Shown: piece by piece, positions 1 to 64,000 of the stretch
Layout: each line of letters begins with the position of its first letter
Numbering within the stretch: position 1 is the stretch's first letter
DNA from: Lacticaseibacillus paracasei subsp. paracasei
GTDB taxonomy: Bacteria > Bacillota > Bacilli > Lactobacillales > Lactobacillaceae
Assembly: GCF_000829035.1 (NCBI RefSeq)
Contig: NZ_AP012541.1
Span: forward strand, 1,054,001 to 1,118,000
Length of the DNA: 64,000 nucleotides
Direction of reading: 5' to 3'
Translations under genes and position numbers: made by a program
Notes under the pieces: generated by a model
Databases searched by the model: none
What the model was told of the DNA's origin: nothing
The model's input: the letters and a program-made list of their open reading frames with translations, nothing else

Positions 1-2
1 CG

Positions 3-491
3 AATAATATTCCGATCATTGTCGGTATCTACAAGAATGCTGAACAAGATAGCCTCGTTGGCGGTGTTTATACCGAGCAGACAACCAGTAAAACCGGCAC
101 CAATTTAGGCGATTGGAAGAAGCTTGATCAACAGAATGAAGTGCTGCCAGTGGTGAGCGATCATAAGGCGATTAACAGTACCGTGGCCAATGACTTTTCG
201 AATTTTACGAACCAAGTGAAGGGCTTCTTCCCGACTTTAGCTGGGATTACGGCACAGGCTCATTATGAAGGTGGTAATCTAGCCGGCATTAACATTACGG
301 TTAACACACAGTTTTATGGGTTGACCGAAATTCAGAGCTTTACGCAATATATTTCAACGGCGGCTAGCAAGTATTTACCTTCTGGCGTGCCGATTGAGAT
401 CACGATTCAGAGCACGCAAGGCATGCAGGCCTTTGTATCGCGAAGTTCTGGCGACAAAGGCTTTTATACCCATGTATTCGGGAGTTATTAG
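3..491 (+). CDS. camS: CamS family sex-pheromone lipoprotein, C-terminal part (5' truncated by window edge)
   Basis: The reading frame is open from the first bases of the window and ends at TAG 489-491, giving 162 residues of a C-terminal domain. Segments such as IPIIVGIYKNAEQDSLVGG and the ending GFYTHVFGSY match what I know of the CamS family, a membrane-anchored lipoprotein named for the staphylococcal cAM373 pheromone precursor. In lactobacilli camS commonly precedes gatCAB, as here, 51 bp upstream of gatC. The lipobox and N-terminus lie outside the window. Identity rests on family resemblance plus gene order. Confidence 0.8.
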   Translation, partial: NNIPIIVGIYKNAEQDSLVGGVYTEQTTSKTGTNLGDWKKLDQQNEVLPVVSDHKAINSTVANDFSNFTNQVKGFFPTLAGITAQAHYEGGNLAGINITVNTQFYGLTEIQSFTQYISTAASKYLPSGVPIEITIQSTQGMQAFVSRSSGDKGFYTHVFGSY

Positions 492-542
492 CCGAATCTA
501 TGGTAAACTACGAATGATAATGAAACTGAAAGCGGGGATAGC

Positions 543-839
543 ATGATTTCTAAAGACAGTGTTGCGCATGTGGCAGGATTGGCCAAGTTGCAATTTTCTG
601 AAACGGAACTGGAGAAATACACCAGCCAGCTCTCCGAGATTCTCGATATGGTTGAACAACTAGAAAGTGTTCCGACGCAAGATGTGCCGGTAACTACTCA
701 GAGTATTCATCTGGAAAATGTGATGCGAGCGGATGTCGCTAAGCCAGGCGAACCGGTAGCGGACTTGTTGAAAAATGTGCCAACCAAGAAGGGCACTTTG
801 ATCCAAGTTCCAGCGATCATCGATAAAGAGGAGGACTAG
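543..839 (+). CDS. gatC: Asp/Glu-tRNA(Asn/Gln) amidotransferase subunit C
   Basis: This 98-residue protein is the small subunit of the GatCAB complex, which converts misacylated Glu-tRNA(Gln) and Asp-tRNA(Asn) to the amidated forms in the cytoplasm. The N-terminal pattern (VAHVAGLAKLQFSETELE, then LSEILDMVEQLESV) is the GatC helical region that wraps around GatA, and LENVMRADVAKPGEPV is the conserved C-terminal stretch. A GGGGA ribosome site precedes ATG 543. Only 3 bp separate it from gatA, so the three subunits form one operon. Confidence 0.96.
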   Translation: MISKDSVAHVAGLAKLQFSETELEKYTSQLSEILDMVEQLESVPTQDVPVTTQSIHLENVMRADVAKPGEPVADLLKNVPTKKGTLIQVPAIIDKEED

Positions 840-842
840 CGC

Positions 843-2297
843 GTGGATTACTTTAAAACCAGTATCGATCAATTGCATGAGCAGTTACGCTCCGGCAAGG
901 TGACCAGCAGTCAATTGGTTGACGAGACATTGGCCGGCATCAACCAGTTGGATGCTGAAGTAGATGCCTTCTTAGCGCTGAATGCTGATGGCGCCAAGGA
1001 AAAGGCTGCTGCAGTAGATGCAGCCGGTATTGCTGACGATCAACCACTAGCCGGTGTGCCAATTGCTATCAAAGACAACATTGTCACCAAAGGCGTTGTC
1101 ACGACGGCAGCGTCCAAGATGCTTGCCAACTTCAATCCGATTTATGATGCGACCGTTATGCAAAAGCTTGATGCAGCCGGTGCGATCAATGTTGGTAAAA
1201 CCAACATGGACGAATTCGCAATGGGCTCGTCAACAGAAAACTCCGCTTTTAAAACGACTAAAAATGCTTGGGATCACACGCGCGTTCCCGGTGGGTCGTC
1301 AGGCGGCTCCGCGGCAGCTGTCGCAGCTGGTGAAGTGATTGCCGCACTGGGCAGTGATACAGGCGGTTCCATTCGTCAGCCTGCTGCTTTTAACGGCATC
1401 GTCGGGGTCAAACCGACATACGGCCGCGTTTCTCGCTGGGGTTTGATTGCCTTTAGTTCCAGCCTTGATCAGATCGGAACGCTGACTCGACATGTTAAAG
1501 ACGCTGCGCAGTTGCTGAATGTGATTGCTGGTCATGATGAACGTGATAGCACCACAGCGGACACACCCGTACCGGACTTTACCGCCAAAATCGGTCAGGA
1601 TATCAAGGGGATGAAGATCGCTTTGCCAAAGGAATACTTAGGCAAAGGGGTTGACCCAGCGGTTGCGGACAAGATTAAAGCAGCTGCCAAGCAGTTCGAA
1701 GACATGGGCGCGACGGTGACAGAAGTGTCACTGCCACATACGCAATATGCGGTGCCATCTTACTACATCATCGCCAGCTCCGAAGCCAGCTCCAATCTGC
1801 AGCGCTTTGATGGCATTCGTTATGGTTTCCGCGCCAAGGATGTCAAAAATATTGAGGATGTTTATGTTCGTTCTCGATCCGAAGGTTTTGGCCCAGAAGT
1901 CAAGCGACGTATCATGCTGGGCACCTTCAGTTTGTCAGCCGGTTTTTATGATGCATACTTCAAAAAGGCAGGGCAGGTTCGAACTTTGATTACCCGTGAC
2001 TTTGAAGATGTCTTCAAAGATTATGATCTGATTATTGGACCGACAACCCCAACCGTTGCGTTCAAAATTGGCGAAAAAGTCACCGATCCAGTTACCATGT
2101 ACATGAACGACATTTTGACAATTCCGGTCAATCTTGCCGGCTTACCGGCGGCATCCGTGCCAGCTGGTTTCGTTGATGGCATGCCAGTCGGCTTACAGCT
2201 GATCGGCAAACATTTTGACGAAAGCACGATCTTCCAAGTTGCTGCGGCTTTTGAAGCACAAAACGACTACTTAGCACAGATCCCGGGGGGCAAGTAA
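843..2297 (+). CDS. gatA: Asp/Glu-tRNA amidotransferase subunit A
   Basis: This 484-residue amidase-signature protein hydrolyses glutamine and supplies ammonia to GatB. The Ser-cisSer-Lys site is visible: Lys in VPIAIKDNI (near residue 79), the cis-Ser in the glycine/serine-rich [15 protein letters not shown] loop (around 150), and the nucleophile Ser in [16 protein letters not shown] (around 177). The start is GTG 843, chosen for the GAGGAGG site inside the end of gatC. It stops one base before the gatB start. Length is normal for the family. Confidence 0.97.
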
Positions 2298-2298
2298 G

Positions 2299-3729
2299 AT
2301 GAACTTTGAAACAACAATCGGGCTTGAAGTCCACGTTGAGTTGAAAACCAAATCGAAAATGTTCTCACCATCACCTGTCACTTATGGTCAGGAACCCAAC
2401 ACCCAGACAAACGTGATTGACTGGGGATTCCCAGGCGTTTTGCCGAGCATCAATCGCGGAGCCTATCAACTTGGCATCATGGTGGGGCTGGCATTGCATG
2501 CTGACATCACGCGTTTGACTCATTTTGATCGGAAAAACTATTTCTATCCTGACAACCCTAAAGCTTATCAAATCACCCAAAGTGAGAAGCCTTTGGGCAC
2601 CAATGGCTGGGTGGAAATTGAAGTTGACGGTAAGAAGAAGAAGATTGGTATCGCAGAACTGCATGTTGAAGAAGATGCCGGGAAGAACCAGCACGAAGAC
2701 GATGGTTATTCCTATGTTGATTTGAACCGTCAAGGCACACCGCTGGTCGAAATTGTTTCCAAACCGGATATCACCAGTCCAGAAGAAGCTTATGCTTATC
2801 TGGAAACCTTGCGCCAAATCGTTCAGTTCACAGGGGCTTCGGACGTTAAGATGGAAGAAGGCTCTATGCGGGTTGATACCAATTTGTCAGTGCGACCAAT
2901 TGGACAGGAACATTTTGGTACCAAGACCGAAATCAAGAACCTGAACTCCTTCGTGCATGTTCGCGATGGCCTCGCATTTGAAGAAAAACGGCAGCAGGCT
3001 GTACTTTTGAGTGGCGGTGAAGTGCGTCAGGAAACCCGGCGCTGGGATCCAGATGCTAAAGAAACGCTTCTGATGCGGGTTAAGGAAGGCGCCGATGATT
3101 ATCGTTACTTCCCTGAACCAGACCTGCCACCAGTGGCTGTTTCCCAGAAATGGATTGACGACATTCAGGCCTCGTTACCGCAACCGCCAGCAGAGCGGCG
3201 GCAGCGTTACATCGAAGACTGGGGAATCCCAGCTTATGATGCCGGTGTCTTGACGCAGACGAAGGAAATGTCAGATTTCTTCGAAGCAACTGTGGCGCAA
3301 GGCGCTGATGCCAAGCAAGCGTCTAACTGGCTGATGGGTGAGGTTTCCGGTTTCTTGAATGCCCAACACGTTGAACTGGGGCAAGTTGCCTTGACGCCAG
3401 CGCATTTGGCAGGCATGATCAAGCTTATTGGTGATGGCACGATTTCCAGTAAAATGGCCAAAAAGGTCTTTAAGGAAATCATTCAACATGATACTGATCC
3501 GGATAAGTGGGTCCATGAAAAAGGTCTGATCCAACTTTCCGATCCGGCTAAATTGACCCCGATTATTGACGAAATTCTCGATAATAACCAGCAAAGTATC
3601 GATGACTTCAAAGCTGGTAAGGACCGGGCAATTGGCTTCCTAGTTGGTCAGATCATGAAACAAACACATGGTCAGGCAAACCCTAAAGTGGTCAACCAGA
3701 TTTTGATGGCTGAGATTAAGCAACGATAA
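2299..3729 (+). CDS. gatB: Asp/Glu-tRNA amidotransferase subunit B
   Basis: This 476-residue protein holds the kinase-like site that phosphorylates the misacylated tRNA and amidates it with ammonia from GatA. The start ([20 protein letters not shown]), [16 protein letters not shown] and the C-terminal YqeY-like tail (around residues 330-476, ending [12 protein letters not shown]) are typical. ATG 2299 follows the gatA stop by one base, with a G-rich site within gatA. A long inverted repeat follows at 3744-3829. Confidence 0.97.
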
Positions 3730-3743
3730 GTGATACTGACTAT

Positions 3744-3829
3744 CTAGCAATTCAGTTCGGATAATAGCCTCGACATGTAGACAATGTTCTTTGTTGTTTA
3801 CATGCCGAGGCTATTGCGCAAATTGCTAG
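3744..3829 (+). terminator. Extended imperfect hairpin after gatB
   Basis: The arms AATAGCCTCGACATGTA (3763-3779) and TACATGCCGAGGCTATT (3798-3814) pair with a single mismatch. An outer pair, CTAGCAATT (3744-3752) and AATTGCTAG (3821-3829), extends the structure. There is no T-tract after the stem, so it may stabilise the 3' end or attenuate rather than act as a canonical intrinsic terminator. It lies between the gat operon and dagK. Confidence 0.6.
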
Positions 3830-3872
3830 TCTTGCTATTGTGGCAGCAGATGGGAAGTACCAAGAAGAATAG

Positions 3873-3906
3873 GCTCAAAAGTTGCTCATGAATGAAGCTT
3901 TTGAGC
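3873..3906. repeat. Inverted repeat upstream of dagK
   Basis: GCTCAAAAG (3873-3881) and CTTTTGAGC (3898-3906) are perfect complements separated by 16 bases. The pair sits about 95 bp before the dagK start and could be an operator or a leader hairpin. No regulator is known from the sequence. Confidence 0.4.
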
Positions 3907-4001
3907 AAGACATTGACGATTCACGATTATGAGAAAGACTGTTTCCGCCAGCAACGGGCCTGCAGTCCAGTATTGTTAAAACGTTTAAGGAGCATTGACC
4001 G

Positions 4002-5036
4002 ATGAGAAAACGGGCGCGTTTGATATACAACCCTACATCCGGCAACGAAGGTTTAAAGCGCTTCGTCCCCGACATTTTGGATATCATGGAACAGGCAGGA
4101 TATGAAAGTTCAACCTTTCAAACAACCCCGAAGCCTTTTTCTGCACGTGAAGAAGCAAAGCGTGCCACTGAAGCGGGTTTCGACTTAATTGTCGCTGCTG
4201 GTGGCGATGGTACGATTAATGAAGTGGTTAATGGGATCGCACCAGCTAAAAAACGCCCCAAAATGGCGATTATTCCAGCAGGGACGACCAATGACTACGC
4301 GCGTGCTTTGCGGATTTCGCGGGATGATCCGGTTGAGGCGGCCCAAGTGATTCTCAAAGGCCAAACCCTTGCGATGGATATTGGCCAAGCCAATCATCAT
4401 TATTTTATGAACATCGCGGCTGGTGGTTTGTTGAGCGAACTCACTTATTCTGTGCCGTCTGAAGTTAAATCTATTTTTGGCTATTTTGCCTATGTGATTA
4501 AAGGCGCCGAGATGTTACCAGCGGTGCGGACGGTGCCGATGAAGCTGGAATATGATGGCGGGGTTTATGATGGACCCGCCAGCATGTTTTTCCTCGGCCT
4601 TACCAATTCTGTGGGCGGTTTTGAGCAGATCGTGCCGGATGCTGCACTTGGTGATGGCAAGTTCTCCTTAATTATTGTTAAAACAGCGAACATGGCGAAT
4701 TTGCTGAAGCTAATGGCGCTTGTCTTCAATGGTGGTCGCCACGTGGATGATCCCAATATTATCTATACAAAGACTAAAAAGTTGCGGGTGAAGGCCGGCG
4801 GAGACGATCCGTTGAAAATTAACCTTGATGGTGAATACGGCGGCGATGCGCCGATGACGTTTATTAATTTGAAGCAACATATTGCCATGTATGCTAATCT
4901 AGACGAGATCCCGACCAAGAATCTTGGTACGGACGCGCAGAAGCAGAAGGACTACATGGCCGAAGTCGAATCCATTTCTCATCAAGATATTGATGGTGAT
5001 GGACAGATCGGCTCACAAGACGAAAAGGATGACTAA
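4002..5036 (+). CDS. dagK: Diacylglycerol kinase (DagK/YegS family) with C-terminal EF-hand-like loop
   Basis: This 344-residue cytosolic lipid kinase is expected to phosphorylate diacylglycerol released during lipoteichoic acid synthesis, returning it as phosphatidic acid. It shows the NAD-kinase-like fold motifs: RLIYNPTSGNEG at the N-terminus, the VAAGGDGTINEVVNGI nucleotide loop (near 64-79) and IPAGTTNDYARAL. The C-terminus adds an acidic tail whose DIDGDGQIGSQD (around residues 328-339) fits the 12-residue calcium-loop pattern D-x-D-x-D-G-x-I-x-x-x-D. ATG 4002 follows a TTAAGGAG site. Its end nearly abuts rlmD. Confidence 0.9.
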   Translation: MRKRARLIYNPTSGNEGLKRFVPDILDIMEQAGYESSTFQTTPKPFSAREEAKRATEAGFDLIVAAGGDGTINEVVNGIAPAKKRPKMAIIPAGTTNDYARALRISRDDPVEAAQVILKGQTLAMDIGQANHHYFMNIAAGGLLSELTYSVPSEVKSIFGYFAYVIKGAEMLPAVRTVPMKLEYDGGVYDGPASMFFLGLTNSVGGFEQIVPDAALGDGKFSLIIVKTANMANLLKLMALVFNGGRHVDDPNIIYTKTKKLRVKAGGDDPLKINLDGEYGGDAPMTFINLKQHIAMYANLDEIPTKNLGTDAQKQKDYMAEVESISHQDIDGDGQIGSQDEKDD

Positions 5037-5037
5037 T

Positions 5038-6402
5038 TTGGCCCAACCAGCTGTAACCAAGAACCAAGATCTGGAAGTTACCATTCAAGATCTCACTTAT
5101 GAAGGGATGGGCGTTGCCAAGGTTGACGGCTTTCCGCTTTTCATTGAAGATGCCCTGCCTGGCGAAAAAATGCAGGTGCATGTCCTCAAAACGCAGAAGC
5201 AATATGGCTTTGCCAAAGTTGTCAAACGATTGAGCGACTCACCGGATCGTGTTCCCGGTGCAGATAGCACTTATATCCGTACGGGGATTGCGCCACTGTC
5301 GATCTTGGCATATCCGGCACAATTGCAATTTAAGCAGAAACAAATTCAAGAACTTTATAAAAAAGCGCATCTTGATATTGCGGTGCTGCCGACCATCGGG
5401 ATGACGAATCCTTTAGGCTATCGCAACAAGGCGCAAGTACCGGTTCGTACCGTGAATGGCGAACTGCAAACTGGCTTTTATAAAAAACACAGCCACGACC
5501 TCGTACCAATTGAAGACTTTCTGATTCAAGATCCGAAAATTGACCAAGCCATTGTGGTGGTGCGTGATCTTTTACGAAAATACCATGTGCCAGCTTATGA
5601 TGAACGCGCTAATAAAGGCGTTATTCGTAACATCATGGTGCGCCGGGGCCATTATACGAAGCAGATGATGATTGTCTTGGTGTCACAAACTTGGCAAGTG
5701 CCGCATCTCAAAGATATTGTCGAAGAGATCACCTTAGCATTACCAGAAGTAACGAGTGTGGTTGTGAACTTGAATGACAAACGAACCAACGTCATTCTAG
5801 GCCGCAAGTCACGAACCATTTACGGCGAGGACTATTTGCTGGATAAGTTGCTAGGCAGTGAATTCCAGATCTCGCCAGTCAGTTTTTATCAGGTTAATCC
5901 GGTTCAGACTGAGGTGCTTTACAAAAAGGCCATTGAGGCTGCTGGTCTGACTGGTAAGGAAAATGTGATCGATGCTTATTCAGGTATCGGGACGATTTCC
6001 TTGACGATGGCACGTCATGCCAAACATGTTTACGGCGTCGAAGTGGTTGAACCTGCTGTGCGCGATGCACGGGCAAACGCGGTGCGCAATCACATCGATA
6101 ATGTCACCTTTGAAGTCGGCAAGGCGGAGGAGGTCATCCAACGCTGGAAAGACAACGAACTGCCAGTGGATGTGCTCATGGTCGATCCGCCGCGCAAAGG
6201 ACTGGATAAAAGTTTCATCGACGCTGTCGGTTATATGAAGCCGCCAAAGATCGTCTATGTGTCCTGCAACCCCGCGACTTTGGCGCGGGATTTGCAGCTG
6301 CTAGCCGCCTTTGGCTACACAGCAAAGGAAACCCAGCCAGTGGACATGTTCCCGCAGACGCAGCATATTGAGAGTATTACGGCGTTGACGTTGGCGAAGT
6401 AA
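5038..6402 (+). CDS. rlmD: 23S rRNA (uracil-5-)-methyltransferase RlmD/RlmCD family
   Basis: This 454-residue SAM-dependent enzyme makes m5U in 23S rRNA. It has an N-terminal TRAM domain (about residues 10-65), the SAM motif VIDAYSGIGTISL, DPPRKGL and the catalytic Cys in VSCNPATLARDL. TTG 5038 is preferred because AAAGGA lies 8 bases upstream; ATG 5029, overlapping the dagK stop, is the alternative. The catalytic Cys is the only cysteine in the protein, so the [4Fe-4S] ligands known from E. coli RlmD are absent. Which uracil is methylated cannot be told. Confidence 0.88.
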   Translation: MAQPAVTKNQDLEVTIQDLTYEGMGVAKVDGFPLFIEDALPGEKMQVHVLKTQKQYGFAKVVKRLSDSPDRVPGADSTYIRTGIAPLSILAYPAQLQFKQKQIQELYKKAHLDIAVLPTIGMTNPLGYRNKAQVPVRTVNGELQTGFYKKHSHDLVPIEDFLIQDPKIDQAIVVVRDLLRKYHVPAYDERANKGVIRNIMVRRGHYTKQMMIVLVSQTWQVPHLKDIVEEITLALPEVTSVVVNLNDKRTNVILGRKSRTIYGEDYLLDKLLGSEFQISPVSFYQVNPVQTEVLYKKAIEAAGLTGKENVIDAYSGIGTISLTMARHAKHVYGVEVVEPAVRDARANAVRNHIDNVTFEVGKAEEVIQRWKDNELPVDVLMVDPPRKGLDKSFIDAVGYMKPPKIVYVSCNPATLARDLQLLAAFGYTAKETQPVDMFPQTQHIESITALTLAK

Positions 6403-6430
6403 GACTGCACAACTATCATGGCGCAACTCA

Positions 6431-6474
6431 AAGAGGCACCCGCACATCAATTGATTGCTGCGGGTGCCTCTTTT
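6431..6474 (+). terminator. Intrinsic terminator after rlmD
   Basis: AAGAGGCACCCGCA (6431-6444) pairs with TGCGGGTGCCTCTT (6459-6472) and a T-run follows. This is a strong Rho-independent terminator 28 bp after the stop codon. Confidence 0.9.
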
Positions 6475-6545
6475 TGACTGTAGCAGGTATGAATATCTGT
6501 TGATTCAGTATCAGTTCTATTTCAGTTGAGATTTCGCCTTAGTCC

Positions 6546-6698
6546 GAGCTGGCTCCGCGGCGATTGGGCTGGAACGTGGTGGGCACGACTTCAAGCCCGC
6601 AAAGCCCGCGGTCTTGAAGCTCGGCCTTGGTCTAAGCGGAGAAAACCACTCCACTAAGACCAATCTCACCACTGAGCCCATCGCCGCTCCGCCAGCTC
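6546..6698 (+). repeat. Structured repeat family A, copy A1
   Basis: An outer stem (GAGCTGGC with the following CGGCGATTGGGCT, paired to AGCCCATCGCCG and GCCAGCTC) encloses two inner hairpins. The first is CTTCAAGCCCGC against GCGGTCTTGAAG (6589-6617). The second is TTGGTCTAAGCGGAG against CTCCACTAAGACCAA (about 6627-6664). Related copies lie at 47474-47658, 52415-52600 and 55843-56007. A1 is in the same orientation as the rlmD gene it follows. It encodes no protein that I recognise. Confidence 0.7.
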
Positions 6699-6939
6699 TC
6701 ATGATTCTATTTTAGAACACGATCAGCATGTCGATCTTATTGTTGATTGAGGCTCGTATTTGGCACAAGCACTGACTGAACGACAAGATCTTGATTCTTT
6801 GTGAGTTTGCAGTTGTGTCCACCACTCAAGCTTCGCAGTCGGCACCCCTGAATTGCCGCGGAACCAGCTCGAACTTTTACACTAGGCTTTTATTTTGGGC
6901 AAATCATGATAACACCCTAAATATTTGCTCATTCAAGTT
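6699..6939. other. Gene-free stretch between repeat A1 and the split MFS gene
   Basis: No full gene is visible. The frame around 6717-6808 reads as protein-like on both sides of a single TGA (DQHVDLIVD, then GSYLAQALTERQDLDSL), which may be the relic of a deleted gene. I cannot name it. Confidence 0.3.
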
Positions 6940-6948
6940 GCTATAATA
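6940..6948 (+). promoter_or_regulatory. Extended -10 promoter for the MFS gene
   Basis: TGCTATAAT (6940-6948) is a consensus extended -10 element lying about 48 bp before the likely start of the split transporter. No good -35 box is spaced correctly, which is usual for extended -10 promoters. Confidence 0.55.
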
Positions 6949-6995
6949 GGGCCATTTCCCTTATGATCAGTAGCAGTGACAAGAAATGGGGGAGT

Positions 6996-7112
6996 ATGGT
7001 GCAGCAAAAGACTTTAGCAATGAAATGGTTATTTCTGGGTTCGTTGATTACGAATACCGGGATCAGCCTGATCTGGCCGTTAACAACGATTTATATGCAT
7101 GAATATTTAGGT
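6996..7112 (+). pseudogene. MFS transporter, N-terminal fragment (split by IS30 element)
   Basis: The fragment encodes 39 residues including the first membrane helix (MKWLFLGSLITNTGISLIWPLTTIYMHEYLG). It is cut by the insertion at 7113. Removing the element and one copy of the 14-bp duplication joins this part in frame to the 3' part at 8305, restoring a 403-codon gene. The start is at 6996 (ATG) or 6999 (GTG), just after GGGGGAG. A start at 6963 is less likely because it lacks a ribosome site. The intact product would be a 12-helix drug- or sugar-type exporter of unknown substrate. Confidence 0.85.
7099..7112. repeat. Target-site duplication, left copy (IS30-family element)
   Basis: ATGAATATTTAGGT at 7099-7112 is repeated exactly at 8291-8304, directly outside the two inverted ends of the element. 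The original gene has one copy. Confidence 0.9.
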
Positions 7113-7159
7113 CCCCAGTTTACAATTCAAGTGCAACACCCTGACGACTAGACCATAAA

Positions 7160-7220
7160 GGCCATGAAGACCTATTCTTGTTAGTGCTAGCTAAACAAGA
7201 AAGCAGGAATCTTCATGACC
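7160..7220 (+). promoter_or_regulatory. Hairpin sequestering the transposase start
   Basis: GGCCATGAAG with CCT (7160-7173) can pair with AGG and CTTCATGACC (7205-7220). The inner TTCTTGTT (7175-7182) pairs with AACAAGAA (7194-7201). The right arm holds the AGGA ribosome site and the ATG of the transposase, so read-through mRNA would fold with its start masked. Such protection from outside transcription is known for other insertion sequences, and is inferred here. Confidence 0.6.
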
Positions 7221-8231
7221 CACTCTCAGACTAACACTCACAAGCATTACCAACAACTCAGTTTTAGCGACCGTGCTACAATTCAGGCCCTTCAGGCTGC
7301 TGGTGACACCGCGACCGTGATTGCACAGAAGCTTCATCGCAGTAAAGCGACAATCTCACGAGAAATCACGCGTGGATCTGTAACTCAGCTCGACTCGAAG
7401 CGTCACTCGCGTCAAGTCTATCTTGCGGAAACTGCCCAAGCCATGCACGACCGTAAACGCGATAGAACCGGTCACTACGCCTTTCTTAAGACCGGCCGTG
7501 CGTTCTTCAAGGCTCTCTCCAGGGAGCTTACTCGTAAGCCGCGCGTACACAGCGTTGATAGCTTCGTACACTTCTATCGCGACCAGGGCAAGGCTTGCCC
7601 TTCAACGACAACTGTGTATCGCTACATCGACGCCGGGCTGCTTGAGCTAGACAACATGACACTTCCCAAGAAGCTCCGACGCCGCATCAAAGGCTATAAG
7701 AACGCCCACAAGCGCAAGAATAAGAAGATATACGGCGACTCAATCGAGTTGCGTCCTGCGGCCGTGAATGACCGCACAGGCGTGGGACATTGGGAAGGCG
7801 ACTTGGTCAAGGGTATTCGCTTAGCTGATGAGCCAGCATTAATGACGCTCACAGAACGGTACAGCCGGACTGAGATCATCGTCAAGATTCCTGACTATCA
7901 TGCGGGCACCTGCCTTAAAGCCTTGCAGGACACGATCGACGACTACGGGGCCAAGGAATTTGAGAGTATCACTTTTGACAATGGTTCCGAGTTTGCCAAG
8001 TTATCAGAGATTGTTGGAACCCAGATTTACTTCGCACATCCGTACTCGCCTTGGGAGCGTGGCACAAACGAGAACGCCAATGGACTGCTTAGGGAATTCT
8101 TCCCGAAAGGGAAGTCTCTCAGAGCAGTTACCCTGGTTGAAATTCAAGCAGTCCAATCCGCACTGAACCATCGTCCCAGACGTATTCTGAACTATCTTCG
8201 CCCATGCGATTACTACCGATGCATGGCGTAA
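7215..8231 (+). CDS. IS30-family transposase
   Basis: This 338-residue transposase starts with an HTH region (YQQLSFSDRATIQALQAAGDTATVIAQKLHRSKATISREI, residues about 12-52). It continues with a DDE catalytic core: D in GHWEGDLVKG, D in ITFDNGSEF and E in the SPWERGTNENANGLLREFFP stretch. AGGA lies 6 bases before ATG 7215. It appears intact, so the element may be active. Confidence 0.95.
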   Translation: MTHSQTNTHKHYQQLSFSDRATIQALQAAGDTATVIAQKLHRSKATISREITRGSVTQLDSKRHSRQVYLAETAQAMHDRKRDRTGHYAFLKTGRAFFKALSRELTRKPRVHSVDSFVHFYRDQGKACPSTTTVYRYIDAGLLELDNMTLPKKLRRRIKGYKNAHKRKNKKIYGDSIELRPAAVNDRTGVGHWEGDLVKGIRLADEPALMTLTERYSRTEIIVKIPDYHAGTCLKALQDTIDDYGAKEFESITFDNGSEFAKLSEIVGTQIYFAHPYSPWERGTNENANGLLREFFPKGKSLRAVTLVEIQAVQSALNHRPRRILNYLRPCDYYRCMA

Positions 8232-8290
8232 CAGCCTAGACCACTATCAAGAATTCGTTATCATCGTTGCACTTGCCTTGAAAATTGAGG

Positions 8291-9399
8291 ATGAATATTT
8301 AGGTGAACCACTAACGGTTGCAGGGATTGTTCTTTTTGCTAATTCCATGTTTATGGTGATCGGTAACAGTTTCGGTGGGTGGTTATTTGATCATTGGCAG
8401 CCATATGGGACAGTTCTTGCTGGTATTGGCCTGAATCTTTTTGCGACCGGTATGCTGATTTTCTTCCATGGATGGCCGGCTTATCCACTGCTGCTAGTTG
8501 TGTCCGGTCTTGGCAGCGGTATCACAACGACGGCGATTAATTCCTATGCGACTCGGATTCAGAATAAACGACCGAGTGTCGTGTTCAATATTCTCTACTT
8601 TACATCGAATCTAGGGTTGGTTATCGGCACTTTAATTGTCGGATTTGTGCTGCCTTATGGTATTGGCGTTGTTTTCGCTTTGGCAACTGGCTTATTTGCC
8701 TTATTTTTAGTGGTTGCTTTGTTGCATTATCGAATTGATAAAGTGGCGATTGCGACTGCGACCACGCAAACTGTTAGCAGCGAGCGCAACCCAGCCAAGC
8801 CGCGGTTAGTCATGTTGATGGTGACCTTATTTGTGACCTGGCTAATGTATGAGCAATGGCAGAGTAATATTTCTGCTTTCATGTTAGGCGAAGGTTTGAC
8901 GATTAAGGATTATAGTTTCTTGTGGACGATTAATGCCTTACTGATTGTGCTATTCCAGCCAATTTTGACGGCTTTTGATCGCTGGTTATTACAACACATA
9001 CGCTTGCGTTTGATTGGCGGATTTGTCTTGTTTGCCGGATCATTTTTGCTTTTGTTGAACGGTTCAGGACAGTATATAACGTTCATCGTGGCGATGATTG
9101 TTTTAACCATGGGTGAAGTCTTGGCCTTACCAGCAGTCTCGACTTATGTCACCTTGTTTACGCCATTGGCACAGCAAGGGCGTTATCAGGGATTGATTCA
9201 AGGATTTGCTTCAGCTGGTCGCGCATTGGGTCCGTTGTTAGGAGCAATGGTGATTGAGGGCACCGGCAGCTATCAGTTGTTGTTTGTCGGTGCCACAGGC
9301 TTAATTTTGTTGGCGGCTTTGGGTTTTGCCTTCAGTGTTCGCCAGAGTATTCCGGCCCTGAACGATCCATTGCACCCAGTTACCCACCAGCAGTCGTGA
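8291..9399 (+). pseudogene. MFS transporter, C-terminal fragment (split by IS30 element)
   Basis: This part holds the remaining membrane helices of the split transporter, from EYLGEPLTVAGIVLFANS to the C-terminus. A frame opens at TTG 8278 within the right end of the element, but no ribosome site precedes it, so it is probably not expressed as a working protein. The coding sequence is otherwise undamaged. The helices and the repeated FAN and GFA/SAGRALGPLLGA segments fit the major facilitator superfamily. Confidence 0.85.
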
Positions 9400-9427
9400 A
9401 GGCTGAAAAGAATCGTTCGAGGGGATT

Positions 9428-10264
9428 ATGAAAAAGAGAGGGGCTTTTGATTTGCGTTATCGACTGATTTTAAGTGACATTGACGGGACGCTGCTGAATT
9501 CAAATCACCAGTTGACCGATGAAGTTAAAACGGCCATCAAGGAATACGCGGCTGCTGGCGGAACCTTTGTGCTGGCTTCTGCGCGGCCGCCTTTGGCCAT
9601 GACCGCTTTGGCACATCAGATGGGTCTCGACGTGCCACTTGCCAGTCTCAACGGCGCCGTCATTTGCAAACCGCAACATGGCGATTTAAAAATCCTGTCC
9701 GCAACGCCTTGGGCCGCTGGCATTGGTAGCCAAGCATACGAAGCGTTAGCTAAACTGGCACTCAGTCTGAATATTTTCAGTGGCGCGCATTGGTATGTGA
9801 ACGTGGTGGATGCGTGGGTCCAACAAGAAGCCGCAATCACAGGCTTTGGCGCAGAAACTGCGCCTATGGAACAAATGCTGGCGGAAGGATTGCCAGTGCA
9901 TAAAATGCTGTGCATGGGTGAGCCTGCTGTGGTTGATCGCGCGGAAGCCATCATTCTTGCCCATCCAGAGTGGCAATTGGTCGCTAGCCGTTCGAAACGA
10001 ACCTATCTAGAAATTGTGCGGCAAGGCGTGTCAAAAGAAGCCGCTCTTCGCCAACTCAGTGACTTGTTTGCCATCCCCATGACTGAGACGATGGCGTTGG
10101 GCGATGGTGAAAATGATTTGCCAATGTTAAAAACTGCTGCACTTGGGGTGACCTTGGCCAATGGGTTGCCTGTGGTATTAGATGCAATTAAAACTGTTGT
10201 CCCTGACAACGATCATGATGGTGCAGCAGTCGCCATCAGAAAATATGCGATGGCCAAAGCATAA
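9428..10264 (+). CDS. Cof-type HAD-superfamily phosphatase
   Basis: This 278-residue protein of the Cof/YidA subfamily is a cytosolic sugar-phosphate or nucleotide phosphatase of unknown substrate. It shows motif I SDIDGTLLNS (nucleophile Asp), motif II in VLASARPP, and motif IV in ALGDGENDLPMLKTAALGVTLANG. ATG 9428 has an AGGGG site close by; TTG near 9452 would remove the unusual MKKRGAFD prefix and is the alternative. It lies 28 bp after the split transporter. A bidirectional terminator follows. Confidence 0.9.
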   Translation: MKKRGAFDLRYRLILSDIDGTLLNSNHQLTDEVKTAIKEYAAAGGTFVLASARPPLAMTALAHQMGLDVPLASLNGAVICKPQHGDLKILSATPWAAGIGSQAYEALAKLALSLNIFSGAHWYVNVVDAWVQQEAAITGFGAETAPMEQMLAEGLPVHKMLCMGEPAVVDRAEAIILAHPEWQLVASRSKRTYLEIVRQGVSKEAALRQLSDLFAIPMTETMALGDGENDLPMLKTAALGVTLANGLPVVLDAIKTVVPDNDHDGAAVAIRKYAMAKA

Positions 10265-10266
10265 TC

Positions 10267-10311
10267 AAAAAGGCGCCTTGACAGGATTCAATTTTGTCGA
10301 GGCGTCTTTTT
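10267..10311. terminator. Bidirectional terminator between the Cof phosphatase and ppk2
   Basis: AAAAAGGCGCCTTGACA (10267-10283) pairs imperfectly with TGTCGAGGCGTCTTTTT (10295-10311). A- and T-runs at both ends let it serve both convergent genes. Confidence 0.85.
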
Positions 10312-10343
10312 ATTCTGTATAAAATAGTTTTAAACGAATCTAT

Positions 10344-11219
10344 TTAGTCTTTCAAAGCCTCAACAGCATGTTCAAGCTGCTGCTTTTGAGCATCGGAAAT
10401 CTCCGGATATTTTAGCGGCAAAGCGGTGACTTCTTGATTGATAATCTGCGAAACAATCAGCCGTGAATACCATTTATCGTCAGATGGAATGATGAACCAA
10501 GGATTGGCTTTAGTTGCCGTGTTCTGAATAGCCTCTTGATAGGCTTTTTGATAATCATCCCAGTAGCGGCGTTCCTTAATATCAGCCAGTGAAAACTTCC
10601 AATTCTTTTCCGGAACCTCGATACGCTTAAGGAATCGATTCTTTTGTTCCGCCTTGGAAAGGTGCAGGAAAAATTTCAAAATTAAAATCCCGTTGCGCCG
10701 TGCGTAAGCTTCCAAAGCTTTAATATCATTGAACCGTTCAGCCCAAAGACTATCGGAAACGTCCTGAACACTGTCGATACTAGGCAGGTTTTCCTTGAGT
10801 AACAATTCGGGATGGACGCGGTCAACGAGGACTTCCTCATATTGCGAGCGGTTGAAAACTGTTAATTCGCCGCCAGCGGGGAAGGCCTTGTGAATTCGCC
10901 ACAAAAAATCATGATCTAGCTCCAGCTCAGTCGGCACTTTGAACGAGACAACAGAAGTGCCTTGTGGATTAACCCCAGACATCACATGCTCGATCATACT
11001 GTCTTTTCCGGCAGCATCCATGCCTTGGAAAATGATCAAAACACTGTACTGTTTTTGCGCGGCTAAATGTTGCTGCACTTTTGATAATGTTTTGATGTTA
11101 TTCTCAATATCTGCTTTAATTTGATCTTTTTTATTTTTAAAACTATCTGGCGGTGTGGTCGTGAAGCCTTTCATATCAAACTTGCCTTTACCGTCAAACC
11201 GATATTGTTCTAATGCCAT
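10344..11219 (-). CDS. Polyphosphate kinase 2 family protein
   Basis: This 291-residue PPK2 transfers phosphate between polyphosphate and nucleotides in the cytosol. Walker A is IIFQGMDAAGKDSMIEHVM (about residues 63-81). The lid region has the family pattern VFNRSQYEEVLVDRVHPELL, and IKERRYWDDYQKAYQEAI follows near the C-terminus. Length fits single-domain class I-type PPK2. It is transcribed alone, divergent from pepO. Whether AMP, ADP or other nucleotides are preferred cannot be read. Confidence 0.9.
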   Translation of the reverse strand: MALEQYRFDGKGKFDMKGFTTTPPDSFKNKKDQIKADIENNIKTLSKVQQHLAAQKQYSVLIIFQGMDAAGKDSMIEHVMSGVNPQGTSVVSFKVPTELELDHDFLWRIHKAFPAGGELTVFNRSQYEEVLVDRVHPELLLKENLPSIDSVQDVSDSLWAERFNDIKALEAYARRNGILILKFFLHLSKAEQKNRFLKRIEVPEKNWKFSLADIKERRYWDDYQKAYQEAIQNTATKANPWFIIPSDDKWYSRLIVSQIINQEVTALPLKYPEISDAQKQQLEHAVEALKD

Positions 11220-11281
11220 CTCATCACCCTCTCTGTCTTATTGCTTTTAAGATAGAAGTTTCAAGGACATTGTGCAAGCAA

Positions 11282-11310
11282 TTGACGCGCTTGCTTAGTC
11301 AAACTATGCT
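11282..11310 (+). promoter_or_regulatory. Sigma-A-type promoter for pepO
   Basis: TTGACG (11282-11287) and TATGCT (11305-11310) are separated by 17 bases, a near-consensus vegetative promoter about 78 bp before the pepO start. Confidence 0.7.
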
Positions 11311-11387
11311 TGCATTATCGCATTTAAAAACCGCAGGAGCAGCATCGGATTTTGGTTCGACGAATGCGCTTAAAAGGAGGAATTTTG

Positions 11388-13292
11388 ATGTCATTACCAC
11401 GTATTCAAGATGATTTATATATGGCGGTCAACGGGACTTGGCAGCAGACCACGGTGATCCCGCCTGACAAAAGCGTCGTGAGTGCTGACAGTGATCTAAC
11501 TGATAGCATTCGAATCAAGTTGGTAGCCGATTTGAAGAAAATAAACGCGGCACCACAAGCCGCCGATTCACCACTGCAAAATGCCGCACGACTATTTGCT
11601 AAGGCTAATGATAAAGTTCGACGCAACCAACTCGGCATGACACCGGTTCGTGCACGGCTGGATAAAATTGCTGGGCTTAAAACGCTGGCCCAGTTTCGTG
11701 CAGCACTGCCAAAACTACTAGCGGAGCAATATGTGTTGCCAGTAAGCCCGTACGTTGATGCTGATATGCACGATGCGGCTCACAATATTTTGAATCTTGG
11801 TGGTCCGGCCACGATTTTACCTGACGCTGCCATGTATCAAACCGATGATGCAGAGAATGCGGCAGATTTAGCTGCATGGTCGAAAATGGTCGCGACGCTT
11901 TTGGGTGAGGCCGGTTTTGACCAGACAGCACAAGCGCACTATGTGGCGGCGGCTAAAAGCTTTGATCGCCGATTGGCTGCGTTCATTCCGGCAAATGTCG
12001 ATTTTGCCGTTGATAGCACCTTTGACAATCCGCTAACCTGGACTGAATTTGTAGAAGATGCTGGTTTCTTAGGCATTCCCGAAGCTTTGGCTGCTAAAAT
12101 GCCGCAGACACCGACGAAGGTCAACGCCGTGGTGCCTGCTTATCTGCCGCATCTGTCGACATTAATCACCGAAGCAAACTATCCAGAATGGCAAGCATGG
12201 ATGCTGATTAGCGAACTATTGGCTTGTGCTGATTATTTAAGCGATGATAGCCGCCAACTTGCTGGTCAATATGACCGTTTTTTGGCTGGACAGCCTGAGC
12301 CCGAAGCTTGGGAAAAGCATGCTTTTGGAGTTGCCAACGACTATTTTGATGATGCAATTGGTCAGTACTATGGCCAGACTTATTTTGGCGCGGATGCGAA
12401 AGCGGATATTACCGCGATGGTCAAGGAAATTTTGCAACAATATCAGGTTCAACTTGAACACAATACTTGGTTAAGCCCAGCGACCAAGCAGAAGGCTATC
12501 CGCAAATTAGCGACTATGAAAATTAAAATGGGTTATCCAGATCAACTTTTCCCGCTTTACGCGACCCTGCATGTCGAGCCAGAGGCTGATTTACTGCCGA
12601 CCATTTTGCAATTGAGCCAGCAGACGCAAGACTTTTGGCTTCAGCAGGTGGGTCAGCCAGTGGATCGCAATGTTTGGGGGATGCCGGGGCACCTTGTGAA
12701 TGCCTGCTACGATCCGATGAAAAATGACATCACCTTCCCAGCCGGAATTTTACAGCCGCCATACTACTCACTGAACTGGACCCGAGCGCAAAATCTTGGC
12801 GGTACCGGTGCTACCATCGGTCACGAGATTTCACATTCGTTCGATAATAATGGCGCCTTGTATGATGAGTACGGCACGTTAAATAATTGGTGGACGGTTG
12901 AGGACAAACAAGCCTTCGACAAGTTAGTGACAGCTATTGCGGATCAGTTTGACGGTTTATTGTATGAAGGCGTCAAAGTGAATGGCCGACTGACGGTTAG
13001 CGAAAACATCGCCGATAATGCCGGCATGGCGGTGGCGTTGGACTTGTTAGGGGATTCGGCTGACCCGAAAGTGCTGCAAGACTTCTTTATTGCCTATACT
13101 CGTTCCTGGGCGACCAAAATGCGGCCAGAGCGCGCTAAAACGGTGTTGCGGCAAGATGTCCATGCCCCGGCGACCTTGCGGGTTAATGTCCCTGTGCAAA
13201 ACTTTGAGGCGTGGTATCAAGCTTTCGATGTACAGCCGACCGATGGTATGTATCGACTGCCCGCAAAGCGCGTCACGATTTGGCGTCGGTAG
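11388..13292 (+). CDS. pepO: M13-family endopeptidase PepO
   Basis: This 634-residue neprilysin-family zinc endopeptidase is a cytosolic peptidase of the lactobacillar proteolytic system (no signal peptide). The zinc motif is GHEISHSF (HExxH), and the third ligand and support are in VSENIADNAG (ENxxD-like). The substrate-binding region has NDITFPAGILQPP. ATG 11388 is chosen for AAAGGAGG 7 bases upstream; an earlier frame opening at 11352 lacks a site. The C-terminus ends RVTIWRR. Confidence 0.93.
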   Translation: MSLPRIQDDLYMAVNGTWQQTTVIPPDKSVVSADSDLTDSIRIKLVADLKKINAAPQAADSPLQNAARLFAKANDKVRRNQLGMTPVRARLDKIAGLKTLAQFRAALPKLLAEQYVLPVSPYVDADMHDAAHNILNLGGPATILPDAAMYQTDDAENAADLAAWSKMVATLLGEAGFDQTAQAHYVAAAKSFDRRLAAFIPANVDFAVDSTFDNPLTWTEFVEDAGFLGIPEALAAKMPQTPTKVNAVVPAYLPHLSTLITEANYPEWQAWMLISELLACADYLSDDSRQLAGQYDRFLAGQPEPEAWEKHAFGVANDYFDDAIGQYYGQTYFGADAKADITAMVKEILQQYQVQLEHNTWLSPATKQKAIRKLATMKIKMGYPDQLFPLYATLHVEPEADLLPTILQLSQQTQDFWLQQVGQPVDRNVWGMPGHLVNACYDPMKNDITFPAGILQPPYYSLNWTRAQNLGGTGATIGHEISHSFDNNGALYDEYGTLNNWWTVEDKQAFDKLVTAIADQFDGLLYEGVKVNGRLTVSENIADNAGMAVALDLLGDSADPKVLQDFFIAYTRSWATKMRPERAKTVLRQDVHAPATLRVNVPVQNFEAWYQAFDVQPTDGMYRLPAKRVTIWRR

Positions 13293-13411
13293 CATTTAAA
13301 CACATTTGTTTTAAATGAAACAGATATTAGTAGGCCTATCTTGTCCCTGAAATCGCCTCATAACGCTGTGTGTCAGTTATTAGTTGTCTTTAAATCTAAA
13401 ATGAAACTGAG

Positions 13412-14836
13412 ATGATCACCATGAGCGCCAGCCGTCGTTGGTTGATTTTGATTGCAACTTCAATTGTGTCCTTTATGGCTACATTGGATGCCAGCATCGT
13501 CAATATTGCTTTGCCCTACATTGCCCGGGAGCTGAAGGTGCCGATGAGCACCGTCGAACTTGTCACATCAGTTTATATGATTGCGATTTGTGTCCTGCTT
13601 ATTTTCTGGGGGAAGTTGTCTGACAGCGTGGGTCGGATCTGGTTGTTTCAGTTGGGGACCATTTTGTTTGCACTAGGCTCGCTTTTTTGCGGACTATCCA
13701 TGACCTTACCATGGTTATTAACGGCCCGATTGATTCAAGCCACAGGTGCCGCGATGACGATGGCGACTAATTTTGGCATTATCACCGCCATTTTTCCGAT
13801 GAATCAGCATGGTCGCGCGCTCGGGGTCAACAGTGCCTTGTTGCAACTGGGCAATATCGCTGGTCCCGGTATTGGCGGCGGGGTGTTGGCTGTTTTAAGC
13901 TGGCATTGGATCTTTTTGATTAATGTTCCGGTTGCGCTGGTGGCGTTTTTAATTGGCGTGCTGGTTTTTCCAAGGCAGCGGCCGTCCTTGGCGGGTGCCC
14001 ACATGGATTGGCCGGGATATGGCAGTTATTCGGTAATCATTTTGGGCTTTTTCATCACGGTGTTCTGGGCACAAACAGCCGGACTGTCGTGGGTGACGCT
14101 GTTACCAGGGATGCTTGCGTTCGTCGCTCTTGTGGCTTTTGTGCAGATTGAGCGATATGCATCTGACCCGCTGATTCCGTTTGCCATTTTCAAAAATCCG
14201 GGTTTCACGATTGGTATTCTGACTGCGATGATCGTCTATATGCTCGGCTATTTTAATAGCGTGATCATGCCGTTTTATCTGGAAGAAACATTAGGCTTGA
14301 GTGCGTTAACGGCGGGCTTTTGTATGATGGCAATTCCGGCGGCCAATGTTATCAGTGCGCCAATTGGCGGGAATCTGGGCGATCATTTTGGAGCAGAACG
14401 GGTGTCTTTCTTCGCGCTGTTTCTCTGGTGTGTGCCGATGGGGTTGTTTGCCGCGGCAACCCCGAACTGGCCGTTGGGTTGGATCGTGTTTGGCCTCGCG
14501 TGGTCAGGATTGGCCAATGGCGCTTTTCAAAACAATCCGATGATGATGGACAATGTCGCGCCGAAGTTTCAAGGACTGGCGGGGTCCATGGCCGCACTTG
14601 GCCGTAATTTGGGGATGACAATCGGTGTTGCCTTGGTGACAAGCTTGTTGTACCTGAATATGAGTACGCAGGCTGGTCGGTACATTCATGATTATCCGCA
14701 TGGCCATCCCCAGTGGTTTATCTATGGCATGCACCGCAGCTATGATTTTGCTCTGCTACTCTTATTGCTAGCTGTGCTGCTGTTAGGCTGGTTGAACCTG
14801 CATCGGCTGCACGAGCGTAAACAGTCGTTAAGTTGA
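13412..14836 (+). CDS. DHA2-family MFS drug exporter (14 helices)
   Basis: This 474-residue inner-membrane proton antiporter is of the EmrB/QacA type. The first helix carries the family motif FMATLDASIVNIALPYIA, then VELVTSVYMIAICVLLIFWGKLSDSVGR (motif A). The number of hydrophobic segments fits 14 helices. The start is ATG 13412 or ATG 13421; the ribosome site is weak for both. It stands alone after pepO. Substrate is unknown; multidrug or bile-type efflux is usual for the family. Confidence 0.88.
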   Translation: MITMSASRRWLILIATSIVSFMATLDASIVNIALPYIARELKVPMSTVELVTSVYMIAICVLLIFWGKLSDSVGRIWLFQLGTILFALGSLFCGLSMTLPWLLTARLIQATGAAMTMATNFGIITAIFPMNQHGRALGVNSALLQLGNIAGPGIGGGVLAVLSWHWIFLINVPVALVAFLIGVLVFPRQRPSLAGAHMDWPGYGSYSVIILGFFITVFWAQTAGLSWVTLLPGMLAFVALVAFVQIERYASDPLIPFAIFKNPGFTIGILTAMIVYMLGYFNSVIMPFYLEETLGLSALTAGFCMMAIPAANVISAPIGGNLGDHFGAERVSFFALFLWCVPMGLFAAATPNWPLGWIVFGLAWSGLANGAFQNNPMMMDNVAPKFQGLAGSMAALGRNLGMTIGVALVTSLLYLNMSTQAGRYIHDYPHGHPQWFIYGMHRSYDFALLLLLLAVLLLGWLNLHRLHERKQSLS

Positions 14837-14841
14837 AAATT

Positions 14842-14917
14842 AAAAAAAGAGACAAGTGCTGCGACCGATTATCAAGCGAAAACGCATGGTAAATAGCCGA
14901 AAACTTGTCTCTTTTTT
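14842..14917. terminator. Bidirectional terminator between MFS exporter and GNAT gene
   Basis: AAAAAAAGAGACAAGT (14842-14857) pairs with ACTTGTCTCTTTTTT (14903-14917), giving T-tracts on both strands for the two convergent genes. The 45-base loop is long. Confidence 0.75.
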
Positions 14918-14921
14918 CAGA

Positions 14922-15374
14922 TTAATCTTTGCCAGCACGATAATAATGAATCCAGCCAGTTTCGCGGACGCCAAGCTGATCATACAGATGCTGGGCGCCA
15001 TGATTGCTGATCCGTGTTTGCCAACTGCAGCCTGCATAACCGCGCTCATCAGCCAGTTGAAAGGCAGCCTGCATCAATTGTCGGGCCAAACCGTGGCGGC
15101 GAAACTTAGGGGCGACATAAACATCGTTGATGATCAACAACGGCTTGAGCGTGCGGGTGTCAAAACTACGATAAAGAATCGCAAAGCCGACCAGTTGCTG
15201 GTCCAACTCAGCCACAAGCAAAGCCCCTAATGTGGCATCAGTCCGTAGCTGATTCAGATGAGCAGCCATGGCACTTTCATCAATCGTAAGTGGGACAGGG
15301 CTGTCATGATAATAACCTTGAACGAGTGATAATAAAGGCGAGATGTCGTTGGTGATGGCAGGGCGAATGGACAT
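14922..15374 (-). CDS. GNAT-family N-acetyltransferase
   Basis: This 150-residue acetyl-CoA-dependent acetyltransferase shows motif A in VAPKFRRHGLARQLMQAAF and a typical LYDQLGVRETGW near the end. The start at 15374 (MSIRPAIT) is set by AAGGAGG 8 bases upstream; an upstream ATG in the same frame lacks a site. The substrate is unknown. Confidence 0.85.
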   Translation of the reverse strand: MSIRPAITNDISPLLSLVQGYYHDSPVPLTIDESAMAAHLNQLRTDATLGALLVAELDQQLVGFAILYRSFDTRTLKPLLIINDVYVAPKFRRHGLARQLMQAAFQLADERGYAGCSWQTRISNHGAQHLYDQLGVRETGWIHYYRAGKD

Positions 15375-15497
15375 TGGAAAAACCTCCTTGGCCATAATCT
15401 TGTCCTATTTTACCTTGAAGTACGCCTAATTAGCACCTTTTCATGCTTGATTGACTGGCTTTTGGACATTCTGAATAGCTACCAGACAGACTAAAAA

Positions 15498-15532
15498 AAG
15501 AATGATTTGCCATATATAGGCAAATCATTCTT
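15498..15532 (-). terminator. Intrinsic terminator of degV
   Basis: GAATGATTTGCC and GGCAAATCATTC form a 12-bp perfect stem with a 7-base loop. On the minus strand it is followed by a run of T (complement of 15492-15499). Confidence 0.85.
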
Positions 15533-15672
15533 CGCTCTCATAAATAGTCTGTTGGAATTTAAAGATTGCAGCATTTGGCATGGCAAGGAAGTTTTAGCCT
15601 AGCACTTCCTATGATTATTTGGGCTCTGACAAATTGTAGGTTTCAGAAGTTATCGTTCAGCCTGAGAGACAG

Positions 15673-16545
15673 TCATTGCCGATCGTCAGTAGCCATCGAG
15701 AAGACCGCGACACAACCAAAGCCGGTGTGGCTGGCGATGGTGGGGCCGATGTTGCCGACTTGCAGCGGTGTTTCAGGTGAGGCGGCATGCAATCGGTCTT
15801 TCACGAAGTTGGCGGCGTCATAATCGCCTGACGTTGAAATGATGACCCGGTGCGTCGGGTTGGCTTTAACAGCCTTCAGTGTTTCATCAGTTAAGTCGAT
15901 CAGTGACCGTTTTCGGGCGCGGACTTTGCGCACAACGCGAAGTTTCCCAGCAGTATCGACGTCCATAACCGGCTTAATATTCAGCATCGTTCCAAGGGCT
16001 GCTGATGTCCGCGAAACGCGGCCGCCATGATACAGAAAATCTAGCTTATCAACGGTGAACCACATCCGATAATGCAACCGATGATCTGTCAGCCATTGCG
16101 CTAACTCAGCAATCGGCATGCCAGCATCGCGTTTATCAATCGCGTCCAACACAAATTGGCCTTCCCCCGCGCAAGCGGCTAATGTGTCGATTAAATAAAT
16201 TTGGGCATCAGGATGCTTTTCTAACAACATCGCTTTAGCCTGTGTTGCAGAATCAAACGTACCGCTTAAACCACTGGAGAAACCAATGTATAGAATCGGT
16301 GTTTTGGCTTCAACATAAGGTGTGAAGAAATCCACAAATTGGCCAACGTTGACCTGTGTCGTTGTTGGCATCACATTTTGCTTAAGCTGCTGGTAAAAGG
16401 CATTGATATCGTATTTATCTTCGCCAAGATCGTCTTCGTATTCCTGACCATCAATTGTAAAATGCATTGAGACAAAATCCACATGATGATCGTGTAATGT
16501 TTGATAGGGTAAGTCGCAGCAAGAATCGGTTAAAAGCTGGTACAT
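15673..16545 (-). CDS. DegV family fatty-acid-binding protein
   Basis: This 290-residue DegV-fold protein binds a fatty acid between its two domains and is related to FakB carriers that hand fatty acids to the FakA kinase. Conserved pieces are LLTDSCCDLPY, PTTTQVNVGQF, YIGFSSGLSGTFDSA (headgroup loop) and KPVMDVDTAGKLRVVRKVRARKRSL. The start at 16545 follows GAGAGGTGA; an upstream ATG would add 11 residues without a ribosome site. It is monocistronic. Confidence 0.88.
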   Translation of the reverse strand: MYQLLTDSCCDLPYQTLHDHHVDFVSMHFTIDGQEYEDDLGEDKYDINAFYQQLKQNVMPTTTQVNVGQFVDFFTPYVEAKTPILYIGFSSGLSGTFDSATQAKAMLLEKHPDAQIYLIDTLAACAGEGQFVLDAIDKRDAGMPIAELAQWLTDHRLHYRMWFTVDKLDFLYHGGRVSRTSAALGTMLNIKPVMDVDTAGKLRVVRKVRARKRSLIDLTDETLKAVKANPTHRVIISTSGDYDAANFVKDRLHAASPETPLQVGNIGPTIASHTGFGCVAVFSMATDDRQ

Positions 16546-16757
16546 TAGGTTCACCTCTCGTTGCCCGTGGTTAGCCACGGGGTATTTCCATCAATGTTAC
16601 GCTGTTTTATCTATTTCTGAAAGTGCCGCACGGCTTTTCAAACATAGCGAGTGTTTTTTAACGCCTAAAAACAAGAGCTAGTTGCAAATCATTGGCCAAC
16701 AACGGCCTGTTAAGACGGCATTTTGTCTAGCAGAAGGAAAAAGCTGACTTTTTGCCC

Positions 16758-16793
16758 AAAAAAGCCGAATAGCAGTCATCGTGCTATTCGGCT
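16758..16793 (-). terminator. Intrinsic terminator of the SPFH gene
   Basis: AGCCGAATAGCA (16763-16774) pairs with TGCTATTCGGCT (16782-16793). Read on the minus strand it ends in six T. Confidence 0.88.
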
Positions 16794-16802
16794 GTGACCG
16801 GA

Positions 16803-17729
16803 TCAGTTATTGTCGGTAGTCTTCTTTTGGTTAAATAAGGTACCGACTGCTGGGATGCTACCGAGAGAATCAATGGCAGTGCTTGGCAGCACAACTGTGT
16901 TAGCGGTGCCCTTTGCCAGCGCTTCAAGTGCTTCGACATTCTTGTATTGCAAGTACAGATTGCCGTTATCAATCAGGCCGGCATTAATCGAATTGATCTG
17001 ATCTTTGACGGCATCGGCAATGAGTCGCTGACTTTCAGCATGACCTTGCGCCTGCAAAATCTGAGTTTGTTTGTTGGCTTCGGCTTCAAGAATAGCCGAT
17101 TGTTTTTCACCTTCAGCTTTGGCAATGGCAGCCTGTTTGTGGCCTTCAGCTTCCATGATGTTGGCTTCCTTTTCACGAGAAGCACGCAACAGTTTGTTCA
17201 TGGAATCCTGAATCGTGGCGTCAACTTGGATGGAATCGATGTTCACCCGATCAACATTCAGGCCGTAACCAGCAGTCGTTTCAGCAATTTGCTGGAACAG
17301 CGTTTGGTTAATCGTTTCGGTTCCGTTCAAGACATCGTTTAAATCCATATTGCCGATAATACCACGCAAGTTAGCGCGGGTATCTTGCACCATAGAAAGA
17401 ACGGAATCCTTGTTTTGGTAAACATAAGCATTAACGTTGGTAATATGATATTTCAATGTTTCGGAAATGCGGACGACAACATTATCTTTGGTAATGACTT
17501 CCTGTTCGTCAACCTTCAACGGAATTTGCTTCATGTTGACAATTTCGGTAATCCGATAAATTAGCGGTGGCACCATGTGAAAACCAGGCTCTAGGGTCGC
17601 CACATATTTACCCAACCGTTCCACAATGCCGACTTCACCAGTATGGATGATGGCAACGCTGGAGAAAAGAATGGCAACGACAATGACTAGGACAACAACA
17701 ATTAACGAGATCAAAATAATGCTATTCAT
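16803..17729 (-). CDS. SPFH/Band 7 (stomatin-like) membrane protein
   Basis: This 308-residue protein has one N-terminal membrane helix (residues about 3-25), an SPFH domain (TGEVGIVERLGKYVATLEPGFHMVPPLIYRI onward) and a long Ala/Glu/Lys-rich coiled coil (around 190-250). It is expected to form oligomeric scaffolds in functional membrane microdomains. The start at 17729 follows GAAGGAGTG. It is preceded by a small OB-fold-like gene, the usual NfeD partner arrangement. Confidence 0.88.
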   Translation of the reverse strand: MNSIILISLIVVVLVIVVAILFSSVAIIHTGEVGIVERLGKYVATLEPGFHMVPPLIYRITEIVNMKQIPLKVDEQEVITKDNVVVRISETLKYHITNVNAYVYQNKDSVLSMVQDTRANLRGIIGNMDLNDVLNGTETINQTLFQQIAETTAGYGLNVDRVNIDSIQVDATIQDSMNKLLRASREKEANIMEAEGHKQAAIAKAEGEKQSAILEAEANKQTQILQAQGHAESQRLIADAVKDQINSINAGLIDNGNLYLQYKNVEALEALAKGTANTVVLPSTAIDSLGSIPAVGTLFNQKKTTDNN

Positions 17730-17813
17730 AAAAATCACTCCTTCAAAACATCTAACCAGATGTCTATGAATTTCTACTGATACGGGTGACATGTATTAGG
17801 AACTTGGCGTGGC

Positions 17814-18008
17814 TTAATAATGCAAAGCATGTTCCGGTTTTACCACGCTGAGATACAACGGCGAAATAGCGTTGACAACGACCTTGTCGCCAGCGGCTGC
17901 ATCATCTTGGACTCGATAATGATAATGAATGCCATAAAGGGTGATTTCGCCACTCGCGGCCGAAGTTGGCAACGTAAAAATCGTTCCTAAGAGCCGTTCA
18001 TCAAGCAT
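17814..18008 (-). CDS. Small NfeD-like OB-fold protein (64 aa), partner of SPFH protein
   Basis: The 64-residue product (LLGTIFTLPTSAASGEITLYGIHYHYRVQDDAAAGDKVVVNAISPLYLSVV) reads as the five-strand OB domain at the C-terminus of NfeD proteins, without their membrane helices. A GGAAGGAG site precedes ATG. It is 84 bp upstream of the SPFH gene on the same strand, so co-transcription is likely. The family call is by pattern and context. Confidence 0.65.
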   Translation of the reverse strand: MLDERLLGTIFTLPTSAASGEITLYGIHYHYRVQDDAAAGDKVVVNAISPLYLSVVKPEHALHY

Positions 18009-18275
18009 TTATCCGTCTCCTTCCCAGTTCCGCGATTGCGTTTGGTGGAAGCCTCATCAGCTTTGCAAAGCAATCGCTATCACACGCTAATTCTAAAGCA
18101 CGGGTGAGGGAAAGACAACGATGACGACTTCAAAAAGCAAGTTATTTGCTTATGTTGGATAAAATTACTCTTGTTTTTGCTCGCTTCTATTCTTATTGGC
18201 CTTTACTTAACAGACTGTGACGTTGATAAAACCAAATTTCGCGAAAATGATCGACTTTGCTACAATGGAAAAAAA
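18009..18275. other. Gene-poor stretch upstream of the SPFH operon
   Basis: Short hydrophobic frames (around 18118-18240, for instance LLLFLLASILIGLYLTDC) resemble a broken small lipoprotein gene, with an ATG at 18120 whose frame stops after 13 codons. TACAAT near 18261 could be a -10 element for the GH25-like gene. Nothing firm is seen. Confidence 0.3.
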
Positions 18276-18394
18276 GAGCGTGAGCTGACCCGATTAGAAA
18301 CCGGCGTGTAAGCGGCGTCAAGCATGATGGCCGCACTTGGGGCCATTGCGCTTGAGGTCCTTACACGTAGATTTCTGGGTCCGCGATCGCGTTT
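18276..18394 (+). repeat. Structured repeat family B, copy B1
   Basis: This 119-bp long palindrome opens with GAGCGTGAGCTGACCC and closes with GGGTCCGCGATCGCGTTT. Inner paired blocks are AGAAACC/GATTTCT, GTGTAAG/CTTACAC and GTCAAGCATGATGGCC/GGCCATTGCGCTTGA. It lies head-to-tail with copy B2. Confidence 0.8.
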
Positions 18395-18399
18395 AAAAA

Positions 18400-18497
18400 G
18401 AGCGTGAGCTGGCGCGGGTAGCAACCGGAGCATAAGCGGCTTGGTCGTTGCTGCCAAGGTTCTTATGTGGAGGATGATGCGCCAGTGAAGGCGTTTA
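18400..18497 (+). repeat. Structured repeat family B, copy B2 (short apical stem)
   Basis: The copy is bounded by GAGCGTGAGCTGGCGC and GCGCCAGTGAAGGCGTTTA. Inner pairs are CATAAG/CTTATG and CTTGG/CCAAG, so the apical stem is shorter than in other full copies. It ends only three bases before the GAGGAGGGG ribosome site of the GH25-like gene. Confidence 0.75.
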
Positions 18498-18514
18498 TAC
18501 GAGGAGGGGACACT

Positions 18515-19252
18515 GTGCGCAGTCGGGTCATTTATGCTGATACCTATCGCAAACGTCATCAAAGACGCTTATTTTTGCTGGCCGTTTTAATCATCGCTTT
18601 GGGCGCACTGTTTGTTTGGTGGCATCAGCGCAACCCCCGCCCTGATCCGCAGACCTATCCCGTGTTGGGCGTGCGTCTTGACCAAACCGATGGGGTGCAG
18701 GATTTTGACAGTTTGCGCAGCAGCAAAGTCAGTTTTGTCTATCTCAAAGCGACTGAAGGCAGCAGCTATTTTGATGATAATTTTAATACGAATTTTAATC
18801 AGGCAGCTGGCAGTCGACTGAGCATCGGCATTTACCATGGGTTCAGCTTTGAAACGACACCCCAAGCCCAAGCTGCCCAATTCACGCGCCAAGTCGGCCA
18901 AAATATCGGTGATTTACCGATTGGCATTTACTTAAGCTATTACACTGAAAAGAAGCCAAGCACACAATGGCTGACAATTCAGTTACAAACTTTTGTCACA
19001 TTGGTGCAGCAACATTATCATCGCCAAGTGTTGCTGATGGGTAGCCCAAGTATTTTAAAAGCTGTCCAAAAAGTCGACCCGCAAGCACCACGCTGGGTTG
19101 TAAGCGACAAGAAGCCGACAACGAGCAGCGGTTTCTGGCAATATACGTCTGGCGCCCGGTTGCCGAATGGACCGCACGCAGATTACCGCGCTGCCGTATT
19201 TATGGGGGATCGGGCGGCCTTTTTAAAACTGTCTCAGCAGATAGTCAATTAA
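18515..19252 (+). CDS. GH25-like membrane-anchored protein lacking catalytic acids
   Basis: The 245-residue protein has a signal anchor (LFLLAVLIIALGALFVWW, about residues 18-35) and an extracellular GH25 lysozyme-like domain (VSFVYLKATEGSSYFDD, IGIYHGFSF, FWQYTSGARLPNG). In active GH25 enzymes the first strand has GxDxS and the fourth has DxE. Here those positions read GVRLD and IGIYLSYY, so by hand alignment all three catalytic acids are replaced. It is likely a pseudoenzyme or glycan binder. GTG 18515 follows GAGGAGGGG; tandem family B repeats form its leader. Confidence 0.72.
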   Translation: MRSRVIYADTYRKRHQRRLFLLAVLIIALGALFVWWHQRNPRPDPQTYPVLGVRLDQTDGVQDFDSLRSSKVSFVYLKATEGSSYFDDNFNTNFNQAAGSRLSIGIYHGFSFETTPQAQAAQFTRQVGQNIGDLPIGIYLSYYTEKKPSTQWLTIQLQTFVTLVQQHYHRQVLLMGSPSILKAVQKVDPQAPRWVVSDKKPTTSSGFWQYTSGARLPNGPHADYRAAVFMGDRAAFLKLSQQIVN

Positions 19253-19384
19253 CGTCAAACACGGGAATTGTCAGCTAATCATAATTTTTGTGGCTGTATA
19301 TGACAAAAGTGTTCGTTGATTGTTCGCGAAAAGCCATGTCAACCTTGACACCAATGCGGCATAATAGTTGCGAGGTGAAACTGG

Positions 19385-19741
19385 ATGAAGAAAGTTTTGA
19401 TCGGCCTTGTTGTGCTGATTGTGCTGGTATTTGGCGGCTTGAAAATTTTTGAAATCACAAATTATGGTGGCACGACTTATTACACGAAGATCACAAACGC
19501 TGGTCAACAGGCCACTGACCATGATCAAGATGGTAATAAATACACCATCTACGCCTACGACTTGCCTGGCTATGATGAAAAAGGCAGTTTGCAGCAGCTG
19601 AAGTTCAATGCTAATCAAGACCGACCACTTAAAATGAATGCTTATTTGAAAGTGATATACAATGATAAAAAAGGCGTCACTGATTGGCAGCGTGTCCCGC
19701 GAGCAGAGGTGCCAAAAGCGGCGCTGGCAAAGTTGGACTAG
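19385..19741 (+). CDS. YxeA family (DUF1093) small secreted/anchored protein
   Basis: This 118-residue protein has an N-terminal hydrophobic segment (VLIGLVVLIVLVFGGL). A compact domain follows (TYYTKITNAGQQATDHDQDGNKYTIYAYDLPGYDEKG, then LKMNAYLKVIYNDKKGVTDWQRV) typical of the YxeA family of unknown function. ATG 19385 follows GAGGTGAAA. It stands alone, followed by a bidirectional terminator. Confidence 0.82.
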   Translation: MKKVLIGLVVLIVLVFGGLKIFEITNYGGTTYYTKITNAGQQATDHDQDGNKYTIYAYDLPGYDEKGSLQQLKFNANQDRPLKMNAYLKVIYNDKKGVTDWQRVPRAEVPKAALAKLD

Positions 19742-19792
19742 TCAATAAGGTGCCAAAACGTTTCATAGACGTGAAGGTTAATTCAACTAAAT

Positions 19793-19834
19793 AAAAACGG
19801 CTGATTTTCCGTATTGGAAAATCAGCCGTTTTTT
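19793..19834. terminator. Bidirectional terminator after the YxeA gene
   Basis: AAAAACGGCTGATTTTCC (19793-19810) and GGAAAATCAGCCGTTTTT (19816-19833) form an 18-bp perfect stem with a 5-base loop. It serves the convergent yxeA-like and DUF4828 genes. Confidence 0.92.
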
Positions 19835-19873
19835 GATCGCTCGTAGATAACCCAGCAGAATTTACAGATGACA

Positions 19874-19923
19874 GTGCCAAGATTGAGCCACATCTAGCCA
19901 AAGATTACAGCGTTTGGCACGGC
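19874..19923. repeat. Degenerate remnant of repeat family A (A5)
   Basis: GTGCCAA (19874-19880) and TTTGGCACGGC (19913-19923) match the outer ends of copies A2 and A3. GATTGAGCCACATCTAGCC between them resembles the GCTGAGCCCCATCTGACC of A3. The inner hairpins are lost. Confidence 0.45.
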
Positions 19924-19952
19924 AAAAATCTGTTGATCAACTTCTGATGACT

Positions 19953-20309
19953 TTAAACACTCGGAACAATAATCGCATAAGTGGCATCTTCAGCCTCGTC
20001 GTAGATCGTTTGCGGACCATTATCGTCGGCCGTGATGACCAACTTATAGCCGTAATGGTCGAGAAAAGTCAGCTCATGGATGGTGATGCCGACGACTTGA
20101 CCGGGAAGCACTTTGTTGTCGATTGCGATCTGCAGTTGTGGCGAGATCGCCAGCGAGTGGGTCTTGTTGGTTTGCTCATCGAGAAATGCAAAATTCCCCG
20201 TAAAATTCTTCGCCAATGCCAATGCAGGATTGGCTGCCTTGGTTTGCGACTCCTGATGATGACCCCGATGCGCGAGTGCATGTTTCAGCCCGCGTAAAAA
20301 ACTCGCCAT
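19953..20309 (-). CDS. DUF4828 domain protein
   Basis: The 118-residue protein has a basic, His-rich N-terminus (LKHALAHRGHHQES) and a beta-rich domain (FTGNFAFLDEQTNKTHSLAISPQLQIAIDNKVLPG, then LVITADDNGPQTIYDEAEDATYAI). It looks like the lactobacillar DUF4828 family, function unknown. GGGAGGTCG precedes ATG. No membrane segment or signal peptide is seen. Confidence 0.7.
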   Translation of the reverse strand: MASFLRGLKHALAHRGHHQESQTKAANPALALAKNFTGNFAFLDEQTNKTHSLAISPQLQIAIDNKVLPGQVVGITIHELTFLDHYGYKLVITADDNGPQTIYDEAEDATYAIIVPSV

Positions 20310-20597
20310 GTTATTCGACCTCCCATTTTTTCATTACATTAAGTCTACCATGACTTTTTCCTTTAGTGATTACAGTGATGCTGTTTTTCTGTTACTGGGC
20401 TGTTACAATAATGGTAAGCGGTTCAGAGACTTGTCAAAAATACTTTGTTTTGAAAAGAATGACGGCACTGAATCGGGATAAGCGTGCGTGATGACGCTTG
20501 ATGATTGACCGTGTGAATTGAAGGCCGCCAGTTTATGAAGGCCACGGCTTAGGCGGTTTCGCGGTGTCTGGCATGTGCATCAGTACGTTAAAAAACA
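20310..20597. other. Intergenic leader between DUF4828 and oxidoreductase genes
   Basis: An extended -10 TGTTACAAT (20401-20409) points toward the oxidoreductase, giving a leader of about 240 bases. The leader holds imperfect inverted repeats (for instance GCCGCC near 20525 and GGCGGT near 20553). No protein gene is seen. Confidence 0.4.
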
Positions 20598-20636
20598 GAG
20601 CACGATTCAGCCAGTTTCTGAGCTGAATGGCGTGTC
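20598..20636 (+). repeat. Collapsed copy of repeat family B (B9)
   Basis: GAGCACGATTCAGCC, then GTTTCTGAGCTGAAT and GCGTGT, reproduce the two ends of family B (compare B4, GAATCAGCCC and GGGCTGATTC) with the central region deleted. It lies 18 bp before the oxidoreductase start. Confidence 0.5.
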
Positions 20637-20654
20637 TGAAAAGGGGGATTTGCC

Positions 20655-21608
20655 ATGTTAAAACTCGGTGTGATTGGAACAGGTTGGATCACCAAGCAAT
20701 TCGTGGCGGCAGCGATGGCGACGAAAGCTTATAAGCTCACCGCTGTTTATTCGCGACATCAGGAAAGCGCGCAATCATTTATTGACAGCACGGCACCAGC
20801 TACTGCTTATACGACGATGGATGCTTTTCTTGGCAGTGATATCGATGTTGTTTACATTGCCAGTCCAAATAGTTTGCATGCGTCTCAAGCGTTGGCAGCG
20901 TTAGACGCCGATAAGCATGTGATCGTGGAGAAACCATTGGTTGCCACGACCATGGAGTTTGAAAAGTTGGACGAAGCGTTGCGGAAGAAACCTTCTTTAT
21001 ATCTGTTTGAGGCAGCGCGTCACGTGTATGAACATAACTTTGAAGTCGTCAATGAATTCACCCACAGTCAACCGGTTGATGGGGCCACCTTAACGTATAT
21101 GAAGTATTCGTCAAAATACGATGCCTTTTTAGCTGGCAAGTTGCCGAATGTGTTTAATCCTGAATTTGCCGGCGGCGCTTTAATGGACCTCGGTATTTAC
21201 CTTGTATATGATGCGATTGCATGGTTTGGTGTACCGGAGAATGCCGTTTATTTGCCGCATTTTCTCAAAAGCGGGATTGACGGCGATGGCGTTGCTCGTC
21301 TCGACTATGGTAAGTTTGCGGTGACATTGATCACGGGTAAAACGACTAATAGCGAGTTGCCGTCAGAAATTTATTCTGGCAAGCAAACATTGATGATGGA
21401 CAACGCTGCTGAGCTGGAGACCGTTAAGCTCGGTGATCAAGTGCTGAGCACAGAAAAGTTGGCTAATCCGATGGAAGCTGAGGCAGCCTATTTTGCAAAA
21501 GCAATTGTCGGCAAGGACCGCAACGCTTTTGACAAGGCATGGCAGCTCGCCAAAGAGGTTCATCAGGTCATGTCAATTCTGCGGACCTCCGCAAATCTGG
21601 ATTTTTAG
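20655..21608 (+). CDS. Gfo/Idh/MocA family oxidoreductase
   Basis: This 317-residue NAD(P)-dependent sugar or polyol dehydrogenase of unknown substrate has a Rossmann start LGVIGTGWITKQFVAAAM. It continues with DVVYIASPNSLHASQA and the catalytic-lysine motif VEKPLVA (near residue 93). The C-terminal substrate domain includes GGALMDLGIYLVYDAIAWFG. AAGGGGGA precedes ATG 20655. Its stop lies 13 bp before the DEAD-box helicase start, so the two are probably co-transcribed. Confidence 0.88.
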   Translation: MLKLGVIGTGWITKQFVAAAMATKAYKLTAVYSRHQESAQSFIDSTAPATAYTTMDAFLGSDIDVVYIASPNSLHASQALAALDADKHVIVEKPLVATTMEFEKLDEALRKKPSLYLFEAARHVYEHNFEVVNEFTHSQPVDGATLTYMKYSSKYDAFLAGKLPNVFNPEFAGGALMDLGIYLVYDAIAWFGVPENAVYLPHFLKSGIDGDGVARLDYGKFAVTLITGKTTNSELPSEIYSGKQTLMMDNAAELETVKLGDQVLSTEKLANPMEAEAAYFAKAIVGKDRNAFDKAWQLAKEVHQVMSILRTSANLDF

Positions 21609-21621
21609 TGAGGACAATATT

Positions 21622-22908
21622 GTGACAATTGCAACCCCGTTCCAAAAACGCTGGCAAGCAGCCGGCTATACTGAACAGACGCCGATTCAAACCGCCGTGT
21701 ATCAACCGCTGAAAGCCGATGAAGATGTTGTTGGGCTTGCTCCAACAGGCTCAGGGAAAACATTAGCTTTTGGCTTACCACTACTTGAAAAAATGGTACC
21801 AGGCGATGGCTTACAACTCTTAATTTTGGCACCATCACAAGAGTTGGCGATTCAAACCCGTGATGTGCTCACACCTTACGCCAAAGATATTGGTATCACC
21901 GTGCAAGGCGTTATTGGCTCGGCGAATGTCAAACGTCAGCTTGATAGGCTAAAAGAAAAGCCAGAAGTCGTTGTTGCAACGGCGGGTCGCTTATTGGAAC
22001 TGATTCAGTCGCGTAAGTTGAAACTTGATGGGTTGCAAACGCTGGTCGTTGATGAAGCTGATGAAATGTTGCGTGATCCAGGATTTGATCAGGTTCGAGA
22101 GATTGCGGCAGCAGCACCCGCGGAAGCACAATTGGCCTTTTTCTCGGCCACGCCAAGTCCTTATTTTAAGGAGCTGCATAAGTGGTTTGGTAAAACACCA
22201 GACATCATTGATGTTCGGGCAATTGATCGAACCCGTGGCGAAGTCAGGCATCTGTTTTTGCAGACGGATCGGGCGCATCAGGTTGATTGGTTACGCACCT
22301 TAGCCCATACCGATGGCTTCAAAGCCTTGGTCTTCTTCAATCAAAATTCGTCCTTGGAACGCGTGGCGGGGATCTTGCGTCATCAGGCGGTTCGCTTTGC
22401 AGTCTTGTCACGCGAAGGCCGGCAAACGGTTCGACAGAAGGCATTGACTGATTTTCGGCGCGGACGAATCACGCTCTTGCTGGTGACCGATATGGCAGGG
22501 CGCGGATTGGATATTCCTAAGTTGCCGGCTGTGGTAAACTTTGAACCACCGAAGCGCGCGGAAGTTTACATTCATCGGGCTGGGCGGACTGGCCGGATGG
22601 GTGAAGCAGGTCTGGTTGTGACCTTGGGGGATGATCATGATCGCCGCGACCTCAGCAAGCTGGTACCGCAGTATCATATTCATCGCGGCTATATGTCTGA
22701 GGGCAAGCTTGTGGACACGCCGCCAGCTAAAAAAGTGTCCGAGGCGTCGGCACCAACGACGGTTGAAAAGCCTGCATCGCCAGTCGCCAAGCAGCAGCCA
22801 GTTAAGCCAGAAGTGGCGCAAGAACCAGCTGTTCGTCCGCGCCGCAAGCATAAGAAACATCGCCTGCGAGATCAGCGGAATAAAGGCAAGCACAAGGATA
22901 ACGCATAA
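21622..22908 (+). CDS. DEAD-box ATP-dependent RNA helicase
   Basis: This 428-residue helicase has the full motif set: Q-motif YTEQTPIQTAVY, I APTGSGKT, Ia PSQELA, II DEAD, III SAT, V TDMAGRGLD, VI HRAGRTGR. A basic tail (RPRRKHKKHRLRDQRNKGKH) should bind RNA. It probably acts in ribosome assembly or mRNA turnover, often linked to cold growth. GTG 21622 follows AGTGAGGA; an upstream ORF extension inside the oxidoreductase gene is rejected. Confidence 0.9.
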   Translation: MTIATPFQKRWQAAGYTEQTPIQTAVYQPLKADEDVVGLAPTGSGKTLAFGLPLLEKMVPGDGLQLLILAPSQELAIQTRDVLTPYAKDIGITVQGVIGSANVKRQLDRLKEKPEVVVATAGRLLELIQSRKLKLDGLQTLVVDEADEMLRDPGFDQVREIAAAAPAEAQLAFFSATPSPYFKELHKWFGKTPDIIDVRAIDRTRGEVRHLFLQTDRAHQVDWLRTLAHTDGFKALVFFNQNSSLERVAGILRHQAVRFAVLSREGRQTVRQKALTDFRRGRITLLLVTDMAGRGLDIPKLPAVVNFEPPKRAEVYIHRAGRTGRMGEAGLVVTLGDDHDRRDLSKLVPQYHIHRGYMSEGKLVDTPPAKKVSEASAPTTVEKPASPVAKQQPVKPEVAQEPAVRPRRKHKKHRLRDQRNKGKHKDNA

Positions 22909-22946
22909 TGCAGCATCAGATGTATGATGAAGATAAGGGGGCAGTC

Positions 22947-23276
22947 ATGGTGAGTATGAAGGCAGAACAAATGGCTGCCATGATGACATTGATGAGCGCT
23001 GCCGGTGATGCGGAAAATGCAACCATGACGGCGATTGACGAAGCCAAGGCCGGCCATGCTGAGCGCAGCCGTAAGCTGTTGAAGCAGGCAGATGCCAAGT
23101 TGAAGCAAGCTCATCAAGCTCAGACCCAGATGCTGACGTATGAAGCACGAGGCGAAAAAGTTGACGTGACATTATTGATGGTGCACAGTCAGGATCATCT
23201 AATGAGTGCGATGACCATTCGCCGGCTTGCCGATGAGATTATTGATCTTTATCAGCAAGTGCAGGCGCGTAAATAA
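22947..23276 (+). CDS. PTS lactose/cellobiose-type EIIA component (orphan)
   Basis: This 109-residue IIA protein carries the phosphorylatable His in LLMVHSQDHLMSAM (near residue 81) and the three-helix pattern of the lactose/chitobiose class. ATG 22947 follows AAGGGGG by 5 bases. No IIB or IIC gene lies next to it; instead it follows a helicase and precedes DUF3284. It could serve a PTS elsewhere or be regulatory. Confidence 0.88.
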   Translation: MVSMKAEQMAAMMTLMSAAGDAENATMTAIDEAKAGHAERSRKLLKQADAKLKQAHQAQTQMLTYEARGEKVDVTLLMVHSQDHLMSAMTIRRLADEIIDLYQQVQARK

Positions 23277-23289
23277 CGGCTGGCACAGC

Positions 23290-23312
23290 GCGGTTGACGT
23301 GCCTGCAACCGC
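23290..23312. repeat. Small hairpin between IIA and DUF3284 genes
   Basis: GCGGTTG (23290-23296) pairs with CAACCGC (23306-23312). The surrounding GAGCGCGTTATTG (minus strand) resembles the ends of collapsed family B copies, but the match is weak. Confidence 0.3.
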
Positions 23313-23349
23313 GGCAATAACGCGCTCGCAATCAAGAGAGGTAATCCCC

Positions 23350-23772
23350 ATGAAAATCGAAAAAACATTACAGACACCAGCAGCTTTTTTATATAGCAAG
23401 ATTATTGCGCCCGTACAAGCTGATATTGCGGCGGCTAACAATCAACAGGTTGCGGCGGCAGAACTCGGTGGTTATGCTTATCGCAAGCAATTTCCAGATG
23501 GCGAGTGGGCCAAAGTTAAGGTTACTAAGAATGTGATTGATCGTGAATTTGCGATGTTGACTATCACCCGTTTCTCGCGGTTCAAGGTCCGGTACCTGAT
23601 CACGCCGTTAAATGCCAATGCCAGCCAAGTCCGCGTCAGTGAAACCGTGCAGCCGGTTAACTGGGCGGCGCAATTGAAGCAAATGGTGACCGAATTATTG
23701 GTCGGCAACAAACGCCGCCGTAATTACGGCCGGATGTTAGATTCGATTGAGCGGTCGTATATGACGGCTTAG
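23350..23772 (+). CDS. DUF3284 domain protein
   Basis: This 140-residue protein (MKIEKTLQTPAAFLYSKII, then FSRFKVRYLITPLNANASQVRVSETVQP) matches the DUF3284 family, a START/Bet-v1-like fold often found beside lactose/cellobiose PTS genes. Here it follows the orphan IIA by 73 bp. AGAGAGGTAA precedes ATG 23350. Function unknown; the pairing suggests a role with that PTS class. Confidence 0.75.
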   Translation: MKIEKTLQTPAAFLYSKIIAPVQADIAAANNQQVAAAELGGYAYRKQFPDGEWAKVKVTKNVIDREFAMLTITRFSRFKVRYLITPLNANASQVRVSETVQPVNWAAQLKQMVTELLVGNKRRRNYGRMLDSIERSYMTA

Positions 23773-23864
23773 GCGTTGTTCGCTGCATGCTGAACACTTT
23801 ATAGTCAATATTTGCAAATGAATTTGAATTGCCCTGTGGCTTTTGGCATAATTGACTTTGTCTG

Positions 23865-23938
<74 letters not shown>

Positions 23939-23943
23939 GTACG

Positions 23944-23972
23944 AAGCACAGTCTTGATGGCTGTGCTTTTTT
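23944..23972 (+). terminator. Intrinsic terminator after tRNA-Arg
   Basis: AAGCACAG (23944-23951) pairs with CTGTGCTT (23961-23968) and T follows. It sits 5 bp after the tRNA. Confidence 0.85.
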
Positions 23973-24069
23973 GGAAATCACATTGCACATTCTAAAAAGT
24001 CTTAAAGATTAAAAATGAGTGCAATCGCATTTTTGCGGTAGCTGGATTTGTCTAAAAGGAGATTACGCG

Positions 24070-24792
24070 ATGCAAGCCTTCACAGCCGTTTATTTGCCGG
24101 GCTGGTTGATTTTCATTGGCGGTATGTTGATCATTAGCAGTGTGAATGCAGCGACGGTGCAAGCCATGGTGAATCGGGCCGGGCGTTCGAATACGCAGCT
24201 CTGGTATATGAAACCGGGTATTTTTGTGCACGAGCTGTTGCACGCGGTTGTTGCGCGGCTCTTCGGATTACAAGTGACTAACTTTTCCATGCGAGCTGAT
24301 GTGGTTAGCGGCAGCGCAGCACATGTCAGTCTGCGGTACAATCGGCGCTCGCCTTGGGCACAACTGGGATTATTTCTGTCCAGCAGTGCACCTGTCTGGG
24401 GCATCAGTACCGTGTTGCTGGTCATGGGGCGATGGGCCTTTTTTCCGACAGATGGCCGGCTTTGGCCAGTCTTAACTGCTGCCACGAGTCTGAATGAAAA
24501 ATGGCTCGCGATGCGCGGCTTGATTCAGATCAACTGGGTTTGGTTTGTGGCTTTTATCGTCACTGCCTTGGTGCTGACGCCAGGCATTGCGCTTTCAGCT
24601 CAGGATCTGCGCAACATGTGGCGGAGTGCCCCGATCGTGTTCTTGCTGACAATCGTGATTTTTTATGTTTTTTTGACGTTTTGGCCAGCTGGATTTGCTT
24701 GGTGGTCGCTGTTGAACTTGAATGTGTTATTGTTAGATGCGATTATGCTGCTTTTCAGTATCTTGATTTGGTTACTGGCAAGCATTTTGTGA
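24070..24792 (+). CDS. Polytopic membrane protein with HELLH zinc-protease motif
   Basis: The 240-residue protein has about five or six hydrophobic segments. The motif FVHELLHAVVARLFG (HExxH, near residue 53) lies at the end of the second segment, as in site-2-type intramembrane metalloproteases, followed by SSSAPVWGIS. A clear partner Asp motif is not obvious, so it could be an M50-like protease or a related non-peptidase. AAAAGGAG precedes ATG 24070. Confidence 0.6.
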   Translation: MQAFTAVYLPGWLIFIGGMLIISSVNAATVQAMVNRAGRSNTQLWYMKPGIFVHELLHAVVARLFGLQVTNFSMRADVVSGSAAHVSLRYNRRSPWAQLGLFLSSSAPVWGISTVLLVMGRWAFFPTDGRLWPVLTAATSLNEKWLAMRGLIQINWVWFVAFIVTALVLTPGIALSAQDLRNMWRSAPIVFLLTIVIFYVFLTFWPAGFAWWSLLNLNVLLLDAIMLLFSILIWLLASIL

Positions 24793-24877
24793 ATGAATGT
24801 TGACAAGTGAGAGGGCAAATGTGCCCGATGTCATAATCTATAAGTGAAGCCTTTTGTTCTTTAGTAGGGGGAAGACG

Positions 24878-26656
24878 ATGATTGCGCCGCAAGCGGAGAC
24901 AATTTTAAAGGAAAAATTTGGCTATGATCATTTTCGTGCTGGTCAAAATCAGGCCATCAGTCGCGTTTTGGCTGGTGAAAGCACGCTGGTTGTGATGCCA
25001 ACAGGCGGCGGGAAATCGTTGTGTTATCAGATTCCAGCGATGTTGTTGTCGGGATTGACGCTCGTGGTGTCGCCGCTCATCGCGTTGATGAAGGATCAGG
25101 TGGATGCGCTGAACGATAACGGGATTCCGGCGGCTTTCATTAATAGTACCCTTGATTATCAAGAGATTGCTGATCGCCTTGACCAAGCAAGAAGTGGTCG
25201 GATTAAATTGTTATATGTTGCCCCAGAACGGTTTGACACGGATTGGTTTGTGCAACGGCTTGGCAGCACCGATATTTCGTTATTTGCAATTGATGAAGCC
25301 CATTGTATTTCTCAATGGGGTCACGATTTTCGTCCGAGTTATTTGAATCTGGCGAATGTGGCGGCTCAATTGCCTTCACAGCCACCGGTCATTGCCTTGA
25401 CCGCAACGGCTACACCGCGAGTTGCGCAGGATATTTGCCAGCGACTGGCGATTCCTGCTGACGGGATGATTAATACTGGTTTTGAGCGAAGTAATCTGAG
25501 CTTCAAGGTCGTACGCGATCAGGATGAAGATCGGTATCTACTAGATTACCTGAAACTGAATGTCGATCAGGCAGGCATCATCTATGCCAGCACCCGTAAA
25601 GAAGTTGACCGTTTGTATACCTTTTTGGCACATAAGAAGTTGCCTGTGGCCAAATATCACGCGGGCATGAGTGAAGCGCAGCGTGCTGCTAATCAGGAAG
25701 ATTTTTTGTTTGATCGCAAACCAATTATGATTGCAACGAATGCGTTCGGCATGGGTATTGATAAAAGCAACGTGCGGTTTGTCATTCACGCCCAGATTCC
25801 CAAAGATGTCGAATCGTATTATCAAGAAGCCGGTCGAGCTGGTCGTGATGGCTTGCCGAGTGAGGCAATTTTGCTGTTTAAGCCGCAAGATCTCCAGGTT
25901 CAGCGGTTCTTCATCGATCAATCCGAAGGCGATGACGAGCACAAACAGCGGCAATATGAGAAGCTGAAAATGATGGAACGGTATGCGAACACAGATCAGT
26001 GTTTACAACAGTTTATTTTGAACTATTTCGGTCAAAACGGGACAAAACCATGTGGTCGGTGTTCGAATTGTTTGGATGACCGGGAATCAGTGGATGTTAC
26101 GGTTGATGCGCAGAAGGTCTTATCTTGTGTGGTTCGCTTGCATGAACGTTTTGGCAAAGGCGTTGTGGCACAAGTGCTGGCGGGGGCCCACAATCAGCGG
26201 GTATTGTCGTTTCATTTAGATCAATTGTCAACTTATGGGCTGATGAGCAGTCGTCGTCAACGCGACATTACAACGTTCATAGATTTTCTGACAGCTGGCG
26301 GTTATTTAGAAACCCGCGGTGGTCAGTACCCAACTCTGGGCTTAACGGCCAAAGGTGCTGAGGTTCTTCGCGGACAAGCGCAAGTATTCCAGAAGACGGC
26401 GCAAAAAGCCGAGCAGCATCTCGAAGTCGACGACACTGTCTTTCAGGAACTGCGCAGTACTCGGCGACAACTGGCGGAGCAGCAGCATTTACCGCCTTAT
26501 ATGATTTTCTCTGATAAGACGTTGAAGGCAATTGGCAGCGCCATGCCGCAAAGTCTTGATGAGTTGATGGCAGTCAAAGGCGTCGGGCAGGCGAAGTTGG
26601 ATAAGTATGGCCAAATCTTTTTGGATGTCCTGCAGGCGATTAAGGCCAAGGCTTGA
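24878..26656 (+). CDS. recQ: ATP-dependent DNA helicase RecQ
   Basis: This 592-residue 3'-5' helicase unwinds structured DNA in recombination and replication restart. Helicase motifs include I VMPTGGGKSLCYQIPA, II AIDEAHCISQWGHDFR, V IATNAFGMGIDKSNVRFVIH and VI QEAGRAGRDG. The RQC zinc Cys set is C-x16-C-x2-C-x2-C, from CLQQFI to CGRCSNC (near 380-400). An HRDC domain closes the protein (PPYMIFSDKTL, VKGVGQAKLDKYG). ATG 24878 follows GGGGGAAG. Confidence 0.95.
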   Translation: MIAPQAETILKEKFGYDHFRAGQNQAISRVLAGESTLVVMPTGGGKSLCYQIPAMLLSGLTLVVSPLIALMKDQVDALNDNGIPAAFINSTLDYQEIADRLDQARSGRIKLLYVAPERFDTDWFVQRLGSTDISLFAIDEAHCISQWGHDFRPSYLNLANVAAQLPSQPPVIALTATATPRVAQDICQRLAIPADGMINTGFERSNLSFKVVRDQDEDRYLLDYLKLNVDQAGIIYASTRKEVDRLYTFLAHKKLPVAKYHAGMSEAQRAANQEDFLFDRKPIMIATNAFGMGIDKSNVRFVIHAQIPKDVESYYQEAGRAGRDGLPSEAILLFKPQDLQVQRFFIDQSEGDDEHKQRQYEKLKMMERYANTDQCLQQFILNYFGQNGTKPCGRCSNCLDDRESVDVTVDAQKVLSCVVRLHERFGKGVVAQVLAGAHNQRVLSFHLDQLSTYGLMSSRRQRDITTFIDFLTAGGYLETRGGQYPTLGLTAKGAEVLRGQAQVFQKTAQKAEQHLEVDDTVFQELRSTRRQLAEQQHLPPYMIFSDKTLKAIGSAMPQSLDELMAVKGVGQAKLDKYGQIFLDVLQAIKAKA

Positions 26657-26672
26657 ATGGCTAGTGTCGATC

Positions 26673-26734
26673 AAAAAAGGTCGTGATCGCGTCTTTCCCG
26701 TTTTGAAGCGGGGGGATGCGGTCACGGCCTTTTT
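26673..26734 (+). terminator. Terminator after recQ
   Basis: AAAAAAGGTCGTGATCGC (26673-26690) pairs with GCGGTCACGGCCTTTTT (26718-26734), with a T-tract on the plus strand. Confidence 0.75.
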
Positions 26735-26748
26735 AGCTTTTTACCAGG

Positions 26749-26784
26749 TTTTCTCCGCCACTTTGGTTTATTTGGCGGAGAAAA
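26749..26784 (-). terminator. Hairpin downstream of pepS
   Basis: TTTTCTCCGCCA (26749-26760) and TGGCGGAGAAAA (26773-26784) form a 12-bp perfect stem 26 bp beyond the pepS stop. GGCGGAGAAAA is repeated once more at 26795-26805. A T-tract lies within the stem rather than after it. Confidence 0.55.
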
Positions 26785-26809
26785 GACAATTTACGGCGGA
26801 GAAAAATAC

Positions 26810-28045
26810 CTAAGCCCAGTCACCATTGCGGAAAATCGGAACGACGGTGCCATCGGCCTTGATGCCGTCAATATTCATGTCAGCTGAGCCCATCATGAAA
26901 TCAACGTGCGTGTTACTTTGGTTGAGGCCAGCCGCGGTGCGTTGGTCGGTGGTCTTGGCAACGCCGTCTTTGACGGAGAATGGATAAGCTTGTCCGAGCG
27001 CCATGTGATCAGAGGCGTTCTCGTCATATAACGTGTTGAAGAAAATCAAGCCGGATTGGGAAATCGGGGATGGATCAGGGACCAGCGACACTTCACCAAG
27101 CGAGCGGGCGCCGGGGATCTTTAGCAGGTTTTGTAATACCGCATCTCCACGATCAGCATGGGCATCGACGACTTGACCGTTTTTAAAGGTAAAATGCATC
27201 CCCTCAAGGATATTCCCGGAGTAACTTAGCGGTTTAGTGGAGGCAACTGTACCATCAATGCGGCGGAAATCCGGCGCCGTGAAGACTTCCTCAGTCGGCA
27301 TGTTGGCCATGAATTCCTCACCGCGCGGATTATAGGCACCAGCGCCTTTCCAAATATGGTGCTTGGGCAGACCGACAACCAAATCAGTACCCGGCGCGAC
27401 ATAATGAAGCCGATCGAACTGCTCAGCATTCAGCCAGTCCGCTTTTGTTCGCAATTGTTGATCATGGGCTTTCCAAGCAGCTTCCGGATCAGGCTGATCA
27501 ATTCGGGTGGTTTTGAAAATGGCCGTCCAGAGTTTATCAGTCGCTTCTTCCGGGGTCTCGGCATCAGGAAAAACTTTTTCGGCCCATTTTGGACTTGCAG
27601 CGCCGATGATGGTCCAGCTAATCTTCATTGAGCTGATTGCGTCCATTAGGCGGGCGTAGGCTTGATTGAAGGCATTTTGATAGTTAGCGATGCGTTGTGG
27701 ATCCAGTCCTGCAAGGTTGTCAGGATCGGCAGAGATCACAGTAATCCGTTTGGCATTGTGATCGACCCAGTAATCAAACTGACCCTTAATGAAATCGGGG
27801 ATGTTGTACAGGCGGGATGTTGCCATGTGGGCCATGTCCAACCGCTTGATCAGATCATCGTGCCACTGAACTTGCACTTCAGCGGCACCACGGTCATAAG
27901 CCGCAGCCACAATCAACTGCGCAAGTTTGGCCTGATCCACGGCAATCTGCAAATAAACCGTGTCACCGGGTTTCACGGCGACGCCAATATCAACCGCGAG
28001 CTCTGCATATTGTTTGAGGCTTTTGTCAAAGTTAGGTAATGTCAT
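26810..28045 (-). CDS. pepS: Aminopeptidase PepS (M29 family)
   Basis: This 411-residue cytosolic metallo-aminopeptidase of the thermophilic aminopeptidase family contributes to peptide use. Family segments include LAVDIGVAVKPGDTVYL, DLVVGLPKHHIWKGAGAYNPRGEEFMANMPTEE and GDAVLQNLLKIPGARSLGEVSLV, with metal-binding Glu/His in the second half. The start at 28045 follows GGAGGG; an in-frame extension of 38 residues upstream lacks a site. It diverges from the tetR-like gene. Confidence 0.9.
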   Translation of the reverse strand: MTLPNFDKSLKQYAELAVDIGVAVKPGDTVYLQIAVDQAKLAQLIVAAAYDRGAAEVQVQWHDDLIKRLDMAHMATSRLYNIPDFIKGQFDYWVDHNAKRITVISADPDNLAGLDPQRIANYQNAFNQAYARLMDAISSMKISWTIIGAASPKWAEKVFPDAETPEEATDKLWTAIFKTTRIDQPDPEAAWKAHDQQLRTKADWLNAEQFDRLHYVAPGTDLVVGLPKHHIWKGAGAYNPRGEEFMANMPTEEVFTAPDFRRIDGTVASTKPLSYSGNILEGMHFTFKNGQVVDAHADRGDAVLQNLLKIPGARSLGEVSLVPDPSPISQSGLIFFNTLYDENASDHMALGQAYPFSVKDGVAKTTDQRTAAGLNQSNTHVDFMMGSADMNIDGIKADGTVVPIFRNGDWA

Positions 28046-28216
28046 CTTTCGTTCCCTCCAAATCCGTCGTTGGCAATAGTCTACCATAGCAGTCATCATC
28101 AGGTGCTCAACAGTTCTAAAAAACGTCCGGGCTTTATGTTCAAATAAATGACACCACAAAGCATGGCGTTCTCTTTAAAAAATACTTCGAAAAAAATTAA
28201 GAAAACCGTCAATTTG

Positions 28217-28256
28217 TTTGCAAATAGTGTTTCTTTCTGGTATGAGGTCTGGTAAA
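28217..28256 (+). promoter_or_regulatory. Possible promoter for the TetR gene
   Basis: A TAAAAT element near 28252 has TTTCTT 17 bases upstream, a weak match, within the 324-bp divergent gap between pepS and tetR. No clear operator palindrome is seen there. Confidence 0.3.
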
Positions 28257-28369
28257 ATAACAGCATAACATCTAGATTGCCTTTTGGAGTGGAGGCGTAT
28301 CCAAAGATGTTTGTAAATGAGTTGTGTGCAAGCTAGTTTTAAATAACTAAAGAAAGCAAGGGGAACATT

Positions 28370-28978
28370 ATGGCACGAAAGAAAACAATTACGCATGATC
28401 AGATTCTCAATGCGGCGTATGACCTTGTTGTGGAACAAGGCTTCAAGAGTTTCACAGCGCGGAATATCGCCAAAAAGATGAACTGCTCAACACAGCCAAT
28501 TTATTTAGAATTCAAAAACATGGCTGAGCTGAAACAGGCTGTCATGGATCGAATTAAAGAACTACTTTCACTGAAAATGGCAAAGCATTTTACCAACGAT
28601 CCAGTCGTTGATTTGGGGCTTGCTTATATCAATTTTGCACTTGAAAATCGGCCATTGTATCGCGCCGTTTTTGTGGAAGATCACTTCGGTGTTGATGAAA
28701 TGCGCGAATATGCGATGAGCACCGCAATGCGCGTATTCGATTCTTACGAACCAGCACAGCACTTGAACGAAGCGCAGTTGCGCAACACGATCTGCGGGGT
28801 ATGGATCGTTGCAACGGGGATCGCCAATTTAATGGCACCAGGCTTCATTGATATTACACGAGATCAAATGGTTGATATTCTAACGGCTGTGACGCAAGAC
28901 TTCATTGTTAACGGCCGCTTCTCAGACGACCCGCGCATCTCTTGGTTTCAAGACGCCAAGATCGCTCAGGGATACTAA
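28370..28978 (+). CDS. TetR/AcrR family transcriptional regulator
   Basis: The 202-residue protein has an N-terminal HTH (ITHDQILNAAYDLVVEQGFKSFTARNIAKKMNCSTQPIYLEFKNMAELKQAVM) and an alpha-helical ligand domain. AGCAAGGGGA precedes ATG 28370. No obvious target gene lies next to it; the divergent pepS is a possible target by position only. A terminator follows at 29004. Confidence 0.9.
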   Translation: MARKKTITHDQILNAAYDLVVEQGFKSFTARNIAKKMNCSTQPIYLEFKNMAELKQAVMDRIKELLSLKMAKHFTNDPVVDLGLAYINFALENRPLYRAVFVEDHFGVDEMREYAMSTAMRVFDSYEPAQHLNEAQLRNTICGVWIVATGIANLMAPGFIDITRDQMVDILTAVTQDFIVNGRFSDDPRISWFQDAKIAQGY

Positions 28979-29003
28979 CGATCATTAATAGCAAATTGGG
29001 GAT

Positions 29004-29031
29004 AACCGTTCCGATGTGGAGCGGTTTTTTT
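29004..29031 (+). terminator. Terminator after the TetR gene
   Basis: AACCGTTCC (29004-29012) pairs with GGAGCGGTT (29018-29026) and five or more T follow. It abuts family B copy B3. Confidence 0.8.
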
Positions 29032-29032
29032 A

Positions 29033-29153
29033 GAGCGTGAGCTGGCCCGGGTAGAAACCGGAACATAAGTGGCCTCAAGGCTAAATGGCTGGGTTTTGGC
29101 CATTTAGCCTTGAGGTCCTTATGTGTAGGTTTCTGGGCCAGCGAACGCGTTTA
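29033..29153 (+). repeat. Structured repeat family B, copy B3 (full)
   Basis: The 121-bp copy runs from GAGCGTGAGCTGGCCC to GGGCCAGCGAACGCGTTTA. Inner pairs are AGAAACC/GGTTTCT, ACATAAG/CTTATGT and CCTCAAGGCTAAATGGC/GCCATTTAGCCTTGAGG. Almost the whole element is one hairpin. Confidence 0.85.
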
Positions 29154-29202
29154 AAGGCGAATGCTTTTTCAACGACAATGAGTCCCACCGGTTAACAAAG
29201 AC

Positions 29203-29251
29203 GGCAACAGTGCAAACCCTGACCTTGGGCCAAACACTGCTGCCGCCTTTT
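29203..29251 (+). terminator. Terminator-like hairpin upstream of DUF2252 gene
   Basis: GGCAACAGTG (29203-29212) pairs with CACTGCTGCC (29235-29244) with one mismatch, followed by GCCTTTT. It is about 120 bp before the DUF2252 start and could be a leader attenuator or an orphan terminator. Confidence 0.45.
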
Positions 29252-29368
29252 ACATAGTTTCCACTTCACCGAATCACTGGAAAACCATCTCACAATGCGC
29301 TACTTTAAAACTAACGATGTTGTCTACCGTCTCACAAGACAACACAGAAAACCACAAGGGAGCTTATT

Positions 29369-30742
29369 ATGGGAAGTTCATCAGACCTAAAAGACCTATT
29401 ACGCGAACGAATCGCCGCTAAATATACCATTGACGATTTAAAAGATACCGGGAAAAAGATTCGTAAAACCGCACCAATTGAAAGTCTGGCTGCCGTCAGT
29501 AAGATTGATCGGGACCCCGTCCAGTTCATTAATAGTGTCGAACAAAACTTAACCAAATCACTGTTGCCTATGCGTCATAGTCGCATGGGCGCTTCGCAGG
29601 CAGCTTTTTTTCGCGGCACTGCTGAGTTGATGGCCTATGACTTGCAGCAAGGGGAGAAGTCTGGCATCAATCTGTTAATTGATGGTGACGCTCACTTACA
29701 GAATTTCGGTTTCTACGCATCGCCAGAACGCAACCTGCTTTTTGACCTCAACGACTTCGATGAAGCGCAGATCAACAGCTTTGAGTTTGACATCAAGCGT
29801 TTGCTGACAAGTGTTTATTTGTTAGGCGACCAACAAGGCTTTGATGCAAATAAATTAGATGAATTGGTACAGACTGATGCATCGATTTATCGTAAAACCT
29901 TACGGGATCTTTTCAAGGTTGGTGCATTGGATCGTTTTTATCAGTCCACCGAAGTCAACCATCTTGTGCAGGCGATCCCCGGCGCTGAAGATTCGGCGTT
30001 GCTGTCGAAATTTGTGAAAAAGGCGACGAAGCGTAATAATGACTCGGTAATCAAAAAATACACCACAACTATCGATGGTAACATGCGGTTTAAAGACGAT
30101 CCGCCAAGCTCCGTCAGGTTGGATAAAACGACTTATCAGGCGATCTTTGACGGCTTTACCCAGTATCGTAAGTCCACGCGGCCGGATATTTTGGTGCTAC
30201 TGAGCGAATATCGGATTACGGACATCATTCATCACAGCGTGGGTATCGGCAGCTTTGGCACGAATTGCTATCTCGTTTTGCTAAGCGGATTAGGTGGCAG
30301 CCATCTTGTGCTGCAAGTCAAAGAAGCCTTGCCGCCGCGACCTGAATTAATTCCAAATACGGAACGCATCACGTTACAACAAGAAGTCAGTCAGGGACAG
30401 CGGATCATCGCATCCCAGATGATTTTGCAGAAAGCCTCTGATCCATTCCTCGGCTGGTTTAACGTAGGCGATAAAAGCTATTATGTCCGCCAGTTCCGTG
30501 ATATGAAGGGGTCTGTGGATCTTGAGGAACTGACTTTCCCCGAGTTTCAGTACTACACCCAGATCACCACGTATCTATTGGCAATGGCACACGCTCAGAC
30601 GCCTCAGGCTGCAGTGGTTACCGGCTATCTCGATAAAAGTTTTGACAGCGCCGTTCAGCGTTGGAGCAAATGGTATCTGAATCAGGTAAAAGCGGATTAT
30701 TCAGCCTTTATGCGGGCAGTTCAGACGCACATGCTGGCCTGA
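29369..30742 (+). CDS. DUF2252 protein, kinase-like fold suspected
   Basis: The 457-residue protein matches the DUF2252 family (COG4320), function unknown. GDAHLQNFGFY (near residue 106) followed by LLFDLNDFDEA resembles the catalytic HGDxxxxN and metal-binding D motifs of aminoglycoside-phosphotransferase-like kinases. The N-terminal LPMRHSRMGASQAAFFRGTA and late MILQKASDPFLGW and YYVRQFRDMKG are family-conserved stretches. AAGGGAGC precedes ATG 29369. No membrane segment is seen; it is monocistronic. Confidence 0.8.
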   Translation: MGSSSDLKDLLRERIAAKYTIDDLKDTGKKIRKTAPIESLAAVSKIDRDPVQFINSVEQNLTKSLLPMRHSRMGASQAAFFRGTAELMAYDLQQGEKSGINLLIDGDAHLQNFGFYASPERNLLFDLNDFDEAQINSFEFDIKRLLTSVYLLGDQQGFDANKLDELVQTDASIYRKTLRDLFKVGALDRFYQSTEVNHLVQAIPGAEDSALLSKFVKKATKRNNDSVIKKYTTTIDGNMRFKDDPPSSVRLDKTTYQAIFDGFTQYRKSTRPDILVLLSEYRITDIIHHSVGIGSFGTNCYLVLLSGLGGSHLVLQVKEALPPRPELIPNTERITLQQEVSQGQRIIASQMILQKASDPFLGWFNVGDKSYYVRQFRDMKGSVDLEELTFPEFQYYTQITTYLLAMAHAQTPQAAVVTGYLDKSFDSAVQRWSKWYLNQVKADYSAFMRAVQTHMLA

Positions 30743-30752
30743 GCCATCTTGG

Positions 30753-30777
30753 AACTGATTGACAGATCAGATTTTTC
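30753..30777 (+). terminator. Weak terminator after the DUF2252 gene
   Basis: CTGAT and ATCAG flank TGACAG and are followed by a TTTTTCTT run. The stem is only five bp. Confidence 0.4.
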
Positions 30778-30876
30778 TTGTCCTGATGACGCTCACTCTG
30801 GCAAAATAAAGTTAAGACGCTAATCACCTAACTTAATGACATGCCTGAAGAGCAGGGCGTCACAGAAAGGATGCAA

Positions 30877-31890
30877 GTGATTATGGCTCGCAAACAACAT
30901 CAAAAAAAGCCGCCGCTGCTTTCCGCCGAACAAGAAGTCGCGATTCAATCCGGGCGTGCAGCATTGGCAGATTTGGCGTTGCCACGCCGCACCAAAATGC
31001 GGGTGTTTGTTAAACTTGCCATCAATCGGATCACCGAATCGAACATCGGCCAAAGTGCTGCTGCCTTGGCGTACTATACCTTGCTGTCCTTATTCCCATT
31101 GATTTTGTTTGTCGCCAATGCATTGCCTTATTTTGGCTTAACATACAAAGGCCTTGCTGCCTATTTGACACAGGCAATCCCATCCAATGTCATGAATTGG
31201 TTGGACCCAGTGATCGCCAATCTGTTGGATTCCAGCAGTGGCGGTTTGCTGGGAATTGGGGCGGTTGCGACTTTGTGGGCGGCCAGTTTAGGCGTGAATG
31301 GTTTGAAAATGGGCTTCAATCAAATTTACGGCGTCGAGTCATCGCAAAATTTTATTATTCAACGCTTATTATCGATGCTCATGACCTTCACACTCATCAT
31401 TGTGATGGGCGCCATTCTGATTGTTTTCGCATTTGGCCGCCAGTTTCTGGAATGGCTGATCCCACTGCTTCGTCTCAACGATGACTGGCTGCGAACATTT
31501 AATACCCTACGTTGGCCAGTGACGATTACGGCGCTTTTTGTCATTATTATGTTTTTAAATTATTTTCTGCCGAACGTCAAAATCCGGATGTGGACAGTCT
31601 TACCAGGCACCGCCTTTACGGTCGCCGGTTGGCTGTTAATTGCCCAGGCGTTTTCCTTATACATGAAATATTTTGGGACACGCTATCTGTCCTATGGCAC
31701 GATAGGCACCTTCATCGCGATCATGTTATGGCTTAACTTCTCCGCACTGGTGCTGTTGTGGGGCGCCGTCATCAATGCACTCACCGCTGAGTATTTCATT
31801 GGCCGACTGCATGGCAGTAAAGGCAAAGTGCATGATTTCGTCAAACGTCGCGTGCGGACACCACACGAAGAAAAAGAAGCGAAAAGCTAG
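30877..31890 (+). CDS. YihY/BrkB family membrane protein
   Basis: The 337-residue protein has six predicted helices: N-terminal family motif NIGQSAAALAYYTLLSLFPLILFVANALPYFG, then LLGIGAVATLWAASLGVNGLKMGFNQIYGVE, and late YGTIGTFIAIMLWLNFSALVLLWGAVINALTAEY. The family was once called RNase BN but is a membrane protein of unclear role. GTG 30877 is favoured because AAAGG lies about 6 bases upstream; ATG 30871 and ATG 30883 are alternatives. Confidence 0.88.
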   Translation: MIMARKQHQKKPPLLSAEQEVAIQSGRAALADLALPRRTKMRVFVKLAINRITESNIGQSAAALAYYTLLSLFPLILFVANALPYFGLTYKGLAAYLTQAIPSNVMNWLDPVIANLLDSSSGGLLGIGAVATLWAASLGVNGLKMGFNQIYGVESSQNFIIQRLLSMLMTFTLIIVMGAILIVFAFGRQFLEWLIPLLRLNDDWLRTFNTLRWPVTITALFVIIMFLNYFLPNVKIRMWTVLPGTAFTVAGWLLIAQAFSLYMKYFGTRYLSYGTIGTFIAIMLWLNFSALVLLWGAVINALTAEYFIGRLHGSKGKVHDFVKRRVRTPHEEKEAKS

Positions 31891-31923
31891 TCATTGAGTG
31901 AGCAACCATGGCTGAGAGCAGCA

Positions 31924-31964
31924 AAAAAGGACTTGCGTTCATCTGAGAGCGCAAGTCCTTTTGC
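31924..31964. terminator. Bidirectional terminator between YihY and flavodoxin genes
   Basis: AAAAGGACTTGCG (31925-31937) pairs with CGCAAGTCCTTTT (31950-31962). Both strands carry a terminal T-run. Confidence 0.9.
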
Positions 31965-31975
31965 TTTAAACGGTT

Positions 31976-32437
31976 TTATTGCAATGCCTGATACTTTTCA
32001 ACAAGTTGTTTGGTAAAGGCCTCTAGGTGCTTAATATCGTCTTCTTCAGGGGCGAGATCGATCTTAACGTCTTCTGCACCCTTCGTGGCTCCGGTCTTGG
32101 CAAAAGCCTTGTCAAAGTCGTCTACTGAAGTGGCAAAGTCATCATAGAAGCGATCACCGCTGCCGCAGCAACCGTAGACCTTACCTTTAAGATCGAGTTC
32201 TTGCAACTCTTCATAGAAGTCAACGGCTTCATCAGGCAACTCGCCATCACCGACATCTGAATAGGTGTAAGTCGCGGTGACACAAATATCGACATCTTCA
32301 AAATCGCTGGCCAGCGCTTGAGAAACTTCCGTTGTCGTCACGTCCACCCCTAAGTCCTCAAAAGCTTCTTCAATAATACCAGCGATATCCTCGTTGTTGC
32401 CGGTCAAACTGGCATATACAATCCTTGCGCTTGCCAT
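31976..32437 (-). CDS. Flavodoxin
   Basis: This 153-residue FMN electron carrier has the phosphate loop YASLTGNNEDIA (residues about 7-18). Flavin-ring loops are ATYTYSDVGDGELPD and GCCGSGDRFYDDFATSVDDF. It is very acidic, as usual for the family. The start at 32437 follows AGGAGGAAT by 10-12 bases; an upstream extension of 53 residues in the same frame lacks family character. Confidence 0.93.
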   Translation of the reverse strand: MASARIVYASLTGNNEDIAGIIEEAFEDLGVDVTTTEVSQALASDFEDVDICVTATYTYSDVGDGELPDEAVDFYEELQELDLKGKVYGCCGSGDRFYDDFATSVDDFDKAFAKTGATKGAEDVKIDLAPEEDDIKHLEAFTKQLVEKYQALQ

Positions 32438-32687
32438 TTTTCTCTTATTCCTCCTAAAACACAGCGCTCGGGGGCTTACACGTCGGCGAGGCTGCCTTTT
32501 CTTGTTCATTTGCCTGATTATAGCATAGGGGACACGACTCTGGGGATGTGAATCGAAAAGGCCAAAGATCCCTGATGTCATAGCCGACACCGACACTGTT
32601 TAACCAACCATTCTCAGACTTCTGTTGTTTATCCCTGATTAATGCTACACTAATTGCGAGCTAAACTTGTATTGGAGGCAGAAAAGC

Positions 32688-33512
32688 TTGATCACGATCA
32701 AATCAGCACGAGAAATTAAAGGCATGGCAAAGTCCGGTGCCATTTTGGCAGGTATGCACCTTGGCCTGCGCGATATTATCAAACCAGGCATCTCAAGCTG
32801 GGAAATTGAAAAGTTCGCCAAAGAATTCTTTGAATCTCATGGCGCCAAGGCCGAACAAGTCGGTTTTGAAGGTTATAAGTATGTGACTTGTGTCAGCATC
32901 AACGATGAAGTTGCGCATGCGGTTCCGCGTAAGGGCCTGAAACTCAAAGATGGCGATGTTGTCAGTGTTGACACGGTTGTCAGCTGGAATGGCTACTTCA
33001 GCGATTCTTGCTGGACGTACGGCGTTGGCAAGGTGTCAGAAGCTGACCAGAAGCTGATGGACGTTACCAAAAAGTCCCTGTACTTAGGGATTGATGAAGC
33101 AGTTGTTGGCAATCGGATCGGTGACATTGGCGCTGCTATTCAGACTTACACCGAAGATGATAACGGCTACGGCGATGTCCGTGAGCTTATTGGCCACGGC
33201 ATTCAGCCAACCATGCACGAAAGTCCTAATGTGCCGCATTATGGCGTGCCAGGTCATGGTTTACGACTAAAAGCCGGCATGACCATTACGATCGAGCCGA
33301 TGATCACTGAAGGTACTTGGAAGATCAAGGGTAAACAAGTCCCAGGCGATACTTGGGAATACTACGTCACTGCTGACGGCAGCAAGTGTGCCCAGTACGA
33401 GCACACGCTGGTCATCACAGATAACGGCCCGAAGATTTTGACTTCTCAAGGCGATGCCATTGACGAGAAGTACAAGTTAACCAAGGCCGATCTTAAAACA
33501 CTTCCTGAATAA
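32688..33512 (+). CDS. map: Type I methionine aminopeptidase
   Basis: This 274-residue cytosolic metalloenzyme removes N-terminal Met from new proteins. Ligands are visible as Asp in VSVDTVVSWNGYFSDSCW (two Asp), His in LIGHGIQPTMHE, Glu in ITIEPMI and Glu in QYEHTLVI. TTG 32688 follows TTGGAGG; the earlier frame opening has no site. A lysine-rich ending is slightly longer than in E. coli. It is monocistronic with a terminator downstream. Confidence 0.94.
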   Translation: MITIKSAREIKGMAKSGAILAGMHLGLRDIIKPGISSWEIEKFAKEFFESHGAKAEQVGFEGYKYVTCVSINDEVAHAVPRKGLKLKDGDVVSVDTVVSWNGYFSDSCWTYGVGKVSEADQKLMDVTKKSLYLGIDEAVVGNRIGDIGAAIQTYTEDDNGYGDVRELIGHGIQPTMHESPNVPHYGVPGHGLRLKAGMTITIEPMITEGTWKIKGKQVPGDTWEYYVTADGSKCAQYEHTLVITDNGPKILTSQGDAIDEKYKLTKADLKTLPE

Positions 33513-33550
33513 GAGCGGCCAACGCGATCATTCAGAAACAATAGGGCACG

Positions 33551-33589
33551 AAAAAACGGGGTGGCGATGACGATTGCTCACCCCGTTTT
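33551..33589 (+). terminator. Terminator after map
   Basis: AAAACGGGGTG (33553-33563) pairs with CACCCCGTTTT (33579-33589). Family B copy B4 begins seven bases later. Confidence 0.85.
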
Positions 33590-33595
33590 GTATGT

Positions 33596-33713
33596 GAGCG
33601 CGAATCAGCCCGGTTAGAAACCGGAGTGTAAGTGGCCTTGATCGTGATGGTCGGGCTTTGACCATTGCGATCAAGGTCCTTACACGCAGGTTTCTGGGCT
33701 GATTCGCGCGTTA
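33596..33713 (+). repeat. Structured repeat family B, copy B4 (full)
   Basis: This 118-bp palindrome runs from GAGCGCGAATCAGCCC to GGGCTGATTCGCGCGTTA. Inner pairs are AGAAACC/GGTTTCT, GTGTAAG/CTTACAC and CCTTGATCGTGATGGTC/GACCATTGCGATCAAGG. The outer and apical arms differ from B3 but pairing is preserved. Confidence 0.85.
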
Positions 33714-33790
33714 TCGCAACTTACAAACGAATGGTACTTAATCAAACCAGTTCACGTTATACTAAAGGAAAGGACGAAAAGAGGGAGTAT

Positions 33791-34852
33791 ATGGCAGATC
33801 CTGAAGCGCTGATCTCGGTTATCATGCCAGTCTACAATGCAGAGAAGTATCTCGCAGAGGCCTTGGACAGTTTATTGGCACAGGATTATCCGAATTATGA
33901 GATTATTTGTGTAGACGATGGGTCCATGGATACCAGTAAAGTTATCTTGGCGGCTTATATGCGAGAAAATCCCCGAATTCACGTTGTGCGGGTTCAAAAT
34001 GGCGGTCAAGCACGGGCTCGGCAAATTGGGATTGATCATGCCAGCGGGGACTTGATCACGTTTATGGATAGCGATGATCTTGTTCATCCGCAGTGGCTAT
34101 CCACCATGGCAGACGGGATGAAGGCACCACGGGTCGATATGGTGGTCGTCAATTATTACAACTACATTGGCAGTACGAAGATGAAGGCACGCGCGTTTCG
34201 TGAATCGACATTTAAAATCGAAGGCGATGACAAGTATCGCTATTGGCTAGAGGATCGGGATTTGCGCGGTTATTTGTGGAATAAATTATTCCGTGCCGAG
34301 TTATTCGAACAGCCGGTGCCTGTCGCGAATTTCAATTTGTTAGAGGATGCTTACTTTATCGGCCATCTTTTGCCGCGAATTGATCAAATCGGCTTCATTG
34401 ACGAACCTCGGTATTATTACCGGTTCAATGCGACCAGCAGTGTGCATGCCAAGTTTCAAAAACGCGACCTAGAGGCGATCCATCAACTAGGCGCTGTTTT
34501 CTTGACCCTTGCCCGCGAAAAACCGGAATTGACCTCGCTGGCAGTGCGCCGTTATGCGGCCCTGAGTCTATTTGTGTTATCAAAAATGTCACCACGTCAG
34601 CTTGTTAAAAATTGGGGTTATGTCCGTCAGCTGGGGATGGTACTGGGGCAATATACCCGCGAGTTTCAAGATGTCATCTCGGCAGGCGATGTCAACGATT
34701 TAGCGACAGAAAATCCAGACAAGCCCAACAAAACGAGCCTGACAGGCAGATTGCGCGCATGGTCGCAGCTGTTGGGCTTGCCGACCTTCGATGACTTGAA
34801 TAAGCTTGCTAAGGCGGATGATGATCCAGAAGATGTGAAAAGAGAATCTTAG
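33791..34852 (+). CDS. Glycosyltransferase family 2 protein
   Basis: This 353-residue cytosolic or membrane-associated GT-A transferase begins ISVIMPVYNAEKYLAEALDSLLAQDYPNYEIICVDDGSMD and has the DSDD metal motif near residue 90. It resembles exopolysaccharide/teichoic-acid type transferases (LRGYLWNKLFR, YYYRFNATSS). ATG 33791 follows AGAGGGAG. The frame opens earlier within repeat B4, which is rejected. No polysaccharide cluster surrounds it, so the acceptor is unknown. Confidence 0.87.
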   Translation: MADPEALISVIMPVYNAEKYLAEALDSLLAQDYPNYEIICVDDGSMDTSKVILAAYMRENPRIHVVRVQNGGQARARQIGIDHASGDLITFMDSDDLVHPQWLSTMADGMKAPRVDMVVVNYYNYIGSTKMKARAFRESTFKIEGDDKYRYWLEDRDLRGYLWNKLFRAELFEQPVPVANFNLLEDAYFIGHLLPRIDQIGFIDEPRYYYRFNATSSVHAKFQKRDLEAIHQLGAVFLTLAREKPELTSLAVRRYAALSLFVLSKMSPRQLVKNWGYVRQLGMVLGQYTREFQDVISAGDVNDLATENPDKPNKTSLTGRLRAWSQLLGLPTFDDLNKLAKADDDPEDVKRES

Positions 34853-34972
34853 TGAGGGACAAACGCACTCACAGCCGCAGCAATATTTCGCATGAGTGAC
34901 CTCAGCGTTCAATGACTAAGACACAGTCGCTAAGCGCTGAGGCAACTTACGCTTTTGTTTCTAAGCGACTCG

Positions 34973-35015
34973 CACAAAAAAAGCCGCCACTCACGTGTTT
35001 TGCGAGTGGCGGCTT
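34973..35015 (-). terminator. Terminator of the DUF1659-DUF2922 operon
   Basis: AAGCCGCCACTC (34981-34992) and GAGTGGCGGCTT (35004-35015) form a perfect 12-bp stem. On the minus strand seven or more T follow. Confidence 0.88.
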
Positions 35016-35071
35016 CCTAGCGATCATCGAAAAAGTGCTGATGGGGGTTTCAGCAGGTGGCGGTTATTCAG

Positions 35072-35329
35072 TTATGCCTGTGGTTCTGCAGGTTGTGGTT
35101 CCTTCTTCTCATCAACATGGTAGATTTCAGTAACCTGTGTCTCGGTCATCTTGGCGCCTGTCGGGGTCGCGTACAGGTTGACGCCATCCTTGACGAAGGC
35201 CTTAGCATCAGCGACAACCTGCGCGAATTGTTTGGCCTGGTCCGCCGTTACGTCAGCTTCGTACTTGTTTAAACGAATACTGGTGGTCTTACCAAGTGAA
35301 GATTTGAAACTGAAAGAAAGTGTTTTCAT
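35072..35329 (-). CDS. DUF2922 small protein
   Basis: The 85-residue product (KTLSFSFKSSLGKTTSIRLNKYEADVTADQAKQF, then ADAKAFVKDGVNLYATPTGAKMTETQVTEIYH) fits DUF2922, function unknown. GGAGGGC precedes ATG. It lies 15 bp after the DUF1659 gene, its usual partner in Firmicutes. Confidence 0.8.
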   Translation of the reverse strand: MKTLSFSFKSSLGKTTSIRLNKYEADVTADQAKQFAQVVADAKAFVKDGVNLYATPTGAKMTETQVTEIYHVDEKKEPQPAEPQA

Positions 35330-35344
35330 AAGTTAGCCCTCCGT

Positions 35345-35554
35345 TTAGGCGTTCAGTTCGGTTTGCTGTTGCAAGACCGTGCTGTGCAGTTGAGTACCCG
35401 GGTACAAACTAGCGAAGGCACTGCCGATCGCGAGTAATTGACCATCGTCAGCTTCAAGCGCGACGTTGTTCATGCGCCGGACTTGTTTGTAATCCTCCTT
35501 CTCTGGGTCGATCATCGTATAGACAATGGCTTGTGCTTTGATTGTTCGTGGCAT
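35345..35554 (-). CDS. DUF1659 small protein
   Basis: The 69-residue product (IVYTMIDPEKEDYKQVRRMNNVALEADDGQLLAIGSAFASLYPG) fits DUF1659, function unknown. AAGGAGGAAG precedes ATG. First gene of a two-gene operon with DUF2922. Confidence 0.78.
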   Translation of the reverse strand: MPRTIKAQAIVYTMIDPEKEDYKQVRRMNNVALEADDGQLLAIGSAFASLYPGTQLHSTVLQQQTELNA

Positions 35555-35773
35555 GTTGCTTCCTCCTTGTTTTCAGCGCTTGCGTGCGCTTTTCATCGTC
35601 AATTGCAACTGTGTGACTAGACTTGGCCAAAGTCAGGTCACGCGGTATTTAAAATACAACTAGGTGGATCAAAAGGTGCCATGGCATCGTAAGACATTTT
35701 TTTGCCTTACACTTATACAAATCGGTGAACCCTTCGATTTGACAACCCTAAATGATCGAAAATTCGGAAACCA

Positions 35774-35801
35774 TTGCACAAAGTTGAATCTCTGCTAAAA
35801 T
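35774..35801 (+). promoter_or_regulatory. Candidate promoter upstream of mvaK2
   Basis: TTGCAC (35774-35779) and TAAAAT (35796-35801) are 16 bases apart. It would give a leader of about 125 bases that contains the 19-bp palindrome. Confidence 0.5.
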
Positions 35802-35842
35802 AATTAAGGTGATTCTTTAGAAATAGTAAGGTTTTTGTTGGT

Positions 35843-35861
35843 TTACGTCACTGTGACGTAA
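35843..35861. promoter_or_regulatory. 19-bp perfect palindrome (putative operator) upstream of mvaK2
   Basis: TTACGTCACTGTGACGTAA has two perfect 9-bp half-sites around a central T. A TATACT element follows at 35869-35874. The site could be an operator placed just before a second promoter, or downstream of the promoter at 35774. No regulator gene lies beside it. The sequence is not one I can assign to a known regulator. Confidence 0.55.
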
Positions 35862-35932
35862 GGTCAGCTATACTTACAGTCGGATTCCCTCTGGGGTCCT
35901 ATATAAATGAAAAATTGAAGGGTTCTGATTGT

Positions 35933-37006
35933 GTGATAACAGCGCAGGCGCCAGGCAAGCTTTATGTTGCCGGTGAATACGCGGTGGTTGAAACTGGCTT
36001 CCCCGCAATCATTGTGGCGTTAGATCAATTCGTCACCGTCACGGTTGAGGCAACGAAGCATTTCGGCAGTATCGTGTCCGAGCAGTATCAGGAAAACTCG
36101 CTGTATTGGCAGCGTCAAGGCGACGAGATGGTCTTTGATAATCGGGATAATCCGTTTCATTACATTCTCTCGGCAATCAAATTGACTGAACAATACGCTC
36201 GAGAGTTAGACAAACCGCTCGCGTTATATAAGCTCTATATTGATTCGCAGCTGGACGCCAAGGATGGGAAGAAGTATGGCCTAGGCAGTTCAGCAGCGGT
36301 GACTGTTGCCACGATTAAGGCATTAGCCAAGTTTTACGACTTGAAAATGTCGAAGGATCAGATCTACAAGCTGGCTGCCATTGCCCATCTAGACGTACAG
36401 GGCAATGGCTCTTTAGGTGACATTGCAGCATCTGTCTATGGGGGATGGATTGCCTACCGTTCGTTTGATAAAGCGTGGTTGGCGGCAGCACGAAACCAGA
36501 TGTCACTAGCCGACCTGATTAACACTGATTGGCCAGAGTTGTCGATTGAATTGCTGACAGCTCCGGCTGACATGCAGTTGCTGGTTGGCTGGACAGGTTC
36601 ACCAGCTTCAACTTCTCAGTTGGTCGACAAAATTACGCTGGCCAAAGCGAAGAAGCCACAACTTTACCGTGACTTCTTGACTGCTAGCCGTGAAACCTTA
36701 GAAAAATTAATTGATGGGTTCCGCAACCGTTCGTTGAGCAGTATTCAAGCTGGTATTCGCCGCAACCGTGAGTTGTTGGATGAATTAGCTCATTTCTCGG
36801 GGGTTGCGATCCAAACACCAGCATTACGTCAACTTGTTGAACTAGCTGAACAAGCAGGCGGCGCGGCAAAATCTTCAGGTGCCGGTGGCGGTGATTGCGG
36901 GATCGTCTTGATTGATTCTCATCAAGCCATCAAACCGCTACTTGCGGCTTGGCGCGACCATCATATCGAGCCTCTGAAATTTAATGTGCATGAAATTAAT
37001 GATTAA
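35933..37006 (+). CDS. mvaK2: Phosphomevalonate kinase
   Basis: This 357-residue GHMP kinase phosphorylates phosphomevalonate in the mevalonate route to isopentenyl diphosphate. Motif 1 is APGKLYVAGEYAVVE, motif 2 YGLGSSAAVTVATIKAL (near 113-130), and motif 3 GGAAKSSGAGGGDCGI near the end. GTG 35933 begins VITAQAPGKL and follows GAAGGG; TTG 35915 is an alternative. The other mevalonate kinases are not adjacent. Confidence 0.92.
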   Translation: MITAQAPGKLYVAGEYAVVETGFPAIIVALDQFVTVTVEATKHFGSIVSEQYQENSLYWQRQGDEMVFDNRDNPFHYILSAIKLTEQYARELDKPLALYKLYIDSQLDAKDGKKYGLGSSAAVTVATIKALAKFYDLKMSKDQIYKLAAIAHLDVQGNGSLGDIAASVYGGWIAYRSFDKAWLAAARNQMSLADLINTDWPELSIELLTAPADMQLLVGWTGSPASTSQLVDKITLAKAKKPQLYRDFLTASRETLEKLIDGFRNRSLSSIQAGIRRNRELLDELAHFSGVAIQTPALRQLVELAEQAGGAAKSSGAGGGDCGIVLIDSHQAIKPLLAAWRDHHIEPLKFNVHEIND

Positions 37007-37114
37007 AGACAACTCGATTGCTAATGGTGATCGAGTTTTTTATTTTCAGCGATGAAAATGTGAATTCTTTGTTAGAATTCAGGATTTCCAATACTTTTCG
37101 CAAGCGGTTTCTAG

Positions 37115-37120
37115 TATAGT
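37115..37120 (+). promoter_or_regulatory. -10 element for galU
   Basis: TATAGT lies 44 bp before the galU start; the -35 region (TACTTT, 17 bases upstream) is weak. Confidence 0.35.
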
Positions 37121-37163
37121 GTAGTAGGTAGTCAAATTAGTAAGAGAAGGGACTTGTGTACAC

Positions 37164-38078
37164 GTGAAAGTTCGTAAAGCAGTCATTCCGGCAGCCGGGC
37201 TTGGGACCCGCTTTCTGCCAGCAACTAAAGCTTTAGCCAAAGAGATGTTACCAATCGTTGATAAACCAACCATTCAGTTCATCGTTGAAGAGGCTAAGGC
37301 CAGCGGGATTGAAGACATTCTGATCGTTGAGGGTAAACAAAAACGTTCTATTGAGGACCATTTCGATTCTGCTCCTGAATTGGAACAGAATTTGAAAGAA
37401 AAACATAAAGATGCCTTGTTGGAGTTGGTTCACTCCACCACTGACATCGGCGTTAATCTCTTCTTCGTTCGCCAGCCATATCCGCGCGGTCTTGGGGATG
37501 CCGTTCGTTTGGCGAAGTCATTTGTTGGCGACGAACCATTTGTTGTCATGCTCGGCGATGACCTGATGCATGACAAGGTACCATTGACCAAGCAGCTGAT
37601 TAACGAATACGATAAGACCCACGCATCCATCCTTGCCGTTAAAAAAGTGCCACATGACGAAGTTTCAGCTTATGGCGTTATTGACCCTGAAAGAGAAGTT
37701 TCAAAGGGACTCTTCAACGTCAAGAAATTTGTTGAAAAGCCAGCGGTTGCCGATGCACCAAGTGACTTGGCCATCATTGGTCGTTACTTGTTGACACCAG
37801 AGATCTTTGATATTCTCGAAAATCAAAAACCTGGTAAGGGTAACGAAATTCAACTCACCGATGCCATCGACACCTTGAACCAAACCCAGCGTGTCTTCGC
37901 CCATGAATTCACCGGCGATCGTTATGACGTTGGGAATAAGTTTGGCTATGTGAAGACCAACATCGAATACGGCTTGACCCACCCAGAAGTGAAGGATGAG
38001 CTGCGTGCTTATATTCTTGACTTGGCGTCAAAACTGCAGGCAAATAAGCCTGTGGGGAAGCCGGCAAATAAGAAGTAA
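37164..38078 (+). CDS. galU: UTP-glucose-1-phosphate uridylyltransferase
   Basis: This 304-residue cytosolic enzyme makes UDP-glucose for glycolipids and polysaccharides. It begins [37 protein letters not shown], followed by PRGLGDAV and VVMLGDDLM (metal Asp), then FVEKP and [17 protein letters not shown] 37164 follows AGAAGGGA. It is monocistronic. UDP-glucose supply may feed the GT genes in this window, though no link is shown. Confidence 0.95.
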
Positions 38079-38107
38079 ATTCATAACATAAAAGTTCAAC
38101 TGTCAAT

Positions 38108-38160
38108 AACAGAGCTGTTTGACGATACACAGATGAGTGTTCGATCAGACAGCTCTGTTT
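38108..38160 (+). terminator. Terminator after galU
   Basis: AACAGAGCTGT (38108-38118) pairs with ACAGCTCTGTT (38149-38159), with a 30-base loop that can pair further (TTGA/TCGA). T residues follow. Confidence 0.65.
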
Positions 38161-38304
38161 GTTTGCGCTTAGGACACAGGAATAATGCTATAAAATGGTT
38201 TCAAGTATTTAGTAAAGCAATGACAATTAAATCGATATTATAAACAGTTCAATATTGGAAACCGTTTTCTATAGCGTTAAAATAACATATAGGAGGCGAG
38301 GATC

Positions 38305-39603
38305 ATGAAAAAGTTCTGGAAGACTTTGTTATCAGCACTGATTATCGCAATAAGTTTTGGTGCATTTAGTACAGCCAATCAAGTGGATGCAAGGGTTAAG
38401 TTCACAAGAAACGCCGATTTTTACAAGAATGAGCCAGAAAATGCTAAACCAAGTGTGCTATCGACTATTACGACAATCAATAAAAATGGCACCATGATTT
38501 ATGATGCAGATGCTGTGAAGCAAAAAGATGTGATCGCGGCTGCTGCTGCGCATTGGAATAAGGCAGTCGGGATTAACTTGATTATGAGTTATCAAGAGGC
38601 GCATGTTGCTAAAGCCGATGCGGATGTCGTCATTGAACCTGCAGATTTACCGGCGGGTATTGGTGGGGTAACAGGCTACGACGGCTATGTATATGAAACT
38701 TGGCAGAATATCATCAAAATCGCTAACACCACGTTAGATGCTGCTAGTTCACAAAAAGGTTTTGTTCAAGCTGTTTCAACGACCAGTCACGAAATGGGAC
38801 ATGCATTAGGTCTCAATCATGATCCGGGCGCACTGATGGGAACGAGTGGTGCGGCTGAACTGGCAAATGGCATTTTACCGGCCATTCCTGACTATAATGT
38901 GAATGCCGTTGGCGCGATCTTGAAAGACTTGGATCAGTTATACCCAGGATCGAAGCCGATCACGATTCCGAACATGACCGATGGCAGTGCTTATCGCGAT
39001 GCTGGCACAACTGAGGAAATATTGCCCACTGACCGAGTTGCACAACTAGTACTAGGTGTTGATCACTTGGCGACACGTAACTTTAATGGTGGCACCGTAG
39101 AAATTCTCAGCAACGAAAATGTCTATCAAGTCGGGCGAGGCCAAGTTGGCACCACGAACTCATTCAATTTGACTAAAACGAAGCAGCCAATTGTAACTGG
39201 CTACATGAGTGCTGGTTCCCAAAGGTATTATCAGATCAAAGTTGGCAGTCAATATTACATTATTGGCGGCGGTAGTCGCGTCATCATTACTGGAGATGCG
39301 TATCGCGATAACGGCACCACGACGGATGTCCTAGATACCGACTTAATCAGTAAACTATTCAAGGATGATTCTCGTTTAGTATCACGGGATCTTACTCATA
39401 AAACAATTGAAATTACAGGTAATGAAGATGTTTACCAAGTGGGTGTTGGACGTATCAGTACAACGAACGCACTTTTGTTGACAGGCACTCAACAAGAAGT
39501 CTTAACCACTTATGTGAAGGTAAATGGCTTTCATGTTTATCAAATACATGTAGGTGACAGATACTTGATTATTTCAAGTGATTTTACCAAAGTAGTAAAT
39601 TAA
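38305..39603 (+). CDS. Secreted matrixin-like zinc metalloprotease with two C-terminal repeats
   Basis: The 432-residue protein has a signal peptide (KKFWKTLLSALIIAISFGAFSTANQVDA). The protease domain has TSHEMGHALGLNHDPGALMG, a metzincin HExxHxxGxxH site with a Met close behind (around residues 163-180). Two related C-terminal modules of about 95 residues follow (each with AYRDxGTT near the start and VYQVGxGxxxTTNxxxLT), probably wall- or substrate-binding. AGGAGGCGA precedes ATG 38305. No LPxTG motif is present, so it is likely secreted. Confidence 0.85.
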   Translation: MKKFWKTLLSALIIAISFGAFSTANQVDARVKFTRNADFYKNEPENAKPSVLSTITTINKNGTMIYDADAVKQKDVIAAAAAHWNKAVGINLIMSYQEAHVAKADADVVIEPADLPAGIGGVTGYDGYVYETWQNIIKIANTTLDAASSQKGFVQAVSTTSHEMGHALGLNHDPGALMGTSGAAELANGILPAIPDYNVNAVGAILKDLDQLYPGSKPITIPNMTDGSAYRDAGTTEEILPTDRVAQLVLGVDHLATRNFNGGTVEILSNENVYQVGRGQVGTTNSFNLTKTKQPIVTGYMSAGSQRYYQIKVGSQYYIIGGGSRVIITGDAYRDNGTTTDVLDTDLISKLFKDDSRLVSRDLTHKTIEITGNEDVYQVGVGRISTTNALLLTGTQQEVLTTYVKVNGFHVYQIHVGDRYLIISSDFTKVVN

Positions 39604-39639
39604 GCCGGGCTGTTGCTTTTTATTGACGAGGTATTATTA

Positions 39640-39881
39640 GATCAAAGTGGATAATCAGTACTACATTATTGAGGCGATAGTCGCGTCATTATTACTGGTG
39701 ATGTGTATCGCGATAATGTCAACACTCCGGACGTCCTAAGTACAGATTTGATTGGTCCAAAGCAGCAAGCTCTGACAACTATCACAAATGCTGGTGAGGG
39801 ACATGCTTATCAAATTCATGTTGGTGACAGATACTTTATCATTTGGAGTGACTTTACTAAGGTTGGATTGAAGTCAATATT
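39640..39881 (+). pseudogene. Eroded extra copy of the metalloprotease C-terminal module
   Basis: The stretch parallels the repeat of the upstream protease (ATCAAAGTGGATAATCAG, then YYIIE, GDSRVIITGDVYRDN and YQIHVGDRYFIIWSDFTKV). It is frameshifted near 39675 and lacks about 45 residues between TDLIGPK and QQALTT. It is cut by the left end of the IS3 element at 39882. It is a decayed duplication, not a gene. Confidence 0.7.
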
Positions 39882-39985
39882 TGAGACAGATTTTAAGAGA
39901 CATTCAGGACCGCGTTTACCTTCCACAGCTCAAATAAATCATTAATCGCGATTAATAACTTATTTGAACCCTGGAAAGCATTAAA

Positions 39986-40828
39986 TCAGGCGGCCATTTG
40001 GCTCGTAAGTGTTGCAATTTCAACTTGTAAGGGGGTCTGGTAGCCCAGTGAACTATGAATTCTCTTCCTATTGTAGAAAGCATGCACATATTCAAAAAGG
40101 ACGGCAGCGGCAGTTTCATAATCTTCAAAGACCGGCACTGGATAAACACATTCCTTTTTGAGGGAAGCGTGAAAGGATTCCATTGGCGCATTATCATACG
40201 GACAACCCTTACGGCTGTATGAGTGGCGGATATGTAGTTCAGTTAAACGTTGATTGTAATTATCGCTGGTATACTGTGATCCTAAATCCGTATGGATAAT
40301 CAGGTCCCCAGTAATGGTTCGATTTTTAACCGCGCTTTCAAGGGTCTTTAAGACTAAATCAGTATCCATCTTTTTTGAGAACGAATAGCCGATAATCCGT
40401 CGTGAGTGCAGGTCCATGATGGTTGATAAGTAACACCAGCCATTACGCTTCGTTTGAATATAGGTCATATCAGCGGTCCATTTTTGATTTAAACCAGTGG
40501 TCGAGAAATCCTGCTTAAGCAAGTTGGGACGCTGTTCAACCTTGGTTTTGGAAGCCGAAGCCGCTTTCCACTTATTGACGGTAACGGAGTGGATATCCAG
40601 TTCCTTCATGAGCCGGGAAATCCGTCGTGGACTGCACCGAAGCTGCAGTGGTTGAAGTTCCAGATTCAATTCATGGTGGATCTTCATAACACCGTATCGC
40701 TGCTTAAATTCCGCAAAGATCCGCAGAATCCGTTGTTTCAAGTCCGCATCTTCGGCCCGGCGTTTTGAAGTTTTGGGGGATCGATAACGATAATACTGAG
40801 CTCTGGAAACACCGAGGATTCGGCACAT
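39986..40828 (-). CDS. IS3-family transposase OrfB (DDE integrase domain)
   Basis: The ATG-started frame encodes 280 residues, but the same frame is open upstream to the slippage site (EVTNIFDYIHQESHHHQVTK). The rve core shows D in WTADMTYIQT, D in IIHTDLGSQYTS and E in PYDNAPMESFHASLKKE. OrfB is most likely made as an OrfAB fusion by a -1 frameshift at the A7 run at 40909-40915. It is apparently intact. Confidence 0.93.
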   Translation of the reverse strand: MCRILGVSRAQYYRYRSPKTSKRRAEDADLKQRILRIFAEFKQRYGVMKIHHELNLELQPLQLRCSPRRISRLMKELDIHSVTVNKWKAASASKTKVEQRPNLLKQDFSTTGLNQKWTADMTYIQTKRNGWCYLSTIMDLHSRRIIGYSFSKKMDTDLVLKTLESAVKNRTITGDLIIHTDLGSQYTSDNYNQRLTELHIRHSYSRKGCPYDNAPMESFHASLKKECVYPVPVFEDYETAAAVLFEYVHAFYNRKRIHSSLGYQTPLQVEIATLTSQMAA

Positions 40829-40881
40829 CTTGGTTACCTGGTGGTGATGGCTTTCTTGGTGAATGTAATCAAAGATATTGG

Positions 40882-41133
40882 TTACTTCTGCGCAAGGAAG
40901 CCCAGGGCTTTTTTTAGGATTTCGTTCTCCTCAGACAGCGAAGCCAGTCGCTTTTCCATCGCTTTGATTTCGTCTGGCGATTTACCGGATTGAGTTTTGG
41001 CCTGGCCCTGGATCCACTTATGAACTGTTGAATAGCCAATGCCATATTCTCTGGCCAGTTGAGCAGCTGATTCGCCTTGCTTATATAGGTTGATAATGTT
41101 TTGTTTGAATTCTTTGTCGTAACGAGTTGGCAT
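40882..41133 (-). CDS. IS3-family transposase OrfA (HTH)
   Basis: The 83-residue protein has an HTH (KEFKQNIINLYKQGESAAQLAREYGIGYSTVHKWI) and a leucine-zipper tail (MEKRLASLSEENEILKKALGFL). AAGGAAGGAA precedes ATG. The tail codons CTA AAA AAA contain the heptamer A_AAA_AAA used for -1 frameshifting into OrfB. Confidence 0.93.
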   Translation of the reverse strand: MPTRYDKEFKQNIINLYKQGESAAQLAREYGIGYSTVHKWIQGQAKTQSGKSPDEIKAMEKRLASLSEENEILKKALGFLAQK

Positions 41134-41196
41134 GTAAAAATTCCTTCCTTTTGAGAGACGATTTATTCATTATACCCTCTCTTAAAAGTTGTCTCA

Positions 41197-42520
41197 GGAA
41201 TCAGCTTACATCCAACAGTACAATAATTCCAACGGGTGGCCGAATCGTTTTACAGATGTAGGTAGTGGCAATCTGAGTGTTGGATCAAATCAACCGTCAA
41301 CAAATGCAACTGCAAAGTTATCAGTGCCAACAACATCTGGGACTTACTATTATCAGCTGAAGCTTACCTATAATAACGGTAGTCCCAAAACAGTGTATAG
41401 TGATGTTTTCGCGATTACTGTTGTGCCTAAACCGATTGATGCGACAGGCTTAGTGGTTACCGCAAATCAAAAAAGTGTTTTGTGGGGCCAGCAAATTGGT
41501 TTAAACGCGCAGCCAATGCCAACGAATAGCACGGCAACTATAGGCTGGCGTGCGAATCCATCTGATCCTAAGTTTGGTGTTTTTTCGAGTACAAGCGGCC
41601 AGAAAACCAGTTTTACGACAAAGGCACCAGCTAATGAAAGAGATGCAGTCCTGCAAAATGATTCTGGCACACCGATTAACTTGACAGCGACAGCAACAAA
41701 TTCCGATCACTCTACAGTTGAGGGAACAGCATCTGCAACCCTTGGCGGCGTTTATCCAATAACAGTGCAACGGGGAGAAAACTTTAATGTCAAACCAGAT
41801 GCATTGAACGGTGTTCAATATCCTTCAAACCCGGATTTTAGATGGTTTATTTATAAGGATCAGACAGGGACGACTGAATACACGCCATCGACAAGTGAGC
41901 ATTTAGTTCAAAATACAGATACCTTACAATGGCAGAATGTTCAGGCACCACAGGGAAAATTGTATTACCAGCTGGTTGTTACCTTCAATAAAGGGACAAG
42001 TAGTGCATTTTCTTGGTACACAAACATTGCGCCACTAACCATCACAGCTAAAAATCCCGAACTGCACGCAGTTCCCAACTTGCAATTTGCTTTAAGTTCA
42101 GGCACAAACCCAACTATTGCCGATTTTTACAAGGCAAGTGGGGTGATGATGCAATATGCGCCAAGCAAGATGGTGAATTCCGTAAATTGGGATGGCAATA
42201 ATGCCGGTGTGCTGGCGATTACTAGTGGTGGTAGTCAATGGCGTTTGAACGTTCAATTTTCGCCGTTTAAAAATATGACAACGCAACGCAATCTTGGTGG
42301 ATCGTCTGGTGGGACTGCTGCGTTTTCCTTGCATTTTGCGGATGGAACCACGATGGCAGCAAAGGATGATAGTCAGCCGGTGACGCTTTACAATGGCGCA
42401 ACTCAGAATGTGACGACAACAACGTCAACCGACACTTCTTTGAAGATTCCTCAAACCGCATCGATTCAACCCGGTACTTACCAATCAACTGCTACTTGGA
42501 CACTTGTCAAAGCACCTTGA
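41197..42520 (+). pseudogene. WxL-domain surface protein lacking its N-terminus
   Basis: The frame is open from inside the right end of the IS3 element to TGA, with no own start or signal peptide. It encodes about 440 residues of Ig-like beta repeats rich in Thr/Ser/Asn. The C-terminal WxL domain has its two motifs, WRLNVQF and TWTLVKAP, at the very end. WxL domains bind peptidoglycan non-covalently. The usual DUF916 and LPxTG partners are absent here. It was presumably truncated by the IS-associated deletion and should not be exported. Confidence 0.8.
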
Positions 42521-42604
42521 TAAAAGCCGGTTGCCATTGAGTGACACAATGGTTTGAAACAAAACGGTTGTCTTTAAAGACACTTTTGATGATGGGATAT
42601 CAAT

Positions 42605-42656
42605 AAAAACAGCCGCTTATCTTCTGGCATCAAGTCAGAGAATGAGCGGCTGTTTG
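42605..42656. terminator. Bidirectional terminator after bglA
   Basis: AAAACAGCCGCT (42606-42617) pairs with AGCGGCTGTTT (42645-42655), with a small inner TCTG/CAGA pair. It lies between the WxL relic and the convergent bgl operon. Confidence 0.8.
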
Positions 42657-42717
42657 CATTTTGTTGTTCGTCCCGGAAAATCGAGAATAAGCAAGGTTGC
42701 ATTAAAAACAGTTGCTA

Positions 42718-46100
<3,383 letters not shown>

Positions 46101-46120
46101 GTTGTGTTCCTCCTCGGATA

Positions 46121-46162
46121 GTGAGCGCGAGCCAGCGCGGTTGCTGCGCTTGGGGCGCGTTA
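46121..46162. repeat. Collapsed repeat family B-like element between bglG and EIIBCA
   Basis: GTGAGCGCGAGCCAGCGCGG and GCGCTTGGGGCGCGTTA resemble the two family B ends joined with the centre missing. It lies 20 bp before the EIIBCA start, the second intercistronic gap of the operon to hold such a sequence. Confidence 0.4.
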
Positions 46163-46186
46163 TGGTTGGGGTAAGGCATGAGATGA

Positions 46187-47017
46187 CTAGTTAGTTAAAA
46201 CTCGGTGGATATGAATAATGAGATAAGCCAACTCTTCCTTAGTCGGTTCTTTGTCATAGATAGCAATAATGGCTTTTTGAACTTTAAGTGCGATTTTGGC
46301 CGCTTCAGGATACACAGTGTAGACACTTGTGAGTAGTTGGCCATCATCAGCGAGCATGGTATCACCAAGGTAACGCTCAGCAAAGAATTTCATATGGGTG
46401 ACAAAGCGTTCGTAATTCAAACTCGTCGTGTCAATCGTGCCACCAGTCAGCGCACGCACCGCCTGCAAGACGTTGTCAACAAGCTGGGTCACTTCCAAAA
46501 TATTCGCTTTACCGGCCGCGGCTGGTGTTGCATTGATGATGTGGAAGGCAATGTTAGCCGCTTCTTCCCGTGGGAGTGCCAATTGCAAGGTCGCTTCGAC
46601 AACCGTCAGCCCATATTCGCCAATGGCAAACATTTCGGGGTAGTAGGTTTTCATTTCCCAATAAATCCGATTACCCAGTGATTGCTTGCTGTGATAGCGC
46701 TGAACTGAAAAAGCCAGATGATCTGTTAAGGCGTAGTAGATACTGGGAAGAAGGGACAGCTGCAGTTGCTGCTCAGCATACGTCACAATCTGTGAGGTAA
46801 TGCTGATGTAAACAGGTGGTATGTTATTGAGCGATTGGATCATTTCGCTTTTGCGACTGTCATCCAGCGGCATGAATTTTTTGAAGATCGCGTTGTCGGG
46901 AAGACAGGCGTTCACTTTTTGACGATAGCCAATGCCCTTGCCAAACGCGATATACTCGTGGCCGTCCTGTTCAGCGAGGACGACATTGACATTGAGCACT
47001 TTTTTGATGCGAAACAT
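46187..47017 (-). CDS. BglG/LicT family transcriptional antiterminator
   Basis: This 276-residue RNA-binding antiterminator has an N-terminal CAT domain (MFRIKKVLNVNVVLAEQDGHEYIAFGKGIGY) and two PRD domains whose regulated His appear in YALTDHLAFSVQRY, YERFVTHMKFFAERYL and YLIIHIHRVL. It should bind the RAT hairpin in its own leader when beta-glucosides are present and unphosphorylated. GAAAGGGGTG precedes ATG. Confidence 0.94.
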   Translation of the reverse strand: MFRIKKVLNVNVVLAEQDGHEYIAFGKGIGYRQKVNACLPDNAIFKKFMPLDDSRKSEMIQSLNNIPPVYISITSQIVTYAEQQLQLSLLPSIYYALTDHLAFSVQRYHSKQSLGNRIYWEMKTYYPEMFAIGEYGLTVVEATLQLALPREEAANIAFHIINATPAAAGKANILEVTQLVDNVLQAVRALTGGTIDTTSLNYERFVTHMKFFAERYLGDTMLADDGQLLTSVYTVYPEAAKIALKVQKAIIAIYDKEPTKEELAYLIIHIHRVLTN

Positions 47018-47125
47018 CGGACACCCCTTTCATAAGTCGTTCGTGTGATACTTGCGGGCCGCCACTGACCGCAAGTTTTGCAAAGGACGCGTGCCAGTTG
47101 TTGCGAAGCGCGTGTTTGGTGGCAC

Positions 47126-47200
47126 AAAAAAGCAGGCAGACTGAAGAAAATCGTTTGCGATGAAACGATAATCCAAGTCTTGCCTGCATAAGCAGTAACA
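47126..47200 (-). promoter_or_regulatory. RAT antiterminator and overlapping terminator in bgl leader
   Basis: On the minus strand TTACTGCTTATGCAGGCAAGACTTGG (47173-47198) has the GlcTxx/LicT-type RAT pattern (TTACTG then GCAGGCAA). Overlapping it, GCAGGCAAGACT (47176-47187) can pair with AGTCTGCCTGC (47132-47142), followed by six T. The two folds exclude each other, the standard switch for BglG proteins. Confidence 0.82.
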
Positions 47201-47230
47201 TGCGCTTGTGATGCGTTATCTGGTCAATGT

Positions 47231-47260
47231 ATTTTAGCATGATGACTATAGAAAACGCAA
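47231..47260 (-). promoter_or_regulatory. Promoter of the bgl operon
   Basis: On the minus strand TTGCGT (47255-47260) and TAAAAT (47231-47236) are 18 bases apart. TGGTTGCGTTTTCT around the -35 loosely fits a catabolite-repression (cre) site. Confidence 0.6.
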
Positions 47261-47473
47261 CCATTTCGATGAATGAAAGCACATATTTTTATTATTTTAT
47301 CTGATAATCATTAATATTTTGATTCAGGAAAGATTATAAATATGAATGTGATTATATTAAAGACTGGTTCAGCACGTTTGGGGCTGAATGATCGCTTAAG
47401 AACGCTTTCGAACAAAATCGTTACCCTTTGAAAAATTGAGCTTTTTTGTCAGCAGTCGGAATTTAAGATCCCA
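47261..47473. other. Gene-free stretch upstream of the bgl promoter
   Basis: The region is AT-rich between the bgl promoter and repeat A2. No gene or clear signal was found. Confidence 0.4.
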
Positions 47474-47658
47474 GTGCCAAGGCGGAGCAATCGTAGGCCA
47501 GATGGGGCTCAGCCGTGCAAACAGCACAGCGACGGGCTTTGGCGCTGATGTTGTTAGGCGACTTCGAGATCGCGGTTTTTGCGAGCTAAAAGCGCCGTCT
47601 CCGCTCTAGCTACGCGTCGCTACCCCAGCTGGCCGGAGATGGCGGAGTTTGGCACGGC
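47474..47658 (-). repeat. Structured repeat family A, copy A2
   Basis: Read on the minus strand it starts GCCGTGCCAAACTCCGCC and closely parallels copy A3 (roughly nine bases in ten by eye over 185 bp). It lies 24 bp after the yfhO stop, in the sense orientation of that gene. Outer ends GTGCCAA and TTGGCAC pair. Inner hairpins correspond to those of A1 and A3. Confidence 0.78.
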
Positions 47659-47681
47659 ATTGAATTGATTAGCACAGTTTG

Positions 47682-50345
47682 TTATTGCCACATTTTCCGA
47701 AAGCGAGCGGGCCAGTTAACCAAAACGGCATGTTTCCCGTTTCGCGGCCAGTATTCAAGGAAAGCGAGGGCAATTAAGCCGATTAACCCAAGGCTTGTCA
47801 CGGTCCAGCCAGCTTTGATCCCAGGGGTGTGATAACTCAAGGTGAATTTCAGGCTTGCTGAAGGGACTTTGAGTCCGATGAAGCCGCGATAGTTTTGGAT
47901 TTTCACTTGCTTGTTATCAACTTGCCAGCCTTTTTCATAGGGGATGGTTAACATGATGTAGCCGCTGTTGTTTTGACGGGTGGTTAAAGTGACGCTGCCG
48001 TTTTTGACGACTTGCTTAGGCGCGTGTTGCTTTGCCGCGGCAACCGCCTGTTCGAATGGTTGGCGATTGAGGGTATATAAAGCAAAATGATCGAGATCAA
48101 TCTGATCAATGTTGCGGTTGAACGTTAAGGTGACAGTTGTCGGTTTTTCCGCGTCAATAGGTAATGAGACCGTTTTGCTGCCATTGTCAGGATCGTTTTT
48201 GAGCGGCACATTATTGATGCTGATGGCCATGTTTTTGCGCATATTTTCACCCATGACCAAGTAACGCTGCTCGGTACTCGGGTTGACGTTTAAGGTAATC
48301 GTCGCGCCGAGCTTTTTATCCTTTTTGGTGGCAATGGCATTTGTCAAAGTGGTCAACGGCTTCACGTTGTCAACGGTGATGCCGGAGAAATCGGTGGTTG
48401 TGAAAATTGCGCCGATGGTTTCCGGTGTGAAGGTGCTGAAGTAGGCATTTTGTTGAAGTACGGGATTAGCTTGCACCTGTGTCGGTACTTTTCGATAAAT
48501 CTGGGTGGCCACAGGGAGCGCATCAGGATTTTGGTAAATATTGAAATAATCGTTATGACCGATCAACTTGTATGCCGGTAAATCATAACGGGGGTTGTCA
48601 ATGATTCGAGAAGAAATCTGCTGGTATTCAGGCGTTGTCGTTTTCGTGCTTTGCGTATTGACCAGCAACAGTTGCCGGACACCGAGCAGGCTTTCGAGCG
48701 GCCAAGTCAGATCGTTGTTTTTCACGCGGCCGGCTGAGCCAATGGCACCGACATTGGTTAACGCATTGATCGTGCTAGTGTTGAGGACGGATGAGAAGGT
48801 GCTAATACCGTTAAAATTGTACTGATAAGGATCGTCCATGGACCGCTGGGTATCACTGTTTACCCGGTAAAAAGTATTTGGCGCCAGTGTTTTCGCTTCG
48901 GTGTAAGCCGCGTTAAGCGCCTTGCTTGTAACGGTGAAGTCTGCTTTTGAGATGAAACTGATGGCTTTGAGACTCGCGTATGCATTGGCGCCCATATCTA
49001 GCACCAGCAAGGTTAGGAGACCGCCAACCACCCATTTTTGTGGGAACAGGTGATGCGCCCAACTATACAGTAAGATGGCCGCTACTAAGAGTAAGACGCC
49101 GCCGAGGACGAGGTTGGTCAAGGTGACATACTTGTGACTGCCCATGCGCCAAGCCGTTGGGATGAAGACGACCCCGCCGACAACCACGCTGGCGATAATC
49201 ATTCGTAGACGTGAGACTGACGGCAGGTTGGCGAGACCGCGTAAACCGAGCAATAACAACCAAAAAATGACAATAAAAGAATGCCGATAAAGGTACCAAA
49301 CCGGCGCGCGAAAACCTTGCCACATGATGACAAGCGGGTTGAGCCAAATGGACAGCATCAGAATCACAGTCATCACGCCGGAAATCAAACGCTCGCGAAC
49401 CGAGATTGCTGGAGCTAAGAAGTAAAAGACAGCGCCTAAGAGGGCGATCATGCCCATGTATAAATTGGGCAGGCCATTTGATAACTGCGCAAAGTTGAAA
49501 CTGCCAGGAATCAATTTTGACGGCAGATCGATCAGCGAGAAAAGTGGTTTGATGGTGAAATCCGCACCAGCACTGGAAAGACGTGAGGCACTTAAGGCCA
49601 GATAAGTGGGGATCAAGACGATGGCGCCGATCATACCGCTCAGTAACGACCCGCCGACGAAAAGCGCGATTTTGCGCAGCAGTTGAGGCTGATGGTGACT
49701 CGCCCATTGCCAGCAGAAATACAGCGCCGAGAAAATGGCGACCATGAAACCAATATAATAGTTCGTGATGAAGCTTAGGCTTAATGGCACAACATAGGGG
49801 ATGAGTCGGTGTTCTTCAAAGAGGCGGTCAATGCCTAAAATCACGAGCGGCAATAAAATCACGCCGTCCATCCACATGATATTCAGAAAGTTGGCAATCA
49901 GGAAGCCGGAAAGGCCGTAACTGACGCTGAAGACCAAGGTGTACCAGTTTTTGCCATAGCGATGGCTGGCCAATACCTGCGCAGCAAGTGCCGCGGTGCT
50001 GTACTTAAGCGCGGTCACAAACAACATGGCCACGGGAATGGCTTGGCGCGATACAAGCACGAAGATCAAGTTGAAAGGACTTAACAGGTAATAGGTCCAA
50101 TTTGCATACATGCCGCCGCCAAGACTGTTGGAGAAAGAATAAGCTTTGCCAGCTGTGCCCATTAAGGCGTGTTTCAGATAAGTAAAGAAATCAACATATT
50201 GAACGGCTGAATCGTTTGCCAAAATAGATGACGAGCCAAAAGGCGCCATTTTTAACGCGGCGAAAACGATCAGACTGATGGTGAAGGTCATGCTGAAACT
50301 GATGAGCAATAATGGCCATGTTCGATGCTTTTTAAATCGCGACAT
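47682..50345 (-). CDS. yfhO: YfhO family polytopic membrane protein (GT-C type)
   Basis: The 887-residue protein has about a dozen membrane helices in its first 580 residues, then an extracytoplasmic beta-rich domain and a final helix (near 860). The start region LANDSAVQYVDFFTYLKHALMG and SFSNSLGGGMYANWTYYLLSPFNL is typical of YfhO. In other Firmicutes YfhO works with CsbB to glycosylate lipoteichoic acid, using undecaprenyl-phosphate sugar. A CsbB/GtrB-like gene lies 2.4 kb away. GAAGGAGT precedes ATG. Confidence 0.88.
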   Translation of the reverse strand: MSRFKKHRTWPLLLISFSMTFTISLIVFAALKMAPFGSSSILANDSAVQYVDFFTYLKHALMGTAGKAYSFSNSLGGGMYANWTYYLLSPFNLIFVLVSRQAIPVAMLFVTALKYSTAALAAQVLASHRYGKNWYTLVFSVSYGLSGFLIANFLNIMWMDGVILLPLVILGIDRLFEEHRLIPYVVPLSLSFITNYYIGFMVAIFSALYFCWQWASHHQPQLLRKIALFVGGSLLSGMIGAIVLIPTYLALSASRLSSAGADFTIKPLFSLIDLPSKLIPGSFNFAQLSNGLPNLYMGMIALLGAVFYFLAPAISVRERLISGVMTVILMLSIWLNPLVIMWQGFRAPVWYLYRHSFIVIFWLLLLGLRGLANLPSVSRLRMIIASVVVGGVVFIPTAWRMGSHKYVTLTNLVLGGVLLLVAAILLYSWAHHLFPQKWVVGGLLTLLVLDMGANAYASLKAISFISKADFTVTSKALNAAYTEAKTLAPNTFYRVNSDTQRSMDDPYQYNFNGISTFSSVLNTSTINALTNVGAIGSAGRVKNNDLTWPLESLLGVRQLLLVNTQSTKTTTPEYQQISSRIIDNPRYDLPAYKLIGHNDYFNIYQNPDALPVATQIYRKVPTQVQANPVLQQNAYFSTFTPETIGAIFTTTDFSGITVDNVKPLTTLTNAIATKKDKKLGATITLNVNPSTEQRYLVMGENMRKNMAISINNVPLKNDPDNGSKTVSLPIDAEKPTTVTLTFNRNIDQIDLDHFALYTLNRQPFEQAVAAAKQHAPKQVVKNGSVTLTTRQNNSGYIMLTIPYEKGWQVDNKQVKIQNYRGFIGLKVPSASLKFTLSYHTPGIKAGWTVTSLGLIGLIALAFLEYWPRNGKHAVLVNWPARFRKMWQ

Positions 50346-50495
50346 ATAGAGAGGGACTCCTTCGAAAATTCGGTAGGGTCAAAAGTTAATAAACAATATG
50401 ATAGCAGAAAAAATGACTGACTTAAAAATAAGCAAGTCTTGAATATTAACTTAATCATAACGCGTCTTTGAACTGAAAAGTGACCGGAAGCGCAA

Positions 50496-50509
50496 TGAAA
50501 GCGCTGTGG
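50496..50509. promoter_or_regulatory. Possible cre site in the yfhO divergent region
   Basis: TGAAAGCGCTGTGG matches 11 of 14 positions of the consensus TGAAAGCGCTTTCA. It lies between the divergent polytopic membrane genes and may bring them under CcpA. Confidence 0.35.
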
Positions 50510-50619
50510 CTGCTATTTTAAAAAAAACGTAGCAATTGGTGATACTTGTGACATCGGGTGGTGTGGTCAACGGGATGAAAATAATCTTTTCCGGTAAGAC
50601 AAACAGCATCGGGGAACGG

Positions 50620-50625
50620 TACAAT
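50620..50625 (+). promoter_or_regulatory. -10 element for the second polytopic gene
   Basis: TACAAT lies 30 bp before the ATG at 50656. The matching -35 is poor. Confidence 0.35.
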
Positions 50626-50655
50626 AGAATGAAAGTTATTTTGGGAGGACGGTTT

Positions 50656-52395
50656 ATGCACTCACAGACATCATCAGCAAAGCTGAAGACATTTATGACA
50701 CAAAATGCTGTCTGGCTGTTGCCGATTTTGGCGATGGTCTTGGTTTTGCTCGTACAGTGGCCGCAGCTGCATCTACCCTATATCTTTCATCAAGACGATA
50801 CGATGCCACAGCTGCGGCGGTTGGAAAGCTATGTGACCAGTGTGCGGCACGGCCAGTATTTTCCCAAGGTTTTTCCTGAGGCAGTCCGCAACTTTGGCTA
50901 TGCTTTTGACGCGTACTATCCTTCATTAATGTTGTTGCCATATGTGTGGCTACGGCTGATGGGGATGGGGGTGGTCGGTGCGTATGATGGTTATCAGGCC
51001 CTCATTCTCATCGCCACAGTATTGGCTGCCTACGCTAGTTTCTTGAAAATTCGGCGAAAACCGCTGGCGGCGTTTGTTTTCAGCATGGTGTATACGACTG
51101 CGGTCTACCGGGCCTTAGACGCCTTTGTGCGGGGGGCCTTGGGTGAAAATCTGGCCTTCATTTTCCTGCCGATCATCGCCGCGGGCATGTATGAGCTTTA
51201 CGTCAAACGAACCGATAACTGGTTTTTACTGGCGTTTGGTGTGACCGGTCTGATGTATGCGCATATGTTGTCGCTGGTTATGGTGCTGGAATTTTTGGTT
51301 GGCGGCTTTCTCGTGTTGGTTGGCATGCGGCGCGTGACTTGGCGAATGGTCAAGTACACGATACTGGCAGCGCTCAGTACACTGCTGATGGGACTGGGCA
51401 GCTACTTGCCGATGATTGAGATGTCCAATCATATTGCGTTGAAGTTAAGCGAGTCTGCGACGATCTGGCCGAACTTCATCCTCTATAGTTTGGGTGATCT
51501 TTTTGAGAACTCCCTGAGTATGTATGCCTCAACCAGTAATATGCAGAATGTCGGCCAAGCCTTTCGACCTGGCATGGGCATTTTCATGTTAATGACAGCC
51601 ATTGTGCTGGTGATTCGTTGGCGGAAATTGAATCAAGCGGTTAAGGTAGTTGCTGGCCTAGGGCTGTTGACGATCTTTCTAAGCACCAATTTGTTCCCGT
51701 GGTCGTTGTTTAGCAAAACGATCTTCGGTGTCATCCAATTTCCTTGGCGATACTTGGAGCTGACGACTTTATTTCTTAGTCTGGCAATTGGGTTGATCGT
51801 GGCGGATCGTCCAGCCTCATCACATGTTGCTTGGGGGCTGGTGCTGGCAACCTGCATTGTCGGTTTCAGTTATGCCGTGAATATCAATGCGACGATGCTT
51901 AATGCCAACATTTATCGCATCACCGATGAGAATGCAACGGCTTATTATGAAGATGCAACTGGCGGCGGGAGTGAGTATGCACCAGAAGATTTTGATTCAA
52001 CGACTTTTTTTAAAAAGACAACTTATTCGGTAACGGCTTCTCATCAATTGACCCGGCTAACGATGCCAACCCAAACTTACAATGATATGCGTTTTACCTA
52101 TACCAGCAGCAAGCCGGTGACCCTGAAGCTGCCAAAATTTGGCTACGTCGGTTATCATGTGACCATCAGCGGTAAGACAGTTGACTACTGGCCAAGTGGC
52201 AAAAATGCTCAGATCACGATAACGGCACAAGCAGGCACGCATCGTGTTCGAGTTGTCTATACAGGCACGACGCTGCAACATGTGACCGGCTGGCTTTCCT
52301 TAGTGGCTGCGTTTGGCTTTGGCGGCTGGTGGTTGTTGCGTGAAACACGTAGGCAACGGGCAACGGATGAGCGGATAACGGCTGGGTCTGAATAA
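50656..52395 (+). CDS. Polytopic membrane protein, GT-C/6-pyruvoyl-tetrahydropterin-synthase-related type
   Basis: The 579-residue protein has ten or more membrane helices and a C-terminal beta-rich domain (TYSVTASHQLTRLTMPTQTYNDMRF onward) before a last helix. The first external loop has HQDDTMPQLRRLESYVTSVRHGQYFPKVFPEAVRNFGYAFDAYYPS, similar in layout to the YfhO loop and carrying adjacent Asp residues as in GT-C enzymes. GGGAGGAC precedes ATG 50656. A role as a sugar transferase using a lipid-linked donor is inferred. Confidence 0.75.
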   Translation: MHSQTSSAKLKTFMTQNAVWLLPILAMVLVLLVQWPQLHLPYIFHQDDTMPQLRRLESYVTSVRHGQYFPKVFPEAVRNFGYAFDAYYPSLMLLPYVWLRLMGMGVVGAYDGYQALILIATVLAAYASFLKIRRKPLAAFVFSMVYTTAVYRALDAFVRGALGENLAFIFLPIIAAGMYELYVKRTDNWFLLAFGVTGLMYAHMLSLVMVLEFLVGGFLVLVGMRRVTWRMVKYTILAALSTLLMGLGSYLPMIEMSNHIALKLSESATIWPNFILYSLGDLFENSLSMYASTSNMQNVGQAFRPGMGIFMLMTAIVLVIRWRKLNQAVKVVAGLGLLTIFLSTNLFPWSLFSKTIFGVIQFPWRYLELTTLFLSLAIGLIVADRPASSHVAWGLVLATCIVGFSYAVNINATMLNANIYRITDENATAYYEDATGGGSEYAPEDFDSTTFFKKTTYSVTASHQLTRLTMPTQTYNDMRFTYTSSKPVTLKLPKFGYVGYHVTISGKTVDYWPSGKNAQITITAQAGTHRVRVVYTGTTLQHVTGWLSLVAAFGFGGWWLLRETRRQRATDERITAGSE

Positions 52396-52414
52396 TGAAA
52401 CAAAAGAGATTCTT

Positions 52415-52600
52415 GCCGTGCCAAACTCCGCAATCTCCGACCAGATGGGGCTGGCGACGCGGAGCTAGAGCGGTGACGGCGCTTTGAGCCCGCAAAACCC
52501 GCGGTCTCGAAGTCGCCTAACAACATCAGCGACAAAGCCCGGTCGCTGTGTTGTTTGCCCGGCTGAGCCCCATCTGACCTACGACTGCTCCGCCTTGCCA
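52415..52600 (+). repeat. Structured repeat family A, copy A3
   Basis: This copy begins GCCGTGCCAAACTCCGCA, 20 bp after the stop of the upstream gene and in its sense orientation. One inner hairpin is GAGCCCGC/GCGGTCTC. The other is ACAACATCAGCGAC/GTCGCTGTGTTGT. The outer arms include GATGGGGCT paired to GAGCCCCATC. It mirrors copy A2 at the other end of the divergent pair. Confidence 0.78.
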
Positions 52601-52634
52601 ATAGTATCTTTAAATTCTAATAAAAATATCCGTG

Positions 52635-52678
52635 AAAAAAAGCAAACAATTTTCCGCAATAAGGAGTTGTTTGCTTTT
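52635..52678. terminator. Bidirectional terminator between the GT-C-like and csbB-like genes
   Basis: AAAAAAAGCAAACAA (52635-52649) and TTGTTTGCTTTT (52667-52678) pair, with T-runs on both strands. Confidence 0.82.
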
Positions 52679-52753
52679 CTTTAGTAGCACTGGATTATGT
52701 CCTATGTCCCAGCTCAATCATTTTTAAATTACTTTTGACTATGTGACATACAG

Positions 52754-53683
52754 TTACTTGATCTCACGTGCGATAAAAATCGGGCGTCGTTTGGTTTCTA
52801 AGTAAATGCGGCCGATGTAGCGGCCAACGATGCCGAGGGCGAACAACTGGAGGCCGCCGATCATCAGAAAGATAGAGACCATTGACGGCCAGCCAGCGGT
52901 CGGATCACCGTAAATAGCTGCGCGAACAACAATGAAGATTAAGGCTAAAAACGAGCCAACGAAACTGACAATCCCTAGGATGGAGACGAAAGTTAGCGGT
53001 GCTTCAGAGAAGTCGATGATGCCATCAAGCGCGTATCGCAAGAGCCCCATGAAGGACCAGCTCGTCTCCCCATGTTGACGCTCGATGTTGCGATAAGGCA
53101 GATACTTTGTTTTGAACCCAACCCAGCTGAATAGCCCTTTAGAGAAGCGGTTGCGCTCGGTCATTTGAATGACAGCTTCGACAACCTGTCTCGTCATCAG
53201 GCGGAAATCCCGTGCCCCTGGCACAATTTGAGTTTGCGAGACTTTATTAATGAATTTATAGAATAAATCCGAGAAAAATGAACGCATCCGAGCTTCGCCT
53301 GAGCGGTCAATGCGTTGAGCACCAGCCATATCATAGCCGTCTTGCAAGGCGGCATACATATCAGGAAGCATCGCTGGCGGGTCTTGCAGATCAGCATCCA
53401 TAACGGCATAGTAGTCTGCTTTTGCGGTGGAGAGACCAGCATACATGGCCGCCTCCTTACCAAACGAGCGAGAAAGATCAATGAAGTGAACCTGATCGTC
53501 TTTTGCTTGTAACTGTTTGATCTGCTGAAGGGTATCGTCACTTGAACCGTCGTTGACAAACCAAATTTGGGCTTGTAACGCGGTTAAGTCGTCGCGGAAT
53601 GTTTTAACAAGTTCCTGATAGATCAGCGGAACATTTTCTGACTCGTTATGACATGGAATGATAATTGCCACACTTTGCGGCAT
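52754..53683 (-). CDS. CsbB/GtrB-like polyprenyl-phosphate glycosyltransferase
   Basis: The 309-residue protein has a GT-A domain (AIIIPCHNESENVPLIYQEL, VNDGSSDDTL, DADLQDPPAML) and two C-terminal membrane helices (near 235-260 and 268-295). It is expected to load a sugar on undecaprenyl phosphate on the inner membrane face. ACAGGAGGC precedes ATG. Together with the YfhO-type proteins it could build an envelope glycan decoration. Confidence 0.88.
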   Translation of the reverse strand: MPQSVAIIIPCHNESENVPLIYQELVKTFRDDLTALQAQIWFVNDGSSDDTLQQIKQLQAKDDQVHFIDLSRSFGKEAAMYAGLSTAKADYYAVMDADLQDPPAMLPDMYAALQDGYDMAGAQRIDRSGEARMRSFFSDLFYKFINKVSQTQIVPGARDFRLMTRQVVEAVIQMTERNRFSKGLFSWVGFKTKYLPYRNIERQHGETSWSFMGLLRYALDGIIDFSEAPLTFVSILGIVSFVGSFLALIFIVVRAAIYGDPTAGWPSMVSIFLMIGGLQLFALGIVGRYIGRIYLETKRRPIFIAREIK

Positions 53684-53769
53684 GGGAAAGCCTCCTGTTT
53701 TGCGCTAATTTGATGATGGCTGAAAAAATACTTTGGCGTGCCAACTCGCACGGTGCCGCTATAACAGAG

Positions 53770-54408
53770 CTAATCTCGCATAGACTTAATCGCTTTTGCT
53801 AGCTTAGTTGTTTGACTGGTGACGGTTGTGAGATTGGCCGTCATGACATCGATTTGTTGATTGAGTGAACTGTAATATTGATTCAGCTGAGAAATTTGGC
53901 TTTCTAAGTCATCTTGTGAGGTGTCACTATCTGCGGTGGTGGAGAAGAAGGTATCCTCAGCCGTTAACATTTCGCGGTAATAACTGACCAGTGTTTTGTG
54001 ATCTAACTTGGCAAGTTTCAGACTTGTGAGAACGTTATTCAACTGTGTTTGCGGTGTATCCTCAGATGGCTGATTGTTGAGCTTTGTCAACGTATTATTT
54101 GCCCCAACCAAAGCGCTGTTGGCGGCTTCTAGTGATTTAAACGCCGCGGCACGCCTATCCAAAAGTTTTTTGACAGGGCCATTTTCTTTTTTTAAATCAG
54201 TTTGCGGATTTTCCTGGTAAGCCTTTTCAAAAGCAGAAGGAAAGGCGTTTACCGTTGATCCAATCGTCTTTAACGCATCTTGTTCTTGCTGCACCTGCGT
54301 TTGAACGGTGGCGGTTGTGGTTTTTAACTGGCTTTTAGGATTTAAAGTCGCCGAGCATCCAACAATCAAGACTGCCAGACTGGCTAACAAAATGAGTAAT
54401 TTTTTCAT
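53770..54408 (-). CDS. YkyA-like cell-wall-binding lipoprotein
   Basis: The 212-residue protein has a lipoprotein signal (KKLLILLASLAVLIVGCS, lipid Cys18) and then a nearly all-helical region with heptad-like repeats (VQTQVQQEQDALKTIGS, LLDRRAAAFKSLEAANSALVGANNTL, LESQISQLNQYYSSLNQQIDVM). This fits the YkyA family of surface lipoproteins, role unknown. A GAGGAG-type site precedes ATG. It follows the csbB-like gene start by 87 bp upstream on the same strand, so co-expression is possible. Confidence 0.8.
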   Translation of the reverse strand: MKKLLILLASLAVLIVGCSATLNPKSQLKTTTATVQTQVQQEQDALKTIGSTVNAFPSAFEKAYQENPQTDLKKENGPVKKLLDRRAAAFKSLEAANSALVGANNTLTKLNNQPSEDTPQTQLNNVLTSLKLAKLDHKTLVSYYREMLTAEDTFFSTTADSDTSQDDLESQISQLNQYYSSLNQQIDVMTANLTTVTSQTTKLAKAIKSMRD

Positions 54409-54535
54409 AGCAGCTCCTCTGTTTATATGGTAGCGTAAAGCCCGATTAAATACTAGCGGGGCGTGACGAGTACATGTGTTGACTATTCATTAAATGGAAT
54501 GTTCTATGCTAAACTGACTCTGGAGGGTGATGGCC

Positions 54536-55501
54536 ATGCACATAGGTATGCGAACGGTTAAAACGGCAGTGGGGACGGCAGCGGCAATGCTGATTGCTTA
54601 CGAGTTGCATCTTGAATATTGGACGGCCGCTGGGATTATTACGATTTTATCAGTCCAGAATACGACCAAGGCATCATTTCGGCTAGTCGCGTATCGCTTA
54701 TTGGCGACCGTGTTAGGTTTTGTGATTGCGATCGGTGCATTTTTGGTGCTGGGGTACAATGCACTGGCTTTCGGGCTTTTCTTACTCATTTTCATTCCTT
54801 TGACCAACGTGTTTGCGGTGCAGAGCGGTATCGTCATGACCGCGGTGCTAGTCACTCATTTTATGATGGCGAAAAGCTGCAGCTGGTTCTGGATTAAAAA
54901 TGAACTATTATTGCTCGCAGTGGGCGCTGGTGTGGCATTGATTGCCAATTTGTTCATGCCAAGTCTGGAAGCCAAAATCACTGAGTTTCAGGCACAAGTC
55001 GAAGCCGAGATGCGCGAGATTCTCGATCATATGAGCCAGCAATTGGGTCCGGATCACATTAAAAGTGCGGACAATTGGGCGAATCTGTCAGATTTGAAAA
55101 TGACCTTAGATGCCGCTGTTGCTTGGGCTAATCGCCATAGTGACAATCAGTTGCTGGCCGACAATGATTATTTTCAAGCCTATTTTGAAATGCGCGACAA
55201 TCAATATGAGTTGCTCCGGCAAATGCAAGACAGCCTTGACCGTATCGAAACTCCTGTGGAACAAGCAGCCGTCATCAGCGATGCCTTGGCGATGACGGCC
55301 AGTGTTCTGACCGAAGACAACCCCGCCACACAATTGGTCACCATGGTCAAAAAAATTCAACGCGATTTTGCTAAATCAGCGCTGCCAACAGACCGCGCAA
55401 GCTTCGAAAGCCGCGCGCGTTTGTTCTATTTCCTAGAAGACTTTTCCCGCTTGTTGCAGTTAAAGCGGAATTTTAACAATATTATTTCATCACAGAATTG
55501 A
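54536..55501 (+). CDS. Aromatic-acid-exporter family (ArAE/DUF939) membrane protein
   Basis: The 321-residue protein has about six N-terminal helices (MRTVKTAVGTAAAMLIAYELHLEYWTAAGIITILSVQNTTKASF, a family motif) and a cytoplasmic C-terminal helical domain from about residue 140. Substrate unknown. TGGAGGG lies 8 bases before ATG 54536; GTG 54527 and ATG 54530 are alternatives. It diverges from the ykyA-like gene. Confidence 0.85.
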   Translation: MHIGMRTVKTAVGTAAAMLIAYELHLEYWTAAGIITILSVQNTTKASFRLVAYRLLATVLGFVIAIGAFLVLGYNALAFGLFLLIFIPLTNVFAVQSGIVMTAVLVTHFMMAKSCSWFWIKNELLLLAVGAGVALIANLFMPSLEAKITEFQAQVEAEMREILDHMSQQLGPDHIKSADNWANLSDLKMTLDAAVAWANRHSDNQLLADNDYFQAYFEMRDNQYELLRQMQDSLDRIETPVEQAAVISDALAMTASVLTEDNPATQLVTMVKKIQRDFAKSALPTDRASFESRARLFYFLEDFSRLLQLKRNFNNIISSQN

Positions 55502-55564
55502 TTTGCGGTTTCCTACATGTCCTAAGTCATTTAAGTTGGAAAATAAAAAGGGGCGTTTAATCTG

Positions 55565-55693
55565 ATGGATGTCAAAGTCATAAAACTCGGTACCTCATTA
55601 GTGCCAAAAATTAACAACCCATATGCTGAGGCTAAATCTCTTTCACTTTATCAACCCGAAGAGTGGGCTGATATTGAGCACAATTTTCGCTGA
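55565..55693 (+). pseudogene. Probable MazE/PemI-type antitoxin relic (42 aa)
   Basis: ATG 55565 follows AAAAAGGGG. The product begins MDVKVIKLGTSLVPKI, like the AbrB/MazE swapped-hairpin start (VKxxGxSL), but continues for only 42 residues. Its TGA overlaps the next ATG (TGATG), as in toxin-antitoxin pairs. It is probably eroded. Confidence 0.4.
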
Positions 55694-55830
55694 TGTCCCA
55701 TCGCCGCAAGCAAGGTAACGATATTCCAGTTGATTCTGTCTCTCAAAGTGACGAAAATTCAATAATGGCATTCTCTGATCATTTGAGCAATCATGAGTAC
55801 AACAGAGTAGTTGCGTCATCGGTATTCTAA
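55693..55830 (+). pseudogene. Probable MazF/PemK-type toxin relic (45 aa)
   Basis: The 45-residue product has RRKQGNDIPVDSVSQS and IMAFSDHLSNHEYNRVV. These resemble, in order, the KQGDI-VD-PQ-G and RP-VLS--YN blocks of PemK/MazF with the intervening and C-terminal parts missing. It overlaps the preceding frame by one base. It is too short to be an active toxin. Confidence 0.4.
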
Positions 55831-55842
55831 GATAGAAAGCAA

Positions 55843-56007
55843 GAGCTGGCGGAGCGGCGAGGGGGCTCAGCCGTGAAATTGTTGTTGGCGGTTTACCGCC
55901 TACAACAAGGCCAGACTTTGAAATCGCGCGGGGTTTGCGCGAGTTCAAAGCTGTGCCCACAGCTCTAGCTTCGCGGTCGCCAGCCCTCCTCGCCGCGTAG
56001 CCAGCTC
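55843..56007 (-). repeat. Structured repeat family A, copy A4
   Basis: The outer stem is GAGCTGGC and GCGGCGAGGG against CCTCGCCGC and GCCAGCTC. One inner hairpin is TTGTTGGCGGT/ACCGCCTACAA. The other is ACTTTGAAATCGCGC/GCGCGAGTTCAAAG. By the GAGCCCC and hairpin order it reads in the minus direction. Confidence 0.7.
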
Positions 56008-56067
56008 GGACTAGGGGAGATACTTGACTGGAATAGAACTGAAGAGAAACGTCGTTTGCATTGCAAA

Positions 56068-56107
56068 AACGCGTTCGCAGGTTTCTAATCGCGCCTGCTC
56101 ACGCTCT
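56068..56107 (-). repeat. Collapsed copy of repeat family B (B6)
   Basis: On the minus strand it reads GAGCGTGAGCAGGCGCGATT, AGAAACCTGCGAACGCGTT. These are the two ends of family B joined with the central 80 bp absent. It lies just before the cspA promoter. Confidence 0.6.
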
Positions 56108-56115
56108 ATACTTGC

Positions 56116-56145
56116 TTGCCGTTTGGCGTGATGGTAGACTAAATA
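56116..56145 (+). promoter_or_regulatory. Candidate promoter of the cold-shock gene
   Basis: TTGCCG (56116-56121) and TAAATA (56140-56145) are 18 bases apart, leaving a leader of about 105 bases, as is usual for csp genes. Confidence 0.5.
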
Positions 56146-56256
56146 TGTACTTTTTGAATGGTCGTGGTTGCATGGTTTCAGAACTTTCTTCCACTTGTAC
56201 CAAACAGAAATACACGATATTATCATGCGTCAGCAGACGCAAGGAGGAATGTTCTC

Positions 56257-56457
56257 ATGGAACACGGCACAGTTAAATGGTTCAATGCTGAAAAGGGTTA
56301 CGGTTTTATCACTCGCGAAGATGGTAGCGATGTTTTCGTTCACTTCTCAGCTATCCAAGGCGACGGCTACAAGACCCTCGAAGAAGGCCAAGCAGTCACT
56401 TTTGAAGTTGAAGACAGCGATCGCGGTCCACAAGCGGTTAACGTTAACAAAGACTAA
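56257..56457 (+). CDS. Cold-shock protein (CspA family)
   Basis: This 66-residue OB-fold nucleic-acid chaperone has RNP1 KGYGFIT and RNP2 [17 protein letters not shown] lies 8 bases before ATG 56257. The long leader fits post-transcriptional cold control. A terminator follows at 56472. Confidence 0.97.
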
Positions 56458-56471
56458 TATGAAAGTTTCAG

Positions 56472-56503
56472 AGCTGGTTGCAGAGATGCAACCGGCTTTT
56501 TAT
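56472..56503 (+). terminator. Terminator after the cold-shock gene
   Basis: AGCTGGTTGCA (56472-56482) pairs with TGCAACCGGCT (56487-56497) with one G-T pair and a four-base loop; T-rich sequence follows. Confidence 0.85.
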
Positions 56504-56698
56504 TTTCGCGTGTGCACGAGGACAGATACAGGTAAAATGGGTGAGTAGCGATGTTGCGTACCGGCATCAAATAAAAGTGGCGGATTGTCTGACTTTTTCT
56601 AAAACTCATTTGGCAGGTGCTCAATGCGTGTAAGTGCATGTTAAACTAGTTCATAGCATGTTAATTGAAACATTTTTTGGAAGGTGGGGAAGGGCTGC

Positions 56699-57181
56699 AT
56701 GTTAAGATTTGTGAAAGTTGCGCCGGAAGCTCGGTTGCATTATTTGGATCTTTTATTGATTGGGGATGAGGATCCGAATATGTTGCGGCGGTATTTGGAC
56801 GCTGGCACGTTATTTGCAGCGATTGACGAGACTGTGCCGGTTGGCGTGGCCATGGTAGTGCCTGTGGATGCTACCACCATTGAACTGAAGAATCTTGCGG
56901 TACTGCCTGCCCGCCGTCGTCAAGGTATCGGTGCGAGCTTGTTACGGCACGTCGGACTGGTGTATGCGCCTGAGTATCAGGATATGCTAGTTGGTACTGG
57001 TGATGTGGATTTCGAGAATCTGCGTTTTTACATGCGCCAGGGATTCCGGTTTGACGCGATCCGTAAGCATTTCTTCGATCAGTATGCCCATCCGCTGTAT
57101 GCAGAAGGGATGCAGTTGCAGGACATGGTTGTGTTACGACGACGGTTGTTATTGACAAGTTCTGATAAAACAAAGGAGTAA
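56699..57181 (+). CDS. GNAT-family acetyltransferase
   Basis: The 160-residue protein shows motif A in LAVLPARRRQGIGASLLRHVG and an ending VDFENLRFYMRQGFRFD typical of GNAT enzymes. GGGGAAGGG precedes ATG 56699. Its stop overlaps the start of the GH73 gene by one base (TAATG), so translation is coupled. Substrate unknown. Confidence 0.85.
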   Translation: MLRFVKVAPEARLHYLDLLLIGDEDPNMLRRYLDAGTLFAAIDETVPVGVAMVVPVDATTIELKNLAVLPARRRQGIGASLLRHVGLVYAPEYQDMLVGTGDVDFENLRFYMRQGFRFDAIRKHFFDQYAHPLYAEGMQLQDMVVLRRRLLLTSSDKTKE

Positions 57182-57822
57182 TGCTTTTGGCCAAAAGGCG
57201 CCGACATTTTACGTTAAAAATAATTCCGCTTGCTGCTTGGCTAGTCATCGGTTTCTTTGCGATCGGTGTGACGCTTGTGGTTGGTTCATACTGGGCCCAA
57301 CAACAAACAGAAGTGACGCAAAAACAAGAAGTTGCGGATGAAAAGGCGGCAGTACGCGCAAAAAAAGTTGCCTTTATTAAGCGCTTGGTGCCGACAGCAC
57401 AGGCCATGCAAAAGCAATATGGTGTTTTGACAAGCATCACCTTAGCGCAGGCCATTTTGGAATCCAACTGGGGTACCAGTGCATTGGCGAAGGACTACCA
57501 TAACCTGTTTGGCATCAAAGGTACCGATCCAGCCACGACCAAAGTGTTGCGCACGCAGGAATATGTCAATGACAAATGGATCACGGTCGATGGCCGTTTT
57601 CGGGTGTATGACAACGACAGTGAATCGATCCGCGATCATGCGCTGTTATTCGTTAATGGGACTGATTGGAATCCACAACAATATGCCACAGTTCGTGCCG
57701 CTAAGGACTATAAAACAGCGGCAGCTGCTTTGAAGACGGATGGCTATGCTACTGATCCTGATTATCCACAAAAATTGATTCATTTGATTGAAACTTGGAA
57801 TCTAACCCAATATGATAGTTGA
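57181..57822 (+). CDS. GH73 glucosaminidase (membrane-anchored autolysin)
   Basis: The 213-residue protein has a signal anchor (LAAWLVIGFFAIGVTLVVGSYW-like, residues about 15-38) and a GH73 domain. The catalytic Glu is in LAQAILESNWGTSALA (near residue 99), then YHNLFGIKG and FRVYDNDSESIRDHALLF. It cleaves N-acetylglucosaminyl linkages in peptidoglycan. An AAGGAG site lies within the previous gene. TTG 57187 is an alternative start. Confidence 0.9.
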   Translation: MLLAKRRRHFTLKIIPLAAWLVIGFFAIGVTLVVGSYWAQQQTEVTQKQEVADEKAAVRAKKVAFIKRLVPTAQAMQKQYGVLTSITLAQAILESNWGTSALAKDYHNLFGIKGTDPATTKVLRTQEYVNDKWITVDGRFRVYDNDSESIRDHALLFVNGTDWNPQQYATVRAAKDYKTAAAALKTDGYATDPDYPQKLIHLIETWNLTQYDS

Positions 57823-57846
57823 ACGTTCGTGTTTTAGTGATGCGGC

Positions 57847-57893
57847 AATCCTCGTTATTTTGACTTTTTAAAGCCGAATCACGGGGATTTTAC
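57847..57893 (+). terminator. Terminator after the GH73 gene
   Basis: AATCCTCGT (57847-57855) pairs with ACGGGGATT (57881-57889) including one G-T pair, followed by TTACTTATT. Confidence 0.6.
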
Positions 57894-57923
57894 TTATTCT
57901 TTTGATGAAAGCGGCTTCGCGTG

Positions 57924-57937
57924 TTTGTTCGGGAATT
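57924..57937 (-). promoter_or_regulatory. Candidate PurR box upstream of xpt
   Basis: On the minus strand AATTCCCGAACAAA fits the lactococcal/bacillar PurBox core CCGAAC with A/T flanks. It lies just upstream of the -35 box of xpt, in keeping with an activating PurR. Confidence 0.45.
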
Positions 57938-57944
57938 AGCGTGA

Positions 57945-57973
57945 TTGTGTTGTTCCACACTGATTTTTATGGT
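57945..57973 (+). promoter_or_regulatory. Promoter of the xpt-pbuX-purK-purB operon
   Basis: TTGTGT (57945-57950) and TATGGT (57968-57973) are 17 bases apart. The resulting leader of about 33 bases is too short for a purine riboswitch, and I see no such aptamer. Confidence 0.5.
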
Positions 57974-58012
57974 AAGCTTGTTGAAAATTTACAATTAAAA
58001 GGAGTGCTTGTG

Positions 58013-58591
58013 GTGAAATTACTGGAAGACCGGATCAAAAAGGATGGCCAAGTAATAGGAACAGATGTCTTGAAGGTGGATAACTTTTTGAATCATCAGG
58101 TCGATCCTGATTTAATGGCAGATCTCGGTCATGAATTCTACCGGCGCTTCAGCAATGAGCCGATCACCAAAATTCTGACGGTTGAAAGTTCTGGCATTGC
58201 GCCGGCGATTGCAACGGCAATGGAGTTTCACAAGCCGTTGGTTTTTGCTCGTAAGCATAAGAGCTTGACTTTAAAAGATCATCTTTACACAGCTACGGTC
58301 TATTCGTTCACTAAAAAGACCTCCAATGAGATCGCTATCTCTCGCAAGTTCCTTTCAGCCGATGACAATGTTTTGATCATTGATGATTTTCTTGCCAACG
58401 GTCAGGCGGTCGAAGGTTTGATGGATATCATTGCACAGGCTGGTGCGACACTGAGCGGTGTGGGGATTGTGATCGAGAAGACTTTCCAAAAAGGCCGCAA
58501 GTTGCTTGATGAAAAGCACGTTCGCGTCGAATCATTGGCGCGCATCAATGCATTTGAAAATGGTCAGGTCATCTTTGCGCCGGAGGATTAG
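58013..58591 (+). CDS. xpt: Xanthine phosphoribosyltransferase
   Basis: This 192-residue cytosolic salvage enzyme converts xanthine and PRPP to XMP. It begins [32 protein letters not shown]. The PRPP loop is [17 protein letters not shown] (near residues 123-139), with ESSGIAP and ARKHKSLTL before it. GTG 58013 follows AAAGGAG. Only 6 bp separate it from pbuX. Confidence 0.95.
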
Positions 58592-58597
58592 CCCACG

Positions 58598-59926
58598 ATG
58601 AAGAATAAAGCGATTTCGAATCCTAAAGCAGCCGCATTGGGACTGCAGCATTTGCTGGCGATGTATTCCGGTTCGGTGTTAGTACCAATTCTGATTGGTG
58701 CTTCGTTGCATTTTACGTCTGAGCAGATGACGTATCTGGTGTCGATTGATATCTTCATGTGTGGTATCGCAACGGCTTTGCAAGTATTTGGCAACAAGTA
58801 TTTTGGGATTAAGCTGCCAGTCGTTTTGGGCTGTGCCGTCCAAGCGGTGGCGCCTTTGATCATGATTGGCCAGAAGTTTAATTTTCAAACGATGTACGGG
58901 GCCATCATTGTTGCTGGGTTGTTCGTTTTCCTAATCGGCGGTGCTTTTTCAAAGTTGCGTTTCTTGTTCCCGCCGTTGGTGACCGGTTCGTTGATCACGG
59001 TCATTGGCTTGTCGTTGATTCCGGTTGCTTTTCAAAATCTTGGCGGTGGCTCAACAACGGCCAAGGATTTTGGTAACATGACCAATCTGATGGTCGGGGC
59101 CTTCACGGTACTTCTGATCTTAGCGATCAATGTCTGGGGCAAAGGTTTCCTGCATTCAATCGCGATTTTGGTTGGCTTGATTGCTGGTACGGTGCTTGGC
59201 GGTTTTCTTGGGTTGGTTAGTTTTCAGCCGGTGATTGAGGCAAGCTGGTTCCACGTACCGACGCCATTTTACTTTGGGGTACCGCAGTTTGAGTGGAGCT
59301 CGATTGTCACGATGATTTTAATTTCGATGACATCCATGGTTGAAAGTACTGGCGTTTTCTTCGCGTTAGGGGACATTGTCGGCCGTAAAATTGAAGCAGA
59401 CGACCTGAAGCGCGGCTATCGCGCCGAAGGGTTAGCCGTGATGCTTGGCGGGTTGTTCAATACCTTCCCATACACCACTTTCTCGCAAAACGTTGGGTTG
59501 GTTCAATTGTCAGGGATTAAGACCCGCAAGCCAGTCATTTTTTCCGCGATTTTCTTAGTGATTCTTGGTTTACTGCCAAAAATTGGCGCTTTAGCCACGA
59601 TTATTCCAGCACCGGTGCTTGGCGGGGCCATGCTGGTGATGTTCGGCATGGTGGCTGTGCAAGGCATTCGGATGTTGCAACAGGTTGATTTTGACAATGA
59701 TAAGAATTTGCTTGTCGCTGCCATTTCGATCGGTCTGGGACTTGGCGTGACAGTTCAGCCACATATCGTTCAGTTTTTGCCAAAAACAATTCAATTGCTG
59801 TTTGGGTCAGGCATTTTAATGACCAGCTTGAGTGCGGTTTTGCTGAACTGGCTGTTCAATTCGCCACGTCGGACGCAAGAAATGTCGGTTGATGAAGGCT
59901 TGAACGAACGCGATTCAGATAAATAA
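58598..59926 (+). CDS. pbuX: Xanthine permease (NCS2 family)
   Basis: This 442-residue inner-membrane nucleobase symporter of the uracil-xanthine permease family has about 12-14 helices. The family signature is visible near VMLGGLFNTFPYTTFSQNVGLVQLSGIKTR, and the N-terminal LGLQHLLAMYSGSVLVPILIG is typical. It feeds xanthine to Xpt. It sits 6 bp after xpt and 20 bp before the purK-like gene. Confidence 0.94.
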   Translation: MKNKAISNPKAAALGLQHLLAMYSGSVLVPILIGASLHFTSEQMTYLVSIDIFMCGIATALQVFGNKYFGIKLPVVLGCAVQAVAPLIMIGQKFNFQTMYGAIIVAGLFVFLIGGAFSKLRFLFPPLVTGSLITVIGLSLIPVAFQNLGGGSTTAKDFGNMTNLMVGAFTVLLILAINVWGKGFLHSIAILVGLIAGTVLGGFLGLVSFQPVIEASWFHVPTPFYFGVPQFEWSSIVTMILISMTSMVESTGVFFALGDIVGRKIEADDLKRGYRAEGLAVMLGGLFNTFPYTTFSQNVGLVQLSGIKTRKPVIFSAIFLVILGLLPKIGALATIIPAPVLGGAMLVMFGMVAVQGIRMLQQVDFDNDKNLLVAAISIGLGLGVTVQPHIVQFLPKTIQLLFGSGILMTSLSAVLLNWLFNSPRRTQEMSVDEGLNERDSDK

Positions 59927-59946
59927 AGTCAAAGCGAGGAACAGAT

Positions 59947-61056
59947 GTGACGCAATTTATTAGTCCAGGTGCAACGATTGGCATTATCGGCGGCGGTGTA
60001 ACTGCTTTTCAAATGGCGAATACGGCCAATTCGATGGGCATGCGCACGGTCGTTTTGGCGCCGACACAAACGGATATTGCTTTTGAAAAGGCGGATATTC
60101 CGTTGGTGGGCGATGCCACTGATCGGACAGCGCTGAAAGAACTCACGCAATTAAGCACAGTGATGACTTTTACAGATGAGAATGTCGATGGTTCGCTGCT
60201 GGCGGAATTAGCCACTGCCAACCAATTGCCTTCCGGGGTCGACATTTTGACTGTCACCCAAGACCGCTATTTGGAAAAAGTCTTTTTGGACGATCTGAAT
60301 ATGAACATTTTGCCTTATACCCAAGTCATTACGCCGAATGATATTAAAGAGGCTGTTGACACAATCGGTTATCCAGCCTTGCTGAAACCGATTCAGAAGG
60401 GGATGGGCGTTGACCAGCAGTTGCTGCTGTCCACGGCAGATGACGTCGCGCGGGCACAGCAGTTGTTGCAACAGCGACCATATATTCTTGAGGCTTACTT
60501 ACAAGACATCAAAGAAGTCGCTGTGATCGTTGCGAAGGCGGGATCAGAAGTGCGCATCGGCCCGGTCATCCAGAATTATTTTGATCGTCATCAACTGAAG
60601 GCTTCATCTGTGCGCGCCGATGTTGATCCAGCAGTGATCGTTGAGATCCGGCGTATCGCTGCTAAAATTTCAGAGAAGTTAGCCTATACGGGCATCTTTA
60701 GTCTTGAATTTTTCTTAGCCAGCAATGGGACGCTTTATGTGAAGCGAGTTTATCCAGGGCCGAAATTATATGGACATCTGATGCTGAATACGAGTGATAT
60801 TTCTGAATATGAGCTGCATCTGCGCGCGATTCTAGGATGGCCATTGCCGGAGTTGCAATTGGCCGAAGACGGCGTTGGCATTCCGCTGCGTTCAGAAGAT
60901 ATGGACGCGGTTTTGACTCAGATTCAAATTAAACCTGATTGGCGATTTACGTTTTATCCGACTGGTGGCGAGCTAACCGGCGAGATTCAGATCGTGGGTG
61001 ATTTGAAAGCAATCAAAGCCAGTGTGAATGCGACTGGCCACTTTGTCATTCAATGA
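59947..61056 (+). CDS. PurK-like ATP-grasp protein, probably catalytically impaired
   Basis: The 369-residue protein follows the PurK plan: GIIGGGVTAFQMANTANSMG, ITYEFENVD-like MTFTDENVDGSLL, VTQDRYLEKVFL, and a C-terminal HLRAILGWPLPE. PurK makes N5-CAIR in purine synthesis. However the usual GYDGKGQ loop reads KGMGVDQQ, and the metal-binding NE-APRPHNSGH region reads VKRVYPGPKLYGH. The ATP-grasp chemistry is therefore doubtful. No purE is nearby. GTG 59947 follows a GAGGAAC site. Confidence 0.75.
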   Translation: MTQFISPGATIGIIGGGVTAFQMANTANSMGMRTVVLAPTQTDIAFEKADIPLVGDATDRTALKELTQLSTVMTFTDENVDGSLLAELATANQLPSGVDILTVTQDRYLEKVFLDDLNMNILPYTQVITPNDIKEAVDTIGYPALLKPIQKGMGVDQQLLLSTADDVARAQQLLQQRPYILEAYLQDIKEVAVIVAKAGSEVRIGPVIQNYFDRHQLKASSVRADVDPAVIVEIRRIAAKISEKLAYTGIFSLEFFLASNGTLYVKRVYPGPKLYGHLMLNTSDISEYELHLRAILGWPLPELQLAEDGVGIPLRSEDMDAVLTQIQIKPDWRFTFYPTGGELTGEIQIVGDLKAIKASVNATGHFVIQ

Positions 61057-61125
61057 TCGCGTGCTCGCAGTCGCAAACCAAGGATACCTGTTGTTGTTTT
61101 GTCCACTTGAAGGAGGAAAAAGCCT

Positions 61126-62421
61126 GTGATTCCGCGTTATAGTCGTCCCGAAATGGCCGCAATCTGGTCAGAGAAGAACCGTTATGCTGCATGGCTGGAA
61201 GTTGAAATCTTAGCTGCCGAAGCCTGGTCCAAACTAGGGGAAATTCCCGCTGCTGATGTCCAAGCATTGCGTGCGCATGCTAAGTTTGATGTTGATCGGA
61301 TTCATGAGATTGAAGCGGTCACGCATCATGACGTGGTGGCATTCACGCGGGATGTTTCTGAAAGCCTCGGCGCTGAGAAGAAATGGGTTCATTTTGGCTT
61401 AACCAGTACCGATGTTGTCGACACGGCACAGGGCTACCTGTTGAAGCAGGCTAACGAGATTCTGCGTGCAGATTTGGCCGCCTTGAAGGCTAGTTTAGCA
61501 AAGTTGGCGAAGGCCCATAAGGATACCGTGATGATGGGGCGGACGCATGGCGTGCACGCTGAACCAACTACTTTTGGGTTGGTTGTTGCCACGTGGTATT
61601 CTGAATTGAAGCGAGACATCCGTCGATTTGAAGACGCGGCTAGTGATGTTGAAGCAGGCAAGATTAGCGGTGCAGTCGGTACCTTTGCCAATACACCGCC
61701 TGCTGTTGAGGCGTACGTCACAGAGCAGTTGGGTATTCGCGCTCAAGAAATCTCGACTCAGATTCTGCCGCGTGATCTGCATGCGCATTACATTCAGACA
61801 CTTGGCCTGATTGCGACTTCGGTGGAACGATTTGCTTTGCAGATTCGGCATATGCAGCGTACCGAAGTTCATGAAGTCGAAGAGCATTTCAACAAAGGTC
61901 AAAAGGGCTCGAGTGCTATGCCACACAAGCGCAATCCAATCGGTTCGGAAAATGTTTCTGGCTTGGCGCGCGTCATTCGTGGATACGAGACGCCAGCCTT
62001 AGAAGATGTGCTGTTGTGGCATGAACGCGATATCTCGCATTCCAGTGCCGAACGGATCATGTTGCCAGATGCTACCGGGCTGCTTGATTACATTCTCCAT
62101 CGATTCACCAGTATTTTGGACAATTTGGATGTTTTTCCAGACCGAATGAAAGCCAATATGAATCTGACGCATGGCCTGATTTACAGCCAGCGGGTGATGC
62201 TGAAGCTGATCGAAGCTGGCTTGAGCCGAGAACAAGCCTATGACTTGGTTCAACCCAAGACAGCGGTGGCATGGGATGAGCATCGCGCCTTCCGTCCGTT
62301 GCTTGAAGCTGATCCGAAAATTACTGATCGGTTAAGTCAGGCCGATTTAGACGATGCTTTCGACTACCACTATCACCTCAAGCATGTTGATGAGATTTTC
62401 AAACGAGTTGGTTTAGCATAA
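61126..62421 (+). CDS. purB: Adenylosuccinate lyase
   Basis: This 431-residue homotetrameric lyase acts twice in purine synthesis, on SAICAR and adenylosuccinate. The signature loop is [19 protein letters not shown] (near residue 262), with [11 protein letters not shown] and [16 protein letters not shown] before it. GTG 61126 follows AAGGAGGAAAA. It ends the purine operon. Confidence 0.97.
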
Positions 62422-62432
62422 GCAAATAAATC

Positions 62433-62470
62433 AAACAAAAACGGCGAGTGCAGACTCGTCGTTTTTGTTT
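62433..62470 (+). terminator. Terminator after purB
   Basis: AAACAAAAACGGCGAGT (62433-62449) pairs with ACTCGTCGTTTTTGTTT (62454-62470), a near-perfect stem. It may also stop the convergent minus-strand operon. Confidence 0.9.
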
Positions 62471-62542
62471 GGCCGCATTTTGTGCCACCTGTTGACCATA
62501 GAAAAAGTCCTGTTCAAGTTGTGATAGCAACGAGAACAAGAC

Positions 62543-63112
62543 TCATTTTGTCAGGGCACTCAGCGTCAATACAGGCGGTTCCTGCCAAGCATGGTTAGGA
62601 TTCGCATTTAACAAGGATTGATCTGTTGTTAAAACTAGCAAGCAACTATTGGTTTGTTGCAATGCATGATTGGCTTCAGTGAGGAAGTCACGGGTAACAT
62701 AAGGATCAAAGATCGCAGGAGAGCTGGTTAGCAGCAGGTAACGTTTTTTACCCATCAAGCCACGATAAAATTGCAAATAAATGCGTTGCATGGTGTTCAA
62801 TGTCGCAGCTGGCTGGTCTAAGATCGGTGAATTCGTGGATAACCATTCAGGCAAGAAATCAGAATCCTTGCAGCGCCCATTGATGCAAAGGTTGTTTCGC
62901 ACGCTGAGATAGTCAAGGATACCTGTATGCCGGCTATTAATGAAGCCGACTTGCTTGATGACGCCACCATTAATAAAATCGCGCACGTACTGATCATGCA
63001 AGGCAATCAGGTCATTCTCGTTTGAGGCATAGAGATACTGAATCGTTGTTGGGGTAAAAAGTTTGGCAAAATTTTCGCGATAGATATCAAGTAGTTTTGA
63101 TCGAAATAACAT
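62543..63112 (-). CDS. Degenerate ABC-ATPase-like protein
   Basis: The 189-residue protein has the layout of an ABC transporter ATPase after the Q-loop (VGFINSRHTGILDYLSVRNNLC). A signature-like LNTMQRIYLQFYRGLMGKKRYLLLTSSPAIFD and a final VLTTDQSLL follow. Walker A (GxxGxGKS/T) is missing, and the Walker B Asp-Glu is replaced by Thr-Ser. It is probably unable to hydrolyse ATP. It is 9 bp downstream of the permease-like gene, with GGAGACAG before ATG. The call is by pattern only. Confidence 0.5.
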   Translation of the reverse strand: MLFRSKLLDIYRENFAKLFTPTTIQYLYASNENDLIALHDQYVRDFINGGVIKQVGFINSRHTGILDYLSVRNNLCINGRCKDSDFLPEWLSTNSPILDQPAATLNTMQRIYLQFYRGLMGKKRYLLLTSSPAIFDPYVTRDFLTEANHALQQTNSCLLVLTTDQSLLNANPNHAWQEPPVLTLSALTK

Positions 63113-63121
63113 GGCTGTCTC

Positions 63122-63868
63122 CTAACGCGGTAAGGCACGCCTTTTCCGAAGCATGGAAAGTGGTGTGACCAAACCTATGTTGGTGATGAAAATCACGGCG
63201 AGACCATTTCCCAGTGCTGACAGGAAACCGGTTGGCTGTGTCATATCATCAGTTTTGCTACCGTAATAAAAGAGGGTTTCACGGGTAAAACCAGTCAGGT
63301 GACGGGCAAAGAGTTGCTCAAATGCGTGGTTCATTTCGATGCTGTCATACTTTTGTTGTAGCAGATGGGCAAATACCGAACGATTTGTGGTCGTTAAGAA
63401 ATAAATCAATTGATCATTTAATAAAACCACAAGAAAAATACTAACAATGAAGCTAATTAAAAAGCTGAAAATTGCTTCAAAGGCGTATTGTAAGCCGATC
63501 GACATACTGCTTTTTCCGACTAAATACAAAGCATCAGTTTCAGACCGTCGACGCCGCCATAGCCAAGCAGTCCCTGCAAGCCACAAAAGACCGTCAGCAA
63601 AAACAACTTTGGTCAGCATCGACTGAGCAGCCTGCACCATTTGAATGTGGGCTTGTCCGACCTGCGTACTGAGCAAAATCGTCTGCCTATTTTGTGTCCC
63701 AAATGAGTTCAAGCGTTGCAAAAAAGCTGCCTGAGCAGATTGGTCAATCATTTCACTTGTCATCAGCATGATGCTGATCAAGCAGAACGCCACTGATAAC
63801 AGCATCATCACAATATAATAACGGCGATGATAACGAAATCCTGAAAACGTTCGCTCAAAGAAATGCAT
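63122..63868 (-). CDS. FtsX/MacB-like permease-type membrane protein
   Basis: The 248-residue protein has a helix near the N-terminus (YYIVMMLLSVAFCLISIMLM), an extracellular segment, and three more helices. WRRRRSETDALYLVGKSSMSIGLQYAFEAIFSFLISF resembles the coupling region of FtsX-type permeases (R-x-E-x-x-L-x-x-x-G-x-s). It is encoded just before the ATPase-like gene. Possible roles include peptide export or sensing; nothing confirms either. Confidence 0.55.
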   Translation of the reverse strand: MHFFERTFSGFRYHRRYYIVMMLLSVAFCLISIMLMTSEMIDQSAQAAFLQRLNSFGTQNRQTILLSTQVGQAHIQMVQAAQSMLTKVVFADGLLWLAGTAWLWRRRRSETDALYLVGKSSMSIGLQYAFEAIFSFLISFIVSIFLVVLLNDQLIYFLTTTNRSVFAHLLQQKYDSIEMNHAFEQLFARHLTGFTRETLFYYGSKTDDMTQPTGFLSALGNGLAVIFITNIGLVTPLSMLRKRRALPR

Positions 63869-64000
63869 CTACCCGTTCACCTCACAAGCAGTATAAGCAA
63901 TGAATTTGAACAAAGTGTGAACATAAGCCGAGCATTTACTATGTTATTTGAATTTATTTAGATGGTTGGGTTGTGACATTCACATCAGACGAACTGCTAG
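63869..64000. other. Upstream region of the minus-strand permease operon
   Basis: The final 132 bp hold no gene. They should contain the promoter of the minus-strand pair, but no convincing -35/-10 set was found. Confidence 0.3.

Follow-up and report, generated by a model that had tools for sequence, protein, structure and literature searches.

A hairpin family with covarying arms in Lacticaseibacillus paracasei, a possible non-autonomous mobile element

On balance, we lean towards the view that a family of intergenic hairpins found in Lacticaseibacillus paracasei subsp. paracasei consists of mobile elements that are non-autonomous, measure about 115-130 bases and would spread via a folded single strand, likely the + strand, of either DNA or RNA. 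This reading is based on the copy number of the hairpin, its dispersal, its presence on plasmids and in both orientations, its head-to-tail arrays, its uniform architecture across genera and the paired changes in its stems, the loops staying mostly unpaired. Using a covariance model built from 56 copies of this genome, we detected at least 150 copies, amounting to 0.6% of the genome, of which 74 were on the + strand and 76 on the - strand. Most copies are 117-123 bases long and start with (A)GAGYG. Neighboring copies less than 400 bases apart shared the same orientation in 32 of 32 pairs and were separated by a spacer of 0-6 bases in 30 of these, often of 3-6 bases.

The initial annotation of the 64,000-nucleotide stretch of DNA analyzed here (the window) had placed full hairpins at 18276-18394, 29033-29153 and 33596-33713. 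All three were present and the described fold was recovered, with RNA minimum free energies of -66.5, -81.8 and -83.5 kcal/mol (z-scores of -6.9, -11.1 and -13.2, respectively), none of 200 shuffled sequences being as stable in each case. The matched changes reported between copies were also verified, both in the outer arms (GCTGGCCC/GGGCCAGC versus ATCAGCCC/GGGCTGAT) and in the third stem (ACATAAG/CTTATGT versus GTGTAAG/CTTACAC). The element extends one base further 5' than first drawn, the base preceding GAGCG pairing with the second-last base; this additional pair is A-T at 88 of 118 loci, T-A at 26 and another combination at 4. The full copy at 29032-29152 (+ strand, 121-nt subtype A) obtained 141.2 bits, the top score among the 150 scored copies of the genome; a terminator-like T-run was seen by eye just before it. 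The architecture common to copies across genera comprises, with coordinates of this copy, stem P1 (5' arm at 29035-29038, partner at 29145-29148), a GA/GA internal loop (29039-29040 opposite 29143-29144), a variable stem P2 (29041-29048 with 29135-29142), a 5' bulge that reads GNTT in most copies and GGGT in this one (29049-29052), stem P3 with 5' arm AGAAACC (29053-29059 with 29128-29134), a GGA/GCA-type internal loop (GGA at 29060-29062 opposite 29125-29127), stem P4 with 5' arm RYRTAAG (29063-29069 with 29118-29124) and an apical stem-loop P5 variable in both sequence and length (29071-29117).

Two further full copies lie on the + strand of the window, at 18275-18394 (102.3 bits) and at 33595-33713 (126.9 bits), the latter belonging to the 119-nt subtype B with a 3' end of the TTAT class; by eye, it is preceded by a terminator-like hairpin with TTTT. 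The copy at 18275-18394 is the leading member of a head-to-tail doublet whose trailing member occupies 18399-18496 on the same strand. The trailing copy had been read as a shorter complete hairpin at 18400-18497, which did not hold: its own best fold differs and, by eye, its AGCAACC/GGATGAT third stem is unpaired. With this stem disrupted, it represents a shortened and decayed copy, scoring 62.8 bits with the covariance model. The - strand carries a diverged copy at 34860-34977 (48.3 bits), with copies at the matching place in genomes G005, G010 and G088, as well as a deletion remnant at 44178-44242 (41.1 bits, E 1e-7) and a short one at 56066-56106 (27.4 bits, E 3.7e-4).

When the covariation suggested by the initial annotation was assessed statistically, it proved far above chance: when the 2,862 left/right column pairs were ranked, the first 15 were all predicted base pairs. 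Among the 56 copies of this genome, 95.6% of cells were paired as compared to 85.7% after shuffling, a level reached by none of 500 shuffles, and among 36 distinct cross-taxon copies the values were 94.3% and 68.9%, with both-sided changes in 22 of 26 pairs. The covariation G ranged from 76 to 135 for predicted pairs versus 0.1 to 20 between different stems of one arm, so that shared descent does not explain the covariation.

The hairpin is widely distributed. A scan of 301 Lactobacillaceae genomes, conducted with strict filters at which weak matches are lost, yielded matches in 77 genomes (the present one included) from at least 20 of the 40 sampled genera. An order-wide sample gave 19 positive genomes, 7 of them from families other than Lactobacillaceae, one of these 7 being accounted for by a plasmid-operon copy and another by a weak match. 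One copy-bearing locus, recurring in eight genomes of six genera, is a copY/P-type ATPase operon that takes its copy along. Hairpin copies were carried by 18 plasmid records, and, of six seemingly empty L. paracasei plasmid records, the two that were inspected (H48 and H53) turned out to carry a deleted remnant. No matches were found in phage records; three scans of viral contigs gave 0, 1 and 0 pattern matches, the single match failing the covariance model.

The flanks of 118 loci revealed a T-run of at least five within 14 bases upstream at 30 loci, as against none downstream, and no consistent target duplication. We compared nine places between G005, G010 and G169, chosen because their copies differ. 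Judged by eye, these comprised five deletions leaving the element ends, one chimera of two tandem copies, one copy-number change and two ambiguous cases, one of them with a TTAG repeat; none of the nine was a clean fresh insertion, which, like the lack of a consistent target duplication, counts against the mobile-element reading. The best insertion candidate is G169 L094:15845, with the TTAG repeat, which a deletion could also account for. We infer that a putative enzyme supplied in trans would read the loops, the bulge and the ends of the folded strand and then insert copies, often just after terminator T-runs and beside purine-rich ribosome-binding sites or an existing copy. Copies of the right shape alone would multiply, such that the shape would be kept while the stem letters drift, and template switching inside the hairpin during replication may copy one arm onto the other, changing both sides at once. 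Once in place, copies would decay through deletions and through crossing-over with tandem neighbors.

An alternative that we consider unlikely is that the hairpin is a cis-acting RNA, operating in mRNA (processing, stability or attenuation), with its fold maintained by selection at the level of individual genes. Among 80 loci with context, 39 copies are sense to both flanking frames and 18 antisense to both (p 0.008), 13 immediately precede a ribosome-binding-site-like motif and a start codon, and two checked copies sit between 23S and 5S rRNA genes, all of which would suit such a role. However, where the flanking frames are co-directional (57 loci), the copy is antisense in 18 cases, and class II loci divide into 8 sense and 11 antisense, as compared to 31 and 7 for class I. 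The class I bias counts against the mobile-element reading, an RNA role predicting the same. Neighboring genes also argue against a cis-acting RNA and in favor of a mobile element: when 523 frames of at least 90 aa near copies were clustered, from loci of at most 4 kb and after removal of near-identical loci, no protein cluster recurred in more than four genomes. Furthermore, gene-by-gene selection accounts poorly for the differences seen between sister species, namely deletions, chimeras and changes in copy number. Coding of C-terminal tails was considered as well, a GAG CGT ... TAA frame being open by eye in many copies, and was rejected as upstream frames enter it at only some loci.

The strand evidence bears on both readings. 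In all 11 strand comparisons it was the + strand that folded with the lower energy, as a cis-acting RNA would also have it, and this is the only strand on which the conserved loops are rich in purines. For these two reasons a strand-symmetric cruciform seems less likely; of the two forms initially envisaged, RNA or DNA cruciform, the latter thus loses ground and folding of a single strand, DNA or RNA, is favored, most likely the + strand. Relative to shuffles, the + strand was the more extreme in only 6 of 11 comparisons, both strands folding significantly, and strandedness is therefore favored rather than shown. Outside one conserved wobble pair, G.U exceeded A.C only weakly (66 versus 47, p 0.09); the cross-genus counts were 6 versus 1 (p 0.13). 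This limited strandedness weighs against the mobile-element reading.

The covariation could in principle have a purely mutational origin, template switching correcting the arms of long palindromes with no need for selection on the fold, an explanation that we regard as improbable on the whole. In its favor, 39 close copy pairs displayed 62 matched double changes versus 128 single ones, where about 4.7 doubles are expected, and 19 of the 62 doubles are transversions, for which no G.U intermediate is possible. In addition, the GA/GA loop has become perfectly complementary in 15 of 119 copies, in either direction, and the apical loop of copy 1461052 appears inverted by eye. Arm correction should nevertheless erase the loops and the bulge, and this reading is strained by their persistence in the present genome, where the GA/GA loop is kept in 90 of 119 copies, the second internal loop (G.A/A.G type) in 104 and the GNTT bulge in 104. 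The GA/GA loop also persists in 13 of 16 cross-genus copies, and copy number and conserved ends are left unexplained. Since the GA/GA and GGA/GCA loops and the GNTT bulge are mostly unpaired, the arms are more than perfected palindromes, which points to selection on shape. The excess of matched doubles (62 versus about 5) and the perfected loops of some copies point to arm-to-arm copying, which adds to the covariation. The initial annotation had attributed compensatory change to selection on the fold or to a copying mechanism, and we find evidence for both together.

Finally, a host DNA site for recombination, nucleoid organization or replication, to which proteins would bind in its duplex or cruciform form and which ordinary recombination would spread, would fit the fairly even chromosomal distribution (6-14 loci per 250 kb), the long hairpins, the tandem sites and the significant folding of both strands, but is highly improbable given the lack of matches in 224 of 301 family genomes, at least six of them of the same genus (with filters strict enough to lose weak matches), the conservation of loop purines on one strand only and the small replication-direction bias (65 loci with and 53 against, assuming the origin at base 1 and the terminus at 1.5 Mb).

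Returning to the mobile-element reading, candidates for the helper enzyme were sought. Y1_Tnp (PF01797) is absent from this genome and not associated with the hairpin (27 of 77 positive genomes versus 93 of 301 overall, p 0.39), and RVT_1 is likewise absent and unassociated across the 301 genomes (22 of 77 positives, p 0.55); a Y1 transposase and a reverse transcriptase were both rejected on these grounds. No longer element with two well-scoring ends was found in 1.19 Mb of sequence, in which several weak distant pairs also occurred. These negative results, too, count against the mobile-element reading. We tentatively raise the possibility of a new class of mobile element in Lactobacillales, a single-stranded hairpin recognized by GA/GA loops and GNTT bulge and not by sequence, inserted head-to-tail beside T-runs or its own copies by a trans-acting enzyme that is neither Y1 nor a reverse transcriptase, and with arms matched partly by template switching.

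The hairpin is an abundant element of food-related bacteria that has no Rfam entry. Its roughly 150 paralogous copies of a single fold constitute a natural experiment opposing shape selection to arm-to-arm copying of palindromes, two easily confounded sources of covariation. The mobilizing enzyme, if found, could define a structure-specific mobile system beyond the Y1, attC and intron types. On the practical side, array expansions, chimeras and deletions at hairpin sites differ among sister species and among plasmids.

The family had not been recognized initially, and Rfam at gathering score indeed detected only tRNA in the window and no family over the hairpin copies; with seven loci at E<=0.1, six matches were obtained, all below gathering, and the two overlapping copies were both to microRNA hairpin models. 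Among the titles listed in our searches of an open-licence library, none concerned the family. The attC sites of integrons are single-stranded hairpins in which shape, unpaired bases and strand outweigh sequence and the terminal structure is variable. The present hairpin would resemble them in the precedence of shape, unpaired bases and strand over sequence, and resembles them in its variable terminal structure, but no gene cassettes were noticed near it and no attC core-site boxes were seen by eye. Group IIC introns insert directly after terminator hairpins, and insertion just 3' of terminators would be a point in common; the hairpin differs by its 120 bases, the lack of an Rfam intron match in the window and the lack of RVT_1 in the genome.

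Bacterial MITEs, as presented in the cited part of PMC10969869, are small, gene-free, inverted-repeat, intergenic and typically AT-rich, forming stem-loops in transcripts. The hairpin shares the first four of these traits, whereas its GC content is 0.48-0.66 in most casei-group copies, and neither a consistent target duplication (118 loci) nor a parental insertion sequence (1.19 Mb) was found. REP palindromes and BIMEs are likewise imperfect palindromic intergenic hairpins with more than 100 copies per genome, presumably moved in trans (PMC2817692 and PMC3733652, cited in part). By these descriptions, REPs measure 20-40 bases, carry terminal GTAG/CGTC and are associated with Y1 (RAYT) transposases, whereas the present element has about 120 bases, no GTAG/CGTC terminal tag and no Y1_Tnp in its genome or co-occurring over 301 genomes. 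Orientation alternates in BIMEs, in contrast to the uniform orientation of close neighbors here, but this is a weak criterion because head-tail dimers are also described among REPs in the cited part of PMC3733652. ERIC, BOX, RUP, Efa-1, Sta-1 and similar families are repeats of about 60-165 bases, most of them labelled intergenic and many with a predicted stem-loop, ERIC being one long stem-loop and Efa-1 (163 bases) being reported as two adjacent ones (PMC2267715, cited in part). The hairpin described here falls in their size range and is, like them, an intergenic stem-loop repeat, but differs, as far as those descriptions go, in that most of its stem letters vary between copies and genera whereas its loops persist.

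Each of the three full copies proposed in the initial annotation folds on the + strand as one long interrupted hairpin. The presumed fourth, at 18400-18497, is a copy of the same element but not a complete one, being shortened and broken in P3. Numbering the 5' arm as L1-L37 and the final 36 bases as R1-R36, the hairpin consists of an outer stem P1 (L3-6/R28-31), a variable stem P2 (L9-16/R18-25) separated from P1 by a GA/GA internal loop, a four-base 5' bulge GNTT (L17-20), P3 (L21-27/R11-17, AGAAACC/GGTTTCT in the full copies of the window), a second internal loop of the GGA/GCA type, P4 (L31-37/R1-7, RYRTAAG) and, at the apex, the variable hairpin P5. The base preceding L1 adds an outer pair with R35, which is A-T at 88 and T-A at 26 of 118 loci. 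The window also contains diverged copies or remnants at 34860-34977, 44178-44242 and 56066-56106.

The covariation of the arms, claimed from these few copies, was borne out well above shuffled and background levels by a ranking of column pairs and by a pair counter run on two sequence sets, A1 and A6. For the ranking, 106 non-redundant copies of the host genome (GCF_000829035.1) were taken from the 118 of at least 110 bases among 119 with strict anchors, the remaining 31 of 150 having none and being left out. The strongest 15 of the 2,862 left/right column pairs were all predicted pairs, and at most 1 in 1,000 permutations was as strong for 20 of the 35 varying predicted pairs, as against 4 of 118 background pairs. 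Linkage within pairs (G 76-135, six pairs checked) far exceeded that between different stems of the same arm (G 0.1-20), and because the latter is weak, common descent is not the cause of the covariation. In A1 (56 sequences) 95.6% of the cells were paired and both sides changed in 25 of 47 pairs, with a covariation score of 0.362 versus 0.169 when shuffled and at most 0.091 when slid. The corresponding values for A6 (36 distinct of 37 hand-picked copies from many genera, nearly all recovered by a covariance model, R1, that favours well-paired copies) were 94.3%, 22 of 26 pairs, and 0.693 versus 0.184 and at most 0.137.

The unpaired parts are conserved as well: of 119 host copies, 90 retain the GA/GA loop, 104 the second loop with its G.A/A.G flanks and 104 the GNTT bulge, and the GA/GA loop is found in 13 of 16 copies of a cross-genus set (7 of 23 being dropped for a right arm other than 36 bases). 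In about 19 of the 119, two Watson-Crick pairs of P2 are replaced by a further tandem G.A pair. It is thus the shape that is being kept. In addition, both arms appear to change together in one step. Among 39 independent close pairs of copies we counted 62 matched double changes, of which 43 were transitions and 19 transversions, where about 4.7 would be expected if the sides were independent; the same pairs showed 128 one-sided changes and 5 doubles of other kinds. The GA/GA loop has become perfectly complementary in 15 of 119 copies and in both directions (GA/TC 6, TC/GA 5, AA/TT 4). The matched changes are most simply explained by template switching within the hairpin; they could also arise by exchange of whole hairpins between copies. 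Three pairs of copies at matching places of two sister genomes, G005 and G010, were compared with their flanks: in two the element was less alike (79.8% identity versus 92.0/84.5%, and 83.2% versus 89.6/99.3%), and in the third it was about equally so (97.5% versus 97.6/95.9%). Matched arm changes between these counterparts were seen by eye, and conversion from another copy may have contributed. Also in line with single-step change, the copy at 1461052-1461172 of the host chromosome (NZ_AP012541.1) has an apical loop that appears by eye to be inverted, as if the hairpin tip had flipped.

A single copy used as blastn query gave 62 matches in the host genome, and R1, built from 56 copies, at least 150, each spanning the whole model; a few of these overlap or are decayed, and their summed length of 17,900 bases amounts to 0.59% of the genome. 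Grouped, they make up 118 loci, of which 91 hold one copy, 22 two and 5 three. All 32 neighbouring pairs less than 400 bases apart share one orientation, with spacers of 3-6 bases in 29, none in one and a 21-base overlap in two. Other arrangements were observed on the host chromosome: part of one copy is tandemly duplicated with overlap at 247680-247998 (period about 99 bases); copies alternate at about 1891324-1891822 with another repeat starting AGCTAGCACAGTATCAGTTACGGCCGCCAGTCG, possibly a second family; and a differing hairpin with a similar tip, at about 1288644-1288762, adjoins a doublet and may belong to the other family of the initial annotation or to a distant subtype.

Matches occur in at least 77 of 301 Lactobacillaceae genomes, the host included, and at least 20 of 40 genera, both floors given strict filters and at most 11 candidates scored per genome. 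Carriers include Lentilactobacillus, Secundilactobacillus and Paucilactobacillus genomes. In an order-wide sample, 19 of 295 genomes have matches. Seven of these lie outside the family: four belong to a single genus and give 4-9 matches each, a fifth has a weak match (E 5e-6), a sixth holds the plasmid-operon copy, and there is one more. This operon, encoding copY and a P-type ATPase (copper), holds a near-identical copy in each of 8 genomes from six genera, and at least 80% of its 3.1-kb stretch with the copy is present in 49 plasmid records. Copies also occur on plasmids of Pediococcus, Lactiplantibacillus and Lacticaseibacillus. Plasmids carry copies along.

Of 15 G005 loci in the compared stretches, 11 could be placed in G010, where 8 were occupied, 1 unoccupied and 2 unclear; many insertions are therefore old. 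Losses were common. Nine differing places inspected by eye comprised five resembling internal deletions with element ends left, one copy-number change, two ambiguous cases and one chimera, apparently from crossing-over in a tandem array: it combines the left arm of one copy with the right arm of a different copy, so that the arms no longer pair. In alignment, the host locus at 2913424 matches a fusion of the left portion of copy 1 with copy 2 of the L. paracasei plasmid pWX3. A possible insertion in a further genome, G169, is bounded by a TTAG at each end; G005 and G010 carry a single TTAG there.

Neither Y1_Tnp nor RVT_1 was found in the host genome or was associated with the element across 301 genomes, no recurrent neighbour protein appeared among the frames flanking copies, and no longer element with two well-scoring ends was present in the 1.19 Mb examined. 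Folding energy was lower on the + strand in 11 of 11 comparisons, for RNA and DNA alike. At the pair L31-R7, 54 of 119 host copies and 13 of 16 cross-genus copies have a G.U wobble; G.U outnumbers A.C 120:48 and 19:1, respectively, over all pairs, and 66:47 (p 0.09) and 6:1 (p 0.13) without L31-R7. The purine loops, this pair and the energies indicate that the + strand is likely the folding strand. Because the + strand was the more extreme relative to shuffles in only 6 of 11 comparisons (z-scores), we reduced to slightly better than even our estimate that the element is a non-autonomous mobile element read as a folded single strand, most likely +, DNA or RNA, and raised that for a cis-acting RNA, the hairpin working in mRNA, which we still consider unlikely.

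Two end classes can be told apart among the loci. In class I (90 loci) an A precedes GAGCG and TTT lies close to the end, with purine-rich sequence following; in class II (28 loci) mostly GT precedes GAGCG and TTA lies close to the end. Within the 14 bases upstream, 14 of 90 class I and 16 of 28 class II loci have a run of at least five T; within the 14 bases downstream, none of the 118 does. At the 80 of 118 host loci with context, where orientation was judged from long stop-free frames rather than gene calls, 39 ran in the sense direction of both neighbours and 18 against both (class I 31 versus 7, mostly sense; class II 8 versus 11), and a motif resembling a ribosome-binding site and a start codon came next at 13. 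The copies at 822166-822284 and 2608763-2608881 lie a few bases past the 3' end of 23S rRNA and ahead of 5S rRNA, as checked with Rfam, and therefore sit in rRNA operons; that at 261825-261943 has the same flanks.

Rfam, where a match to a described RNA family would have gone against the initial annotation, assigned no family to the element. The available parts of PMC2267715, on stem-loop repeat families from a 40-genome set, name L. johnsonii, with a coding repeat, as sole lactobacillus; neither these nor the corresponding parts of PMC1590033, PMC3733652, PMC2817692 and PMC10969869 describe the family. The element has some traits in common with MITEs and attC sites, without a tie to either being made, and some with REP sequences, yet it fails defining tests of REP; we file it as a new form of small dispersed hairpin repeat.
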